From NCBI GenBank assembly GCA_030295235.1, contig AP026147.1, positions 124,001 through 188,000 on the forward strand: a stretch of DNA of 64,000 nt, written 5' to 3'. Within the stretch, counting starts at the first letter, position 1, and every line of letters starts with the position of its first letter. Positions 1-64,000 of this stretch are shown piece by piece. The DNA is from Fistulifera solaris (lineage: Eukaryota > Bacillariophyta > Bacillariophyceae > Naviculales > Stauroneidaceae). The translations under genes and the position numbers were made by a program. The notes beneath the pieces are model-generated. The model had not been told where the DNA came from. It saw nothing but the letters and a program-made list of their open reading frames with translations, and ran no database searches.

Positions 1-341
1 ACGAATTGAGCTTTTGTATACCTGCAATGCACCGAAACAGACACTGAGGTAAGTAAATGCTACATAAGCAACAAAAAGAAGGCCCGCGAGCTTCAAATGG
101 ACCCCGAATCAATATCTCCATGGTGACTTACCTCTCAACAGCGCTTTCTGCGAGCGATAACAAAAATATACTGTATCCAAACATTCTGTATCGTATATCT
201 CGTATCATACATAGAGTGTAGGCACGTAAGTGTCAGTACGAAAGCTACATACGCAAGTCTTGGTACTCAAAATCACGTACAAAATTCTACAGCGTCAATA
301 CATTTTTCACACAATCTTTGCTTTGAAACGCAAATCACACC
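1..341 (+). promoter_or_regulatory. 5' flank of CDC20 copy A
   Basis: This stretch matches, with small indels, the 400-nt intergenic regions upstream of the other two CDC20 copies (12171-12573 and the reverse complement of 19630-20029). Shared blocks include the string around CCATGGTGACTTACCT, the CTGTATCGTAT string and the AT-rich stretch just before the start codon. In the other units this region is a head-to-head promoter shared with an unknown gene. That partner would lie left of the window edge. Confidence 0.7.
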
Positions 342-1960
342 ATGGTGTCTTCTTGCTCTCAAATCAACGCTTTTTCCTCTGATATGCTTTCGCATCATCA
401 CCAATCGACTCCTGATCGTCCCGGTTATCGTGAAATGGCGCAGACTGCCGCGCCTCTCACTCCTCGTACGATCAAAACTCCAGTTCCTCGCATGCGCTCG
501 AGTGCTCATCATCGTCGTCGTTTGTTGACGCCTCAAAGTGGCTTTCGTGAAGATCTGGATCGCTTCATTCCGTCTCGTGGTCGCATGAACATCGACTTGT
601 GTCGTCGAAAGTTGAATTCTGTCTCGAAACCTCGTGAATCGTCAAGTAATTCTTCCTCCGGTCCTCCTTCCGCAGCTCGTTCGACAAAGCTCGCTTACGA
701 GAAGCATTTGCTGAGTACGTTATGCAATGTTTCTGCGAATGATCTTGATGATGAACTGCAATTGAAGTCTATCTTCCAGTACGGTAATGTTTCGTCTTCC
801 GAGATGCACAATCGTCGTCCTATCGTTGCTGCGGACCCTTTCGCGATGGACTTCTTGCGGTCCTCCACGTTGTTAACGGCGGAGAAGGTCAGCGCAACTC
901 CCGCTCGTGTTATCCATTGTCGTCCTGAGGTTGTCCTTGATGCACCGGATATTGTGAATAACTTTTACGCTCATCCGCTCAGCTGGAGCAAGGATAATGT
1001 TCTCGCAATAGCGCTCGGGTCGGTCGTTTACCTCATGAACGTGTCTACCGAAGCAGTGCACGAGCTGGTCGATTTGAAAACGGTGTCTCACAGCCGAAGT
1101 GAGACTTCAAACCACGTTCGGGCAGTGAAGTGGTGCACAGTGAAAGGATTGACACACTACCTAGCTGTGGGAACCGACTCGAGTTCGATTGTACGACACC
1201 ATTTGCAAGAAGGAAGTTCATACTTCTCTCAGAGTTGGAGGAGGTACGGTTCACGCGCTTTCCTGGAATGATGCTATGCAATGGTTGACAGTCGGCGACC
1301 ATACGGGAAAGATTGTGAGCCTTGATTGGCGTAGCCGTTCGATGACAGGAATGACTCGACGCGGACCACCGTCATCGTCAATGTCGTCTTCAGTATGCAA
1401 CCTTGCATGGAATCCTGCAGGCACAAGTCTCAGCGAGTGGACGAGGCGATAACACAGTTCACCTGTGGGATGCTTCTATGATGAGGAGTCTCCAAGTAGG
1501 CGGCGCTCCCCGTCTTGTATTGGAATCGCACACGGCGGCTGTCAAGGGACTGGCTTGGTGTCCCTATCGTAGTGACGTACTTGCCAGTGGGGGCGGAACC
1601 GCAGATCGTTGCATCAAGCTGTGGGATACCTGCTCAGGACGTATGATACACAGTGCCTGTGCTGGAAATCAAGTATCCTCGTTGATCTGGGGCCAGCACC
1701 ACCAGGAGCTTTATTCCGGTCACGGCTTCACGGACAACGAAGTCGTGGTCTGGAGCTACCCTAAGATGCAACGCATTCAGACGTTGTCGTATCACAAAGA
1801 TCGCATCTTGTCAATGGAGTTGAGCCCCGATGGCAACCGGTTGGCATCGATAGGCGCCGATGAGAATTTGTGCCTCTGGAAAATTGATGCCGCTTCACCT
1901 CGTCCTCGTACAGCCGTGTCAGCCTCCCCATCCTTCGGTCCTCAATTCACCATCCGCTGA
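342..1960 (+). pseudogene. CDC20: CDC20-like APC/C activator, copy A, broken by two indels
   Basis: CDC20/Fizzy activates the anaphase-promoting complex and presents substrates through a WD40 propeller. The N-terminus carries a C-box (DRFIPSR), followed by the family's LDAP entry into the propeller and WD40 repeats with WD dipeptides such as HLWDAS and KLWDT. It ends in the Ile-Arg tail used to bind the APC/C. Against copy C there is a net 2-base loss near 1180 (GGC replaced by A) and a 1-base gain near 1430 (an A inside a CTCGCG context). With both undone the length is exactly 540 codons, as in copy C. Neither lesion sits in a homopolymer, so a real pseudogene is plausible. The 5' half resembles copy B and the 3' half resembles copy C. 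Confidence 0.85.
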
Positions 1961-2442
1961 AAGAAGTGTCTATCGTTCATTACGATTTGTTGACGTTTGC
2001 ATATTATGTGCTAGTTATTGTCATTCAAACTCCACTCACACTCAATCGCCATCCAGAAAAGTAGTCTCTAGATTTTACTCCGTATTAATCATCATTGTTT
2101 TGTCTCGAATTGATTTTGGTGTTTCATTAGATGATGGTAGACTACAATTAGATAAAGCACAACGCAGTTACCGCATTGTCTACTATACGAGGATTCGCTT
2201 GTGGCCCGGCAACTCAAGCAATAAGAGAACTAAAATAACCACTCACACCTTGTCTTCTCAGCTTACGTGGCATTCGTCTTCGACCGCACATCATTGACAG
2301 CATCATTGCTAACCTGATAATCGATAAATTCATTCTCAAAGATTCTCCATACATCTTTTTAGTGTTAACGCAATGTGCAATTTACATTTATGAAACATTT
2401 CGCCTCATGTTTCGTCTTAGTGCTCAGAAGACATCGAGCAAT
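1961..2442. other. Convergent intergenic region
   Basis: 482 nt between the 3' ends of CDC20 copy A and the Zn2Cys6 gene. It is AT-rich. I see no conserved ORF, RNA gene or repeat in it. Confidence 0.6.
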
Positions 2443-4811
2443 CTAATTTTGAATGAGACTGCTAATCATTCCGAGCAATGCATCATCATCTAGATCGAAT
2501 TCTGCCCCGATATTGTCGATATCGGTGTCAAGCTCTCCCATCTCGATCGCCTGGGCCTCATGTTGCAACTCAATTTCCATTCTTTTGGTCGCGTCTCTTG
2601 CCCTCTCGGCCGCCACACAAGGGCTACATGCCATTAGAACAAAACCTTGACATCCTCGGCAAGCACACAAGAGAGTCTCACCCAAGTCAACAATAGGTGC
2701 AGAGGCGTCTGTACTGGTTAGATTAGGCCGAGGAATTCCATGGCACCGGAGCTTTACTGGCAACTTTCGTCGATGAATCGTAAGTAATTTACGGATGGCG
2801 ATAAAGGTATCCAACACTTCCTCAAACATAGCAACTTCCATGTCTTCTACTTGGCCCGACTGTTTCATGGCATGCATCGCGTTCAGTAGGTGGCACAGTA
2901 AAATGGTTGCGTTCGTTACCATGTGATACGTGGGACCGGCATGGTGTAACAAGAACGGGTTCGCAACAGCCGTGTTGCAAACAGAAAGTAAACTTTGAAT
3001 TTGGCTGTCGGTAAAACCAGTACCTCCATCTTCGTCGCTGTTTTCCAAGAAAGCATCCATTGCCGAAATTACCATCTGATGCCCCTCACTATGATGCCGC
3101 CCTCTCGTAGATGACTCTTGCTGCTGCATCAAGGTGTACGCAGAAAGAACCATGTTACGGCTGCAAAGTTCATTCTCGTGATGCATGACGGCGGTGGCTG
3201 TCGGGGTGAGGATCGTCGCTTGTGGAATCATGTTGTCCGACTGAGTACCTTCAGATTTCATCATCTGGGCGAAGCGACTATTGGCTTGATCACAACAAGA
3301 ACGAACAGCGCACGCTAAAGCATCTAAAGAACGCGCATGAGGCGGTGCCTCATTGTTAAGATAAACCGGTGGGGCTCCTTGAATCCAGTTTTTGTTCTTG
3401 GGATCAGATACGACGGCTGGTACACTAGTCTTTGTGTTGTATTTCATTTCAATTGGGTTCACCATCCCGTTGCTAGCACATCCAGAAGGCGGAGGCAAGG
3501 TGCGGTCCACATCCGGTACCTTTGATTCATTGCCGTTATAAATCATGTACGCCCAGGCATCTAAATAGGAGATGGCAGATGTCAAAGTTGCTGTTCTGCT
3601 GCTATTCTGTGACGCATCGCCAAGCGTCAGAAAAACTATAACGAATTGCGCACAGTTAAACTCAGTATCAAGCACAACTTACCTCCAGCTTCCCCAAGTA
3701 CGTCATGCAAACCCGACGGTACTTAAAGTAACGAGCCATATCCCCACGACACGCCCGAAAGACTCCCAAAAGGAAGTACGCTTTCGACACCTCCAACATG
3801 ATAGGTGTTTGAACAGGTTCTTTCACAGACTCGCGCAAACAGTGTACCACCGCATTGCATAATTCCATGGCTAGACTAATCTCGTTGTGCACCATGGCCC
3901 CCAAGGCGATTTCGGCAAAGCGCGCCGCTGACAAGGCGGCCAAGTGAGTGCCCGGGATCATGCGAGGCGTCATTCCGGGTATATTCAAGCGCAAGCAGTA
4001 CTCTTCATCGGTCGGTGTTGGAGGCAAACGAAAGAGTTCATCAATGGATAGTTTGAAGTAAGAGAACAAACGCGATCCATCTGGATCGTTCCGATCCAAC
4101 AAATGCGTGTGATCGCTCACGGTGCGAGGAACTCCACCCGGTGCACTCGGAACATCTTCCATCTTCATTCGGCGCGCCGATCGTTCGCTAACTTCCGAAG
4201 TGTCCATCATGTGCGGTTGCTGTTGTTGCTGTTGATGATGCTGCAACGACATCTGCTGCTGTTGTAAAGGCAATTGCTGCTGGAGCTGCATTTGTCTCAT
4301 CAGATTGAACTGATTTAAGATATTGCCATCCAAACCACCCGTGAAGGACGACATGATCGGTTGCTGCTGTTGCGATATGAGGTCTGTATTCCAATCAAAG
4401 TTGCTGCCACCGGTCATGTTGACGTTGTTGTGATGCCCACCGTTCACATCGTTCAAAGAACGTGCTTGAGAAGGAGTACGCCCGGGGACCGGGCCTCGAC
4501 GTTTCGCCGGAGAATAGACGCATTCAAACGCAGCGTCGGGTACACCTTCGACACTATTCAGTGTTTGAATCGCAAGAAAAAGGAAACCGTGAGAATAAGG
4601 AGATAACATTTCGTGTCAAAAGCGGGAAAGATACGCTTCTCAACATGATTCACAATGGCTGTATTTACCTCGTGACTTTGTACTTTTTCATATACTTCGC
4701 CACACAATTCCCACAGGGACGTTTTCCGTCGCATTTCGTTTTACGCGATCGACAGCGATCACAACTCGCGCATAGCTTTTCATCATCTTGCTGCTTGTTA
4801 AGATCGTCCAT
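2443..4811 (-). CDS. Zn2Cys6 (fungal-type) transcription factor, three exons
   Basis: Predicted exons are 4811-4669, 4553-3683 and 3606-2443, giving 725 residues in phase throughout (introns 4554-4668 and 3607-3682). Exon 1 encodes CDRCRSRKTKCDGKRPCGNC, the first five cysteines of a GAL4-type binuclear zinc cluster (C-x2-C-x6-C-x5-C-x2-C). The sixth cysteine is at the start of exon 2 in ECVYSPAKRRGP, a typical Zn2Cys6 ending. The cluster is followed by polyglutamine tracts, a feature of activation domains, and then a long alpha-helical region without a domain I can name. The basic residues between cysteines 2 and 3 fit DNA contact. Zinc-cluster factors are abundant in fungi and sparse in stramenopiles. 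The target genes cannot be inferred here. The linker between cysteines 5 and 6 is longer than in GAL4, so the exon 1/2 junction deserves cDNA support. Confidence 0.82.
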
Positions 4812-5544
4812 GATTCTCAACAATAAGCTTTTGTATCTGTGATTCCTTGTAGCTTCGTATCAGAAGCACGCTTCGACTCTTTAAAGGGATCCAACCACAG
4901 CAATGCTTGCATATAGATCGTTCCGATGCACGTCAATCGTTTGCTGAAACGTACTTTGGTTTGGAATATTCAATATTCAAAATCAAAATAGCGGAGTAAA
5001 TAAAACACCGCAGCAACACTCGTATCCTTGTGACCGGAAAAAGACTGCGAAGGCCATCGATGCTTTTGCCTCTTGCTTCGTCGTGGAAGCGCGTTCCGCG
5101 TTTCCTGCTCGTAGTACTCTATCTATTACAGTGGTAGTGTCGGACTGGCGACGAACAATCAGCGAAAATGAGTTCCGTTTCCGTTTGAAGGTCAACGAAC
5201 AATTTGCAGTACTCTCACAACCATACCCGAAGGATAGTTTCTGTAGTTTCGTTCGTCTTTGTTGCTACTATCCACTGAAAGTTATCTCTTAGTTACAAAT
5301 CGTCTTATGACGTCAAATGACTCGTTGTACTCTCTTTATGACAGTAATGAATTGAGAGGGGGAGTTCTTTTCCCATCACAAGACTTTCGCACTTTTTCGA
5401 CTTCACAAAATTTGTCTGTTGCAACGACGACAAGCAACTTGGCCACCAAAAACGCCGGACTGCTTCTATAAGCGCCCCCTGACCACATAAATGAACCATG
5501 AGTGCGTGAAAAGGCATTTCACCGTCATTCATGCAACATTTAAC
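4812..5544. promoter_or_regulatory. Divergent intergenic region with a CRE palindrome
   Basis: 733 nt between the start of the zinc-cluster factor and the start of the silaffin-like gene. A perfect TGACGTCA palindrome, the core of bZIP/CRE sites, is at 5308-5315, about 230 nt upstream of the silaffin-like start. No convincing ORF is present. Confidence 0.5.
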
Positions 5545-7684
5545 ATGAGATCGCGCCATTGGCTATCTCGCTTGTCGTTCGCCGTACTCTTGGTTCGATC
5601 GACGCGAGCGCAATCCGAAAATGCGACCTGTGTTTGTTCTCCGCGCGTCTACGATATCACGCTCGATTTTTCCAGAACATGCAACGACAATAGTGGATAC
5701 GGCACTGGAGTTCAAGAGACGCGATGTAATATTGTGCCTTTGATGATCCGAGTGACACCGATTTGGTCCCCGAACTGGTCACTCTGATTGATGTGTCGGA
5801 ACTGGGACAGAATTTACAATCTGTGGTAGGTTCACAGCGGCTGACTGGGAAATATGAAAATGGAGCTACCATTACAATATCTTCGGTGAGCGACAAGCAG
5901 GATGACTTGGACATGAACGATCTACCGAAGGCATTTCAGATGAGCATGATCGGTGTGAATGCGAACGGAGGCACTATCGTTTTTTCTGCACTTATTATTT
6001 ACACTGGCAGTTGTGATGATTATCCAGTGCTTCTCTTTGGTACATCGAATGGGTGGGCCTTGCTGGTAAGTACCTGGAATGTTTTGATTTTGGCTTCAAA
6101 AGCACTATTCGCCCTCACGTCACCACATTCAACGCTTTTTAAAAGACGGAGCAAGTGGGCCCTCATGCCGATCTTTGTCCCGCAGCAGACAGTACAGGTT
6201 CGTCGTCACCAGCACCCTCCATTGCTTTGACGTTGCCGCCAGTCTCGGACGCAACCGGCATCCCTACAGTAGCACCGATCGGCAGCCCGTCAGAGACAAC
6301 ATTAACGCCATCGATCGCACCAGCTGTATCAAGAACACCCATTGGAGCTCCGAGTTCTTCCACACCCGTCCCAGATAGTCCCACGCCTATGCCCGTAACG
6401 TCGATGACTTCAGCTCCTACCACTCTAGCGGGTACGTCAATACCAAGCCCACTGTCACAGGAAACGCCAGCTCCTACCACCACATTGGGCACCTTGATTC
6501 CCACGCAGTTGTCACAAGAGACGCCAGCTCCGACCGCCACATCGGGAACGTCGATCCCAACACAGATGTCTCAGAAGACAGCAACTCCTACCACTATAAC
6601 GGGCACTTTGGTGCCTAGCCAACTTTCACAAACAACAAGTAGACCTACGATGGCACGGACACAGATCCCAACAATGGCTCCGGTCAAGGAATCGACGCCG
6701 GGAAAAAAGAAAATGGTATGTACGCATATCAAAAAAGACAGACAAAGCAAGAAAAGCAAGAAAGTCAGCAAGAAAGACAGCAAGAGTGGTAAGGGCGGTA
6801 AAGGCAGTGAAATGAGCGACCACGTTAGCGAGAGCGGTAAAGGAAGTCAAAGTAGCAGTAGCAGTAGCAAGAGCGGCAAAAAAGGCAAAAAGAAAAGAAA
6901 CAAACGGAAAAGGAAGAAAAAGAGCAAAACAAGTGAAATCGAGTGGGGAAATATTTGGTCGAAAAGCGGCAAACGTCGATTACTGAATGAGATGGAGAAA
7001 CGTGAAATTTACTTTCGAGTTCACGGCGATGTATTTCGAGATCGAGTGGTGGATATTTCTACAAACAACTCTACTTCGCTGACTCCTCCAGGCGTCCTCG
7101 AGGAAAAAGAATATGTTGCAATCTACAAAGAAGTCTTCAAAGACGTGGAATGTTATGAGATTGATGTCGAGTCGGATGGATTACCCCCAGCTTTTTCTCC
7201 AGGCGCAGAGATGCCCAGCCCGAAGAAACCCAACTTGTCTTCCAACGCTCCTGTATCACTTTCTCCTATTGCTGCACCGCTACCGACCCTCAATTCGTCT
7301 TCTAGCGCCGCTCCCGCTATCGGGTCTACTGCAGCCCCAACTTTAGCCGTCATGACGACTCCTTCCGCGAGTCCAACCAATGTGACCGACTCTTTCGATA
7401 ATCTCGTGTTAGAGCGCGCCAACATGACGTTGGAGGATCGTTCCAGTATGGTCAACACTACGGGGACCGCAGCGCCTCAGCGTCACCGCACAATACTGAT
7501 TCATGCATGGGTTATCTTGGCTACGTTTGTGGGTGGAACCCTTTTGATGAGTGGGTTACTGATACGATGGTACGGTCCCCGGAAGCCCATGTGGCATATA
7601 CGGATACCGAGTACAGCGAGCGGTAGTGGCAAAGACGAGAGTGTCGAAAGTCGATTGACCGATGACAAACGAATGGGGGTGTAG
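5545..7684 (+). CDS. Secreted/membrane Lys-Ser-rich silaffin-like protein
   Basis: Exons 5545-6065 and 6146-7684 (80-nt intron) encode about 686 residues. The start was chosen because MRSRHWLSRLSFAVLLVRS followed by TRAQ is a clear signal peptide. Next comes a Cys-containing extracellular domain with a C-V-C start. Then there is a Pro/Thr/Ser stretch with about four imperfect repeats of the type GTxIPTQLSQETPAPT. A highly basic block follows (about nt 6720-6990), full of Lys-Ser and Lys-x-x-Lys patterns, for example KDSKSGKGGK. A single transmembrane helix lies near the end (AWVILATFVGGTLLMSGLLI) with a short cytoplasmic tail. Silaffin-type proteins of diatoms use such modified Lys/Ser clusters in silica formation, so a role at the silica deposition vesicle or cell surface is inferred. 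The reading frame needs one extra T at 5739-5741 (T3 read for T4). Confidence 0.7.
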
Positions 7685-7825
7685 ATAGTAGAGGGTATAA
7701 TATAAACAAATAATTAAAGTCATCATTATTAGCAATTGTTTGTTAAAGGACATTTTGCTGCACTGTAATCACGTTTTTAAAAGATCAAGCGAATAAATCA
7801 TTCTTCTCTTTTGCTTCTTTTGGAG

Positions 7826-8722
7826 TTAAAAGATAACCCAGTTGTCCTTGTTGTAGCCGGCTTGCTCCAACGCGGGCAAGCAAGCAAATTTGATCATGGG
7901 TGCTGGACCACACAGGAAGAATTGAGTCTGTGATTTGTTGGTATCCTCAGCAAATACCAAATGCTGTTCTACCATTTCGGGTGTAATAAATCCGGTACTG
8001 TACTTCCACCCCTGTGCCGGTGGACGATCCAACGTATACCACAACGAAAAGTGTTGTGGGAATTGCTGTTGCAAATGCTCCAATTCCTGTCGTACCAAAA
8101 TATCATCTTCCGTTTGATTCGCGTAAATCAGTTTGACTTTCAACGATGGTGTTGGATCAGCAAAAATGGCATGCAAAAGTTGCAGCATGGGAGTAATTCC
8201 CGTCCCTCCGGCCATCATGCCGACATATTGACACGTTCGCTGTTCGAGTGGTTTTCCCAACGGCTTGACGGAGAATTGTCCGGCAGACAACCACTCAATA
8301 TGACCTTTCGGTCCTTTCATGGCAATGGTATCTCCGATCTGCAATGCATCCAAATGCTGCGACAAGGCCCCTCCCGTGGGAAATTTTGGGGGTGCCGGTG
8401 GATAGACTTTGACCACGAGAGAAAATTCACCGGGCACCGATTGTTGCGTCGGCGTATAACTGCGTTGGACCCAGGTTGCGTCGGCTTGTTGAAAGCGCAA
8501 GGCGACGTGTTGGCCGACGGGCAATCCGAGGACAGCATCGGGTCGAGGCAAAGCAAATGTAAAGCGACGTGTATCATGCGATAAAACTTCTTTGCGAATC
8601 AAAGGAACATGTACGAAATCGTCGAGTGGTAATATCTTGGAGGGTCGCCGGACGAGTTGATAGAGATAGACGGAGCTGAGAAGAATGGTTATCGCCACAA
8701 GAATTCCAATCCATGCGGGCAT
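7826..8722 (-). CDS. CYB5R: NADH-cytochrome b5 reductase
   Basis: A 298-residue flavoprotein that passes electrons from NADH to cytochrome b5 for lipid desaturation and related reactions. It starts at the Met before an N-terminal membrane anchor (WIGILVAITILLSSVYLYQL). The FAD-binding motif RSYTP and the GGALSQHL segment come next. The nucleotide-binding motifs GGTGITPM and CGPAPMI follow, and the protein ends in the family's aromatic C-terminus (WVIF). Length and motif order match the roughly 300-residue CYB5R family. The upstream in-frame extension to 9007 lacks family features and was not used. It is divergent from the plastid acyltransferase, another lipid gene, with 517 nt between the starts. 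Confidence 0.93.
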   Translation of the reverse strand: MPAWIGILVAITILLSSVYLYQLVRRPSKILPLDDFVHVPLIRKEVLSHDTRRFTFALPRPDAVLGLPVGQHVALRFQQADATWVQRSYTPTQQSVPGEFSLVVKVYPPAPPKFPTGGALSQHLDALQIGDTIAMKGPKGHIEWLSAGQFSVKPLGKPLEQRTCQYVGMMAGGTGITPMLQLLHAIFADPTPSLKVKLIYANQTEDDILVRQELEHLQQQFPQHFSLWYTLDRPPAQGWKYSTGFITPEMVEQHLVFAEDTNKSQTQFFLCGPAPMIKFACLPALEQAGYNKDNWVIF

Positions 8723-9239
8723 TTTTGTGATAGAATCGATTCGTATAGCGCGCGATAGAAGACAATGTGGCAATTTGCAGCAACTTGATAAAATAGTGAG
8801 AAATGAGCTTGACGTCTCGAAATACTCTCGATCTCCACGCGACGACACTTTTCTTGTCAAGATTTTGCCGATGAAAATGAGGGCAAAAGTGGGACGAATG
8901 ACGTTCGGTCTTCCGACAAACTGACAGACGAATGGTACAGACAGACGTACGGACGTGATTACGTACTTTTGTCTTAGTACTCTTTGATCCATACAGAACA
9001 CAGACACGACATCAACCGCGACACATCGTCCTTTTTTTTGCTTACGTCGTTCGAATGATGGCGTTCATCGACCTTTTTTTTCTTCTTCGTCGTCTTCATT
9101 TTTGTTTTTCTCCTTTCCTTCTATTTTCATTGCGGAGAACAATTTGAAGTTTAAAAACATTAAATTATAGACTAGACAATCTACTTGTCAACGACAGTAT
9201 TCATTCTTTCGCAATAATTTACCCAATAATCTATAAAAA
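8723..9239. promoter_or_regulatory. Divergent promoter region, CYB5R / plastid GPAT
   Basis: 517 nt between two divergent lipid-metabolism genes. It contains T-rich runs around 9030-9120 and an AT-rich stretch just before the GPAT start. I identified no specific site. Confidence 0.4.
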
Positions 9240-10463
9240 ATGACTGCCATTCGCTTCTTGGTCGTCGTCATGACATTCCTATTCCCTTCCGCCTATGCTT
9301 GGGTTCCCTCACGCATGACCACCACTTCCTACCGCATGGCTTCCGTCGAAGAGGATATTTCTACTACTACTAAAACAGCAGAAGAAACATTACTCCCCGA
9401 ATTCGCTCAAGCGCTCGAAATGGCACAAACGAAATTGCTGCAAAGCATTTCTCCCGAAATGAAGACTAAACTATCGTCTTCTTCGATGCTCCCCTTATTG
9501 CAACACTTCTTGCAAGAATACATGACGGCCAGTCAAAAGGCTTTTCTCGATGGACAAACCGAAGTGTGTCATCCGCAACAAGTCGTACAACGCATTTTGA
9601 CCGCCATTCAATACGGCTTTCAGTTTGGGATGGGTCCCAACAAGTACCAATTCGATGTGTCGCATACGGCCTTGCGGGGTACGGAAGAGGGGAATACGGT
9701 AGATTATTACGCATTCGGCTGTGATTTCTTCCGGCCCGTCATGAATTTGAAAAAATCGCAAGTGTTGGGCAAAGACAATCTACAACAAGCCATGGAGCAA
9801 TTGCAACGCGGAGAAAATGTCGTCTTGCTGGCGAATCATCAATCGGAAGCGGATCCACAAGTCGTGTCGGTGTGTTTGGAATTGGCCGGATATGCCCAAC
9901 AAGCGGCCGACATGGTCTATGTGGCGGGACACAAGGTCACGACCGATGCTTTGGCCATTCCCTTTTCCATGGGACGCAATCTCATTTGCATTCATTCCAA
10001 GAAACACATCAATGCCGATGCGGAAACAAAGCCATTGAAACAGAAACAAAACTTGAAAGCCATGAGTGCCATGCTCAAATCCTTCAAGGAAGGAGGAACT
10101 CTGTTATGGGTAGCTCCGTCGGGAGGCCGGGATCGTCGGGACACGGCGACCGGAGCAGTGCCGTGCGCGCCCTTTGATAGTAAAACCATTGATATGTTCC
10201 GCCTCATGGGCAACAAATCGGGTGTACCCACACATTACTATACCTTGGCCATGGTGTCGTACGATTTGTGTCCGCCACCGGATTACGTCGAAGCCGGTAC
10301 GGGGGAACAGCGCAATGTGCGCTATGTGCCCGTCGGCATTCATATGGGGCAAGAACTCGAAAGTGTCGGTGGATTGGAGTCTCGGAAAGACTTTTGTGCG
10401 CATGCCTACGAGCAATGTGTGGCCGATTACGAAACGTTGTTGCAGGCCATGCAAGAAGATTGA
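9240..10463 (+). CDS. Plastid glycerol-3-phosphate acyltransferase (soluble, ATS1-like)
   Basis: A 407-residue protein that transfers an acyl group to sn-1 of glycerol-3-phosphate, the first step of plastid glycerolipid synthesis. The acyltransferase catalytic block appears as NHQSEADP (about residues 199-206), the plant-type variant of NHx4D. The later conserved block WVAPSGGRDRR is also present. The N-terminus is a signal peptide (RFLVVVMTFLFPSAYA) followed by Trp, matching the bipartite plastid-targeting pattern. The N-terminal helical domain and overall length fit the soluble chloroplast GPAT family, not the membrane GPATs. The single-exon frame is intact. Confidence 0.92.
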   Translation: MTAIRFLVVVMTFLFPSAYAWVPSRMTTTSYRMASVEEDISTTTKTAEETLLPEFAQALEMAQTKLLQSISPEMKTKLSSSSMLPLLQHFLQEYMTASQKAFLDGQTEVCHPQQVVQRILTAIQYGFQFGMGPNKYQFDVSHTALRGTEEGNTVDYYAFGCDFFRPVMNLKKSQVLGKDNLQQAMEQLQRGENVVLLANHQSEADPQVVSVCLELAGYAQQAADMVYVAGHKVTTDALAIPFSMGRNLICIHSKKHINADAETKPLKQKQNLKAMSAMLKSFKEGGTLLWVAPSGGRDRRDTATGAVPCAPFDSKTIDMFRLMGNKSGVPTHYYTLAMVSYDLCPPPDYVEAGTGEQRNVRYVPVGIHMGQELESVGGLESRKDFCAHAYEQCVADYETLLQAMQED

Positions 10464-10907
10464 GTTTGTCGTTCGTATACATACAGAATAAAAGAAGAAT
10501 AAGTAATTACTGAATTGAATACATTTAACATATTAGTCAATACGATCAGGTGTCATTGGGCAACGTTGCGCAGTCTTGTTCGGGTTGACCGACACTAGTA
10601 GTCTACTCCGTGCGTAACACCTCTAGAATCAGTAACTTAAAAGGAAGATATGATGTACGAAAAACACACTTTACTTTATTTGCTAGGGAGATGGTAAAAG
10701 AAAGGAGCAAGACAGTACGAAATTGACACTAGGCGGGATAAAAGTGGAACAAATTGTTAATGTGACGACGACGGAAAACGATTCAAACTGCGACGGAACG
10801 TGGAAGTCAACGACAAACGAAACCCAGTCTCAACGTGCAATACGGAAAGAGATCGAAAGAGAGAGATAAGGGGACCGACAACTAGCACAGATCGAAAGAT
10901 CGCAAAA
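10464..10907. other. Intergenic region
   Basis: 444 nt between convergent gene ends (GPAT and the unknown partner gene of unit B). No feature was recognised. Confidence 0.5.
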
Positions 10908-12170
10908 CTAGTCAAGAAGTGCGAACAAACTTTCCAGCGAATCGGACCTGAAACGTTTGGATGGACGATGAAGATGACCTTCGCATTCGTTAACGCCGCC
11001 ATTATCCAGTGGCGACAAAAGATCTGCGAATAGTTCATCCTCTTCGAGGTTTGTCATCGACTTTTCGCAAAGGGCATCGTTTTTCTGGATGAAATTTTTA
11101 GCTTGAAGGCTATGAGACGAACTCGAAACTTCCGAACTCAAATCCAAATTCCAGAACCAACGATTCCAAGGAACTGTTTTCAGCTTCAAAGAGATGAGCT
11201 TCCTTTTCGTCTTGTTCCGTGCTATGCGGTTTGAGAGCAGGCTGACCCCGAGTGTCATTTGCAATGAACGCAGCGCCATGAGCGTCGATGTCATCAGCGA
11301 GCTCCGGGACACTGTCCTCGTCCTCATCCTCGTCGATACAAATCACTTCATTGCGGAGCGTCGCAATTCGTCCTCCCAGCTCTGCGGTACAGGCAACTAT
11401 CTGAGATGGCATCACGCCGGTACTCTCGACCAGCTCGTCAATCGCCGCCCAACTAGGAGAGGAACTGTAATCGTTGTTCTTCATCCAATCCACCAGCTTG
11501 TCAATCTGCCATTTCTGGAGATAAGGATCTTGACTACCATTGGCAGCACCAAAAAGTACCGGTATCTGATTAGAAGAGAAATCGCGACGATCACGAGACG
11601 CAAATGCACGGGGTGGTTGCGGATGATCTGCTAAAAAGGAGCCCCCTTCGGAACTTTCCGGCTCTTTTTTGCAGCAGCATCGTCCTCATTCACGACCGAG
11701 TAGGAACGTTTGCGAGACACCAAAGCCGTAGCCGTAGCATCAGCAACTGCTGTAGTTTCAAGTGTGTCAACTGAAGCTGCGGCAGAATTGGTACGCTTAC
11801 CGGTACCGCGGCGACGATCAGAAGGTGCACGTGAAACCGCGACGCCCTGTAGAAAACCGCTCAAATCGCTCCGCTCCTCTCGTAAAATCTTCTCACAATC
11901 GTCTATGAGCGCGTCAGTGATAGGAAATACACCGCGACGGACGCAAGAACGATCCTGACCCTGCAATGACTTCAGTTTCTCGCCAAACGAAAGGACAATC
12001 GTCTCCGTTTCCTCAACAGACAGTCTGCTCGCTGCAAGCCGCTGCTTCGATTTCCAAGAAAGCCCGTGCAATACGCGGAATTCTTCTTTTAATTTCATCA
12101 CTTCACTATCAAAATGAATCAAGGTCAGCATAGCTTCGTGACGAAGCATACAATCTGTGCTTTCTGTCAT
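10908..12170 (-). CDS. Unknown protein, divergent partner of CDC20 (copy B)
   Basis: I do not recognise this family. About 420 residues starting MTESTDCMLRHEAM. There is an N-terminal helical region and a middle part with basic Lys/Arg and Ala/Thr stretches (KKSRK, possibly nuclear). A WMKN...AAIDELVEST block and an acidic run (DEDEDED) follow. The end is a basic-then-hydrophobic tail, KRFRSDSLESLFALLD. Two frame breaks are visible. One is near 11633-11640, where T5 should probably be T6. The other is near 11125, also in a short T run. The same protein is recognisable at 20030-21081 beside another CDC20 copy, in the same head-to-head arrangement, which argues that it is a real gene. Nuclear location is only an inference from composition. 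Confidence 0.65.
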
Positions 12171-12573
12171 GATATAGGTTGTTTTTGTTTTACTTTTGCT
12201 TATTGCTGCGGACGTTCACAATGCAATGAGTTGAGCTTTAAAAAACCTAAAAAGCACCGAAACAGACACCGAGGTAAGTAAACGCTACATAGGTAACAAA
12301 AGAAGGCCCGCAGGCTTCAATTGAAGCCCGAATTGACCCCCATGGTGACTTACCTTTCAACACGGCTATTCGTTCGAAAAGTCAGCGAGCAACAACTAAA
12401 TTATACAGTACCCATACATTCTGTATCGTATCGTATCATACATAGAGTGAAGGCACGTAAGTGTCAGTACGAAAGCTACATACGCAAGTGGTGGTACTCA
12501 AAATCACGTACAAAATTCTACAGCGTCAATACATTTTTTCTTACAATTTTTGCTTTGAACCGCAAATCACACC
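12171..12573. promoter_or_regulatory. Shared divergent promoter of unit B
   Basis: 403 nt separate the two start codons of unit B. The corresponding distance in unit C is 400 nt, and the sequence is recognisably similar in all three units, including the AATCACACCATGG context at the CDC20 start. Conserved spacing and sequence suggest a bidirectional promoter copied with the genes. Confidence 0.65.
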
Positions 12574-14240
12574 ATGGTGTCTTCTTGCTCTCAAATCAAC
12601 GCTTTTTCCTCTGATATGCTTTCGCATCATCACCAATCGACTCCTGATCGTCCCGGTTATCGTGAAATGGCGCAGACTGCCGCGCCTCTCACTCCTCGTA
12701 CGATCAAAACTCCAGTTCCTCGCATGCGCTCGAGTGCTCATCATCGTCGTCGTTTGTTGACGCCTCAAAGTGGCTTTCGTGAAGATCTGGATCGCTTTAT
12801 TCCGTCTCGTGGTCGCATGAACATCGATTTGTGTCGTCGAAAGCTGAATTCTGTCTCGAAACCTCGTGAATCGTCCAGTGTTGCTTCCTCCGGTCCTCCT
12901 TCCGCAGCTCGTTCGACAAAGCTCGCTTACGAGAAGCATTTGCTGAGTACGTTATGCAATGTTTCTGCGAATGATCTTGATGATGAAGTTCAATTGAAGT
13001 CCATGTTTCAGTACAGTAATGTTTCTTCTTCCAAGATGCACAATCGTCGTCCTATCGTTGCTGCGGACCCTTTCGCGATGGACTTGTTGCGCACATCCAG
13101 CTTCGGCGTTGGTAATTTTGACCAAAAAATCGGCGCTGCCCCGAGCAAGCGAACGATAAACTGCTATCCGGAGAAGGCCTTTGCAGCCCCGGGCATTGTG
13201 AACGATTATTACAGCCATCACATCAGCTGGAGCAAGGACAACGTTCTTGCTGTGGCGAAGGCACGTCCGTGTTTCTCATGAACATGTCTAGCGGTGCTGT
13301 GCACGAAGTAAAGGGCGCTGGTATTACGCCCTGTTGACCAGAGAGGCCTTTCAAACCACATCCGTTCCGTGAAATGGTGCACATTCGACGGAAACGCACA
13401 TCACCTTGCTATAGCGACGAGTGTCGGATTTGTTCGAGTGTTCGACACGACGTGCGACAAAGAGGTGGTTCGGACCAACATGGGCTGTCGAAACACTACG
13501 ATGCGCACCGTGTGCTGGAATGATTCTCACAAGTGGTTGACTGCAGGGTACGCAAATGGTAAGATTGGGAATCTGGACTTCCGCAGTGGCTGCGCGACTG
13601 ATTTGACGATGGAACAGTCTGGAGTAGGTTCTGCGTCGTCTGTTTGCAATCTAGCATGGAACAATGACGGCACGTGTCTTGCCAGCGGTCGGAACGACAA
13701 TATGGTACATCTTTGGGATGCATCCATGACGCGGAGCGTGGATTTCGGCCGTGGTCCCCGACAAGTTTTGCAATCGCACACAGGGGCCGTAAAGGGACTG
13801 GCGTGGTGCCCCTATCGACGCGATATGCTCGCCAGTGGCGGAGGGACGGCAGATGGATGTATCAAACTTTGGAATGCGTTCTCGGGAAGTTTGTTGAAGA
13901 GTGTGCCTACCGGAAGTCAAGTATGCTCGTTGATATGGGGTCAGCACCATCAAGAGCTGTATTCCGGTCATGGCTATGCGAATGCAACGAATACCTCAAT
14001 GAACGCCATTGTCGCTTGGAGCTATCCCAAGATGGAGCAGATACAAACTTTGCGTCCTCATAAAAGCCGTATTTTGTCAATGGAAATGAGTCCCGACGGT
14101 ACAAAGCTCGCATCGCTTGGCGCCGATGAAGTGTTGTGCACTTGGAAAGTCGATGCAGTCCCAGATTCCTCTCGGTCGCGTTCTGTTACGGGAGGCTTCC
14201 TTGCTTCCCCTTCGTTTGGTCTCGCTTCTCCATCCGCTAA
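12574..14240 (+). CDS. CDC20: CDC20-like APC/C activator, copy B
   Basis: The N-terminal about 170 residues, including the C-box DRFIPSR, are nearly identical to copies A and C. The WD40 part (from about 13095) has diverged strongly but keeps WD40 hallmarks (HLWDAS, KLWNAF, ASGGGTADGCIKLW). Three single-base problems interrupt it: an A2 run at 13258-13259 that should be A3, a G3 run at 13313-13315 that should be G2, and a missing T after 14220. Correcting all three gives 555 codons ending Ser-Ile-Arg at 14240, restoring the APC/C-binding IR tail. As printed, the frame runs on to 14340 and loses the tail. All three changes are in or next to homopolymers, so sequence error is more likely than decay. 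Confidence 0.82.
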
Positions 14241-14619
14241 GCGCATGGAGCACGCAACTCGTCCATTATCGTATGTATCGTTGCAGTTATTTTCTTTTTC
14301 GTTTCTTTTTAATTTGTGTTGCTACCACGCCTTCCATTAATAATGATTTTAACTGTCGTCGTGAATTAATAAAATAATGCGTTTCTCAAAAATATTTAGA
14401 CTGTAATCTCTATTCTGTACGTGATTTTAGACGAGCTACATGATTAGACAAACGACACATACCAGTAAGAATTATGAGCTTAATAGACCTGTCTGGTTGT
14501 CGCGGTTGCCATACTACAAGCTGATTATTAATTATATAAAGAAAGCGGCCGGCTTACAGTTCGCTTTGAACGAATACAGGTCAATTCTATTAATTATTAC
14601 GTTCGCCACAAATTACTGC
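14241..14619. other. Convergent intergenic region
   Basis: 379 nt, AT-rich, between the end of CDC20 copy B and the end of the plastid HEXXH gene. Nothing else was recognised. Confidence 0.5.
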
Positions 14620-15750
14620 CTAAGAGCTCTCCAGCAGTTCGATACACTCTCGCAGTGAAGCTTTTCGTTCCATCGCTTGGACGATCTTTTCGTACGCCTC
14701 CTTGTTTTGCCGCAACAGCAACCCCGCCGTCAAAGCACCCCACCGCGTCAAATCTTGTTGCGCCACGGCACCCAAAAAGTTCTCCGACCGACGAAAAACC
14801 TGTTGTTCCAGTTGCAACAAATCCTGTGTGGCACTACCGGGAATGACCGAACCAAACGTCAAGGCTTCTCCAAGGACACCCGAAAGTGCTGTTACGGTCA
14901 AGGCAGCGACTTGTGTGGACGTGTATTCCCCTCGCTCCGTTCCCGGAGCCACACTAAATTCGACACACATATCTCCGTCCTCCACACGGTACTCTTGCAC
15001 GGGCAATCCACACCAATACCCACAACAGAAATGAGCCGCTTCGTGTCGCAGCATGCGCTCTTGTGCCGATATAATATTGTCACGATCTCCTCCTTGTCCT
15101 TTGATTGTCTTGATGGCACCGGCAATTGCCGCGGGCGCGGTCGACCCGACGGCCAAGAACAAGACCGGAATCAATGCCACTAAGTAACAGACGGTCGCTC
15201 CCACGTTCGGAGGCAAAAACGCCAAACTAGCAATCCCCGTCAGAGTGCAACCACCCGTCACAAACAGCGTGGCGTATTTAAAATCATCCAAATTGACATC
15301 TTCGTCGGATTCGGCCAATCCCAATTGTGCGGCCGTAATGTTGAGACGCGATTGTAACATGGGTAAACCGACGGGGAATGTTCTTAAGTTTGCCGAACCA
15401 AATTTATCAAAAGTTTGATCTTCCGCAAAGGCTACATCCATGACGGTAGGTTTGGGTGCAATTTTTGGTGCTGCTGGCTTACTGGTTGTGGTCGATTGCC
15501 CCAGTTCCTAAAGAAAATTGAATGGTTCAGTGTACGGAGTATTCAAGCATGTTCTGTCTTCATAAAAGATACGCACCTGACGCAATCGCTCTGCTTCTTG
15601 TCGGGCTTTCGCTGCGGCTTCGCGCAAGGCCTCAATGCTTGGCTCTTGAGACGCCATCGAAAGAACGGATTTCGTCGTTTTCGTCATGGGAACGATGAAA
15701 GCCTCATGGCTTGAAAACAGGAGAGAGAATAGGAAGGCCTGTAGTTTCAT
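14620..15750 (-). CDS. Plastid membrane protein with HEXXH motif (peptidase M41-like)
   Basis: Exons 15750-15577 and 15507-14620 (69-nt intron) give 353 residues. The N-terminus is a signal peptide ending HEA followed by Phe, then a transit-like Ser/Thr stretch, so plastid targeting is likely. A short coiled coil (EALREAAAKARQEAERLRQ) precedes two or three hydrophobic segments at about residues 130-185. They are followed by HEAAHF (about 213-218), the zinc-binding HEXXH of M41-type metallopeptidases. The AAA ATPase domain of FtsH is absent. This architecture matches plant chloroplast FtsH-like proteins that have only the peptidase half. Activity is unproven. The C-terminal helical tail (LTAGLLLRQNKEAYEKIVQAM) also fits that family. 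It is divergent from the MFSD5-like gene. Confidence 0.72.
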
Positions 15751-16154
15751 GATGGCTAAGTTAATGGAAAATAAGATGGCTGCTGAACAGGATGACTCAA
15801 ATGAGTTTTATAGTGTCTCTTTCTTCTTTTTCTTTGCAATGAGATGCATCGGAATGAGAAAATGCGAGAAAACACGTCAAGAAAATCGTCAGTCGTCGCG
15901 CGCAAAACGTGGTCAACTTTACTATGTTGTCGCAACGGGTTCAAAGCCTTATGTAATGCCTTCCTGACGTGTCTCAGTGACGAAAGTCACCGTTGGGGTC
16001 ATTTATGAAAACCGCAGAGACGCCAATGCCGGATTGGCTCGCACAAAATGTCTCTTTATTGACTTTTCTTTTCGACAATACAGAAAAAACCCTGAAGATC
16101 TATCATTGCCATAGTCTCTTTGTGAATGTCCTTTGTTGTTGATCGCTCTTCATC
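15751..16154. promoter_or_regulatory. Divergent promoter region
   Basis: 404 nt between the plastid HEXXH gene and the MFSD5-like transporter. No site was assigned. Confidence 0.4.
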
Positions 16155-17723
16155 ATGACGAATTTCACGCTCATTTTCATAGTTTTTGTTCTGTGGAATG
16201 CGGCGATTACGTTGCGATCGAGCGGTCTCTGGAAAACGAGCACGAGCCTTACTTCGACCGACGCCGCGGAACTCGCGAAATGGAAGACGCTGCTGCGCAA
16301 ATACTTGCCCGTCTATTTGTTAGCGACCTTGTCGGATTGGTTGCAGGGACCGTATGTGTATGCCCTCTATGCCGATTACGGATATTCGCAACACAGTATT
16401 GCCATTCTTTTTGTAGCGGGCTTTGGGTCTTCCATGATTTTCGGGAGTTTCATTGGGGGGATGGCCGATTGGGGTGGTCGCCGAGCCTTTGTCGTCATCT
16501 TTGCACTCGTCTATGCGGCTTCCTGTTTTACCAAGCGTAAGTTGTGTCTGTGTGTGAGAGACTTGGAGAGCCCGACACTGATATTATCATTACAGACTTT
16601 AAAAGCTTTTATATACTCATGTTAGGACGATTGTTGGGAGGTGTCGCCACAAGTTTGCTCTTTTCCGTTTTTGATGCCTGGCTGATTCGTGCGCATAGTG
16701 ATGCACAGCTCAAGCAGTATTTGGGAAAGTCGTTTAGTTGGGCTGTCTTTGGCAACTCGTTGGTGGCCATTATGGCGGGCTTACTGGCCAACAAAGCAGC
16801 TTCGGCAACCATGCCCATGGTTGGATTCCGAGAAGGTGTCTTTATTGGTGGTTACTTGACTCCATTCGACTTAGCGTTGGCTGCTTTGGTCGGCTGTGGC
16901 TTTTTGGCGGCTACGACGTGGGAAGAAAACTATGGCGACACGGATAGTGCCAAGGAAGGTGGAGAAGTCACGGGGAAAGCGCAATGGCACGACGGCTTGA
17001 AGAATGCTCTGACGACTACGATTCGAAGTACCGACATTTTGTTGTGTGGCATCATCAGCAGTCTCTTTGAGGGAAGCATGTATGTAAGTTATTTCGCAAT
17101 AAACAGGCTCGGTGCGAAACCTACGATTGTCACTTAATTTGCTGGCGGACGCATTTTTACAGGTTTTTGTCTTCATGTGGACTCCTGCGTTGACATCCGG
17201 TGATGACGAAGACACGGAATTGCCATTTGGACTCATCTTTAGTACATTCATGGTTTGTTGCATGGCGGGATCGAGCATATACAGTATCTTGAGCGAGAAA
17301 ATCAAAGGAGAACAGCTTGGTGTACTTTGCTTTGCCGTCGCGTCGGTCTCCATGGCACTTGTGGCGATCAGTCCTAGCAACACTTTGAAATTCTTGGCAA
17401 TGAATGTCTTTGAAATGACCGTGGGCATGTATTGGCCCATCATGGGTACCATGAAAGGGTCCATTGTGCCTGAGTCGATGCGGGCGGCGATTTATAACCT
17501 TTACCGCATTCCGCTGAACTTCATTGTCTTATTCAGTCTGTTGACGGATTTGACACCCACAACATCATTTTGCTTGAACGCCACGATGCTGGCGACTGCG
17601 GCAGTTCTACAAATCGTTTTAATGAAACGAAGGGAATTGCATCTGGGTGCCTCACATCAGGCATCACCACAAAGTGAATTAGAGGACGCGCGACCTTTGG
17701 TTGCCAAAGATGAATCGGTTTGA
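16155..17723 (+). CDS. MFSD5: MFSD5-like major facilitator (molybdate-anion transporter type)
   Basis: Exons 16155-16536, 16596-17083 and 17163-17723 (introns 59 and 79 nt, all in phase) encode 476 residues. The protein has about 12 hydrophobic helices. Family signatures are SDWLQGPYVYALY after the first loop, GFGSSMIFGSFIGGMADWGGRR in the MFS loop 2-3 position, LLGGVATSLLFSVFDAW, and EGSMYVFVFMWTPAL in the second half. These match the MFSD5 group, whose algal members transport molybdate. The first N-terminal helix acts as a signal anchor. The tail is short and acidic. Substrate assignment rests on family resemblance only. Confidence 0.85.
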
Positions 17724-18009
17724 TATACCGCATTTTTTTAAAAGCACCGAATAAGCCTATTGTTTTCTTTCATGGAAAATGGAGCACAAAGTATGTCCAG
17801 ATGCCATCATTTCTAAATAGAAAAACTACGGAAGGAACAAAGAACTTAACGACAAATCACATTTTTTTAAGTAAATATTCCGTATAGATTCAAAGCTAGG
17901 ATCATCGAAGCGCAAAAAGACAAAACGAATAGTAACGACAGACGACGAAGACAGTAAAACACGCTCGGAAACAAATAATCATGTAATTGCGAAAAGCAAA
18001 TCGTAATAC

Positions 18010-19629
18010 TCAGCGGATGGTGAAACGAGAACCGAAAGATGGGGAGGCTGACACAGCTGTACGAGGACGAGGTGAAGCGGCATCAATTTTCCAGAGGCAC
18101 AAATTCTCATCGGCGCCTATCGATGCCAACCGGTTGCCATCGGGGCTCAACTCCATTGACAAGATGCGATCTTGGTGATACGACAACGTCTGAATGCGTT
18201 GCATCTTAGGGTAGCTCCAGACCACGACTTCGTTGTCCGTGAAGCCGTGACCGGAATAAAGCTCCTGGTGGTGCTGGCCCCAGATCAACGAAGATACTTG
18301 ATTTCCAGTACAAACACTGTGTATCATACGTCCTGAGCAGGTATCCCACAGCTTGATGCAACGATCTGCGGTTCCGCCCCCACTGGCAAGTACGTCACTA
18401 CGATAGGGACACCAAGCCAGTCCCTTGACAGCCGCCGTGTGCGATTCCAATACAAGACGGGGACCGCCGCCTACTTGGAGACTCCTCATCATAGAAGCAT
18501 CCCACAGGTGAACTGTGTTATCACCTCGTCCACTCGCGAGACTTGTGCCTGCAGGATTCCATGCAAGGTTGCATACTGAAGACGACATTGACGATGACGG
18601 TGGTCCGCGTCGAGTCATTCCTGTCATCGAACGGCTACGCCAATCAAGGCTCACAATCTTTCCCGTATGGTCGCCGACTGTCAGCCATTGCATAGCATCA
18701 TTCCAGGAAAGCGCGTGAACCGTACCTCCTCCAACTCTGAGAGAAGTATGAACTTCCTTCTTGCAAATGGTGTCGTACAATCGAACGCCCGAGTCGGTTC
18801 CCACAGCTAGGTAGTGTGTCAATCCTTTCACTGTGCACCACTTCACTGCCCGAACGTGGTTTGAAGTCTCACTTCGGCTGTGAGACACCGTTTTCAAATC
18901 GACCAGCTCGTGCACTGCTTCGGTAGACACGTTCATGAGGTAAACGACCGACCCGAGCGCTATTGCGAGAACATTATCCTTGCTCCAGCTGAGCGGATGA
19001 GCGTAAAAGTTATTCACAATATCCGGTGCATCAAGGACAACCTCAGGACGACAATGGATAACACGAGCGGGAGTTGCGCTGACCTTCTCCGCCGTTAACA
19101 ACGTGGAGGACCGCAAGAAGTCCATCGCGAAAGGGTCCGCAGCAACGATAGGACGACGATTGTGCATCTTGGAAGAAGAAACATTACCGTACTGGAACAT
19201 GGACTTCAATTGCACTTCATCATCGAGATCACTCGTCGGAACATTGCATAACGTACTCAGCAAATGCTTCTCGTAAGCGAGCTTTGTCGAACGAGCTGCG
19301 GAAGGAGGACCGGAGGAAGCAACACTGGACGATTCACGAGGTTTCGAGACAGAATGCAGCTTTCGACGACACAAGTCGATGTTCATGCGACCATGAGACG
19401 GAATGAAGCGATCCAGATCTTCACGAAAGCCACTTTGAGGCGTCAACAAACGACGACGATGATGAGCACTCGAGCGCATGCGAGGAACTGGAGTTTTGAT
19501 CGTACGAGGGGTGCGAGGCGCGGCAGTCTGCGCCGTTTCACGATAACCGGGACGATCAGGAGTCGATTGGCGATGATACGAAAGCATATCAGAGGATAAA
19601 GCGTTGTTTTGAGAGCAAGAAGACACCAT
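18010..19629 (-). CDS. CDC20: CDC20-like APC/C activator, copy C (uninterrupted)
   Basis: The only copy with an open frame: 539 residues from the ATG at 19629, in the same CACCATGG context as copies A and B. Features in order are a basic N-terminal segment, a C-box at residues 73-79 reading DRFIPSH, the LDAP propeller-entry motif, WD40 repeats and the terminal Ile-Arg. The last C-box position is His here. Copies A and B have the canonical Arg (CGT there, CAT here), and Arg is conserved in known C-boxes, so APC/C binding could be weakened. It is head-to-head with a degenerate copy of the unknown partner gene, 400 nt away. CDC20 acts in the nucleus and cytoplasm at the metaphase-anaphase transition. 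Confidence 0.92.
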   Translation of the reverse strand: MVSSCSQNNALSSDMLSYHRQSTPDRPGYRETAQTAAPRTPRTIKTPVPRMRSSAHHRRRLLTPQSGFREDLDRFIPSHGRMNIDLCRRKLHSVSKPRESSSVASSGPPSAARSTKLAYEKHLLSTLCNVPTSDLDDEVQLKSMFQYGNVSSSKMHNRRPIVAADPFAMDFLRSSTLLTAEKVSATPARVIHCRPEVVLDAPDIVNNFYAHPLSWSKDNVLAIALGSVVYLMNVSTEAVHELVDLKTVSHSRSETSNHVRAVKWCTVKGLTHYLAVGTDSGVRLYDTICKKEVHTSLRVGGGTVHALSWNDAMQWLTVGDHTGKIVSLDWRSRSMTGMTRRGPPSSSMSSSVCNLAWNPAGTSLASGRGDNTVHLWDASMMRSLQVGGGPRLVLESHTAAVKGLAWCPYRSDVLASGGGTADRCIKLWDTCSGRMIHSVCTGNQVSSLIWGQHHQELYSGHGFTDNEVVVWSYPKMQRIQTLSYHQDRILSMELSPDGNRLASIGADENLCLWKIDAASPRPRTAVSASPSFGSRFTIR

Positions 19630-20029
19630 GGTGTGATTTGCGGTATAAAGCCAAAAATTGTGTGAAAATGTATATTGCCGCTGTAGAATTTTGTACGTGA
19701 TTTCGAGTACCAAGACTTGCGTATGTAGCTTTTGTACCTACAGCTACGTGTCGTCGTTCTATGTATGATACGATATATTATACGATACAGAATGTTTGGA
19801 TACAGTATATTTTTGTTATCGCTCGCAGAAAGCGCTGTTGAGAGGTAAGTCACCATGGAGATATCGATTAGGGGTCCATTTCAAGCTCGCGGGCCTTCTT
19901 TTTGTTGCTTATGTAGCATTTACTTACCTCGGTGTCTGTTTCGGTGCATTGCAGGTATACAAAAGCTTAATTCGTGTCAGTGTGAACGTGCGCAGCAAGC
20001 AGCAAAAAACAACAACAACAACAATAAGT
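19630..20029. promoter_or_regulatory. Shared divergent promoter of unit C
   Basis: 400 nt between the CDC20 copy C start and the partner start. It is homologous to the promoter regions of units A and B in inverted orientation. A run of ACA repeats directly precedes the partner start. Confidence 0.6.
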
Positions 20030-21081
20030 ATGACAGAAAGCACAGACTGTATGCTTCGTCACGACGCTATGCCAGCCTTGGTGCAATTAGCTATTGAAGT
20101 GAGTTGTTTTTTACAGAACCTCTCGACTTCACGTGCACCTTCTGATCGTTATTGTCGTCGCATTACCGGTACCGGTACCAATTCTGTCGCAGCTTCAGTG
20201 GGCAAAGTTAAAATTTTAGCATCGCTGATGCTACGACTACGGCTATGGCGGCTCGCAAACTTGTGAATGAGGACGATGCTATTGCAAACGAGAGCCGGAA
20301 AGGTCCGAAGGGAGCTCGTCGTGTCGTAACAAATCATCCGCAGCCATCCTTGCCTGTTCGCGATCGTCGCTATTCTTCTTCGGATCAGATAGCGGTACTT
20401 CCTGGTGCTGCAAATGGTAGAAAGGTTTTGTAGCTGCAAAATGGCAGATTTGAAAAGCTGATGGATTGGATAAATGACTACGATGACAACTCCTCTCCAA
20501 GTTTGGCTGCGATTGATGAGCTGGTCGAGAGTACCGGCATGAAGCCATCTCAGATAGTTGCCTGTACCGTAGAGCTGGTGGACGAATTGCGAAGCTCTAC
20601 AACGTGTGTGTTGATGCTGGAGTTGCCATGGAAGTGATCTGTATTGACGAAGACGAGGACAAGGAGAGTGTCCCGGAGCTCATTGATGGCATTGATGCTT
20701 ATGGCGCTGATCTCATTGCAAATGACAATGCGGGACAGGCCGCTCTGATGATTCAGAACACGGAACAAGAGGAAACGGAAGCTCATCCTTTTGGCGCTGA
20801 AAATAGTTCTTTAGAGTCGTTGGTTGTTAGTTCTGGATTTTTGGATTTGAGTTTGAAAGCTCGAGTTCGTCTCACAGCCTCGAAGCTGGGCAGGCTATTC
20901 AGAACCTAGATGCATGGTGTGAAAAGGCGATGACTGGATTTGAAGAGGATGAGCTTTCGCAGATCTTTCGTCGCCAGTGGATGATGACCGTGTTATATAA
21001 CAAATGCGAAGGTCATCGTAGGTTCCATCCAACCGTGTTAGGTCCGATTTGTTGGAAAGTTTGTTCGCCCTGCTTGACTGA
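20030..21081 (+). pseudogene. Degenerate copy of the unknown CDC20-partner gene (unit C)
   Basis: It starts MTESTDCMLRHDAM, matching the partner in unit B, and the final codons give RSDLLESLFALLD before TGA at 21079-21081. In between it has lost roughly 270 nt relative to copy B (the joint is near 20100). It carries an in-frame TAG near 20431 where copy B has TAT, and it needs several frame changes, at about 20215, 20850 and 20960. The acidic block (DEDEDKESVPELIDGIDAYG) and the AAIDELVESTG block are still readable. The internal deletion and stop make genuine decay more likely than sequencing error. Confidence 0.75.
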
Positions 21082-21518
21082 TGCTGATTTGTGACGGCGT
21101 TTGTCTCGTTCGCACACCTCTTTTCTTCCATGGTACCCATAGTCTCGTGGTCTTTGTCAGCGCGCTTTTTCGTGATCGTTTATCGTTGCCTTGGGTTCTC
21201 CATGCCTTCTTCGAGCAAAAGTTGTCTTCTCATCCTTACAAAGCTGTGTTGATTTGCCCCTAGTTTTTCAATAGTGTAGCAAAAGAGATTCTGTCGTAGT
21301 TATTATTCGTCGCCACTTGCCTACTATCTAAAGAACTTTGACTTTTTCGTTAGTTGAGATTGCCGGCAAAACGTTTGTTCTGCTTTGATGATGTATCGAA
21401 TTATTACACATTATTACTCTATATGAAAAGCAGAAGCAACGGTGAATTTGAAGGTATTCCGTTCACGTTTTTGATCGTGACTATCTAGCATCTATTTTTA
21501 AAATCCCCTTATTTATTT
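21082..21518. other. Convergent intergenic region
   Basis: 437 nt between the degenerate partner copy and the MetE 3' end. No ORF or RNA was recognised. Confidence 0.5.
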
Positions 21519-23955
21519 TCACATCGAACAAGGAAGGCACGTGGACAGTTCATTCCGGACCACCGCCGTGGCCTCGACCATGTTACGCAAGGCTGCAATC
21601 GTTTCAGGCCATCCTCTTGTTTTTAAACCGCAATCAGGATTCACAACTGTCTGATCCAAATCAAGCACCGTCAGAAAGCTCCTAAGCTTTGCCTCGATTT
21701 CATCTCTGGAAGGCACGACTGGGGAATGAATATCATACAATCCAGGACCAAAGCCTTTCGTGTACCCAATGCTTTTGAATGCCTTGAGAGTTGCATTGTC
21801 GCTGCGAGCATTTTCAATCGAGTTCACATCCGTGTCCATGCGATCGATTGCTGTTAAAGGGAAAAAAACAAACATTAGTGTCCCAAGTACCCGCGTCCTC
21901 GAATAGGAATTGTGTACGCACCATGCATGCAATCCTGGAATTCGCAGTAGCACATGTGAGTATGAATCTGAGTTTCACTCTTTGCGCCAGCTGTGGATAG
22001 ACGAAATGCATCTACTGCCCAGTTGAGGTACTCATCCCGCTCTGCTGTACGAAAAGGCATTCCTTCTCGCAGTGCAGGCTCATCAACTTGAACAACTATG
22101 CACCCCGCTTCCTCCAAGTCCCGAATTTCGTCGCGAATGCAAAGGGCAATTTGGAATGCTTGATCCTTGCCAGAGATGTCGATACGCGGGAAGGACCAAT
22201 TGAGAATGGTAATGGGACCCGTCAACATTCCCTTGACAGGTTTTTCAGTGAGCGACTGCGCAACCTTAAACTCACGCGTTGTCATAGGAAAAGGACGAGA
22301 GATATCGTTCCAAAACACCGGGGGTCGCACGCAACGACTTCCAAACGACTGTACCCATCCATGCTGCGTAAAAAGAATACCCTCCAGTTGTTCCCCGAAA
22401 AATTCCACCATGTCCGTGCGCTCCGGTTCTCCATGCACCAAAATGTCCAAGCCCAACGTCTCCTGGACACCAATGCAATAAGCAATCTGCTGATCCATAG
22501 CCGCCTGATACTCGGCATCATTCAACAAGCCTTTCTTCCAGGCCGCGCGAACACGACGAATCGCCGAGGTCTGTGGAAAGGAGCCAATCGTGGTCGTCGG
22601 TAGAGCTGGCAACCCTTTTAGTTGCTGCTTGCGACGCTCGAGATAGTCCGTGCTGCGACGAAAGTCGCTTGGTTGAACAGCTTGGAGACGATCTCGAACA
22701 GAAGAGCTTTGAGAAGTCTGTCGCGATTCGACAAAGCTTTTCCATGCACTTTCGTGATCTGAGAGCAAGTGTTCGCTGTCCTCGCCATCCAACAAGCACC
22801 CGGCAACCTTAGCAAGTCGAGCGACTTCCTGTAGCTTCTCTTTGGCAAATGCCAAGACCTGAAGAGCGGGGTGACTCTCTGCAATCAACTTGTCTTCGCG
22901 CTCCACCGTCCAGGGAAGAAACTGCAAAGTGCTGGATGGTTGGATACGGAATATAACGCCTTTGTCTACCAAGCACTTCAAAACGGGCAACGCTGTGGCC
23001 GGATCAAATTTCCAAACATTTCTCGCGTCCACAAGTCCACAGCCGATCGTCTTGGTAGCGCCATACTTCTGCACCAAAGCCAGCGTGTCACCTCGAGTGA
23101 AATCCAGAGACACCACATGAATTCCGTTGGCGGCCGACATGAGCCACTGGTAGTTGGTATCCCCCACATCGTCCATGTACGAGACCATGTTGATCGTTAC
23201 ATCCGGCGCAAGGATCTTGGGATACGCTGCATCCAGGAGGGGATTGATGCTGGGATCATTGAACACCAGACACGGCTCATGAATCTGGATTTCCTTGACA
23301 CCCAGACCCACCAGCTCCTGTATCAACGCCTCATAGACCGGAAGCAACAAGTCGACCAGTGTACTTCTCGATACACCGGGAGCGGAGATCTTGGTCAAGT
23401 AAGCAAACGAAACTGGACCCAGAAGAACGGGAGTCGCACAGTCCGCTCCCAATGTCGCGACACCGCGGCGACAGTCCTCGAGGAAGCGAGAGAAATCCGC
23501 GTGGATTTGAGAGGTTTCATCGTACTCGGGGACCATATAATGATAGTTACTCGTGATCCACTTCTTCATGCCTAGATGTTTTTTGTGTGCGTGAGAGAGT
23601 GCCAGTGATCGAAAAAAAACAGAAAGGTCGACTTACTCAATGCCGGAGCGCCGTCGACGCCACGCGCCATCGCAAAGAGACGATCGATGCCGGGAGGAAG
23701 GTGCGCAAAGCGTTTTGGGACCATTCCCAAGCTCTCCGTCATCATGAGAACAAAGTCGTAAAGATACTGATCACCTACAGTAATCTTGGTGAGTCCAACT
23801 TGCAACGCCCAAGCCGCGTCTTCGACCGAACGAGCAACTTGCAACAAATCATGTTGAGAAATGGTTCCTTTCCAATACTTTTCCAAAGCAAACTTGAGTT
23901 CGCGGTTCGGGCCTATGCGAGGGAAACCGAGCGAAGAAGTGGGAACAAGCTTCAT
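21519..23955 (-). CDS. METE: Cobalamin-independent methionine synthase
   Basis: Transfers a methyl group from methyl-tetrahydropteroyl-polyglutamate to homocysteine without vitamin B12. Exons 23955-23637, 23571-21922 and 21850-21519 are in phase (introns 65 and 71 nt) and give 766 residues, the normal MetE length. Visible motifs are the N-terminal SLGFPRIGPNRELKFALEKYW, MKKWITSNYHYMVPE after the first intron, HTHMCYCEF with catalytic-zinc His and Cys ligands, and NPDCGLKTR with the last zinc Cys near the C-terminus. No targeting sequence is evident, so it is probably cytosolic. In diatoms MetE expression is known to be repressed by B12. The divergent neighbour is an SCP2 protein. Confidence 0.96.
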
Positions 23956-24692
23956 GATGATGCGACGGATACGGTTGGAGGCAAAGGAGAATGCAATTGA
24001 GAATGCGTTGTCTGAAATAAGTCAGATCTGTTTTTGTGAGCCGATTCGAGAGAGCGATTTGTCGTTTACGGAATTCAAGATACCGAATCATTTGATTCAA
24101 CAAGGAACGTTTCGGCACTTTCATTTGCCGAAGAGCCATCAATTTATCTTTTGTCGGATCAAGAGGTTTCGGAATCGGAAACACGTTCTCTGGTCTCGTT
24201 CTTTGATAGACGTAGACTCCTCGCTAGCACCGTGTGACCTTGTTGTGTTCGAAGAACGTGTCACATGAAAGAGACGTCATATCTTGCATCGAACGGCAGA
24301 TGATTTTTTGCGCTCTTTATTTGAAGGCGAAATCACACCAGGCACTCAATGCACGTTCTTTGTGTCAATGGTGCGATATGCGGAAGAACGTGCTTCCGAT
24401 GCAACAAAAATGAAAATGAAAAAAGTGCGACGAGACTTGCATTTCATTCACGCGTAGTGGCTCATGAATAAGGCGTCATCATTAATTTTGTCGACGAAGG
24501 ACAGACACACGATATGACGTCACGACGCTCTCGTGACTCGTGACTGACTCGCGCTTGGAGGATATCGCCGCGTTGATCGCATGAGATGTGTTATTGTTTT
24601 GCCTAATATACTTTGTATTAGGTCTATCATACTGCTTGCTTCCATCTTTTCTCTTTATTCAATTGTTTCATCAAATACCTGGTACACACGAA
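23956..24692. promoter_or_regulatory. Divergent promoter region METE / SCP2 with CRE sites
   Basis: 737 nt between the starts. It contains a full TGACGTCA at 24515-24522 and a GACGTCA at 24274-24280. No B12 riboswitch-like structure was recognised by eye and none is expected in a nuclear gene. Confidence 0.5.
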
Positions 24693-25019
24693 ATGGCGTC
24701 ATTGCAGCAAATTACTGATGCCATGACCCTTGCCGTCGAACAAGACAAAACGATCCGCAGCAAATTCCCGACGAATGTGCAGTTCAATGTCGACGGAGAG
24801 ACGTATGTTTTGCAAATTCTAGAGGACGGTCCTGTCGATTTGCACGTCAAGACTTCGATCGAGACATTGCACGATTTACTGGAAAAGAAAATATCACCGC
24901 AACAAGCTTTTATGAAAGGGAAATTGAAAATCAAGGGTAAAATGGCCCTGGCGATGAAATTGTCGTTGGTCCTCGATGCTACCCGTAAGCACCTGGCCCT
25001 GCAAACGTCCCGACTATAA
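24693..25019 (+). CDS. SCP2-type sterol/lipid carrier with peroxisomal signal
   Basis: A 108-residue single-domain sterol carrier protein 2 fold that binds lipids or acyl-CoAs. The start was placed at MASLQQITDAM, where the domain begins. The family core is clear: VQFNVDGETYVLQI, then AFMKGKLKIKGKMALAMKL, the typical GKLKIKGDMALAMKL block. The last three residues are Ser-Arg-Leu, a type 1 peroxisomal targeting signal, so it should be imported into peroxisomes to help fatty-acid oxidation. It stands alone, like fungal SCP2 and unlike animal SCPx fusions. Confidence 0.9.
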   Translation: MASLQQITDAMTLAVEQDKTIRSKFPTNVQFNVDGETYVLQILEDGPVDLHVKTSIETLHDLLEKKISPQQAFMKGKLKIKGKMALAMKLSLVLDATRKHLALQTSRL

Positions 25020-25081
25020 GCAACACGAGTTGAGCAATGTATGTGTTTGTTTATGTCGTGCAATTAGCCAATCTACTATCC

Positions 25082-26058
25082 TTAGGATTTCCCAAATATT
25101 TTGTTCAATCGATCTAAATCTTCATCGCTGGGCTTTCCGTAGCCAGGATCTTTCTTGTCGTCCGTGCTACCACCACCACCACCACCACTTGAAGATGGAC
25201 TACCACCATCGCCGCTCGGTTTTCGTGGAGTATCTTTTCTTCGTCGGGGAGGCTCATCTTCTTCGTCGTCGTCATCGTCATCCTCTTCATCGTCCTCCGC
25301 ATTCGTTTCATTGTTCTTTAATTTCTTCAATTCATCCGAGACATCCGAATCTTGTGTCGAACTGGTAATATTGAAATATTCCGCCTTTTGGGCTTCCAAT
25401 ATTTCCAAACCTTTTGCACGTACGCTTCTTCGCGTCGACGACGGTACCATTCTCGCACAATCAGTGTCCCGTACGTGGGCAGAAAGAAGGCGACGCCCAC
25501 TTTGAGGGTCAGTCCCTTGTGCTGGTTGGGTGATTGATACGTGGCGAACTGGCGTTTGGTGGCAGTGATTTTGGGGGCGTCGGTGGTCGTCGTTGTTTGG
25601 TCGAGAAGTAAATCATCATCATCGTCGTCATCTTCGATGTCACCGTAATCCAAGGACGGTTTCGTCGTTTTGGGAGTCGTCGTCGTCGTGGAAGGCGATG
25701 CTGTACGTTCGACAACAGGAAGATCACTCGCTTGCAAGGCACCTTCTTCCAACAGTTGTGCTTGCGTTTGCGTCATACCCGGCCGCAACGAATGGGTCAC
25801 TTCATTGCTGCGAGCCTGTACCGGCGACGCACGTGTCAAGGCCACGGCGACCGCGATGGGTCCTACTTTGCGTTGGAACCATTGCCGGATGCGTCGACGC
25901 CGACTGGGTGGTGGTTGTGGCGTCGCTCGTAATGCCGAACATGATTGCCTCGCAAGACTATTGGTGAACGGAATGTGTCGACGACATACGGGCGGTTGAA
26001 AACTATGTGAACGGAGTAATATGCCCGATAGCAAGAATGTGATGGTCGCCCAGTTCAT
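25082..26058 (-). CDS. Predicted plastid membrane protein with acidic tail, unknown
   Basis: About 325 residues once one missing base is allowed at 25412-25415 (T4 on the plus strand should be T5). The N-terminus is a signal peptide ending HS followed by Phe, then an Arg-rich transit-like stretch, so plastid targeting is likely. A long Asp/Thr-rich linker precedes one hydrophobic segment (TLKVGVAFFLPTYGTLIV) and a strongly conserved-looking amphipathic helix, REWYRRRREEAYVQ continuing GLEILEAQKAEYFN. The C-terminus is acidic, then Gly-rich, and ends DEDLDRLNKIFGKS. I do not recognise a named domain. The helix after the membrane segment is the likely functional part. Confidence 0.65.
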
Positions 26059-26620
26059 GATGGCGAATGGATTGTGTTCTGTGTGTGATACGCCGACGAG
26101 AGATACGCTGTGGGCGCTGTTCTGTTTCTTTGTTGAGTATGAGTACTGGGGACGTCTCTCACAATCTTACGACTCTATTGTTTGTGTTACTAAATTATTA
26201 TGCGAAGTGATGTATCTCGCGTCGTCATCGTCGCGACTTGAATGTTTTTGGCGTTGCGGTTGATTGATGATCTATTCGTCGGCATGTGTTCGCTCCACGT
26301 GTCACGGGTCACGGACGGGGCGTCTGTCGCAGTGAAAACCGCTTTTGATGGAATGACCTCAGTGAGGAGTCATTTGTCAATTGACTATGACTTACGAAGT
26401 ATACTACCCGGCACTGATTACTACAAGTTAGATATTACTCGTGAGACAGTCTTTGTTTTACTTTTAGTTAACTACATACCGGTACGAACCTAAAGAAGTG
26501 TGATAATACTACGTACTATACGTAGAGCAACAAACGCAAACACAAAAACAAAACGTTTGATTGTCGTCTTCTTCTTCTAGTCTATTTTGAAAATATTTAA
26601 TTTCTTTCTTATACACAACC
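26059..26620. promoter_or_regulatory. Divergent intergenic region
   Basis: 562 nt between the plastid membrane protein and the SCYL1-like gene. AT-rich sequence immediately precedes the SCYL1-like start. No ORF with family resemblance was found. Confidence 0.4.
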
Positions 26621-28907
26621 ATGGGCAACGCAGCAACCTCACTGCCCTACGCCATTGGTAATCCTGTATCGACTACAAAAGACGGCTGGGCGTTGCACGT
26701 CGGATCGCGCAAATCGGACAATGCCGCCGTCTCGGTCTTTGTGGCCAAAAAGCCGGCACTGCAAAAAGCGTCACAATTGACACCCGCCTTGCATCATTTT
26801 CATCATTGCAAACGACTACGACATCCGCATATATTACAAGTCTACGCAACATTAGATACCGACAATCCGACCGAACAAGGTAGTGCACCGCCAACGACGA
26901 AAACCACCGAGACGGGTGATTTGATTGTCGTCACCGAACCGTGCATACCACTCGAAGCGTGGCTACAAACCCGTCCCCCACCGGAACAAGTGGCGTGGGG
27001 GTTAGAGTCCGTCGTAAGAGCGTTGCATTTTTACACGCGTCCGCGAATTTGGCCCACGGCAATGTATCACCGCAATCCTTTTACGTCACGCCCGCAGGGG
27101 ATGTCAAATTGTGGAATTTTTCACTAGTGACAACCATCGAAGACGGACAATTGTCACGGCACTTCAAGGAATGGGAAGGACGGCTCACACCGCAGCCGTA
27201 CCGGAGTCCGGAACGACACGAAAATCGATGGGATGCCTTGGCGGCCGCCGGAATTCACGCCATGGATACGTACAGTGTCGCCGTACTCGTTAGTGACTTT
27301 TTGGTGGAACCATACCCACGCCGTTGGTAAAAGCCTGTCAACGAATGCAAACGCCCAACCTCAAACTGCGACCGCGATTACAACCACTGCTGAAATGTCC
27401 CCTCTTTGATACACCCTATCAGAAATTGCAACTGCAATTGGAAGAATTTACCGTCCAACCGGTCGAACAAAAAATTGCTTTTTGGCAAAATTTGACGCCG
27501 TCCATGCAAGCCGGATTGTTGCCACAAGAATTGGCCGTGTACAAATTGTTGCCCATCATTCAACAAACCATTACGACCTTGTGTCAAAGCGATGCCCTCA
27601 AAAGTCAAGACATGTACCGGAGAGAAGGTACGTATTTGTGGAGTTGTTTTTGTTCCGTTGACTGAAAACATTTCTTTGTGCCTTACCCCCCTTGTTGACT
27701 CTTAGTACTTGCCACCATCCCGCCTTTATTCTTTATTGCGGAAGCGTATTTGGGAAACAAGACCAGTCAGGAACTAGGACCCATGGTCGCCATTTTATTC
27801 GAAATGAACGATCGGGCGATTCGTGGGTCATTGTTGCAGAAAACTGCGTTCCTGCTGCAGCATTTGGACAATCAAATGCTGAATCAATCAGTGTTTGGGC
27901 CCGCGTGTGGTGGTTTCTCGGACAGTAGTCCCACTTTGCGCGAATTGACCTTAAAGGCCACCGTAGAAATTATGCCCAAATTGACACAGCCCAATTTGGA
28001 AAAGTTATCGCGCTATTTGGTCCGACTCCAAAGTGATCCAGAGCAAGGGATTCGGACGAATACGGTCATTGTATTTGGCAAGCTGGCGCCTTTTCTGACC
28101 GAAGTGTCTCGTCAGAAACTGCTGTTGCCCGCATTTGCTCGTGCCTTGAAAGATCCGTTTATTCCGTGCCGGCTGTCGGCACTAAAATGCTTGTTGAAAG
28201 TGAAACAGTTCTTCACCCCGGCGGAGATTGCCGGAAAAGTATTACCGGCAGTGTCACCTTTCTTGCTCGATGGATCCAAAGATGTTCGTAAAGAAGCTTT
28301 TCTCGTGCTAGATGATTTCCTGTTTTCGTTAAAACAAGAAAGTGAGAAAATGGGAGACGCCAAACCAATGCCGGCTCCCGGGCAGGTAGCACCCCAAGCT
28401 CCGCCGCCGCAACCAAAGGCCGCGGCGCCAGTCGCTCCTGCTCCCAGTTCCGGAGGATATTTATCCGGATTGTCGTCTTGGGTGACATCTTCCGCCAAAC
28501 CAACCGAGCCACCGCCAGTTGCTGCACCCCAACCGGTGGCTCCACATCCGCCTCCACGATCCGCTCCGCCGCCGCAAACCGTCGCGTCCTTGCAAATCAA
28601 CGATATTGACTTATCGGATGGATGGGGAGATGAAGATGATGCGCTCGATCAAATTAAAACCGAGATTTCTCCCGTCGCACAGGCCAAAATTCAATTTGTA
28701 TCGCCACCGCCACTTCCTCCGGCACCGGGCGGCGAGGATGACTTTTTTGGAAGTTTTAATGCTAGCAAGCCAGCTGTCAAGTCGTCTTTGGGAATGCCCA
28801 AAGGCAAATTAGCTGTCCCGAAACAATCTATCTCCTTAGCACCCAAACCGGCTATAAAAAAGCTCTCTGTGGATGACGACATGGAAGACGGATGGGACGA
28901 TTTTTAA
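26621..28907 (+). CDS. SCYL1: SCYL1-like pseudokinase with HEAT repeats
   Basis: SCYL1 proteins are catalytically inactive kinase-like scaffolds that bind COPI coat and tRNA-export factors at the Golgi and nuclear pore. Exons 26621-27627 and 27706-28907 (78-nt intron) give 736 residues after two T-run corrections (27028-27032 and 27298-27302, each T5 for T6). The kinase-like domain (about 1-290) has no catalytic HRD (HGNVSPQSF instead) and no DFG (LWNFSLV instead). The HEAT region follows, with EAYLGNKTSQELGPMVAILF and EQGIRTNTVIVFGKLAPFL, typical of the family. The tail is Pro/Ala-rich with acidic, Trp-containing motifs (DGWGDEDD, EDGWDDF at the end), like the COPI-interacting end of SCYL1. 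Confidence 0.88.
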
Positions 28908-29096
28908 AAGTAATTATATAAATGTTACAAAATAAATTTCATTGGCAATTCTTCTTTGGCTTCTGACTCCTCTGTATCTGAGTAATCTATTATCGAACTC
29001 AAACAAACACCTGGGGCCAAAGGGTGGAGTGAAGTCATCCATTTTTGAACATGTTCATCGGTTTTTCATTATACATGAAGTATGGGAGCGGCAGTC

Positions 29097-30563
29097 TCAA
29101 ACTGTTTCCTGTATTATTCCTCCATGTGAATCAGGCATCCTACTTGCCACATCCGGGCAATCGCCTTGCGTGGATTCTATCGTTGCTTCAGGAGTAGCGA
29201 CTCCTCTTTCAACCTCGGAAAGTAAGGGCTCCGTCAACATTTCAGCTACAGACTCTTCGACCAGTGGAGGCGGTGATGATCGCGACGAGACGATTCTCCT
29301 CCACCAAGAGGGCTGACGTTCGGTTTCATCCGTGTTCTCATTATGCATCAAAGCAGATGTTGTATCTGCCACTCCTACTTGCTCAATTGCATCCGTGCGA
29401 CCATGAAATAATCGTCCCCACCATCCTTCGTTCGCAATTTGTGTGGATGCTCCGACAGGATGGCTTGTCTCGACCGAGTCTTCCTCTTCCTCCTCTTCGG
29501 GAAGTAACTCAATTTTACACAAGGGGCAGGTCGCTGATCGTTCCGAAAGCCACTTCCCGATGCAGTTCGCATGAAACGCGTGCTTGCAAGGCAAACAACG
29601 GAGCTTGTTCCCCGTCTCGTAGTCATCGAGACAAATGGCACAACAGTCCATTTCCTGCTGGTCCGGAAGGATCGGAATTTCGGACTCCAGCGTAGGACCG
29701 CCATCTTCTACAATGAGCTCCAAGGAATGCGCCTCGGCATCGTACAAGTACTTGGGCAACAACTCCCGGACCTGTTCGCGCGTGAGCCGACGACGCGTCG
29801 GACGCTGTTGCGCCGCGTGACGCGCTTGATCTTCGGCTTCAGCCCATCGATTACTGTTCAAGATCAGCATGAATGAACACAAACAGGCACTGAGTAACGA
29901 GACGAGAGAAAGAACGAGGGCACCGGTATCGCCATCCATGGTCCGGGAATCCAACGAAATACGTGGTCCGCCCATTTTTCGCATTTCACTGGATTGCTTC
30001 TGAATCAGTTCGTAGATCATTTCGGAGACTGTTCGTTGCGAGACTCGTACTATATAGAGAGGAATGTCACCCTCCCGTGGATCGCGGCGTCGTGAGATCC
30101 AGGTGTCCCCCGAAAAGATGGCTTTTTTCAAGCTATTCGGCAACAGCGCAGCGGCTAATTCTGATAGTACCAATTCCTCGTCGTCCACCTCCTCTTCTTC
30201 CTGATCCAGCGCGCTGTGTCGGCTGTTCCCCACAATCAAATAACGAACGACGTTGTTGGGTGACACATGCTGCAACGCCGTGTCGACTTTGTCTTGCAAC
30301 GAACAACCTCCTCCACCTTGGACTAACAGCGCCACCGGTAAACCATCGGACGGTGTAATGATGTTGTATTCTGTATTCGAAGGACACAGATACGGATTCT
30401 CTTCGATATACTGCAACCGACCCATATATTCGTACCCACGCCAGAACTGTTTGCACGGAAGTTCGTTTTCGGGTTGCGATCGAAACCGTCGTCCCGTTTG
30501 CATGTCGGTAATTTCTCCGCGGGTTACGCCGAGAAGTATGGCGCACCAGATAAGGCTTTTCAT
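29097..30563 (-). CDS. PA-TM-RING type E3 ubiquitin ligase
   Basis: 488 residues from a Met that starts a signal peptide (MKSLIWCAILLGVTRG). The luminal part (about 40-190) resembles a protease-associated domain. It contains GGGGCSLQDKVDTALQ and VVRYLIVGNS, the pattern of PA domains in RNF13/RNF167/RMR proteins. One transmembrane helix (GALVLSLVSLLSACLCSFMLIL, about 211-233) follows. Next is a RING-H2 finger (CAICLDDYETG...CKHAFHANCIGKWL...CPLC, about 306-347) with all eight zinc ligands. Such ligases sit in endosome, vacuole or Golgi membranes and ubiquitinate from the cytosolic side. An in-frame upstream Met at 30647 would spoil the signal peptide and was rejected. Confidence 0.88.
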   Translation of the reverse strand: MKSLIWCAILLGVTRGEITDMQTGRRFRSQPENELPCKQFWRGYEYMGRLQYIEENPYLCPSNTEYNIITPSDGLPVALLVQGGGGCSLQDKVDTALQHVSPNNVVRYLIVGNSRHSALDQEEEEVDDEELVLSELAAALLPNSLKKAIFSGDTWISRRRDPREGDIPLYIVRVSQRTVSEMIYELIQKQSSEMRKMGGPRISLDSRTMDGDTGALVLSLVSLLSACLCSFMLILNSNRWAEAEDQARHAAQQRPTRRRLTREQVRELLPKYLYDAEAHSLELIVEDGGPTLESEIPILPDQQEMDCCAICLDDYETGNKLRCLPCKHAFHANCIGKWLSERSATCPLCKIELLPEEEEEEDSVETSHPVGASTQIANEGWWGRLFHGRTDAIEQVGVADTTSALMHNENTDETERQPSWWRRIVSSRSSPPPLVEESVAEMLTEPLLSEVERGVATPEATIESTQGDCPDVASRMPDSHGGIIQETV

Positions 30564-30881
30564 TGTTGATATACAAGTAGAAGAGTCAGTAACAATAGAA
30601 TCAAAGAAGCAAAAGTGACTTTCGTCACGCTGCTTTAGCTTCATCAAACGGAACAGCGGTGCGCGAGGAGTCTTGCGAGACGCAGAGAACCGTTTGCTTT
30701 TTTCGATGCTTCTTGACTGTATGGCGAAGTGTACAATAAGCCGCAGAAGGAGCCGCCACGCATGACGTCACCATCGGCACTCAAATCAGCCATGACCAGC
30801 AGACAGACGACTCTAGAGGATGATGATGATCTTCTAAATTCATTAACGGACGTCCATAACCTTATTTCTTATCTTCTGTAT
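30564..30881. promoter_or_regulatory. Upstream region of the RING gene with a CRE
   Basis: 318 nt between the RING-ligase start and the AlaRS 3' end. A full TGACGTCA is at 30763-30770, 200 nt upstream of the RING start codon. Confidence 0.45.
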
Positions 30882-33874
30882 TTATTCACTCTTAGCTTTC
30901 TGTTCCACCTGATCGACAAATTTCAAATCACCCACTTGCGTTTGTGCAAAGTCCGCCTTGCCACCACCTTTGCCGCCCGTGCCTTCGGTAACGGCAGCGA
31001 CCCACTTTTGGCAATCGACAACTCCCTTGGGAGAAAAGGCCACGACGGAAAATTTATCCACATCCACCGCAATGAGCATCAGGGCCTTGTCGGTGACTTT
31101 CTTGCCAAACGCCTGGGCCACGGACTTGGCCGTTTTGCCATCCATCGCCAAATCGACGCGGAGTACCACCTTGGACCCCGCCGTCGTCCCCGCCAACGCC
31201 ACCGCCTGGTTGACAATTTCATCGGCCATACCCGCCACCTTTTGTTTCTTGTAGGCAACGACGGCTTTGGACAGTTCTTGCAACTTTTCTCGGAATTCAA
31301 TCTTGCGAATAGCGGATACGTTGAGACCATCCAATTCGGTCGACAACACTTTTACGGCAGGTTCCAAAACATCCCCTTGCAACGTTTCGGCGTTCCTCAA
31401 CTTATCGGCAAACGAATCGGCCAACGCCATGCATTTCTTGGCATCGTCCATAGTGACACCGACAATGCGTCGCACACCTTTGGCGATACCTTCTTCCGAA
31501 AGCAAGACGAATGCTTCCGCCTCGGATGTGTTGGTCAAGTGAGTGCCGCCGCAAAACTCGACACTGTATTCATTCCAGACAGCATCTTGAGGGTTCGCGA
31601 GCATATCCGTGACAGGCTGGTCGGCGACTGCGACGACTCGAACGGGATCCGGATACTTTTCACCGAAAACGGCGCGTAACGAAGAAATCTTTTCCGCATC
31701 GGGCAAGGGGGCGACGTAACAGTCCACAGGAACTTTACGGTCGATGAAGCTGACGCAGTGTTCCTCCACTTTCTTGAGCTGTTCCGGTGTCAGTCCACCA
31801 TTCCACGAGAAATCAAAACGCAACTTTGTCTCGTCTACCAAACTGCCCTTTTGCTCAACTGTCATGCTTTCATCGTTCACCAAGACAGCACGAAGCGCGT
31901 GGTTCAGGACGTGTGTCATGGTGTGATTAGATGCAATGAGCTGACGACGCACATAATCGACTTCACAGGTGACGCTATCGTTCACTGATACGGTTCCTTG
32001 TTCGACCACGCCAATGTGCAAGACGAACTTCCCATACAGTTGCACGTTCTGCACTTTGACTACGGCGCCACTCGTCGTTTTGAGGAAACCCGTGTCATTG
32101 ATCTGTCCACCCTGTTCGGCATAAAAACTAGTCTGATTCAAAATGACACCAATCGTACTACTTTCGGGAGTAATGACATCCACAAACCCAATTTTGTCTT
32201 CGGTTTCATTGCGACCCAGGAAAAGAGCTTCCACTTTGCAATTTTCCAAAGGTTGATTCCACACGTACTTGGGAGAATCATCGGTCGACGGTACATTCTT
32301 GCTGACCAAGTGAGCCGTCTGTTCCGCGACCATTCGCATGTCCTTTCCGCTATCGCCGGCCATCTTGGCGAGGTGTGCTGCCGCACTCAATTCTTGTTCT
32401 TGCTTCATGCGCGCTTCAAAGCCAGCAACGTCAACTTTCAGCCCACGTTCTTCGGCCATGAGCTCGGTCAGGTCAAAGGGGAAACCCATGGTCGTGTATA
32501 AATAGTGCGCGTCTTCACCGGGAAAGACACCATCCGTGCATTTTTCGGCCAATTCCTGGAATTTCTGCAAGCCCTTGTCGATGGTTCGACTGAATGACTC
32601 TTCTTCTTCTCGAATGACTTGCGTCACGCGCAATTCTTTCTCTTTCAGTTCTGGAAATACGTCACCCATCAGTTCAATCAATGTGGGGACCAATTTTGAA
32701 AAGAATCCCAATTCCGCGTTGAGATTCTGTCGACCGTATCGTACCGCTCGACGCAAGACACGACGAAGAACATAACCACGTCCATCGTTCGAAGGAGTCG
32801 CCCCATCCGCAATGGCAAAGCACAAAGTTCGAATGTGATCGGCCACGACACGGTACGCCATGTCAATGAATTCGGGATCTTCTTTGCCAATCTTGCCCTG
32901 ATAGGGCCGAGCTCCCGTTTCGCGTTGAATGGCGGCAAAGAGGGGCAAGAAGATATCCGTGTCGTAATTGCTATCGACGTTTTGCAAAATACTAGTGAGT
33001 CGTTCAAATCCCATCCCCGTGTCCACATGCTGTGCCGGAAGAGGACGAAGTGAACCATCCGCCTCTCGATTGTATTGAATGAATACATTGTTCCAAATTT
33101 CAATGACATCCGGCAGATCGGCATTCACCAGCTTGGCGGCATCACGCCCGCCGATACGATCGTAATGAATTTCCTGTAACGACAAAAACATTAAGTCAGC
33201 GGCGTGACAGAAAAGAGTATTCATGACATGACAACACACGTACCGTACAAGGCCCACAGGGTCCCGTCGCCCCCATTTCCCAAAAATTGTCCTTGGCGTC
33301 AAAGGGCAACACACGATTCTCGGGCAAATACTTGAGCCAAATATCCCGGGCTTCCGTATCGCACGGAGTCTGTTCATCTCCACCAAAATACGTCGCGTAC
33401 AAACGATTGGGATCCAACTGGTAGACTTCCGTCAAACATTTCCACGCCAAATCGATGGCTTCTTCTTTGAAATAATCACCGAACGACCAGTTGCCCAACA
33501 TTTCAAAGAAGGTATGATGATAAACATCTTTGCCGACATCATCTAAATCATTGTGCTTTCCTCCGGCGCGGATGCACTTTTGACTGTTCACGGCGCGTTT
33601 CAAGGAAGCCATTTCCAAATTGGGGTCGCACGTTCCTGCCGACAGTGTGTGAGACCTGGAATTTCCGTACGCACACTGCGCCACAAGACTTACCCAAAAA
33701 GAGAGGCTTGTATTGATTCATGCCCGCATTCGTAAAGAGCAACGTCGGATCATCGACCGGAACACACGGCGAAGACGGCCAGAAAGTGTGCCCGTTCGCT
33801 TGGAAGAATTCAAAGAAGGTCGTACGCACTTTGGCCATGGGCCATTTGAGTTCTTTCGTTTCTTCGGAAGTCAT
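30882..33874 (-). CDS. AARS: Alanyl-tRNA synthetase
   Basis: Charges tRNA-Ala and edits mischarged Ser/Gly. Exons 33874-33694, 33635-33244 and 33173-30882 (introns 58 and 70 nt) are in phase and give 954 residues, the usual eukaryotic length. The class II start is seen in [15 protein letters not shown]. It is followed by [14 protein letters not shown] joined across intron 2 to [13 protein letters not shown], and FERLTSILQ. The editing domain carries [11 protein letters not shown] (about residue 608) and [15 protein letters not shown] (about 733), the zinc/editing HxxxH and CxxxH motifs. No presequence is visible, so this is the cytosolic form unless an upstream start provides targeting. It is divergent from the EBP1 homologue. 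Confidence 0.96.
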
Positions 33875-34280
33875 TTTGTTTATTGAAGAAAAGAAAGAAG
33901 ATTAATAAGGAATGCGACTCGAATGCTTTCGTTCGTTCGTTTTGTCGTCGCCGACGATGCGTGTTGCGACGCGAGAAACAAAAGTTCAACCGCATCCACG
34001 GAAAAATGTGCGGCGCGGATGGAAGGACTGCATTCAGTATAAAGCTGGGTGTAACCAAACCGGTTATAAACACGTTGTATACTTAACATATACGACACGG
34101 TCGTCCGATGCTTCCGACAACAGGTTATGAGGTCAACATTTCGACCGTTCATAAAACATGGACGCGATCGCGATCTCGCATCGTCGTTTGTTTTACTTTT
34201 TGATAACCAAGAGAGACGGCTGGAAACATAATTGTCTCGATTCTTATCATCGTGCTTGTTTGAAGAACTAAAAAGTCATC
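33875..34280. promoter_or_regulatory. Divergent promoter region AARS / EBP1
   Basis: 406 nt between two translation-related genes transcribed divergently. No specific site was assigned. Confidence 0.4.
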
Positions 34281-35878
34281 ATGTCAGATACAGAGGACGA
34301 CAAAGTAGCGACGGAAGAAGAGAAGGAAGAAGTTACGGATCTTTCCGATAGGTACGTAAAGGCAGGTTGAGGTTCCCATTGGGGCGATGCGGCTCTCTCA
34401 CTTGTCACAACACAAACAGCGATGTCTGCACGAAATACCAAGAAGCCGCCAAGATTGTCAATCTCGCTCTGCAGGGATTGGTATCGCAATGCGTTCCCGG
34501 CGCCAGTGTTTTGGATTTGTGTGAATTCGGACACACCGTCATCCACACGCAAGCCCAAAAACTCTTTACCAAAAAAAGTCGATGGACGCAGTATCGATCG
34601 GGGTGTCGCGTTCCCGGTTTGCATATCGGTGAATGATGTGGTTTGTAACTTTAGTCCTTTGCCGACGGACGAAACGGTGAGTTCCTTGTTCGTCAACGTC
34701 ATCCTTTTTCGTCCTGTCTCGGTCACTATCAAGTGCGAAACGAATGTATGCTGTCGTTTCCTTTTATAAGGAAACCGGTATACTGTGACCCTCGTACAGA
34801 CCCTTGGCAAAACGGCAGGTATAGAAACGCACAGGTAGTTGATCTCGTTTGAGTTGACTCTTCGAAAGATTGTCCTTGAATCGACGATCCTGCTTGCATT
34901 GGAAGGGCTTTCTCATCCGATACTGGAGTGTTTTTCACTCGAGACCCTCTGTTATCATGGTTGCATGCTCTATTGGAAGGTGCCTCACCCACATTACTAA
35001 TATTACTACAGGCCCCTCTCAAAGCGGGAGATGTCGTCAAGATGGATTTGGGATGCCACATTGATGGATACATTGCGGTGGCGGCGCATACGTGTGTTGT
35101 GCCCGCAGCACCGGATGCTCCTCCCACGGTCGAAAAGGAAGATACGGGAAAGGTTGCAGTCGCGGCTTACAATGCCATGTTGGTGGCGGCGGCCGCCATT
35201 TCGGCCGGTGCGAAAAACACGGATGTCACGGCGGCCGTGGAGCGTGTCGCGAAAGCCTACGGGGTCACTCCCATTCATTCCGTGCGCATGCACCAAATGA
35301 AACGTTATGTACTCGATGGCGTCAAGGAAGTGGCCTTGAAAGCACCCAGTCCGGACGATGACATGGAAGAGAAGTTGCCGGAGTGCACATTTGAACAGTT
35401 TGAAGTGTATGCGGTGGATGTGGCGATGAGTACGGGAGATGGCAATGCTCGTCCGGGGGACTTGCGCACGACCATCTACAAGCGCAACGTGGAGCAGCAG
35501 TATTCACTCAAGGTACAAGCGAGTCGTGGTCTGCTGGCAGATGTGGACAAGAACTTCCCCACATTACCCTTTACAATGAGACATTTACAAGACTTGCGCC
35601 GGGCTCGCTTGGGATTGCCGGAATGTGTGTCACACGGTCTTCTGACACCCTATCCCGCCTTGCACGATCATTCCGGTGTCGTCGCCCACTTCAAATGCAC
35701 CGTCCTATTGCTCCCTTCCGGAAATACCCGAGTCACTGGATTAGATCTACCCGGATATTTCACAACCACTGTGGAACCAGATGCTGACACTGCCACAGTT
35801 CTCAAACAACTCGAAGAGGAAGCTGCCAAGAAGGCTGCACGAAAGGCTGCCAAGAAGAATAAGAAGTCGAAAAAATAA
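34281..35878 (+). CDS. PA2G4: EBP1/PA2G4 homologue (aminopeptidase-fold ribosome factor)
   Basis: EBP1 has the methionine aminopeptidase fold without activity and binds the ribosome exit tunnel and rRNA to control growth. Exons 34281-34351, 34420-34676 and 35012-35878 encode about 398 residues once one A is removed from A7 at 34570-34576. Motifs are CTKYQEAAKIVN, GVAFPVCISVNDVVC, and APLKAGDVVKMDLGCHIDGYIA after intron 2. The C-terminus is a Lys-rich tail (KKAARKAAKKNKKSKK), the nucleolar/RNA-binding end of EBP1. The metal-binding residues of true aminopeptidases are not all kept, as expected. Intron 2 is 335 nt, four to five times longer than most introns here. Confidence 0.92.
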
Positions 35879-36073
35879 GCGGAGTGACAGGTATTTTTAT
35901 TGAAATCTTTATCACTCTAACGAATGGCGGATAGAAATAAAAAGGCGATTAACAATGGAGACGTTACAAGCTTATGTTGTAGACACTCTTCAAGTTACAA
36001 TACATGCGCGTTTTGGGGAATTACACGAGAAATGATTACAACTTGGACGTCAAGCTATGCGAGATCACCGAGA

Positions 36074-36922
36074 TCATAAATCAGTGCGACAAAAGGGGAT
36101 GATTACTATTGTGGGCTTGCGCCTAGTATGAGGCGTAAAAGTGAATCCGTGAATGATTGTTGATCGTGAATGAATCGCGACGATCCTCAAAGCTTTCGCT
36201 TTTTGTTGAGGAGTAAACGGGCCCGACAGGACACAGAAAATAGTAGGTCTTGCGATAGCAACTTCTAACGTATTCAGCGCCGCAATTGTATGACTAACAT
36301 CATTGACATACATCTTATGCCACGTCTTCATCGACTTATGAGCACCACCATAAATCGTAAAGATATGTCGTGAAACTCTTCCCATGGTGATTAAAGCAAG
36401 CTCAACATCATTTAACGAAGCTAAAATCTCGGGCTCTCTTCCGATGGGAATATTGACAATTGATTTTTGTGGCTTTACTTCTCAGGCTCTCTTCCGATGG
36501 GAATATTGACAATTGATTTTTGTGGCTTTACTTTTGACTTATGACATGAATTACATATTGATAGATTTAAAGATTGATTTTTCCTTTCAAAGCACGTTCG
36601 TGGGGATATAATAACTTTAGATAGTAACCTTCTTTCTTCCGTAGATAGTCTTGACGTAATATCTGCAGGAACCTGATACTCTCTCTTGAAAAATGGAACT
36701 GGTACATCTAACGAAGAATCAGGCGTAAACCAATTCCTTTCTGATAAGGCCTTCAAAGATATCGTAGCTGCATTTCGATGATCTAGTTGCGTGTTGCAAA
36801 TGCAGCACGCTTTCTTTTAGCAACCACAGACGCACCATCCATATCTACAAACAGAGACTTCGCGCGCTTCGTCTTCACCGCTTCTCGGATTCTATTTTTC
36901 TTGGTAGAGCTGATCATAATAC
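36074..36922 (-). mobile_element. Helitron-like element remnant (helicase-like N-terminal domain)
   Basis: On the minus strand three broken ORF pieces join into one recognisable segment. A basic start (MISSTKKNRIREAVKTKRAK) is followed by SERNWF...REYQVPADITSRL. Then comes ICNSCHKSKVKPQKSIVNIP, then GREPE continuing LASLNDVELALITMGRVSRH, and finally IYGGAHKSMKTWHKMYVND and GPFTPQQKAKALR. The Cys-x2-Cys/His finger, the IxNIPIG block and the GGAHKS/GPFT blocks are what I associate with the domain found in large Helitron transposases. No Rep, helicase or AP-nuclease part is nearby. The sequence is interrupted by a 53-bp tandem duplication (36432-36533) and other frameshifts, so it is dead. Confidence 0.6.
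36432..36533. repeat. 53-bp-period tandem duplication inside the Helitron remnant
   Basis: The 49-nt string beginning GGCTCTCTTCCGATGGGAAT at 36432-36480 is repeated exactly at 36485-36533. The period is 53, not a multiple of 3, so it shifts the old reading frame. Removing one unit rejoins the two flanking coding pieces. Confidence 0.9.
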
Positions 36923-36960
36923 TCGCGGTCTAAATCCAAAAACGTTGAAATCGAAGTTAT

Positions 36961-37056
36961 CGCACGATTCCGGATCACATGCAATGATGTTACGGCATGA
37001 ATAGATGAAAGCGAACGCACGATTCCGGATCACATGCAATGATGTTACGGCATGAA
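36961..37056. repeat. Direct repeat, 41 nt with 55-nt period
   Basis: CGCACGATTCCGGATCACAT and the following 21 bases at 36961-37001 recur without change at 37016-37056. The 14-nt spacer has the form TAGATGAAAGCGAA. A partial GGATCACGGATCACGG echo follows near 37126-37141. Confidence 0.9.
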
Positions 37057-37651
37057 CACGATACGCGACGGTTGCGGCGAAAAAACAAAAACCAGAGAAC
37101 ATCGAAATGAATGTGAAGATCGCATGGATCACGGATCACGGAAGCCGCAAAGAAGAAAGAAACAAAACTCAGTAGGAAATAGGCTAAATTCATATTGTAT
37201 TTATTAAATAGAAATAGTCATTGCTAACATCTCCTTTACAATACGGAATATAAAGTTAGAAGCTATAGGCTACTTTTCATCAGAGACTACATGTTTCTAC
37301 GCTGTCATGATCAAATTAAGACGATACTAGATAGGCTGTTTCTTGTTCTTTCAAATAATTTAGCTGTCTATTTTAATACAAAATAGTAATCTTCTTAAAA
37401 ATGACCGCAATTGACTATACTTCTTCTAAGTAGTCGAAAAAACCTTGCCCGATTTTTTTAGTACCTTCTGAACTATAGTAAATAGCCTAAAAATAGCCTG
37501 AAAAATAATGATGACTTCAAAAACCTCACCCCCCAAACCCCCCCTTCATCATCGAGCCGGTACACCAAAACGAAACGTTTCACTTTTTCGGATTACTTGT
37601 ACAGTACCTTTTACAGTACTCCGGCACCGGTATTATTTTTTGTCAACCTCA

Positions 37652-37711
37652 AATCTATCTATCTATCTATCTATCTATAATAGCGCGCTGTGTCCGTGTG
37701 TGTGTGTGTGT
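37652..37711. repeat. Microsatellites (CTAT)n and (GT)n
   Basis: About 6.5 tandem copies of a TATC/CTAT tetranucleotide at 37652-37678, followed closely by a (GT)7 run at about 37697-37711. Confidence 0.9.
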
Positions 37712-37907
37712 CACGTAACGTAACGCGCTCCCGGGTGTCTGAATCACGGGTGTGACGTTATCCCCGGGGATCGAGCCCCCGCTTGCGGCGGGCTAGTAAT
37801 AATAATGTCCCAAACCTTGATCGTTTTCGCGTTTCGGGGAGAAGTACTTTTCACTGCAGACTGTTCGCCTTCTTTGACTTTGTAGGGACAAGATACTTTT
37901 CTGAATT

Positions 37908-37962
37908 CTGATTGGCTCAAAAAAACCTTAAGTGTCCTTTACTCTGATTTCTGATTGGCTCA
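37908..37962. promoter_or_regulatory. Duplicated inverted CCAAT motif
   Basis: TCTGATTGGCTCA occurs at about 37908-37920 and again at about 37950-37962, each containing ATTGG, the complement of the CCAAT box. They lie about 550 nt upstream of the dioxygenase start, so a promoter or enhancer role is only a suggestion. Confidence 0.35.
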
Positions 37963-38491
37963 TAGATCCTAGCTACAACTTCGCTACAGTTTGTACGACA
38001 CTACAAATCGAAACGCCAATGGGCCAGAAGAAAGTGGAAAAGACCCGCGAAAACGCCTCGTAGTTTGGTTTTCGCTCGTTGGGATGATTCTCGTTTGTCA
38101 CCGCGTTGGCAGACAATTTTATTGATTTTGTGGCCATCGTCTTCGAACGACCATGGCCACTACCATGAAAAAAGCATTTGTCGGAAAAAGCACAGATGCA
38201 CGGTTTAAAAGAACTAGTAGCGTATGTGGCAAACGAAAGTCGGATACAAGTCGGTGACGAAGAGAGGTACGTTTCAGAAATGTTAATGTGACTCTATGGC
38301 ACCAATCCGAACACCTCGCCACAATACGAATTTCGGGGGTTGTTTGACACGTGCGGTTTGTTTGCTTCTCGGCAGAGCAAGACGCTCTCGGACCCGCTTT
38401 CTTGCATCGGGGTGGACCACCAAGCACATCACTTGTACATAGACACATTGGCTAATATTCACACTCTTGTTTTCTCCTACAATCAACAAAA

Positions 38492-39409
38492 ATGGATTCA
38501 CAAACGGACGGCAACCCATTGATGGACAACCCATTCTTTCCTGTACCCATCAGATGGAATATCCCTGAAATAGCCAAACATTCCGAATGCGGACTCAGCT
38601 CAGTATCGGTTTCTACGTTGCAAAAGTGCTTACAACCGGTCTTGGAGGGTCTGGGGCAGATTGACGCTACCGAATTGCTCGGTTTGGAACAAGTGGCTGC
38701 TGGTATGGGTCCTCAAATCAAAGAAGGGTACGTGTGATAGAGGGTTTCTGTAACGTTCGTTGAGTAACGCTGAGGGCTCAAACCTGCATAACTGACTTTA
38801 CACAAACCAGTATCCATGTGCGCCCTATTCATGATCTCATTACACCGAGTTGTGATCCTGGGACAGTTCGATACATTCACCTTTCCGAAGTAGAAGGTCA
38901 ATATAGCATGGGTGTTTTCATTTTCCCTCCCCCTGGCGGTCATCCCTTTGCACGATCATCCGGGTATGTGTGTTCTCAGTCGTGTTCTATACGGCGATTT
39001 GCAACGGAAGAGTCTCGATTTGGCACGCGAACAACCGGACGAGGAACCTGAAACGAGATCATGGATTCCTTGGACGCGGTCGGGGAAGCGGCGGAGAGAC
39101 TCGGACGTTCCGAAAGGCTCCAAACTGGCTTACAGGAATCGTGTCGACAATTTGCGCGCCCCGGATTGTACCATTCTATTCCCGTTCGAAGGAAATTTGC
39201 ACGAATTCGTCGCCGGCCCCCACGGTGCGGCAGTATTGGACGTGCTGCTGCCTCCGTACGATCATCAACACCACCGGGACTGTACATTTTTCGAGATCCG
39301 TGAGTGTGCCGACAAACTGGATGGCAATCGAGATAAAGTATGGATCACACCCACCGGTCAACCGGAAAACTTTCACTGCATTTCGGGAAGCTACGATCAT
39401 CTGGAATGA
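38492..39409 (+). CDS. ADO/plant-cysteine-oxidase family thiol dioxygenase
   Basis: Iron-dependent dioxygenases of this family oxidise N-terminal Cys of proteins (oxygen sensing through the N-degron pathway) or cysteamine. Exons 38492-38727 and 38811-39409 (83-nt intron) give 277 residues after removing one C from C5 at 38929-38933. The cupin core is clear: VRYIHLSEVEGQYSMGVF, then PLHDHPGMCVLSRVLYGDL with the two His ligands, and NLHEFVAG with the third. VLDVLLPPYD and RDCTFFE follow. The N-terminal helix (STLQKCLQPVLEGLG) matches the PCO/ADO layout. The protein-versus-cysteamine substrate cannot be decided from sequence. Confidence 0.85.
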
Positions 39410-39949
39410 CCAAGCAATTCGAATGCTCATCTACGCCATGTACCTAATCACACTCAATTTAACTTTCAACCTCTTCTTACAATAAAGCTACTCCTGTTGA
39501 AGATGCTCTTGTCCTAAATACAAAGTTACGTTACTACAAACCATCAATCTGTCGAGCGACAAAGAAATAAGTGCTGTTGATCCACAATTCATTGGCCTAT
39601 CTTGGGCCTAGAGACATAATGAACCTTAGCATTGTTTCGTCGAGCTCACTCCTCTTCGACCAGGCAGACAGGCGACAGGAAATCATGCGCGCGGGTAGCG
39701 CGTACGTCACGATCATTTTCATTCACGGTGCTCCTTGACTCAGAGCACCGAACATGACGTACCGGTACTACTACTATATACTTTCTGCTGGACAGTTCAA
39801 AACTTGAAACTAAAGTGTCGTCATCTGCCTCCAACACATCGTTGATGACTTGATGAGAGGCAGAAATAAAAAGCCATTCAACCTCTTGTTGTTAAAGTGC
39901 AATTCATAGTCCAGTCTCACCCAATTTATTCAAATACAACAATAAAATA
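39410..39949. other. Intergenic region
   Basis: 540 nt between two plus-strand genes. A TACGTCAC half-CRE is near 39702 and an imperfect inverted repeat (GGTGCTCC...AGAGCACC) at about 39727-39749. No gene was recognised. Confidence 0.4.
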
Positions 39950-40633
39950 ATGATTCGATCTCTTCTTTTCTCTTCCTTACTTGTCACGATGACTGCCGCA
40001 TGGACGATGACGGGCACTGCGGTATCGGGCTTTCACGGAGCCGTCGTGATGAGTCGTATGCCTTCGTCTTCCTCTTCAACGCTCCAAATGAAGAAAGGAA
40101 AATCCAACGTTCCCATCCAAATGCGCGGTCAATACAAAAGGCACAAGAATTGTCGCAAATGCGCCAAGAAATGATCGCGGCGAGTCAAGCGGGCGATGAT
40201 GGTTTGCCCGTCTTCAATCTATTTGTACGAACCAAACGTGGGAATGTAAGTCCAATTCGGGTAGGTGATTTGATGCACGACGAGTTCTCATTCTTTTTTG
40301 TGACAGATGTGGTACCCGTGCGGAAGCTTCAAAGGCGACGACCGATCCGCGGCCTTGACCAAGAGTTGGGCCGACAACGGGTTGTTGGCAGGTATTAGCA
40401 AAAAGCAATTGGATGGAGGTATTGCCGGTAGCTTGTACCGTGACTTGGACAAATTGAAAGAAACTATCTTGCGAGCGTTCCCGCAACTTCGCAAAAGTAA
40501 AGATGAACTGGAATTCGGGTACAAATTGTCCTTCAAGGGACTGGATGAAGAGAAGGCCAAAGAAATATTCGTTGTCGAGCCCAAGGAGAACAAGGGAGTA
40601 CTTGACAACATTAAAGATATTTTTAGCGGTTAA
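39950..40633 (+). CDS. HHL1: HHL1-like thylakoid protein, plastid-targeted
   Basis: Exons 39950-40245 and 40307-40633 (61-nt intron) encode about 207 residues if one A is added at 40136-40139 (A4 for A5). The N-terminus is hydrophobic and Ser/Thr-rich with a cleavable signal (SLLFSSLLVTMTAAW), fitting plastid import. After a basic KKGKSNVPIQMRG segment the domain reads GLPVFNLFVRT, MWYPCGSFKGD, then AGSLYRDLDKLKETILRAFP, ELEFGYKLSF and a GVLDNIKDIF end. This order matches plant HHL1 (hypersensitive to high light 1), which protects photosystem II. Conservation is moderate, so the function is inferred. Confidence 0.72.
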
Positions 40634-41131
40634 ATAATGGTGGTGCAGGAGTGGGGCAGAATAGAGATAACGGTTGGTATAGCTGTTCTAATTAGCGCGC
40701 AAAAATTTATTTTCTCGTTATTTTCGGTTACCAGAAGTATTTAGAGAGTATGGTGTGAACAAAAGTGATTGATTATGTAGCTAGATGATGAAAACGAATG
40801 AATGCTAATTGAGAGAAAAGAGAGATAAGAATTTGTAGACGACAAGATGTTGAGAAGCAAAAATAAGCACGAGGCTCCTAAAACCAATAACAGTGCGATA
40901 CGCTTTTCATAGTACAAAGTACAGTAGGAAAACCCAGCATTTTCTCCAAGGTTCGGAGCGGATCGCGACGACCATGACAGGGAGACCTCGATCCAAAGAA
41001 TCGCCGCGCTAGCGTCATTTCTTATCTTCACAGCATTTTCCTTGCGTGAATTATACAGTGCACAAGCCATTCGTGAGGCTTTGTAATATATATTATATCG
41101 CAAAAGTAAACAACACATTCTATTTGAAAAC
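40634..41131. other. Intergenic region
   Basis: 498 nt between plus-strand genes. The last 50 nt upstream of the proteasome start are AT-rich (ATATATTATATCG). Nothing else was recognised. Confidence 0.4.
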
Positions 41132-41929
41132 ATGGCATCCTCCGGTGCCGGCTACGATTTATCGGCTTCGACGTTCAGTCCCGACGGACGCATCTTCCAA
41201 GTCGAGTACGCCTCAAAAGCCGTCGAAAATGCCGGAACGGTCATTGGCATTAAAGCCTCGAACGGCATTGTTTTGGGCGTCAGCAAACCGTTGTTGCACA
41301 AAATGGTGGTCCCCAGCACGTGCAGTTACAAACGCATTCATTCCGTCGATGAACACGCGGGGATTGCCAGTACGGGCTTTTTGCCCGACGCCCGTCAACT
41401 GGTCGGTCGGGCCATCGATGAAGCCGCGAATTGGGAAGATCAGTATGGTGTCAAAGTGCCACCCGAGGTGTTGGCGGATCGATTGGGTTATTTCATGCAT
41501 TATTACACACTCTCGGGGGGATTGCGTCCCTTCGGGGCTTCGTGTGTGATTGGCGCATACGATCAAGACACGAAGCAATACAAATTGCACATGGTCGAAC
41601 CCAATGGTTCGGCGGCGAGTTATTATGGAGTGGCCACGGGCAAAGGCAAACAAGCGGCGAAAACGGAATTGGAAAAGTTGAATCTGCACAAGGAACCGTG
41701 TACAGTAGACGAAGCCGTCAAACATATTGCCAAGATTCTTACCATGCTGCATCAAGAAAACAAGGATAATGAGGGCAAGCCGTTGGAAATGGAACTCAGT
41801 TGGATCTGCGAAGCCAGTAAATACAAACATGTTGGTGTACCGAAAGCACGAATTGCGGAGGTAACGGCTTGGGTGCAGGAACAGCTGGAAGAAGAGGACG
41901 ACGACGAGGAAGAAGCCATGGAAGAGTAA
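41132..41929 (+). CDS. PSMA3: 20S proteasome subunit alpha-7 (PSMA3 type)
   Basis: 265 residues, single exon. The alpha-subunit signature YDLSASTFSPDGRIFQVEYA is at the N-terminus. It is followed by AVENAGTVIGIK, RQLVGRAIDEA and the GGLRPFGASCVIG block. The long acidic C-terminus (EEEDDDEEEAMEE) is typical of alpha-7/PSMA3, a regulator-binding tail on the outer ring. Alpha subunits lack the catalytic Thr. This subunit forms the gate and outer ring of the 20S core in the cytosol and nucleus. Confidence 0.96.
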   Translation: MASSGAGYDLSASTFSPDGRIFQVEYASKAVENAGTVIGIKASNGIVLGVSKPLLHKMVVPSTCSYKRIHSVDEHAGIASTGFLPDARQLVGRAIDEAANWEDQYGVKVPPEVLADRLGYFMHYYTLSGGLRPFGASCVIGAYDQDTKQYKLHMVEPNGSAASYYGVATGKGKQAAKTELEKLNLHKEPCTVDEAVKHIAKILTMLHQENKDNEGKPLEMELSWICEASKYKHVGVPKARIAEVTAWVQEQLEEEDDDEEEAMEE

Positions 41930-42061
41930 TAGCTTTACAACTCATACTGCTCATGGTATAATACTCTAATATTCATGTAATAAATGCAATACTAGAAAAT
42001 AGCCAGGTGAATCATATTTAGTGCACGCTCTCGTGCAGATGAGTGCAATATAACACAAATG

Positions 42062-43555
42062 TTATTCGGTCTTCTTTTCTTCCACGGTAGCCGAAGGAGT
42101 GAATTTACTTTTCAAGCAACCTTGCTGGAGCGCCAGGTCTTCAAAAGCTGCCAACAAGCTGGGTGCCGTCGGAACATCCAATGTCAAATCAGGCAAGATG
42201 GTATGAAGTCTATCAATTCCTTTCTTCACCTGATACTCTGACACGATGGCATTGCGCACGAGGAAGCCAAATAGCGCCACCATGGCATCCAGATTCGAAT
42301 GGGCATCGGGATCCCCATCTGCCTTCTTGCCATCTTTTTCCATGGCAGCGAAAACGCCTCGCTTGACCAATTCGTGATGAAAGTGCGCTGCTTCCAGCTC
42401 TTTCACGCAACGAGCCGCCTCGTCGAGCTCACAACTAAGCAAGTACTCTTGCAAAAGCTGGTCCATATCCTTCTTGAGATCTTCCACCGGACGGCCGTCA
42501 CCAGGTCCCCAGACTTTCTCTAAACGAGCCGTGCAATGTTCCCGGCTGAGCAAAGTCAAGGCCTTCTCAATCACCACATCTCCGGGACGATTGTTGTTCT
42601 GGTCGGACATGAATGCCGGAGGGAGTACCTCGTCCACTACAGCTCGTGCAAGGAATGAAGCCACAATCGTCTGTTTTTGCAACAGTACATGAGCTACGAT
42701 TGTACAATATTTTGAGCGACCAAAATCTTTTTCCGCCACTTACCGCCGCATCCGGTACATCTGTTTGCAAATCTTCCATAGAATCCAAAAGTTTCTCAAA
42801 TCCGGTCGTCATATCGGACATGGTCATCGGGGTGGGGTGTAAGCAGGTGAGCAGGCGACTGGTCAATTCACGAGACCGCGAACTCTTGTCGAGCGCCAAA
42901 CTGACGGCCTTTTGACAATTTCCGAATGGTATTCTTGACAACCTAGTTCCTCCAAAGTTCGAATCACTTCATCGGTATCCGCGGAATCGTAATACTCGTG
43001 GAGGCACTCGGTCAACTGGAGTTTGAATTCACTCAAGGTGAGGAGAGGACCATACACAGCTTTCGACGTTCCCGGATCGTATCCACGCTTCTCAACAACG
43101 TCAGACTCCATGCTACTCAGAATGTACCGAGACGAATCTTCCGCTTCATCGTAAATCGGATCTTTCTCATCAATGGGGTCTTTCTCGGCGTAAGAAGGAT
43201 CCATCAATTCTTTCCATTGACCTTTCCCGTGTCCGCCTTGTTTTTTGAAAGCGCTGTTGTAATTACCCGAGTCTTTGTCGGCGGTCTTTTTACGAGTAAT
43301 ATTTCGTTTCGCGGTGCCCTCGACGACCTTAGTCTCGTGTTCGTCTGGTTCGGTCGTCTTGGCGATAATCTTGGCGGCCTTGGCTTGAACTTCAGTAGAA
43401 ATGGCTCGAACACCTTCACCCGTAGGATTGTGCACTTTGCCCTAGATAGGAGGCACGTGTAAGTGTTTGTTGCGGCCGAATTCACGCAAAAGGGGGCCAG
43501 AGTGACGTACCATGGTGCTGACAGTAATTTCAGGACGCTTCGCGAATTCGGCCAT
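42062..43555 (-). CDS. PDCD4: PDCD4-like protein with two MA3 domains
   Basis: PDCD4 inhibits translation by binding eIF4A through tandem MA3 domains. Exons 43555-43511, 43442-42744 and 42670-42062 give about 450 residues (human 469). Two compensating single-base corrections are needed: T4 at 42910-42913 should be T5, and C4 at 43440-43443 should be C3. The N-terminal module has TAKRNITRKK and KKQGGHGKGQWKELMD, comparable to PDCD4's KKGGAGGKGVWG. MA3-1 begins LTEFK-like (LTLSEFKLQLTECLHEYYDS) and MA3-2 has AARCVKELEAAHFHHELVKRGV. The linker TIVASFLARAVVDEVLPPAF matches PDCD4's FIARAV segment. eIF4G is also encoded in this window and carries an MA3 domain that could compete for eIF4A. Confidence 0.9.
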
Positions 43556-44297
43556 GACAATAATAATGATATTGTGACGGTAGTAAATTGAATTAATAAG
43601 GGTTGCTTTGAAAAATGATTTCTCTTTCCTTTTATCAATCAGCAGGAGAAGGGGTAAGGGTTGATGACAATTTTACTCACGATCGCGCTCGACTTGCGTG
43701 TCAAATGGATCTTGGATCCTCACAACAACGAAAAAATAACAACAAAACCGGCTCTTCGCAAAAAGCTCGTTATTTTGCGCTTCGTCGTATGACCGAATGT
43801 CATGTTCTGTTCCGGTGACACTTTTCTATCGTCTTTGGAGTGCAAATGGAGTCATGGTACGACGTTTTGACGTAATACGAAGGCTACGACCGAAATTCGC
43901 CTTCGTGCGCGGCATGTGCGCGGCACGTTGCTAGGATCCGAACACCTTCCTTGCCGAACACTGCATCCTGGCTTAGTTTTTTTTTGTCAAATATTCGTCC
44001 AAAGAGCGAGATAACGGTCTCTCTCTAGCTTGACAAGAGAGAAGAGAGCGATCAATCACATTAGGCTACTGACAAAGTTGAAAACAAAAGCTGCAAGTGA
44101 TGCAATAAGAGAGATCCATGCATCGTCGGCGAGGTGCAGTTCGAAAGAACATTATTTTATCTAACTTCAATCCGTCGAGCGCAATACATATATTTGCCGA
44201 TACTCCATACAAGAAAACTATAAGATTGGAGAAATTTATCAGCATTTATTCCGATAGGATAAAAGGTTCCTCTCGGTCACGATGGTGCTTCTACTCC
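43556..44297. other. Intergenic region
   Basis: 742 nt between two minus-strand genes sharing a module. It includes a T-run at 43977-43986 and CTCTCT/AGAGAG stretches at about 44020-44050. TTTTGACGTAAT near 43866 resembles a half-CRE. No gene was recognised. Confidence 0.4.
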
Positions 44298-44825
44298 CTA
44301 TTCGTCGGTCGAACCATCGTCCAAGTCGTTCCATTTGCCTTTACCACCGCCTCCGCCGCCTTGTTTCTTGTCTTTGCGGTTAGGGTCATGATCATGCTTT
44401 CGTTGAATGTTTCGCTTGGCGGAGCCTTCTTCCCCAACCACGGTTTCGGGAATGTCGATTTTGCCCTTGTGATGTTCTTCTCTGCAAGGAAATTGCCGAT
44501 GAAAGAAAATGTGAGCCAGTGAGCAGAATATACGAGAACGAAAAGGAGAAAAATAACCATCGGCTTTCACACGACGGTGACATTGAAATAGAATTCAAAA
44601 GTCATATACACCCCGTCCTCAAAAAAGTACCGATTGCGGAACGTGCACCCGAATGGCGATGGCGATTGCTTTCGTAACAAGCTGTTGCAACGTCAGTCTT
44701 GAACATCAAAATTGTCCACTCCCTGTTGTCTAAACAATCTTTCGGTCGCATCGTGTCATCGTGCGAAACCGGAACCCATTGTTGCATCCAAACGAACCGC
44801 CGACTTACTCTTTGGGGTGTACCAT
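44298..44825 (-). CDS. 66-residue KGG-motif protein related to HABP4/SERBP1 and the PDCD4 N-terminus
   Basis: Two exons: 44825-44809 (only 17 nt, MVHPKE) and 44481-44298, joined in phase across a 327-nt intron. The product continues EEHHKGKIDIPETVVGEEG, SAKRNIQRKHDHDPNRKDKK and QGGGGGGKGKWNDLDD. The K-R-N-x-x-R-K start and KKQGG...GKGKW end are those of the neighbouring PDCD4-like gene's N-terminal module. They also resemble the Lys-Gly-Gly-x-Gly-Lys-Gly-x-Trp end of the HABP4/PAI-RBP1 family, which binds ribosomes and mRNA. A ribosome or RNA-binding role is inferred. The exact first exon is my splice prediction. Confidence 0.65.
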
Positions 44826-45232
44826 GGTAATAAAATTTAACGTTTTCTATACAGCAGGTAATGGTTTGTTTAAGGTTGTATTTTGGGATTTGGGATGTTT
44901 TCGAGAATTATGGATCTTGGTGATGGAGATGTCATCCATCATCGCCACAACAAGATCGCCCTCGCGTGATTGTCTCGTTCGAAGCGAACTGTTCTTTCTC
45001 ACGTGTGCGTACACAATGGTACATTTTGTACGTACGCGTGGAAGCTCGAGAGAAAAATGCGAAGCTTCCACGGACGAACAAACGATCCATTCAGTCACGC
45101 GCCACCTGGTCCCTGGCGACGGACAGATCGAAAATTCGCGGTGCCGACGATTGTTCGTCGTCCGACGACGACCATTGAGAAATACTCCGTAATGGAGTAA
45201 AACAAGAAACAAAGCTGCAAGTGACTTCTTCT
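44826..45232. promoter_or_regulatory. Upstream region of the KGG gene
   Basis: 407 nt between the KGG-protein start and the left arm of the foldback element. No ORF with resemblance to a known family was found. Confidence 0.35.
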
Positions 45233-45554
45233 TACCTGGGCACGGCGTTACAAATTCCCCGCCTTGCTGTCGCTGCTTGTCGGGAAAGACTTTTTCGATT
45301 AGGGTTTTTCATTTCCGTCGCACAGTCTCTCACCGTGCGGAATTTTGTAGCGGCTGTGTTACTACGTAAAAAAGACCTCGTACTTCGTCTCCAAAGGTGT
45401 TCTACTTACTAAGTCTATATAACTTGGTAAGGTGTTTCATATTATATGTTTTATTTGTCCTATAGCTTTTACTGTAGTCTTGGGGGACATCTTGCTCTAT
45501 AGTCGATCTAGTTGGTGTTTCAACGGCTCGCCAACGGATTTCATGTGGCACTCG
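45233..45554 (+). repeat. Left arm of the inverted repeat
   Basis: Pairs with the reverse complement of 46523-46843 at more than 99 percent identity by manual comparison. It runs from TACCTGGGCACGG to TGTGGCACTCG. Confidence 0.92.
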
Positions 45555-45640
45555 CTAATCCGGCATTTTAGCGGCCTCTCCAAATATCTACGTTTATTTG
45601 AGGCCCGATAATGCAAACTACGTTTGGCTCTCAAGAATGT

Positions 45641-45732
45641 GCGACTTCCCCAACTTTCCCCGCCGTTCCCCAACTTTCTCCGCCGTTCCCCAACTTTCCC
45701 CGCCGTTCCCCAACTTTCCCCGCCGTTCCCCG
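45641..45732. repeat. 20-bp minisatellite inside the foldback element
   Basis: About 4.6 copies of a 20-nt unit reading CGCCGTTCCCCAACTTTCCC, with one copy carrying TTTCTC. The C4 runs recur every 10 nt. Confidence 0.92.
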
Positions 45733-46303
45733 TACTTCCCAGATTTCTCGCATTAGCTGAAAATTTCCTGGAATACATCCGTGAATTACCAGTCACGAAT
45801 TGCGCATTGGGGTCTGTTTTACCTTGAAAAATGACAAGTAATCTTATTGATAGCTGAGGCAATTAACGAATTTTATTAAAGTAAGTATTATCATGAATAG
45901 AACTGATGCTCTACAATAGCCTTCCGTTGCTTCCGCGACGTCGTTCGAATGTCTAGCTCTTCGCCACGTGCTACACCATCGATTGCTCCTAACGCGGGCC
46001 CGTCGTAGAGTCCAATAGCAGTCCGCGTGCTGCGCCAAGCATTTCTGCCAGTGCTGTTCCGGCAGCGGAAGACTCCGAGTAAAGTGCCCAGCTCGTCTGC
46101 CACGGATAGTCCTCACCCTCTAGCGGAGCTCCAAGGATCCTAAAGTACCAGGTATGCCCTGTGGTCGAGATGTACAAGTACCGGTACTATGTAAGGTTAG
46201 TCTGTATCTTTTGATGATTCATTCAAATTTGAGACTTGGAAAGAGATCTCTTTGTTCACATAGGACAAGGGTAAAAACGCCCTGACATGTCTTTCATACT
46301 TCC

Positions 46304-46430
46304 CCGGAAATCTCCTATAATCTCCGGGATTCTCGGGGAATCTCGGGGATTCTCGGGGATTCCCCGGGATTCTCGGGGATTCCCCAACTTTCCCCAACTT
46401 TCCCCAACATTCCCCATCTTTCCCCGGAAT
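46304..46430. repeat. 10-bp G-run / C-run minisatellite inside the foldback element
   Basis: The first part is copies of ATTCTCGGGG with CCGGG variants. It then switches to TCCCCAACTT copies. The second half is a 10-nt version of the motif in the left array, and the first half has regular G4 runs. Confidence 0.88.
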
Positions 46431-46522
46431 TCTGGGGTTTAGCGAAACGTAATTTACACCGAGGTAAATTCACGTAAACATAGTTTTTTGCGATGCGACA
46501 GGCAAAAAAGCTTTTTTGGTAA

Positions 46523-46843
46523 CGAGTGCCACATGCAATCCGTTGGCGAGCCGTTGAAACACCAACTAGATCGACTATAGAGCAAGATGTCCCCCAAGAC
46601 TACAGTAAAAGCTATAGGACAAATAAAACATATAATATGAAACACCTTACCAAGTTATATAGACTTAGTAAGTAGAACACCTTTGGAGACGAAGTACGAG
46701 GTCTTTTTTACGTAGTAACACAGCCGCTACAAAATTCCGCACGGTGAGAGACTGTGCGACGGAAATGAAAAACCCTAATCGAAAAAGTCTTTCCCGACAA
46801 GCAGCGACAGCAAGGCGGGGAATTTTAACGCCGTGCCCAGGTA
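46523..46843 (-). repeat. Right arm of the inverted repeat
   Basis: Reverse complement of the left arm apart from the two differences noted for the whole element. Confidence 0.92.
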
Positions 46844-47003
46844 GGCTTTTTGTTTGAGGTTTGTTAACTCGTCAAAAGCTTTGATTAAAAGTTAAAAGCC
46901 TTTGTAGAAATAATAGCATTCAAGCGAGCTGCGCCGTCCAGAAGGGTTTTGTATTAATTTTATTGCAACAACAACACACGCCGTCGTTGTCAGAATATTT
47001 AGC

Positions 47004-47582
47004 ATGAGTCATACGAATCAAAACAGCCATAATACACCGCCACGACCGGGAAGAAACAGCAATACAGCACCTCGCAATACTCCTGTACAACTGCATTCCG
47101 ATTCGGGTGTTCCTCATGGTCACGTGCCGGCTTATTTACCCGGATCCGCTAGTTTAGTCGAAGAACTCGATCAACCCGTTTTGGTGGTATTGAGAGACGG
47201 AAAGCATCTCGTTGGGGTGAGTTTATAGATGCAGAATAGCTATCTCTTGAACGAAATTCATTTCGGCTGGGCTCAACCCCGCTTTCGCTTTTCTCTTTCC
47301 TCTTTTGTCGCAAAGACACTTTGTTCCTACGATCAATACAGCAATCTTGTATTGGGGGATGCCGTCGAACGAAGAATTGTGCTAGAAGATGGAAAAACGC
47401 TCTATACCGACATTCCTCTGGGGTTGTATGTCGTGCGGGGAGATACCGTGGTGATACTAGGGCAGATTCCCTCGACGGCCAATCCGCAATGGATGCAACC
47501 GGTCACGGTCGAAGAGATCAACGAACGAATGGAACAAACGACGTCGTTGCAGTGGGACTTTGACAATGATCTGATAGCGTAA
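47004..47582 (+). CDS. LSM1: LSM1, cytoplasmic mRNA-decay Sm-like protein
   Basis: LSM1 defines the Lsm1-7 ring that binds oligoadenylated mRNA 3' ends and promotes decapping in P-bodies. Exons 47004-47216 and 47316-47582 (99-nt intron) give 159 residues. After a 50-residue Asn/Pro-rich N-terminus, the Sm1 motif reads LDQPVLVVLRDGKHLVG and continues across the intron with TLCSYDQYSNLVLGDAVERR. The Sm2 motif is GLYVVRGDTVVILGQI. The ERR and IPLGLYVVRG details and a C-terminal extension (INERMEQTTSLQWDFDNDLIA) separate LSM1 from other Lsm proteins. The foldback element occupies its upstream region. Confidence 0.93.
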
Positions 47583-47800
47583 TTGATAATGAATGGTGTT
47601 GTTTTCTTTTGCAATTTGGCACGAAATAAAAGAACGTATACTCAGAAAAAAGTGTGAAGGGATGATGATTCAATCCCTTTGTTTGGCTAAGGCACGCTTA
47701 ATAAAAACAAACATGCACTATTTTAATGGTTGATAATCTTTCCCGAAAAAGAACTATATGTGACTCTTCTTGATTCTCCTTCTCATCATCGCTACGCCAT

Positions 47801-48349
47801 TTAACTCTCCGTTACTTCCTCCGAAGGATGCTCATTGGTGATCACCGTCCCAGTGGGAGGAGGAATGTTGTTTTTCGCGGGCTTACCGTGTTCGGCATCC
47901 ATGACGGCCATTTCTTCCAATTTACAGTCTTTCTTGGCCTGAAAGACGGCAATGTCTTTTCGCGCGGCGTCAAAGATCGCGCGAATCTTTTGTTCCTTCT
48001 CTTCGGCCGAGAATGTATCATTCGTTTCCAATTCCGCCATCATGTCGTAAATGTCGATTCCGAACGTTTGCTTGCGCGTTTTGATTTCGCGGTCCAAGAG
48101 GGTAATGTCCATCTGTAGAGTGAAGCGTTATGTTTGTATGAATGGATCATTGATACAATTCATTAAGAAATAGAATGTTTGTTAGATAAAAGGGAGTAAT
48201 GAGAAACAGAAAACACCAAGTAAAATGTTTATCGACGACAAGATATCCTCAAATGAGTGACGAATACAAGTCCTTACCTTGAGCATCGATTTTGCACCAG
48301 AGGACATGACTCCTTTGCCTGCTTTCTTCAGGTTGTCCATCCAACTCAT
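47801..48349 (-). CDS. Small coiled-coil protein, unknown
   Basis: Exons 48349-48278 (MSWMDNLKKAGKGVMSSGAK) and 48112-47801 join in phase across a 165-nt intron to give 127 residues. The second exon starts MDITLLDREIKTRKQTFG, then IDIYDMMAELE and a charged helix (EEKEQKIRAIFDAARKDIAVFQAKKDCKLEEM), likely a coiled coil. The tail is Pro/Glu-rich. I recall similar short eukaryotic proteins but cannot name the family. It is convergent with LSM1. Confidence 0.7.
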
Positions 48350-49268
48350 GTTTAGATGATGTCTTTTTAAATAAGAAAGGAGGGCAAAGAAACTGAAACT
48401 AAAGGATAAATACGTTCTTGTTGCGTTGGTGTTGTGCGATTGTTTGTGTTGCAACGCAAACAAAGCACGACGAGAAGCCTTTTTCGTCTTTGCTATAGCT
48501 ATATACATCATAAAGTACTAAGTGCTGTCACAGCATGACCAAAGTCTTCCAACGGTCACACTTCAATTGATGTCGCAGCGGTCTTGAAGAGCAATCTAGA
48601 TTAAACAACGAAAGCAACGACCCGATGCCATAGAAGAAAAAGACCTGATTTTCCCTACGGTATCTGGTAACAAATAATTTGGAGTAATAAAAAAGCTCGG
48701 TGGACGGAAAAGCTATGTCTTCTGCAATCAACGTGTTGAGATGAAAAAATGGAAAAGATCCACAAAAATGCTTGCTACATTTGGTGTTGCCACTACGACG
48801 TAGAATGGATATTGATGAGAACCGCTCCGATACGAGTCATTCCCGGACGTCTTGCGGTCTTGCGCGAAGAACACGCGCCGACGACGTCGTCGGCCTCACG
48901 TTTTTCACCATGCCGACGGCGGAGCGCAGTTTCTGTGGTTTTCTCCCTTTTATCGTGAGGCGGACTGTCGCCCTCGAGATCCGTCTCGAAAGCCGTCCAT
49001 ACCATTCACGTGCAACGAGACCACACAACAGTTCGGTGTCTCAAGCTATTAACTATCCGAGAGAGAAGCTGCTACGATTGCTGATTGATATCGGCTTTTT
49101 GTAACAACAATTATCTCTTTTTCACAAAGTGTGTTTCTTCTTCGTCAATTCGTCCGCCTTGAGAAGAAGAAGCCGCACATTCAAGAACCGATCGATCACG
49201 TTTCACCCTCATTCGTCTCAACAACAGTACGGTACTTTTGAGACTTGCATTACGTTTTCCTCGTAACG
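48350..49268. promoter_or_regulatory. Divergent intergenic region upstream of eIF4G
   Basis: 919 nt between the coiled-coil gene and the eIF4G homologue. ORFs on both strands here are short and compositionally unlike coding sequence. GACGACGTCGTCGG at about 48880-48893 is a near-palindrome. No gene was recognised. Confidence 0.4.
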
Positions 49269-52200
49269 ATGTCACAACAATTCCCTCCTCAGCAGCCTCC
49301 GCCGGGTCGAGGAGCACCTCCGCAACAACAGGGCCGTAGTCGCGGTAATTCGTACTACAATGCGGCGGGGCGCGGAGCTGCTGGCCGCGGCGGAACAGGA
49401 GCCTGGCAACCGACTCCTCCTCCGCAATCTTCATTGCAGCAAGCGGCGGCCGGTCCCTATCCGGCGCAGCAACAACGTCCACCCTACGGCGCTGTGCCGT
49501 ATTACGCTACTCCGTACGGTGCGCCTCCCTTTCCACGTCCGTGGCAACCGAATTATGCGGGCCCGCCTCCGAATGCTCGAGGAGGTGTGTTCTATCCGCC
49601 AGGAACTCCGGCGGTTCCGGGACAGCCGGTGCCCATGACTCCAGCGGTTCCTCCCGCCGCGGCTGCCACAACACCCCCGGTGGTTGTGCCGCCCCGGGCG
49701 CGCAAGCCGTTGGTGATTACGGTGAGTCTCGTTTTGTTTCTTTCCTATGATTGCTCAATACACTTTATACTAACGCTGTATCTTCAGGATAAGGATGGAA
49801 ATGTGATTGATTTCTCCAAGACCGCCACCAAGCCCAGCTCTTCCTTGCAAACAGCTGCGGCAGCCGTTACTCCAGATTCGTCGTCCACCGATGCCGGAAA
49901 CAAATTGAAACAAGCCGTCATGGATCGCATGAACAAGGATGAAGAAGAGAAGAAAAAGAAGGAAGCGGAAGAAAAACAAATAGCCGAAGAAAACGCTAAA
50001 AAGGAAGCGGAAGAGAAGGCGAAAAAAGAAGCCGAAGAGAAAGCTAAATTGGAAGCCGAAGAAAAGGCCAAACAGGAGGCAGAAGAAACAGCGAAAAAGG
50101 AAGCTGAAGAGAAAGCAAAGAAAGCAAGTGCCCCGAAATCGTCATTAGCCAAAATACTCAGCCAGTCACCTGCACCGGCCCCTGCTGTTGCAGCTCGTGG
50201 CACATCCAACCGTATTGTTTTTACAAAAACCGCCCTATTCGAGTAAGTTGACCAATGTTTTTGACACGCTAACGACTATTCGCAAGCTAACCATGCACCA
50301 CCACTTCTTTCTTCCGAGCAGCTTCAAGAATTTGCCCCAGTGCACCGAGCGACCGTCGACACTGCCGGACTTTACTATCACGCGAGGACCATCGAAACGA
50401 CGAGACAGTCAAAAGGGCGGCCGTGGCAATCAAGACGCGAATAACGGCGGTGACTGGAGTCGACAATCCGGACGTCGCCAAAGCACTGGCGAAGGTTCAC
50501 AATGGAGTCGTGGGCAAGCGCCACCCAAAGGCCAGAGTCAACAACGTGGCCGCGGGGGACGTGGAGGCAAAGAACTTCCCGCCTATGATGGCCCACCGTT
50601 GGTCAAATCTGAAAATCATTGGAAGCCACGAAAGAATACATCGGCTTTAATCATTGCCGAAAAGCAAGTCAAATCGATTCTGAATAAGATGACCAAAGAA
50701 AAGTTCGGTCGACTGTCTGCACAAATGCTGGAGATCCCCATTTCAACGTACGAAACATTGAATATGATGATTGACAACGTTTACGACAAAGCTATTGATG
50801 AACCAGCCTTTGGGGATATGTATGCTGATCTATGTGTGAAGCTGTCTCAATCTGTCCATGTCGCAAAGTTGGTACATTACATTGAATCGGACGAGGAACC
50901 GCCTACTGAGGATGGCGTCGAAGGCAGTGCCGATAACGCGGATGTTTCGCATCACACAGTGTATCGTTGGAGTAATGATGTGAGCACCAACGATGAGCAG
51001 GTTGTTGGTCCTCTCGCTTCTGAAGAAGAATGCCTTGACGCGGCCCTCGATGAGGGAAGAGCGCACTCCTGTCGAGCGTGGGGAGATGCAGTTGGAACTG
51101 GTCAAGGTATTGATCAAGCGAGGTATTTTCATCAAGATAATGAAACAAAAAGACGCTGGAGATACTGATATTTTCTACACCGTTTATTTTCCTGTCGGAG
51201 AGGCCAAGGATTTGGGACAACAGCTATCTGATATCTTCCTTAGCCAGATGGAGTGCGAATCTGACGCAAATAAGAAGAATAGTTTTAAGCGATCTCTTCT
51301 CAACAAGTGCGAGGAAGAGTTTAACAAGCAAGATATTTACGTGGAATGGAAGGAAGAAAAGAAAGCATACGAGGAGACCAAGAGCTCGTTGTCTGCTGCC
51401 GAAATCGCCGAAAAGAAGAGGAGCTAGATTTCCGACGCATCCGAATCAAGAAGCAGATGCTTGGAAACGTGAAGTTTATTGGTCAGCTCTACAAGAAACG
51501 CTTATTGAAGGAGAAGATCATGCGTTTCTGCATCGGTTCATTACTGAAGTTGGAGCAGATACCGGCAGATCAGGTGGCCAGCAAGAACCCGGAGTATCTT
51601 GACAAGGGAAATTATGAAATGGATGAAGAAGATCACGAGGCTATTTGCAACATGTTTACAACGATTGGGCAAACAATTGATACATCTGCTGCTAAGAATT
51701 TCATGGATGTTTGCTTTGAAAAGATTAAGCTATTAAGTACAATGAAGACACTTCCCTCGAGATCCCGATTCATGTACAAGGACCTGTTAGATTTGCGAGA
51801 AAATAAATGGGTACCACGGCGGAAGGAAGAAAAGGCTAAAACTCTTGAAGAAATTCGCAAGGATGTGGAGCGAGAAGAGCGCAAGCAGGCGCAGGAGTCG
51901 CAGCAAAATCAACGAGGCGCGGGAAATTTCAATCCGAAGGGCAGTGGAAGAGGAAGTTCGAACGATCTTCGCTCCAGCGGTCGTCAGCCACAGAGAACTA
52001 GTGTTCGACAACCAAAGCCTGCTACCGAGACCGACGAGGACGGCTTTACAGTCGTGAGCCAAGGAGCGAAGGCCGCGCCCGTTATTTCCAAAAGCTCTTT
52101 ATCACAAAAATTACAGCAGTCTCAGCAATCGTCTTCGACATCTTCCAAACAAGCATTTTCGGCTTTGGCCAAGCCTGAGCCGCTCAGTGAGGACGAGCTC

Positions 52201-52749
52201 ATGCGCAAGATTAAGAGTATGAGGGCTGATTTTCTTACTGATGGAGGAAACGTTGATGAGCTTATCATGTCAATGGACGAGATTTCAGGAACTCCTGATG
52301 CTGGCATTGTTCTTGTATCCAAGAATGCTGATCACATGATGGAGTGTAAGGATGACGAGAGAAAAGCCATATACCAGATGATTTCAATTCTGTTCGAGAA
52401 GGACAAAATAACGAAAGGTGATATCATGGAAGGCACAAAAGACGTAATTGAATTGATTGACGACTTGGTCGTGGACTCACCGCGTGCGTATGAATATCTT
52501 GGCGATTTTCTTGGATTGTTGCTGAGATTGAAGGCTGTAGACCTAAACTGGATTTGTGAAGAATGCGAGAAGACGAAAGAATTCAATCCCCACACTCAGG
52601 CACCCGAGAAGCTGATTCAATTTGCTCTGCTGAATTTAAAGAAAACCAGCGGAAAGCAGGCTGTTGCCGATGTGGTTGCGAACGACAACGGTGTGACCAG
52701 CCTGCTTGGTGACAAGTGGACAGCCTTGCGTGCTGAAGTTATTAGCTAA
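49269..52749 (+). CDS. EIF4G: Translation initiation factor eIF4G
   Basis: The scaffold that joins eIF4E, eIF4A and the 43S complex at the mRNA cap. Exons 49269-49721, 49788-50242 and 50322-52749 (introns 66 and 79 nt) give about 1111 residues with two corrections inside exon 3 (G3 at 51054-51056 to G2, and A4 at 51411-51414 to A5). The order is a Pro/Gln/Gly-rich N-terminus, a long Lys/Glu/Ala helix (KKEAEEKAKKEAEEKA), an eIF4E-binding segment, Arg/Gly-rich stretches, MIF4G and MA3. The eIF4E-binding segment is FTKTALFDF...QCTE, about residues 294-312, aligning to the plant YSRDFLL region. MIF4G spans about 409-725 (KQVKSILNKMTKEKFGRLS through QMLGNVKFIGQLYKKRLL) with an acidic insert. MA3 is at about 925-1110. 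Confidence 0.92.
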
Positions 52750-53271
52750 ACTTAATTCTTTGCTTTAACACATCTAATGCGAGTATCGTCTTTTTCTTGG
52801 TTTTGCTATAATTCTATTCCGGCGATATGTCAATGTGCAATGTGATCCTCACCTTGCCTATGTTCTATGTCCCCTCTATGCTTGATGTTTGCTAGAGATA
52901 TTCTTCTCGTGACTACTGACTACTCTTGACACAATCAATACTGGTAAAGCGTACAGTTTGAATGTAGAGTTGATTTCCTCGGCGAAGAAAAAAGAGTCTT
53001 CGCTTTTCCGTTGAAGTAACTAAATTCTGTTGAATCATTTCAACGGATTGTTTCCTTTAAGCAAAGAACGCGCTCCGCGTCTCCGGTCTCCGGTTCTCGT
53101 CCGGTTCTTCGCTGCAAAAAGACACGCCATTCTTCGGCATTAAAACGACCTGCATAACTATTCTGGTTTATGGCATTGCTGAACAGAATATTCAAGTTAC
53201 ACTATCCTACCACACTTTTGAATGAATCATAGCTTAAGCTACTTAGAGCGACAGCAAGTTAAAGGGGATTG
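52750..53271. other. Intergenic region
   Basis: 522 nt between plus-strand genes. An imperfect palindrome TTTTCCGTTGAAGTAAC...GTTGAATCATTTCAACGG lies at about 53005-53047. No gene was recognised. Confidence 0.4.
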
Positions 53272-55020
53272 ATGAGAATCGAAGGGCAGAAAACGCCTTG
53301 TGCCGACGGCAAAGAAGCGCCGTATCTGGATGTCGAAACAACAACCACCTCATCCCTGGACGAGTCAGACGACCCGCATGGTTCCGAGAAGGTGCAAATT
53401 CAATTCGAAATGCCCGAGATTTATTTGTACGAAAACATATGCAGCGCAGCCGACGATGACGAAGAAATTCATCGTCATTTTAGTGCTTGTTCGCCAAAGA
53501 CACCCTCTCGCTTATCAGAATGGTTCCTTGCAAAAGCAACGTTTCAACAAGATCAGAGAGCAAAAACGGATGAGGAATCGGTCGGGTCTGTCAATTCTGT
53601 AACCTATTTTGAGCCTGCTGATTTCAACCGTAGCAATTGGGAGTCGGTTATGAATGCTCCCACCATGGGTTTAGCCTTTGTGGGGATTGCCATGGCATTG
53701 ACTCATCCTCTTCTCTTCGTGGCCGGGTTAATCACCGCAGTCGGTACAGCAACGGCGGCTTCACGTGGTTATGAATGTATCGACAAAGATATGTATTCGC
53801 AGATCTGGGAGTCACTCTTTCATTCTTCCGGTGCCGTGGCCCACGATGCTTTAGAAAGTAGTACCACAGCAACCGTTGACGAGGCCCAACAGAAACAGAA
53901 TCCAGAAAGACCAGAAGTCGATACGTCGGCCGAGATGGTAAAAAGTGCAATTGAGTCCGATAGAACACCCGCTGGGGAACAGCAAACCCTTAAGACATCT
54001 CCGCGAAAGCGTAAAAACCACAAACTTCCACCTTGCGGGCCATCGATACCAATCACTTCAAAGGAAAGCAAACCTCCTGTCGATTGGATAACGGAAAACT
54101 TCACGGATCTCAAACACCAGGTTGTGACGGATAGAGAATTTATTGGACTCAATGTGATCGAGTTCTTTCATGTTTTCTTTGGCGACGATGCACCGTACAG
54201 CTTCAAGGAGTTTCAAAAGAAACGCGGCGACTTGGACATTCAATACGGATCATGGAGCGATGAACTCGCCAAAGGTCCCTTATCATTACATCCACCATCT
54301 ACAGCGGGAGATTTTCCCTTCGACGCGACTACCTATGTCTCTTACCAGACTCGAACGCTTAATTTCAAAGCAAAAACCAACAACTCCAATTTACTCGGGC
54401 CCGCCTTTGCCACAACGACGAAAGTGCAGCGGTTGTTTATACTATCCAAAAGGTGTGCTGTTTTGGAAATGAAAACAACGCTACGTGATATTCCCTTTGC
54501 AGACCGGTTCTTTGTTCTCGAACGTTGGGTGGTGAATGCTAAGAAAGATGAATACGGCTTGTATACGATTCTGCTATCCATTTCAACTGGCGCTGTATTC
54601 ACAGGAAGTTGCCCGTTTGAAAGTCCTATCCGATCAAGATCTGCTGCAGCAGTTTCTGATGTTGTGAATGCTTGGTGCGCAATGGCGACCGAAGCTCTGA
54701 AACTAACGGAACAGACCAAAATCTCGCGTCTCGATCACATAGCGGACTCTCATGAAAGCGGTGAAACGGCAGCCGAAATCTTGCAGAAGAATATCTTGTA
54801 CGGCGAAGGCGAACTACCCGTGGAAGTTAGTATTGACAGCTACTTGGGAACGGCAAACACTAAAGATGACTCCGTACGATCTTTAAAGAGGTCCGTGTCA
54901 GATCCTTTAGAACATACAAGGCGGCGTTCGTTAGGCGGAATTGGACGATCCATATCCCAAATTTGGACACGAGGACAAAGAGACTCACTGCCAAAGAGCT
55001 CCTCGGAACAAGAATTTTGA
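53272..55020 (+). CDS. VASt-domain lipid-transfer-like membrane protein
   Basis: 582 residues, single exon. The N-terminal about 130 residues are acidic and low-complexity. A hydrophobic hairpin (GLAFVGIAMALTHPLLFVAGLI, about 133-161) is next. The C-terminal half (about 268-480) has the VASt pattern: IGLNVIEFFHVFFGDDAPYS, FQKKRGDLDIQYGSW, RTLNFKAK, KVQRLFIL, then VLEMKTTLRDIPFADRFFV and ERWVV. VASt/StART-like domains in Lam/GRAMD1 and VAD1 proteins carry sterol at ER-plasma membrane contacts. A GRAM domain, usual in that family, is not seen. The hydrophobic hairpin before the domain could anchor it to the ER. The basic Ser-rich tail (RRRSLGGIGRSIS) has possible phosphosites. Confidence 0.72.
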   Translation: MRIEGQKTPCADGKEAPYLDVETTTTSSLDESDDPHGSEKVQIQFEMPEIYLYENICSAADDDEEIHRHFSACSPKTPSRLSEWFLAKATFQQDQRAKTDEESVGSVNSVTYFEPADFNRSNWESVMNAPTMGLAFVGIAMALTHPLLFVAGLITAVGTATAASRGYECIDKDMYSQIWESLFHSSGAVAHDALESSTTATVDEAQQKQNPERPEVDTSAEMVKSAIESDRTPAGEQQTLKTSPRKRKNHKLPPCGPSIPITSKESKPPVDWITENFTDLKHQVVTDREFIGLNVIEFFHVFFGDDAPYSFKEFQKKRGDLDIQYGSWSDELAKGPLSLHPPSTAGDFPFDATTYVSYQTRTLNFKAKTNNSNLLGPAFATTTKVQRLFILSKRCAVLEMKTTLRDIPFADRFFVLERWVVNAKKDEYGLYTILLSISTGAVFTGSCPFESPIRSRSAAAVSDVVNAWCAMATEALKLTEQTKISRLDHIADSHESGETAAEILQKNILYGEGELPVEVSIDSYLGTANTKDDSVRSLKRSVSDPLEHTRRRSLGGIGRSISQIWTRGQRDSLPKSSSEQEF

Positions 55021-55263
55021 AAGAATAGAGAAATGATAGTCTAGTATTTGTAAAAATAAAGAAAGTGTGAACATTGTCAACCTGAGAGTGGACTATGATA
55101 TCATACAAATCCTTGCTTTACGCTAAAATAGCTTCCATTCCAGAAAGTCTAGGTGCATTTTTGCAGGAAGTGCTACTAGTCGGCATGTATGACAAAAATA
55201 CTGTAGAGCCAGAAACTTTGTGATCTATGAGTTACATTATTCCATTAAAGGGGTTAAAATGGC

Positions 55264-56656
55264 TTAGGCTTCATCCAAAGCGGCAACACCCGGAAGGACC
55301 TTGCCCTCAAGGAGTTCCAAGGAGGCACCTCCACCCGTGGAGATGTGGGACATGTCTCCGGCGCGTCCCGAGAGCTCGGTGGCGGCAACGGAGTCTCCAC
55401 CACCAATGATGGTAATGGCACCCTTCTCTTTTGTCAAGTCAGCAAGGATGTTGACAAGGTCGAAAGTTCCCTTGGCGAACTTTTCGAATTCGAACACACC
55501 CATGGGACCGTTCATGATGACGGTTTTGCAGTCCGAAAGAGCCTCCTTTTGAAGCTTGGTGGACTCCGGACCGTTGTCAAGTCCCATCCATCCGTCGGGG
55601 ATCTCTTCGGCAGAAACAACCTTGGTGTTGGCCTCCTTGTCGAACTTGTCGGCAACAACAATGTCCACAGGAAGGATGATCTCCTTGCCGAGCTTCTCCG
55701 CCTTGGCCAAAACTTCCTTGGCAGTGTCAACAAAGTCGTCCTCGACCAAAGAGGTACCGACGCTGAAACCCTTGGCCTTCAAGAAAGTGAAAACCATACC
55801 TCCACCAATGATCACCTTGTCGCACTTGTCGAGAAGGGCCTCCAAGACGGTGATCTTGCTGGAAACTTTGGATCCACCGACGATGGCAGCCATGGGCTTC
55901 TTTCCGCTGGTGACAGCTCCATCCAAGTATTCCAGCTCCTTGGCGAGCAAAAATCCACCCACCGAGGGTTTGAGGAACTTGGTCACACCCTCCGTCGAGG
56001 CGTGCGCACGGTGGGCCGTACCGAACGCGTCGTTGACGTAAAGGTCGAACGGAGCGGCGAGCTTTTCAACAAAAGAAGGCTCGTTCTTTTCCTCCTCCTT
56101 GTAAAAGCGGGTGTTCTCGAGCATGATAACATCACCTTCCTTGGCGGCGGCGACCATCTTGGCGACTTCCTCACCGATGCAGTCGGGGGCCAACTTGACT
56201 TCCTGGCCCAAAAGCTCTCCCATGCGTTCCGCGCAAGGTCCGAGAGAGAACTTGTCCTCGGGGCCCGACTTGGGGCGACCCAAGTGAGAGCAGACAGTGA
56301 CGATGGCACCCTTGCTCTTCAAGTATTCGATGGTGGGGATCGACGAGCGGATACGGGTGTCGTCGGTGATCTTCTTTCCGTCGAGGGGAACGTTCACATC
56401 ACAACGAACAAGGACTTTCTTTCCCTTAAGATCAGCCTCCGAAAGGTCCTCAATGGACTTTTTGGCATCCAACTCAATCAAAGAAGGAGCGGCAACCGAG
56501 CGGACACCGAAGGTGGCTGCAAGGCAATGTGAGTGAGACGACGAAAAGCATTCCGACGACGAAACGCCGATCGACGACTCGACTTACCGGCAGGGTGAAG
56601 GCAGCAGCAGAGCTGCAGGCAAGAAGGGCGAGAACGGCAGAGTTGATGAACTTCAT
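55264..56656 (-). CDS. PGK: Phosphoglycerate kinase, plastid isoform
   Basis: Interconverts 1,3-bisphosphoglycerate and 3-phosphoglycerate with ATP, here in the Calvin cycle. Exon 1 (56656-56588) encodes just the targeting peptide [20 protein letters not shown] plus three residues, with the AAA-Phe cleavage motif of diatom plastid preproteins. Exon 2 (56516-55264) encodes the enzyme. It contains [13 protein letters not shown] and [16 protein letters not shown], plus [15 protein letters not shown] and [10 protein letters not shown] for nucleotide binding. The two exons are out of phase by one base, so one nucleotide is probably missing at the splice junction (for example C2 for C3 at 56588-56589 plus neighbour). 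The length would then be about 440 residues. It is divergent from GRWD1. Confidence 0.93.
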
Positions 56657-57075
56657 GTTGACGGTTGGGATGTTGTTATTATCTTTTGTGAGAAGACTTG
56701 GGGCAAGGAATCTTTTGCGTGTCGACGACCGATCTGCACCTACGTAAGTGGCTCACCGCACTTTTTTGGCCCTTCCCCACCGTAGAAAATGTAGGCGGAC
56801 GAGGGCTTTGTCCACGAAAAGGACAGACGAACACGTATGCATGCGACCCGTGAACCGCGCGAACTTGTAGGCGGGAGTGACGAACGGTGCGCGACGTCAT
56901 TTTTTCGCGCCAGATGACGTTCGTCTTGCCGTCGTCCGTGGCGGGAGCGTCCATCCTTCGACCGCCAGTTCGCGTTGGTTCCATCCATCCAACACTTTTC
57001 TCATCAAACAAAAAGTTCTGTTGCAACTCCATCGAAGCGATAGAGGCAACCCAAGACAATACAACCACCGACAAA
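56657..57075. promoter_or_regulatory. Divergent promoter region PGK / GRWD1 with CRE-like sites
   Basis: 419 nt between the starts. GACGTCAT at 56893-56900 and ATGACGT at 56914-56920 form a closely spaced CRE-like pair. TTTTTTCGCGCCAGA near 56900-56914 resembles an E2F site (TTTCGCGCC). CRE-type elements control CO2-responsive genes in diatoms, which would suit plastid PGK. Confidence 0.5.
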
Positions 57076-58524
57076 ATGGGCAAGAAATCCAAACGCGGAC
57101 GCACCAAACAGCCCGAAGAAGAGCGGGTAGCCCCAGCGCTCCGCGAACCACAAGAAGAAACACTCGACAACCTGCAATTCCAAGATCCTTATCCGGAAGA
57201 ATACATTTTGGACGATGAAGCCGAAGGTTCTGAAGAAGAAGGCGCGGATATGGAAGTGATACAATCATGGAATCCTCTTTCGGGTCAACCGTTGGAAGAC
57301 GGGCAAACCCTCGAAATGGATCCTACGGCGTACAAAATGTATCACGCCTTGACACCGGATTGGCCGGCCTTGAGTTTTGATTTCATTCGCGACGACTTGG
57401 GAGAAGCACGGACACGGTTCCCGCATTCGCTCATTGCGGCCATTGGAACCCAAGCCGATCGACCCGATCAGAATCAATTGACGATTTTGAAAATGTCGGA
57501 TTTAGCTCGCATGCATGTGGAGACGGATGACGATATATTGGGTGAAGAATACAATCCAGACAAAGAAGATGACAGTGACGAGGACGATGATTCGGACGAT
57601 GAAGTCGAACTCGATCCGATCATTGAGCATTTTTCCATTCCACACTACGGTGGAGTGAATCGGGTGAGATGTATGCCGCAGCAGTCCAACATTGTAGCCA
57701 CTTGGAGTGACGCCGGAAAGGTTCACTTATTCAACGTCGAAAGCATATTACAGAGATTCAACATGGGAGAAGGAAAAGCCGTCGCATCTCCTCATGATAT
57801 TCCGAAGAAACCATTTTACAGCTACGACCAACACGGATCCGAAGGTTACGCGCTGGATTGGTCCCCGGTACGCAAAGGCGGCTTGGCGACGGGGGATTGC
57901 ACCGGCAACATTCATTTGTGGGATCCCCGACCCGAGGGAGGCTACGCCGTTTCACGGTTTTACGAAGCCATAGACACACCACGGTCGGTGGAAGATTTGC
58001 AATGGAGTCCTTCCGAAGAAACCGTGTTGGCCTCGGCCGAATGTGGTGGCTATGTCCGCATTTTCGACTCGCGCGCTCCGCAACGCGCCATGTTGAGTCA
58101 CAAAATCCACAAAGAGTCGGCGGATGTGAATGTCTTGTCGTGGAATCGCTTGGTCACGAATTTGATCGCCACCGGTGGCGATGACGGTGCCTTGTCGGTC
58201 TGGGATTTGCGACATTTTTCGGGCGAAGCCGTCAAGCCACTGGCTCGCTTTACGCCCCACAAGACCCCCATCACTTCCGTGACGTGGCATCCGACCGATG
58301 AATCCATGTTGGCCGCGACCGATGACGATGGCGCGTATATATACGACCTTTCTGTCGAAGAAGACGAGACTTCTGCTGGGCAGTTGGATGTTCCACCCCA
58401 GCTGTTGTTTGTGCACTGCGGCAGTCAGCAGTTCAAAGAAGTGCATTGGCATCCGCAAATCACGAGCTGTTTGATGACGACGGCATTGACGGGATTTTCG
58501 GCCTTTATTCCATCGAATTTATGA
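57076..58524 (+). CDS. GRWD1: GRWD1/Rrb1-type WD40 ribosome assembly chaperone
   Basis: 482 residues. GRWD1 (yeast Rrb1) is a nucleolar chaperone for ribosomal protein uL3 and binds histones. The start is the Met before GKKSKRGRTKQPEEER, because the upstream in-frame stretch is not conserved-looking. A Glu/Asp-rich N-terminus leads into the diagnostic YKMYHALTPDWPALSFD, the histone-binding-type block preceding the propeller. The acidic insert EEYNPDKEDDSDEDDDSDDE gives the family its name. WD40 repeats follow: GYALDWSPVRKGGLATGDC, DLQWSPSEETVLASAECGG, VLSWNRLVTNLIATGGDDG and SVTWHPTDESMLAATDDDG. The protein ends TALTGFSAFIPSNL. Confidence 0.93.
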   Translation: MGKKSKRGRTKQPEEERVAPALREPQEETLDNLQFQDPYPEEYILDDEAEGSEEEGADMEVIQSWNPLSGQPLEDGQTLEMDPTAYKMYHALTPDWPALSFDFIRDDLGEARTRFPHSLIAAIGTQADRPDQNQLTILKMSDLARMHVETDDDILGEEYNPDKEDDSDEDDDSDDEVELDPIIEHFSIPHYGGVNRVRCMPQQSNIVATWSDAGKVHLFNVESILQRFNMGEGKAVASPHDIPKKPFYSYDQHGSEGYALDWSPVRKGGLATGDCTGNIHLWDPRPEGGYAVSRFYEAIDTPRSVEDLQWSPSEETVLASAECGGYVRIFDSRAPQRAMLSHKIHKESADVNVLSWNRLVTNLIATGGDDGALSVWDLRHFSGEAVKPLARFTPHKTPITSVTWHPTDESMLAATDDDGAYIYDLSVEEDETSAGQLDVPPQLLFVHCGSQQFKEVHWHPQITSCLMTTALTGFSAFIPSNL

Positions 58525-58816
58525 GGAACTAATCATTCATTTTCTAACACACTAGACTAATTAAAATAGGCGTGCAATTCTCATGGTCATCGATATAGAG
58601 TATCGTAGCGGTACTATTCACGGTATACGGAGTACTTTTTCTTGCACACTACACAATCCGACGAAACGAGCGCAAAAAAAGAAACGGTCACATCGTCATA
58701 CATCGCATTGCGCCTTTATTATTTTTTCTTGTTCATCGTTCATTCTCTTGTTGGCAAAGAAGTCATCAGTCGTTAAAAAGGTTTTCCTTTCCTTACGTGC
58801 ATCGAATAAAGGAAAA

Positions 58817-60655
58817 ATGTGCCGGCTGTACGCACTTTTCTGCATCATAATATCCTTCGCACCGCTCGCTGCGGCAATCCGCGTTCTGCCGAACGATCCT
58901 CGTCGGAGTTCCGTGCGTTACAGTGAAGAACATCGAAAACTGTTGGAACAACGATCCACAACAACCGCTACACATCCCGATGAGCATTTCGTGAAGGATC
59001 TACCGCTCCTCGATTCTCAGCAGTTTTCGACACAACAATGGGCCGGGTTGTTGCCGGCATCCCCACACGGTGACAAGTATTTCTTTTATTGGCTCTTTGC
59101 GCCCTCACCCTCGGAAAAGCCCGATGCCGAAATACCCTTACTGATCTGGTTAAATGGCGGACCGGCGTGTTCCAGTATGGATGGTTTGTTTTTGGAAAAT
59201 GGACCGTTCCGTTTTGTCGTCCAAGACGGCGAATATCAACTCCAACCCGACGACCAGTACAGTTGGCACCGATTACCCGCGTATACCTTATATATTGATC
59301 AACCCGTCGGAACCGGTCTCAGTTATACGACGTCTCGCAAATATCCGACCAATGATGCCGAATTGTGTACCGATTTTTATTATTTCCTTCAAAGCTTTTT
59401 GAGATTGCATTCCGACAAGTTTGTTAAAGAGCAAGAAATGAATCGGGCCCTGTATTTTTCGGGAGAAAGTTATGCAGGACATTACAATATTATTTACACA
59501 AATCACATTTTACAACAAAACAAAGATCCCAACAATATACGCATTCGTGTTCAAGGGGCTGCCATTGGGAATGGTTGGGTCGATCCGTATTATCAATACG
59601 CCGGTGCGGAAGCCGCGTACGGACACGGATTGATTGGCATCAGTGAAGTGGCGGCCTTTAAAGAAAAAGAACAGCAATGTCAGCGCAACTTGGAGCAAGA
59701 AAAATTCAATACCGGTATCTGTTTTGATTTGGTCGACGAGATTGTCAGTCAATCCTTCGGGAAGGGTTCCAAATACCAAGTCAGCAGTTACGACATTCGA
59801 CGCGTGGAAGGTCCCGGTTTGGCCAAATTCCCACCAGGACACACCATTGTGGAAGCCTATTTGGGACATTGGACTTTGACCGGAGAACAAGAAGGGACAC
59901 TGCCGGACGATATCACGCCCCGCGTTATCCAAGCCTTGCATGCGGAAGCCTCCGTCGCCTCCGGTCAGCGCTATAAAGAATGCACGGATCCACCGTACCT
60001 GGCGCTCGCCAAATTGGATGGCAAAGGTGTCGTTCCGGAAATGGTGCAAGTACTAGAACATCCCGATCAAGTTCAATTACTATTTTTCAATGGGATTCAA
60101 GATATGGTGTGCAACCACGTGGGCAATGAGCGATCCCTCGAAAAATTACCCTGGAAACACGCGGACGATTGGAATGCGGCACCGCGGTACGCCTGGTCCG
60201 CCGTATCACCCACCCAAGTATCGGGATACATGCGGGAATATCAAAATTTAAAGTATTTGAAAATATTGGATGCGGGGCACATGGTTCCTTTGGACGTACC
60301 GGAAGTGGCATTTAAAATGATGCAAACCTTTCTGTATGGAGGATCCTTTCAGAACAGTCAGCAAGTACTGGATCGAACGAAGAGTGCAGAGTGTCCCGTG
60401 TGTCCCCAATGTCCTGTTTACAACACCGACAACAACGAAAACAGGGGCACATCAGGGTCTCCCCTGCTCTGGCTAATGGCGGGTACCATTGTGACAGGAC
60501 TGTTACTGTTCGTGATGTTGCATCGAAAAGCGGCCGTCGAACATCGAGTCGTCAGAATTCCACAACATCATGGACTCGAGCTACAAGAATCTCATTACAC
60601 GGATGAACCCGAAAATGATGATGATGAAAATGAATCACCCACCAGAGTAATATAA
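58817..60655 (+). CDS. Kex1-like serine carboxypeptidase, membrane-anchored
   Basis: 612 residues. S10 carboxypeptidase that removes C-terminal residues in the late secretory pathway. The start is the Met opening the signal peptide (MCRLYALFCIIISFAPLAAA). Key motifs are WLNGGPACSSMDGLFLENGP (substrate/oxyanion), GESYAGHY with the nucleophile Ser near residue 217, NGIQDMVCNHVG with Asp near 429, and DAGHMVPLDVPE with His near 486. After a Cys-Pro cluster (CPVCPQCPVYN) there is one transmembrane helix (LLWLMAGTIVTGLLLFVML, about 550-572). The cytosolic tail is acidic and ends NDDDENESPTRVI. That topology is the one of Golgi Kex1, not of soluble vacuolar CPY. Confidence 0.92.
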   Translation: MCRLYALFCIIISFAPLAAAIRVLPNDPRRSSVRYSEEHRKLLEQRSTTTATHPDEHFVKDLPLLDSQQFSTQQWAGLLPASPHGDKYFFYWLFAPSPSEKPDAEIPLLIWLNGGPACSSMDGLFLENGPFRFVVQDGEYQLQPDDQYSWHRLPAYTLYIDQPVGTGLSYTTSRKYPTNDAELCTDFYYFLQSFLRLHSDKFVKEQEMNRALYFSGESYAGHYNIIYTNHILQQNKDPNNIRIRVQGAAIGNGWVDPYYQYAGAEAAYGHGLIGISEVAAFKEKEQQCQRNLEQEKFNTGICFDLVDEIVSQSFGKGSKYQVSSYDIRRVEGPGLAKFPPGHTIVEAYLGHWTLTGEQEGTLPDDITPRVIQALHAEASVASGQRYKECTDPPYLALAKLDGKGVVPEMVQVLEHPDQVQLLFFNGIQDMVCNHVGNERSLEKLPWKHADDWNAAPRYAWSAVSPTQVSGYMREYQNLKYLKILDAGHMVPLDVPEVAFKMMQTFLYGGSFQNSQQVLDRTKSAECPVCPQCPVYNTDNNENRGTSGSPLLWLMAGTIVTGLLLFVMLHRKAAVEHRVVRIPQHHGLELQESHYTDEPENDDDENESPTRVI

Positions 60656-60786
60656 AGACTACTACTCTAAAATAATCAGTGAATCGATTCCACTCTATTT
60701 TGATATCTGCTACGTGGCTTTGGTTAGGAAATACATGGCTTCATTTACGAAATGATGCTTCACAACTGGGTGTGAGTTCACTCCTT

Positions 60787-61892
60787 CTAAGGAAACTTGA
60801 TACCGGGACGCATCGCTTCCGTATTGGCAAAATACCCTTCAAAAGTCTCCGGTTTACGTCCAATCAACTTTTCCAAATCTTTCGAATACGACTCTTTCAT
60901 TTCATCAATCCCCGAAGCTTTGATTTTTTCAAACGTCGCCGAATCCTTGACCAACCACGTCGGCAAACCCCGCTTCTTGACGCTCTTGACATAATCGTGA
61001 TAGCCCAAGGAGACGTGTTCAATTTCGGTTTGATACGCTTTCGACAACAATTTGCAAACTTCGGCATCGGTAATCGGCCCAGGTCCCGTCAAATTGTACA
61101 CTTTATTGCGATGTTCTTTGCGATTCAATATGACGACGACCGCGGCATCGGCCACATCGTTCGGACTGACGTAATTGACGCCCATCCCGTACGATGCCGT
61201 GACGAATTTGTGTTCCTTGCGCAACAAATCCCCCCTGATGCAAGAGTGGTGTCGTCATCAGGTGCGACGCACACAAAATAGTGTAACTGATGCGCGAATT
61301 GAGCGGTGCCTGTTCCAATAAATCATCGCACGTGCAATGGAATTGCACAAAGGGTACTTTTTCGCGATAGACCATACCGGCCTTGTTGTGCAAAAACGAA
61401 ATTTTGATGAAATGTTCGACTTTCATGTCTTTGCATTTGAGCAAAAAGGCGGGAAAGACGGACGCCCAATCATCGAGATTGGGTAAACTACAAAATACCG
61501 TATTGACTCCTTGTAAGACAGTATCATAGCAGGCAGCATCGGTCCAATCAAAGTCCACGACTTCGGCTCCTTTTTCTTCCAACGCGGCGACTAATCCGTC
61601 GACAAAGGGTTTATCCCCACCTCCCGGAATTTTCCCACGATCTCCTTTCCAGACACCGACACGAACATTTTTGTGTCCGGCTTCGAGGAGGCCTGTGATA
61701 GAGGTGTGTGTGTGTGAGTGGTGTACTTTGGAGAGGATCGAACACTCGTAACTTACTCGCCGCGACACGATATCCGATGACACCCGTCCCGGATGTCACA
61801 AAGACTTTTCCCACATCAGCATCAAAGGTGAAACGTCCCAATCCAGGAATGATGTCGGCTAATCCTTTTTGTGTTTTCTTGAGCAAACTCAT
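60787..61892 (-). CDS. NmrA-like / atypical SDR NAD(P)-binding protein
   Basis: Exons 61892-61757 and 61692-60787 (64-nt intron) give 346 residues after removing one C from C6 at 61230-61235. The Rossmann start is VFVTSGTGVIGYRVAAS joined across the intron to LLEAGHKNVRVGVWKGDR (GxxGxxG-like TGTGVIG). NYVSPNDVADAAVVVI and KVYNLTGPGPITDAEVCKLL are the usual NmrA-type blocks. The active-site Tyr-x3-Lys of classical SDRs is not evident, as in NmrA regulators and isoflavone-reductase relatives. The substrate is unknown. The first residues (MSLLKKTQKGLADIIPGLG) do not form a signal peptide. Confidence 0.8.
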
Positions 61893-62309
61893 ATTGTTGC
61901 TTTTGTTTTGTTTGTTGCTAGGTTCTTGTTTTTTGTGAGACGTGTGGGAAACGCTTTTTGGGTGTCACCTGCAAGGTGGAGAAACGTGGAACATCGTTCG
62001 CTGACCTTCTGCCACGTCATCTTTTTTACAGTCGAGTATCCATGTGCGCATCATGTTACGTCAGATGTGTGACGTCAGTGACCGGATGAGCTTCAAGTTG
62101 TTGTCCCGAACCCGAACCGTAACGGCCACAAGCATTCATTGCCAGTCCGACACATAATGCTTCCAACGGTCCGAACATAGATGAAAAACGCCCACGACCA
62201 TCACGACGACCATGACGCCCTCGATAAAACATTGCAAGTGTTTGCTCCAAGGAAACATTTCTTTATCATCAACCCGTAATCTTTGTAGAGACGTTTCTTC
62301 ACGATAAAA
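61893..62309. promoter_or_regulatory. Divergent promoter region with clustered CRE sites
   Basis: 417 nt between divergent genes. TTACGTCA is at 62056-62063 and TGACGTCA at 62070-62077, seven bases apart. A further CACGTCAT is near 62014. Confidence 0.55.
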
Positions 62310-63785
62310 ATGACACAAGATGATTCCGATCTAGTCGATCTCCTCGCGAATACTAAGGACCATCACGCTACAGAAACGATGAATTTGGATCATTTGACAA
62401 CCTCGGGAATCCGTGTGAAAAGTCCGAGTCACAACAAGAACAACAACAAAAAGAATTATCATTCTTCCGCGCCCATGTCCTGTTGTGACTTTGTGATATC
62501 CTATACGTCCCAGTTGTGTCAATATTATCCCAAATGTTGTGCTGGCATCATCACGACACTTCTGGTGGTGTTCGGCCTGCTCCTCAGCAATCTTCTCGTT
62601 CACCCCGCTCCTCCCGTCTTATTGGATGAACACGCCGTATTGCAAATTCATTCCAAATACGACCTGACGATCAATCAGGTCGATCATTGGTGTCTCAAAG
62701 GTGGCAATGAACATTGTCGTTGTGAAGATCCCTTACAACCTGTGGGCCGGACCGAACACGCGTCCTGGGTGCAAGCCGTGAAAGCCAATCAGCTGTTGGT
62801 GAAAGAAACCCCTGCTAACACAGATATAGCGATTGTGGGCGAGTCTGTGGTCGAAGCCATGGGAGGACGATGGATGGGGAAATCGCGATCTTCCTTGAAA
62901 TCTGTGGGAGATTTGTTTCAACGCACCTTTCGACATCAGGCCGTCGCGTTGGGTGTCGCGGGCGACACCGCTCCCAACGTCTTGTGGCGCTTACTGCACG
63001 GTGAATTGTCCATCAAACCCAAAATATGGTGGATTTCCTTGGGAATGAATGATTTGGCCCGGATGGGATGTTCGGAAGAAATTGTCGTGTTGGGCCTACT
63101 GAGGGTGGTCGAAGAAATCATGGAACAACAACCGGCCGCACACATTGTCATTAATTCGGTCTTGCCCATGGTGAATGTACGGGGTGGGGCGTATCCGTTG
63201 GTGACGGATTACGAGGATGCCTTGCATTCGCGGCATTTGTTGGTGAGGGAAGCATCGGGTCCAATGAGCCGACATTTGGATCGCAAGAGAAAAAAGCAAC
63301 TTGATGTGACAGTTGAAGAAATCAAGGACCCGAAACAACTTGCCAAATTGCGAGCTGAACAAGCGGAACAAGAAGAAGAACAACGCGCGAAGAAACAGAA
63401 ACGTTGGAGGAAAAAACGTCGCGAACCGGTCAACGCGAAACTCAACGCCCCCACCCTCTTTCATCAAATCCCACTTTGGACCAGCATTCAAGTGATCAAT
63501 CAACAATTGCGGCGTTTTACTGAAAACCAGCCGTCGCGGGTTCATTTCTTTGATGCCACGCCCTTGTTTGTTTCCGAAAAGAATGGCAAATCGCGGATCC
63601 GCAGTGATCGCATTACACCCAAAGGCTATCCCCGCCTCGCCGGTTTTGAAGCATGGGAAGAAGCCATTTTGGCGTTTGCACAACCGATTCTGGACGCACT
63701 GAAGCCTCCCGATAAGGACGACAGTCCGGCGGATGATGATGATGACGAAGATGATTTGATTCCTTTGGAAGATGACAGTGTATAG
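62310..63785 (+). CDS. Membrane-anchored SGNH/GDSL-hydrolase-like protein
   Basis: 491 residues, single exon, type II membrane topology. A 75-residue cytosolic part is followed by a helix (CCAGIITTLLVVFGLLLSNLLVH). A luminal domain has the SGNH blocks: IAIVGESVVEAMGG (Ser block), ALGVAGDTAPNVLWRL (Gly block) and ISLGMNDLARMG (Asn block). At the position of the catalytic Asp-His pair it reads SDRITPKGY where active enzymes have DxxHP-x-G-Y, so the His is replaced by Thr. A Lys/Glu-rich helical insertion (nt 63280-63430) interrupts the domain between blocks III and V. PAF-acetylhydrolase-like esterases are the nearest relatives. The tail is acidic. It may be inactive or use a different base. 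Confidence 0.75.
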   Translation: MTQDDSDLVDLLANTKDHHATETMNLDHLTTSGIRVKSPSHNKNNNKKNYHSSAPMSCCDFVISYTSQLCQYYPKCCAGIITTLLVVFGLLLSNLLVHPAPPVLLDEHAVLQIHSKYDLTINQVDHWCLKGGNEHCRCEDPLQPVGRTEHASWVQAVKANQLLVKETPANTDIAIVGESVVEAMGGRWMGKSRSSLKSVGDLFQRTFRHQAVALGVAGDTAPNVLWRLLHGELSIKPKIWWISLGMNDLARMGCSEEIVVLGLLRVVEEIMEQQPAAHIVINSVLPMVNVRGGAYPLVTDYEDALHSRHLLVREASGPMSRHLDRKRKKQLDVTVEEIKDPKQLAKLRAEQAEQEEEQRAKKQKRWRKKRREPVNAKLNAPTLFHQIPLWTSIQVINQQLRRFTENQPSRVHFFDATPLFVSEKNGKSRIRSDRITPKGYPRLAGFEAWEEAILAFAQPILDALKPPDKDDSPADDDDDEDDLIPLEDDSV

Positions 63786-64000
63786 AAATATTGTGCCAAA
63801 GACAGAATCAGTTGCTACTACCGAATATCGTTTGCTTTTTTGCTAGATTTATATGTTAGAGGAGGACGTCTTTTGCGCCTGAGATGCATGCGTGACTTCC
63901 ATGACACCGAGTGAGTCGTGAGTCGCGATGCGATCTTTTGGATCCGAGATGCGCGAAAAAAGCGACGACGCGATGACATTTTTCTTTCCAAAATACGGAA
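63786..64000. other. Right-edge intergenic sequence
   Basis: 215 nt downstream of the SGNH-like gene. No feature was recognised before the window ends. Confidence 0.4.

Follow-up and report, generated by a model that had tools for sequence, protein, structure and literature searches.

Our analysis points to an expanded, clustered family of CDC20-type APC/C coactivators in the diatom Fistulifera solaris, and the most probable account of it is that the 5' part of these genes has been homogenised by gene conversion and that their WD40 propellers form three constrained types. CDC20 is a cell-division regulator that exists in few versions in most organisms. The window analysed is a stretch of 64,000 nucleotides (C34:124001-188000) of an assembly of 51.7 Mb, whose 61 contigs are arranged as homoeologous pairs; parts of the published literature describe the genome as allodiploid. 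Three units, A, B and C, lie within the first 21 kb of the window and represent 3 of about 30 CDC20-like places genome-wide. Their features are as follows (window positions):

1..341, no strand: region upstream of CDC20-A; its putatively homeobox-derived partner begins just left of the window, at C34:123948, on the minus strand
342..1960, plus strand: CDC20-A, alpha-type WD40; two frameshifts as assembled, near 1183 and 1432; 96% amino acid identity to C
10908..12170, minus strand: partner B, putatively homeobox-derived gene; three reading frames as assembled
12171..12573, no strand: region between partner B and CDC20-B, 403 nt
12574..14240, plus strand: CDC20-B, beta-type WD40; three frameshifts as assembled, near 13257, near 13334 and at the 3' end
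18010..19629, minus strand: CDC20-C, alpha-type WD40; single open frame of 539 amino acids; C-box reads DRFIPSH
19630..20029, no strand: region between CDC20-C and partner C, 400 nt
20030..21081, plus strand: partner C, putatively homeobox-derived relic; internal deletion near the start, broken frames
342..791 (plus strand) in A, 12574-13023 in B, 19629-19180 in C: homogenised codons 1-150, from dS, identity windows and trees
2294..19001, no strand: segment from A to C that is reversed in the homoeolog C35 (C35:158310-135769)

Over 1967 nt, units A and C are 96.4% identical. Unit B matches each of them at about 75-76%, apart from two stretches of A (200-307 and 303-602) that match B at 97-98%. 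The original prediction described three CDC20 units within 21 kb, with a head-to-head neighbouring gene where visible, at B and C. All three units are real, but the pairs are not intact: CDC20-C is the only single open frame and all three partners are broken. The predicted gaps of 403 and 400 nt are exactly as found, and the head-to-head arrangement claimed at B and C extends to A, where the partner runs leftwards from C34:123948, just outside the window. The units also bear out the idea of a duplicated unit that is no simple tandem array. Inspection of open reading frames and repeats in units A-C revealed no mobile element ends or transposase.

The CDC20-C product passes the WD40_CDC20-Fz family (PF24807) with 309.2 bits against a cut-off of 200, the other copies being compared with C instead. 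Human CDC20 chains match at an E-value of about 1e-63, ranked below one artificial WD-repeat protein. In a frame-aware alignment, the C-terminal IR tail is found in all 13 copies whose end is covered (2 of 15 are uncovered). The C-box, which we take to be DR(F/Y)IPxR, reads DRFIP[SCP]R in 12 of the 13 covered copies, and the only intact frame, C, is the copy in which it is altered. The propeller, the C-box-like motif and the IR tail, as read from sequence, resemble those of the CDC20/Fizzy coactivators of the APC/C. Unlike the known members, the present family occupies some 30 places, clustered on three contig pairs; its 5' parts are homogenised and its propellers are of three types.

By DNA and protein searches, the CDC20-like places lie on C34 (three), C35 (three and one fragment), C17 (six), C18 (five), C27 (six) and C29 (six); adjacent pieces were merged by eye for this count of about 30, and the match lists are lower bounds. 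With CDC20-C as the query, the DNA search gives at least 35 matches on these six contigs; the protein search gives at least 97 matched pieces, other WD40 genes included. Outside the family there are two further pairs of CDC20-type genes (C3:1982363/C4:1920164, 41% identity; C3:1138957/C4:1058465, 34-36% identity) and a CDH1-like gene on C40/C41. CDC20 and CDH1 were told apart by inspection, as the three proteins scanned all matched the same CDC20/Fizzy domain.

Are these genes still under constraint? As assembled, 14 of the 15 copies or part-copies have frameshifts, C being the exception. When protein C (539 amino acids) is aligned with frameshifts allowed, the 5733 codons of 12 copies or part-copies hold 61 frameshifts and a single stop, and the 1056 codons of two C18 copies hold 18 frameshifts and no stops. 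Our control consists of 66 ORF comparisons between homoeologs (ORFs of at least 200 amino acids outside the units, C34 and C35 compared both ways, a few doubtful ORFs retained; ORFs without a match or with fewer than 100 aligned codons were dropped, uncounted). Its 25763 codons hold 12 stops and 72 frameshifts, the latter amounting to 0.93 per kb, a high indel background for the assembly. The frameshift rate in the 12 copies is 3.8 times that of the control (Fisher p 2e-13), and stops are not in excess. Some frameshifts are shortened homopolymers common to several copies; others are not. In the light of this control we dropped the classification of copies as pseudogenes by frameshifts alone. 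Introns at the breaks were also rejected for the copies displayed, where the junctions are events of 1-2 nt and codon-sized indels, without intron-sized inserts. The frameshift excess, including the 18 in the two C18 copies, is an observation against a working family, as are the split of one C35 copy by an LTR element, the changed C-box of C and the loss of about six propeller codons from C17_275414.

The substitutions tell of longer constraint. Relative to copy C, dN/dS is 0.18-0.54 over the 12 copies and 0.20-0.27 in 9 of them; for 16 of 20 control ORFs on C34 it is 0.02-0.32 (median dS 0.26, C34 vs C35). One stop is observed, against the roughly 69 predicted on the assumption that neutral changes make up half of the differences between each copy and C; the shared ancestry of the copies makes this prediction an overcount. 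Because dN/dS is this low in 9 of the 12 copies and stops are nearly absent, the propellers were kept under purifying selection during most of their evolution, though less strictly than most neighbour genes. The chief alternative is that all copies except perhaps C are dead, their frames broken recently, with ordinary CDC20 and CDH1 genes at work elsewhere. We consider this unlikely but a serious contender. It draws on the frameshift excess, which could mean recent inactivation, and on the broken partners, the LTR element, three C27/C29 pieces in which the WD40 region is nearly or wholly lost, and the presence of the genes on C3/C4 and C40/C41. The near absence of stops, the low dN/dS and the IR tail in every covered copy argue against it. 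Old decay fits the compared C34, C35 and C17 copies poorly; this misfit does not extend to late decay.

We next turn to the gene divergently paired with CDC20, which appears from its sequence to derive from a TALE-type homeobox gene. Its relatives on C23/C24, matched by pieces of partner B, pass Homeobox_KN with 43.7 and 44.6 bits (cut-off 24); the C24 protein matches solved TALE homeodomains. In these respects the relatives resemble TALE/KN genes (the MAT-alpha2, MEIS and PBX class). Unlike such genes, the partners tested beside CDC20 stay below the cut-off (no family for the B pieces, A and B', the C35 counterpart of B; 13.9 bits against 24 for one C27 copy) and have lost the N and R of helix 3, which reads NWTTNVRK in C23/C24, ACTAELGG in B, VCTVGLGR in A, TCTSELGG in B' and AWIAELGA in the C27 copy. 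As assembled, the coding sequence of partner B is spread over three frames, that of partner A is interrupted by several breaks and stops, and that of partner C is frame-broken and lacks roughly 85 codons near its start; we count three stops in A, one in B' and one in C. Among A, B, C and B', partner dN/dS is 0.33-1.43 over short alignments, compared with the 0.18-0.54 of CDC20 against copy C.

Further copies of the partner were found by genome search on C35 and C27/C29. It stands head-to-head with CDC20 at all six C34/C35 units, truncated at three of them (C and the C35 units A' and C'), and at 9 of 10 partner places on C27/C29, which are partial matches; C29:318681 has no CDC20 among the matches listed. 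The head-to-head gaps on these contigs are about 390-540 nt. Four partner queries found no partner within the 80-kb region that holds the six C17 copies; the genome search shows none on C18 among the matches listed, nor any CDC20 on C23/C24 among the matches listed. In three C27/C29 pieces, partner sequence persists beside an N-terminal CDC20 relic with 0-3 stops; past the N-terminus, the WD40 signal exceeds that of shuffled controls in one piece only, over about 41 codons. It had been proposed that the two genes are retained jointly as a linked cell-cycle module, co-expressed from a shared bidirectional promoter and selected as a pair. The frequent head-to-head arrangement and the 73-100% identity of the 400 nt upstream of CDC20 among the units of one contig would favour such a module. 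Nevertheless, we judge it improbable: partners were not found at the C17 or C18 copies, half of those on C34/C35 are truncated, their dN/dS is relaxed, and in the three C27/C29 pieces tested it is the CDC20 propeller that has been nearly or wholly lost beside partner sequence. The homeobox-derived gene would rather be a passenger, or a fading co-regulator, than an indispensable half of a pair.

The contigs C34 and C35 form a homoeologous pair. Alignment to C35 is colinear for C34 positions 110943-122881 and for most of 145349-177524, and inverted for 126294-143001. C35 bears units A', B' and C' at the places matching A, B and C. As C35 carries the same three units, the units are not misassembled. 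That one gene is seen as many through collapsed or duplicated haplotypes is accordingly very improbable; the high indel background lends the idea some colour, but the genes between the units have their own C35 counterparts and the WD40 types differ by a dS of about 1 or more. The inverted units A and C sit at both ends of the inversion of about 17 kb between the homoeologs. Recombination between these inverted repeats may have produced the rearrangement and fits its geometry, the comparison being neutral as to which order is ancestral. On C35, A' is interrupted by an element of 7590 bp whose terminal repeats of 518 nt are 99% identical; its ends read TGACA...TGTCA and the duplicated target is CTCAT. 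Near C35:145.9-151.8 kb lies a second element, whose repeats of 392 nt are identical. Judged by eye from their ORFs, both would be of the Copia type.

The central observation is that the two halves of the CDC20 genes have different histories. The first 150 codons or so are 89-100% identical among copies on C34 and on C35, with C17 less uniform (79-100%). Beyond codon 170 the propellers fall into three older types, with dS of about 1.0 upwards between types:

alpha type: A, C, C35_135769, C35_159124 and C17_275414; the short piece C35_127544 reads as alpha
beta type: B, C35_140500, C17_229021 and C17_282189
gamma type: C17_240487, C17_264995 and C17_289412, with C18_180276 and C18_212240 by tree

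Within a type, dS is 0.01-1.13 (0.01-0.77 with the short piece C35_127544). Alpha and beta are present on C34, C35 and C17, and gamma only on C17 and C18, for which 2 of 5 places were read. Over codons 1-60 and 61-170, dS is 0-0.24 in all 16 same-chromosome pairs, irrespective of WD type (C34, 0-0.11; C35, 0.03-0.16; C17, 0-0.24). The corresponding values between chromosomes are 0.08-0.37 for C34 vs C35 and 0.31-0.96 for C17 vs C34/C35. For A and B, dS is 0-0.11 over codons 1-170 and then 1.6-2.2; the median of 16 neighbour genes between C34 and C35 is 0.26. Identity follows the same course. The cross-type pairs C/B and A/B, the C35 pair and C17 275414/282189 share 89-100% over codons 1-150 and 43-56% over codons 181-210; C17 282189/289412 shows a similar pattern (89-98%, then 47%). 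Over the whole gene length, C shares 77-96% with its C35 counterpart and 80-90% with C17 275414. There are departures from this regularity: C17 229021/240487 is looser (79-93% over codons 1-150, then 44%), identity in C17 275414/289412 drops only past codon 210, and the same-type pair B/C17_282189 dips to 59% in two windows.

Trees were built from codons 1-150 (13 copies) and codons 195-539 (14 copies). Chromosome label has to change 3 times on the N-terminal data and 5 times on the WD40 data, and WD type 6 times and 2 times, respectively. AU tests, on groups picked after the dS table was known, reject a single alpha clade (four copies) for the N-terminal data and reject C34 or C17 as a single clade for the WD40 data, with p-values for the tree conflict of 3e-58 to 5e-84 overall. 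The N-terminal tree contains a C34 group (96/94) and a C35 group (86/100). C17 forms no single clade in it: C17_229021 joins two C18 copies (89/98) and two others have no supported placement. This scatter, like the two deviating C17 pairs (229021/240487 and 275414/289412), counts against a neat mosaic.

Homogenisation also reaches into the upstream DNA, where it covers about 500 nt on C35 and, in one C17 pair, about 100-150 nt. On C34 it spans the 400 nt in A/C, and only about 100 nt in A/B and B/C; in the inverted pair A/C the entire length is homogenised. Homogenisation is clear on C34, on C35 and in one pair of C17 copies, and less strict outside these; gene conversion of the 5' part would be its simplest cause. 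That strong selection on the protein is responsible instead, as the location of the C-box in the N-terminal part might suggest, is scarcely credible, given that synonymous sites are alike too within a chromosome, in contrast to those of the WD40 region, and that upstream DNA is homogenised as well, on C34 beyond about 100 nt in A/C only.

The types also differ at the presumed substrate-binding surface. We take the degron-pocket places to be D177, Y185, N329, T377, Q401 and R445 in human CDC20 numbering, with the register from the alignment to human CDC20 chains. Where these places are covered, Y185 is replaced by F and N329 by G or S in alpha copies, and D177 is replaced by A, Q or N in beta copies. 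Gamma copies retain D, Y and N at D177, Y185 and N329. The equivalents of T377, Q401 and R445 are retained wherever covered. In C35_135769 the D177 place is uncovered and the Y185 place falls at the element junction; in C35_140500 a break leaves the N329 place without a residue. These type-specific residues are compatible with a differing choice of substrates, and fall short of proof.

The explanation that we favour is as follows. CDC20 has been duplicated on some chromosomes along with the divergently transcribed, homeobox-derived gene. The 5' part, which comprises the proximal upstream DNA and the N-terminal domain with its C-box, is homogenised on C34, on C35 and partly on C17, presumably by conversion that halts at the point where divergence between the WD40 types prevents pairing. 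Less surely, the outcome may be a single APC/C docking module shared by several substrate receptors, in which different propellers would select different degradation targets. It is tempting to go further and imagine a constant-plus-variable repertoire, in which conversion would maintain a common upstream and docking cassette on a chromosome and three anciently retained propeller types, through their type-specific degron-pocket changes, would steer the APC/C to different, perhaps sexual-stage, substrates; we offer this tentatively and regard it as rather doubtful.

How does the family compare with known systems? Protocadherin-type clusters offer a precedent for conversion limited to part of a gene, with one part homogenised and another diversified; unlike in those clusters, the gene concerned here is a cell-cycle substrate receptor. 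Our published context comes from parts of PMC13276009, PMC3195147, PMC5935921, PMC8027222 and PMC5156380. CDC20 and CDH1 are described as ancestral genes that were later duplicated in particular lineages, namely flies, fungi, plants and ciliates; two of the ciliates have eight and ten Cdh1 copies (PMC3195147). The Fistulifera family is like the plant and ciliate expansions of APC/C adaptors in having several paralogous coactivators by lineage-specific duplication; it is unlike them in that its copies are CDC20-type, mosaic and partly linked to a gene of apparent homeobox origin. The adaptor-expansion passages of that paper do not mention conversion. In the passages concerned, papers on Seminavis and P. 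tricornutum each name one CDC20 gene, a matter of naming rather than a count, and a term search of the main text of Huysman 2010 (PMC2872877) finds no occurrence of CDC20. Judged by titles and the starts of abstracts, searches of the open-licence literature list no paper on mosaic CDC20 genes.

As a case of CDC20 duplication the family is ordinary; it is unusual in its copy number, in the homogenisation of half a gene and in its tie to a homeobox relic. Homogenisation is seen here on one half of a cell-cycle gene, the other half staying diverse, and inverted copies are seen bounding an inversion between homoeologous chromosomes. Many long-constrained CDC20-type receptors with a common N-terminal module would provide a test of which propeller residues set the substrate choice of the APC/C.

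Two LTR elements are located inside or between the CDC20 units (each a CDC20-like gene with a head-to-head, homeobox-derived partner) of C35, the homoeolog of the window's contig, and each has nearly identical terminal repeats:

LTR element 1, C35:128179-135768 (extracted stretches L012 and L013)
LTR element 2, near C35:145.9-151.8 kb (stretch L014)

Within the window, two arms of approximately 325 nt (45233-45557 and 46520-46843; 99% identity) form an inverted repeat with a spacer of approximately 960 nt. An ORF at window 6389-7684 encodes Thr/Pro-rich repeats and a Ser/Lys-rich stretch, and a Pfam scan of it returned no family at E 0.05.

The ordinary CDC20-type gene in L033 (C4:1056001-1063000) is frameshifted on C4 relative to its homoeologous copy on C3. 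In the lone homeobox relatives of the CDC20 partner on the homoeologous pair C24/C23, the reading frame switches between the N-terminal half and the homeodomain half (L027 4646-4772 and the corresponding part of L028), at an identical position in both homoeologs.
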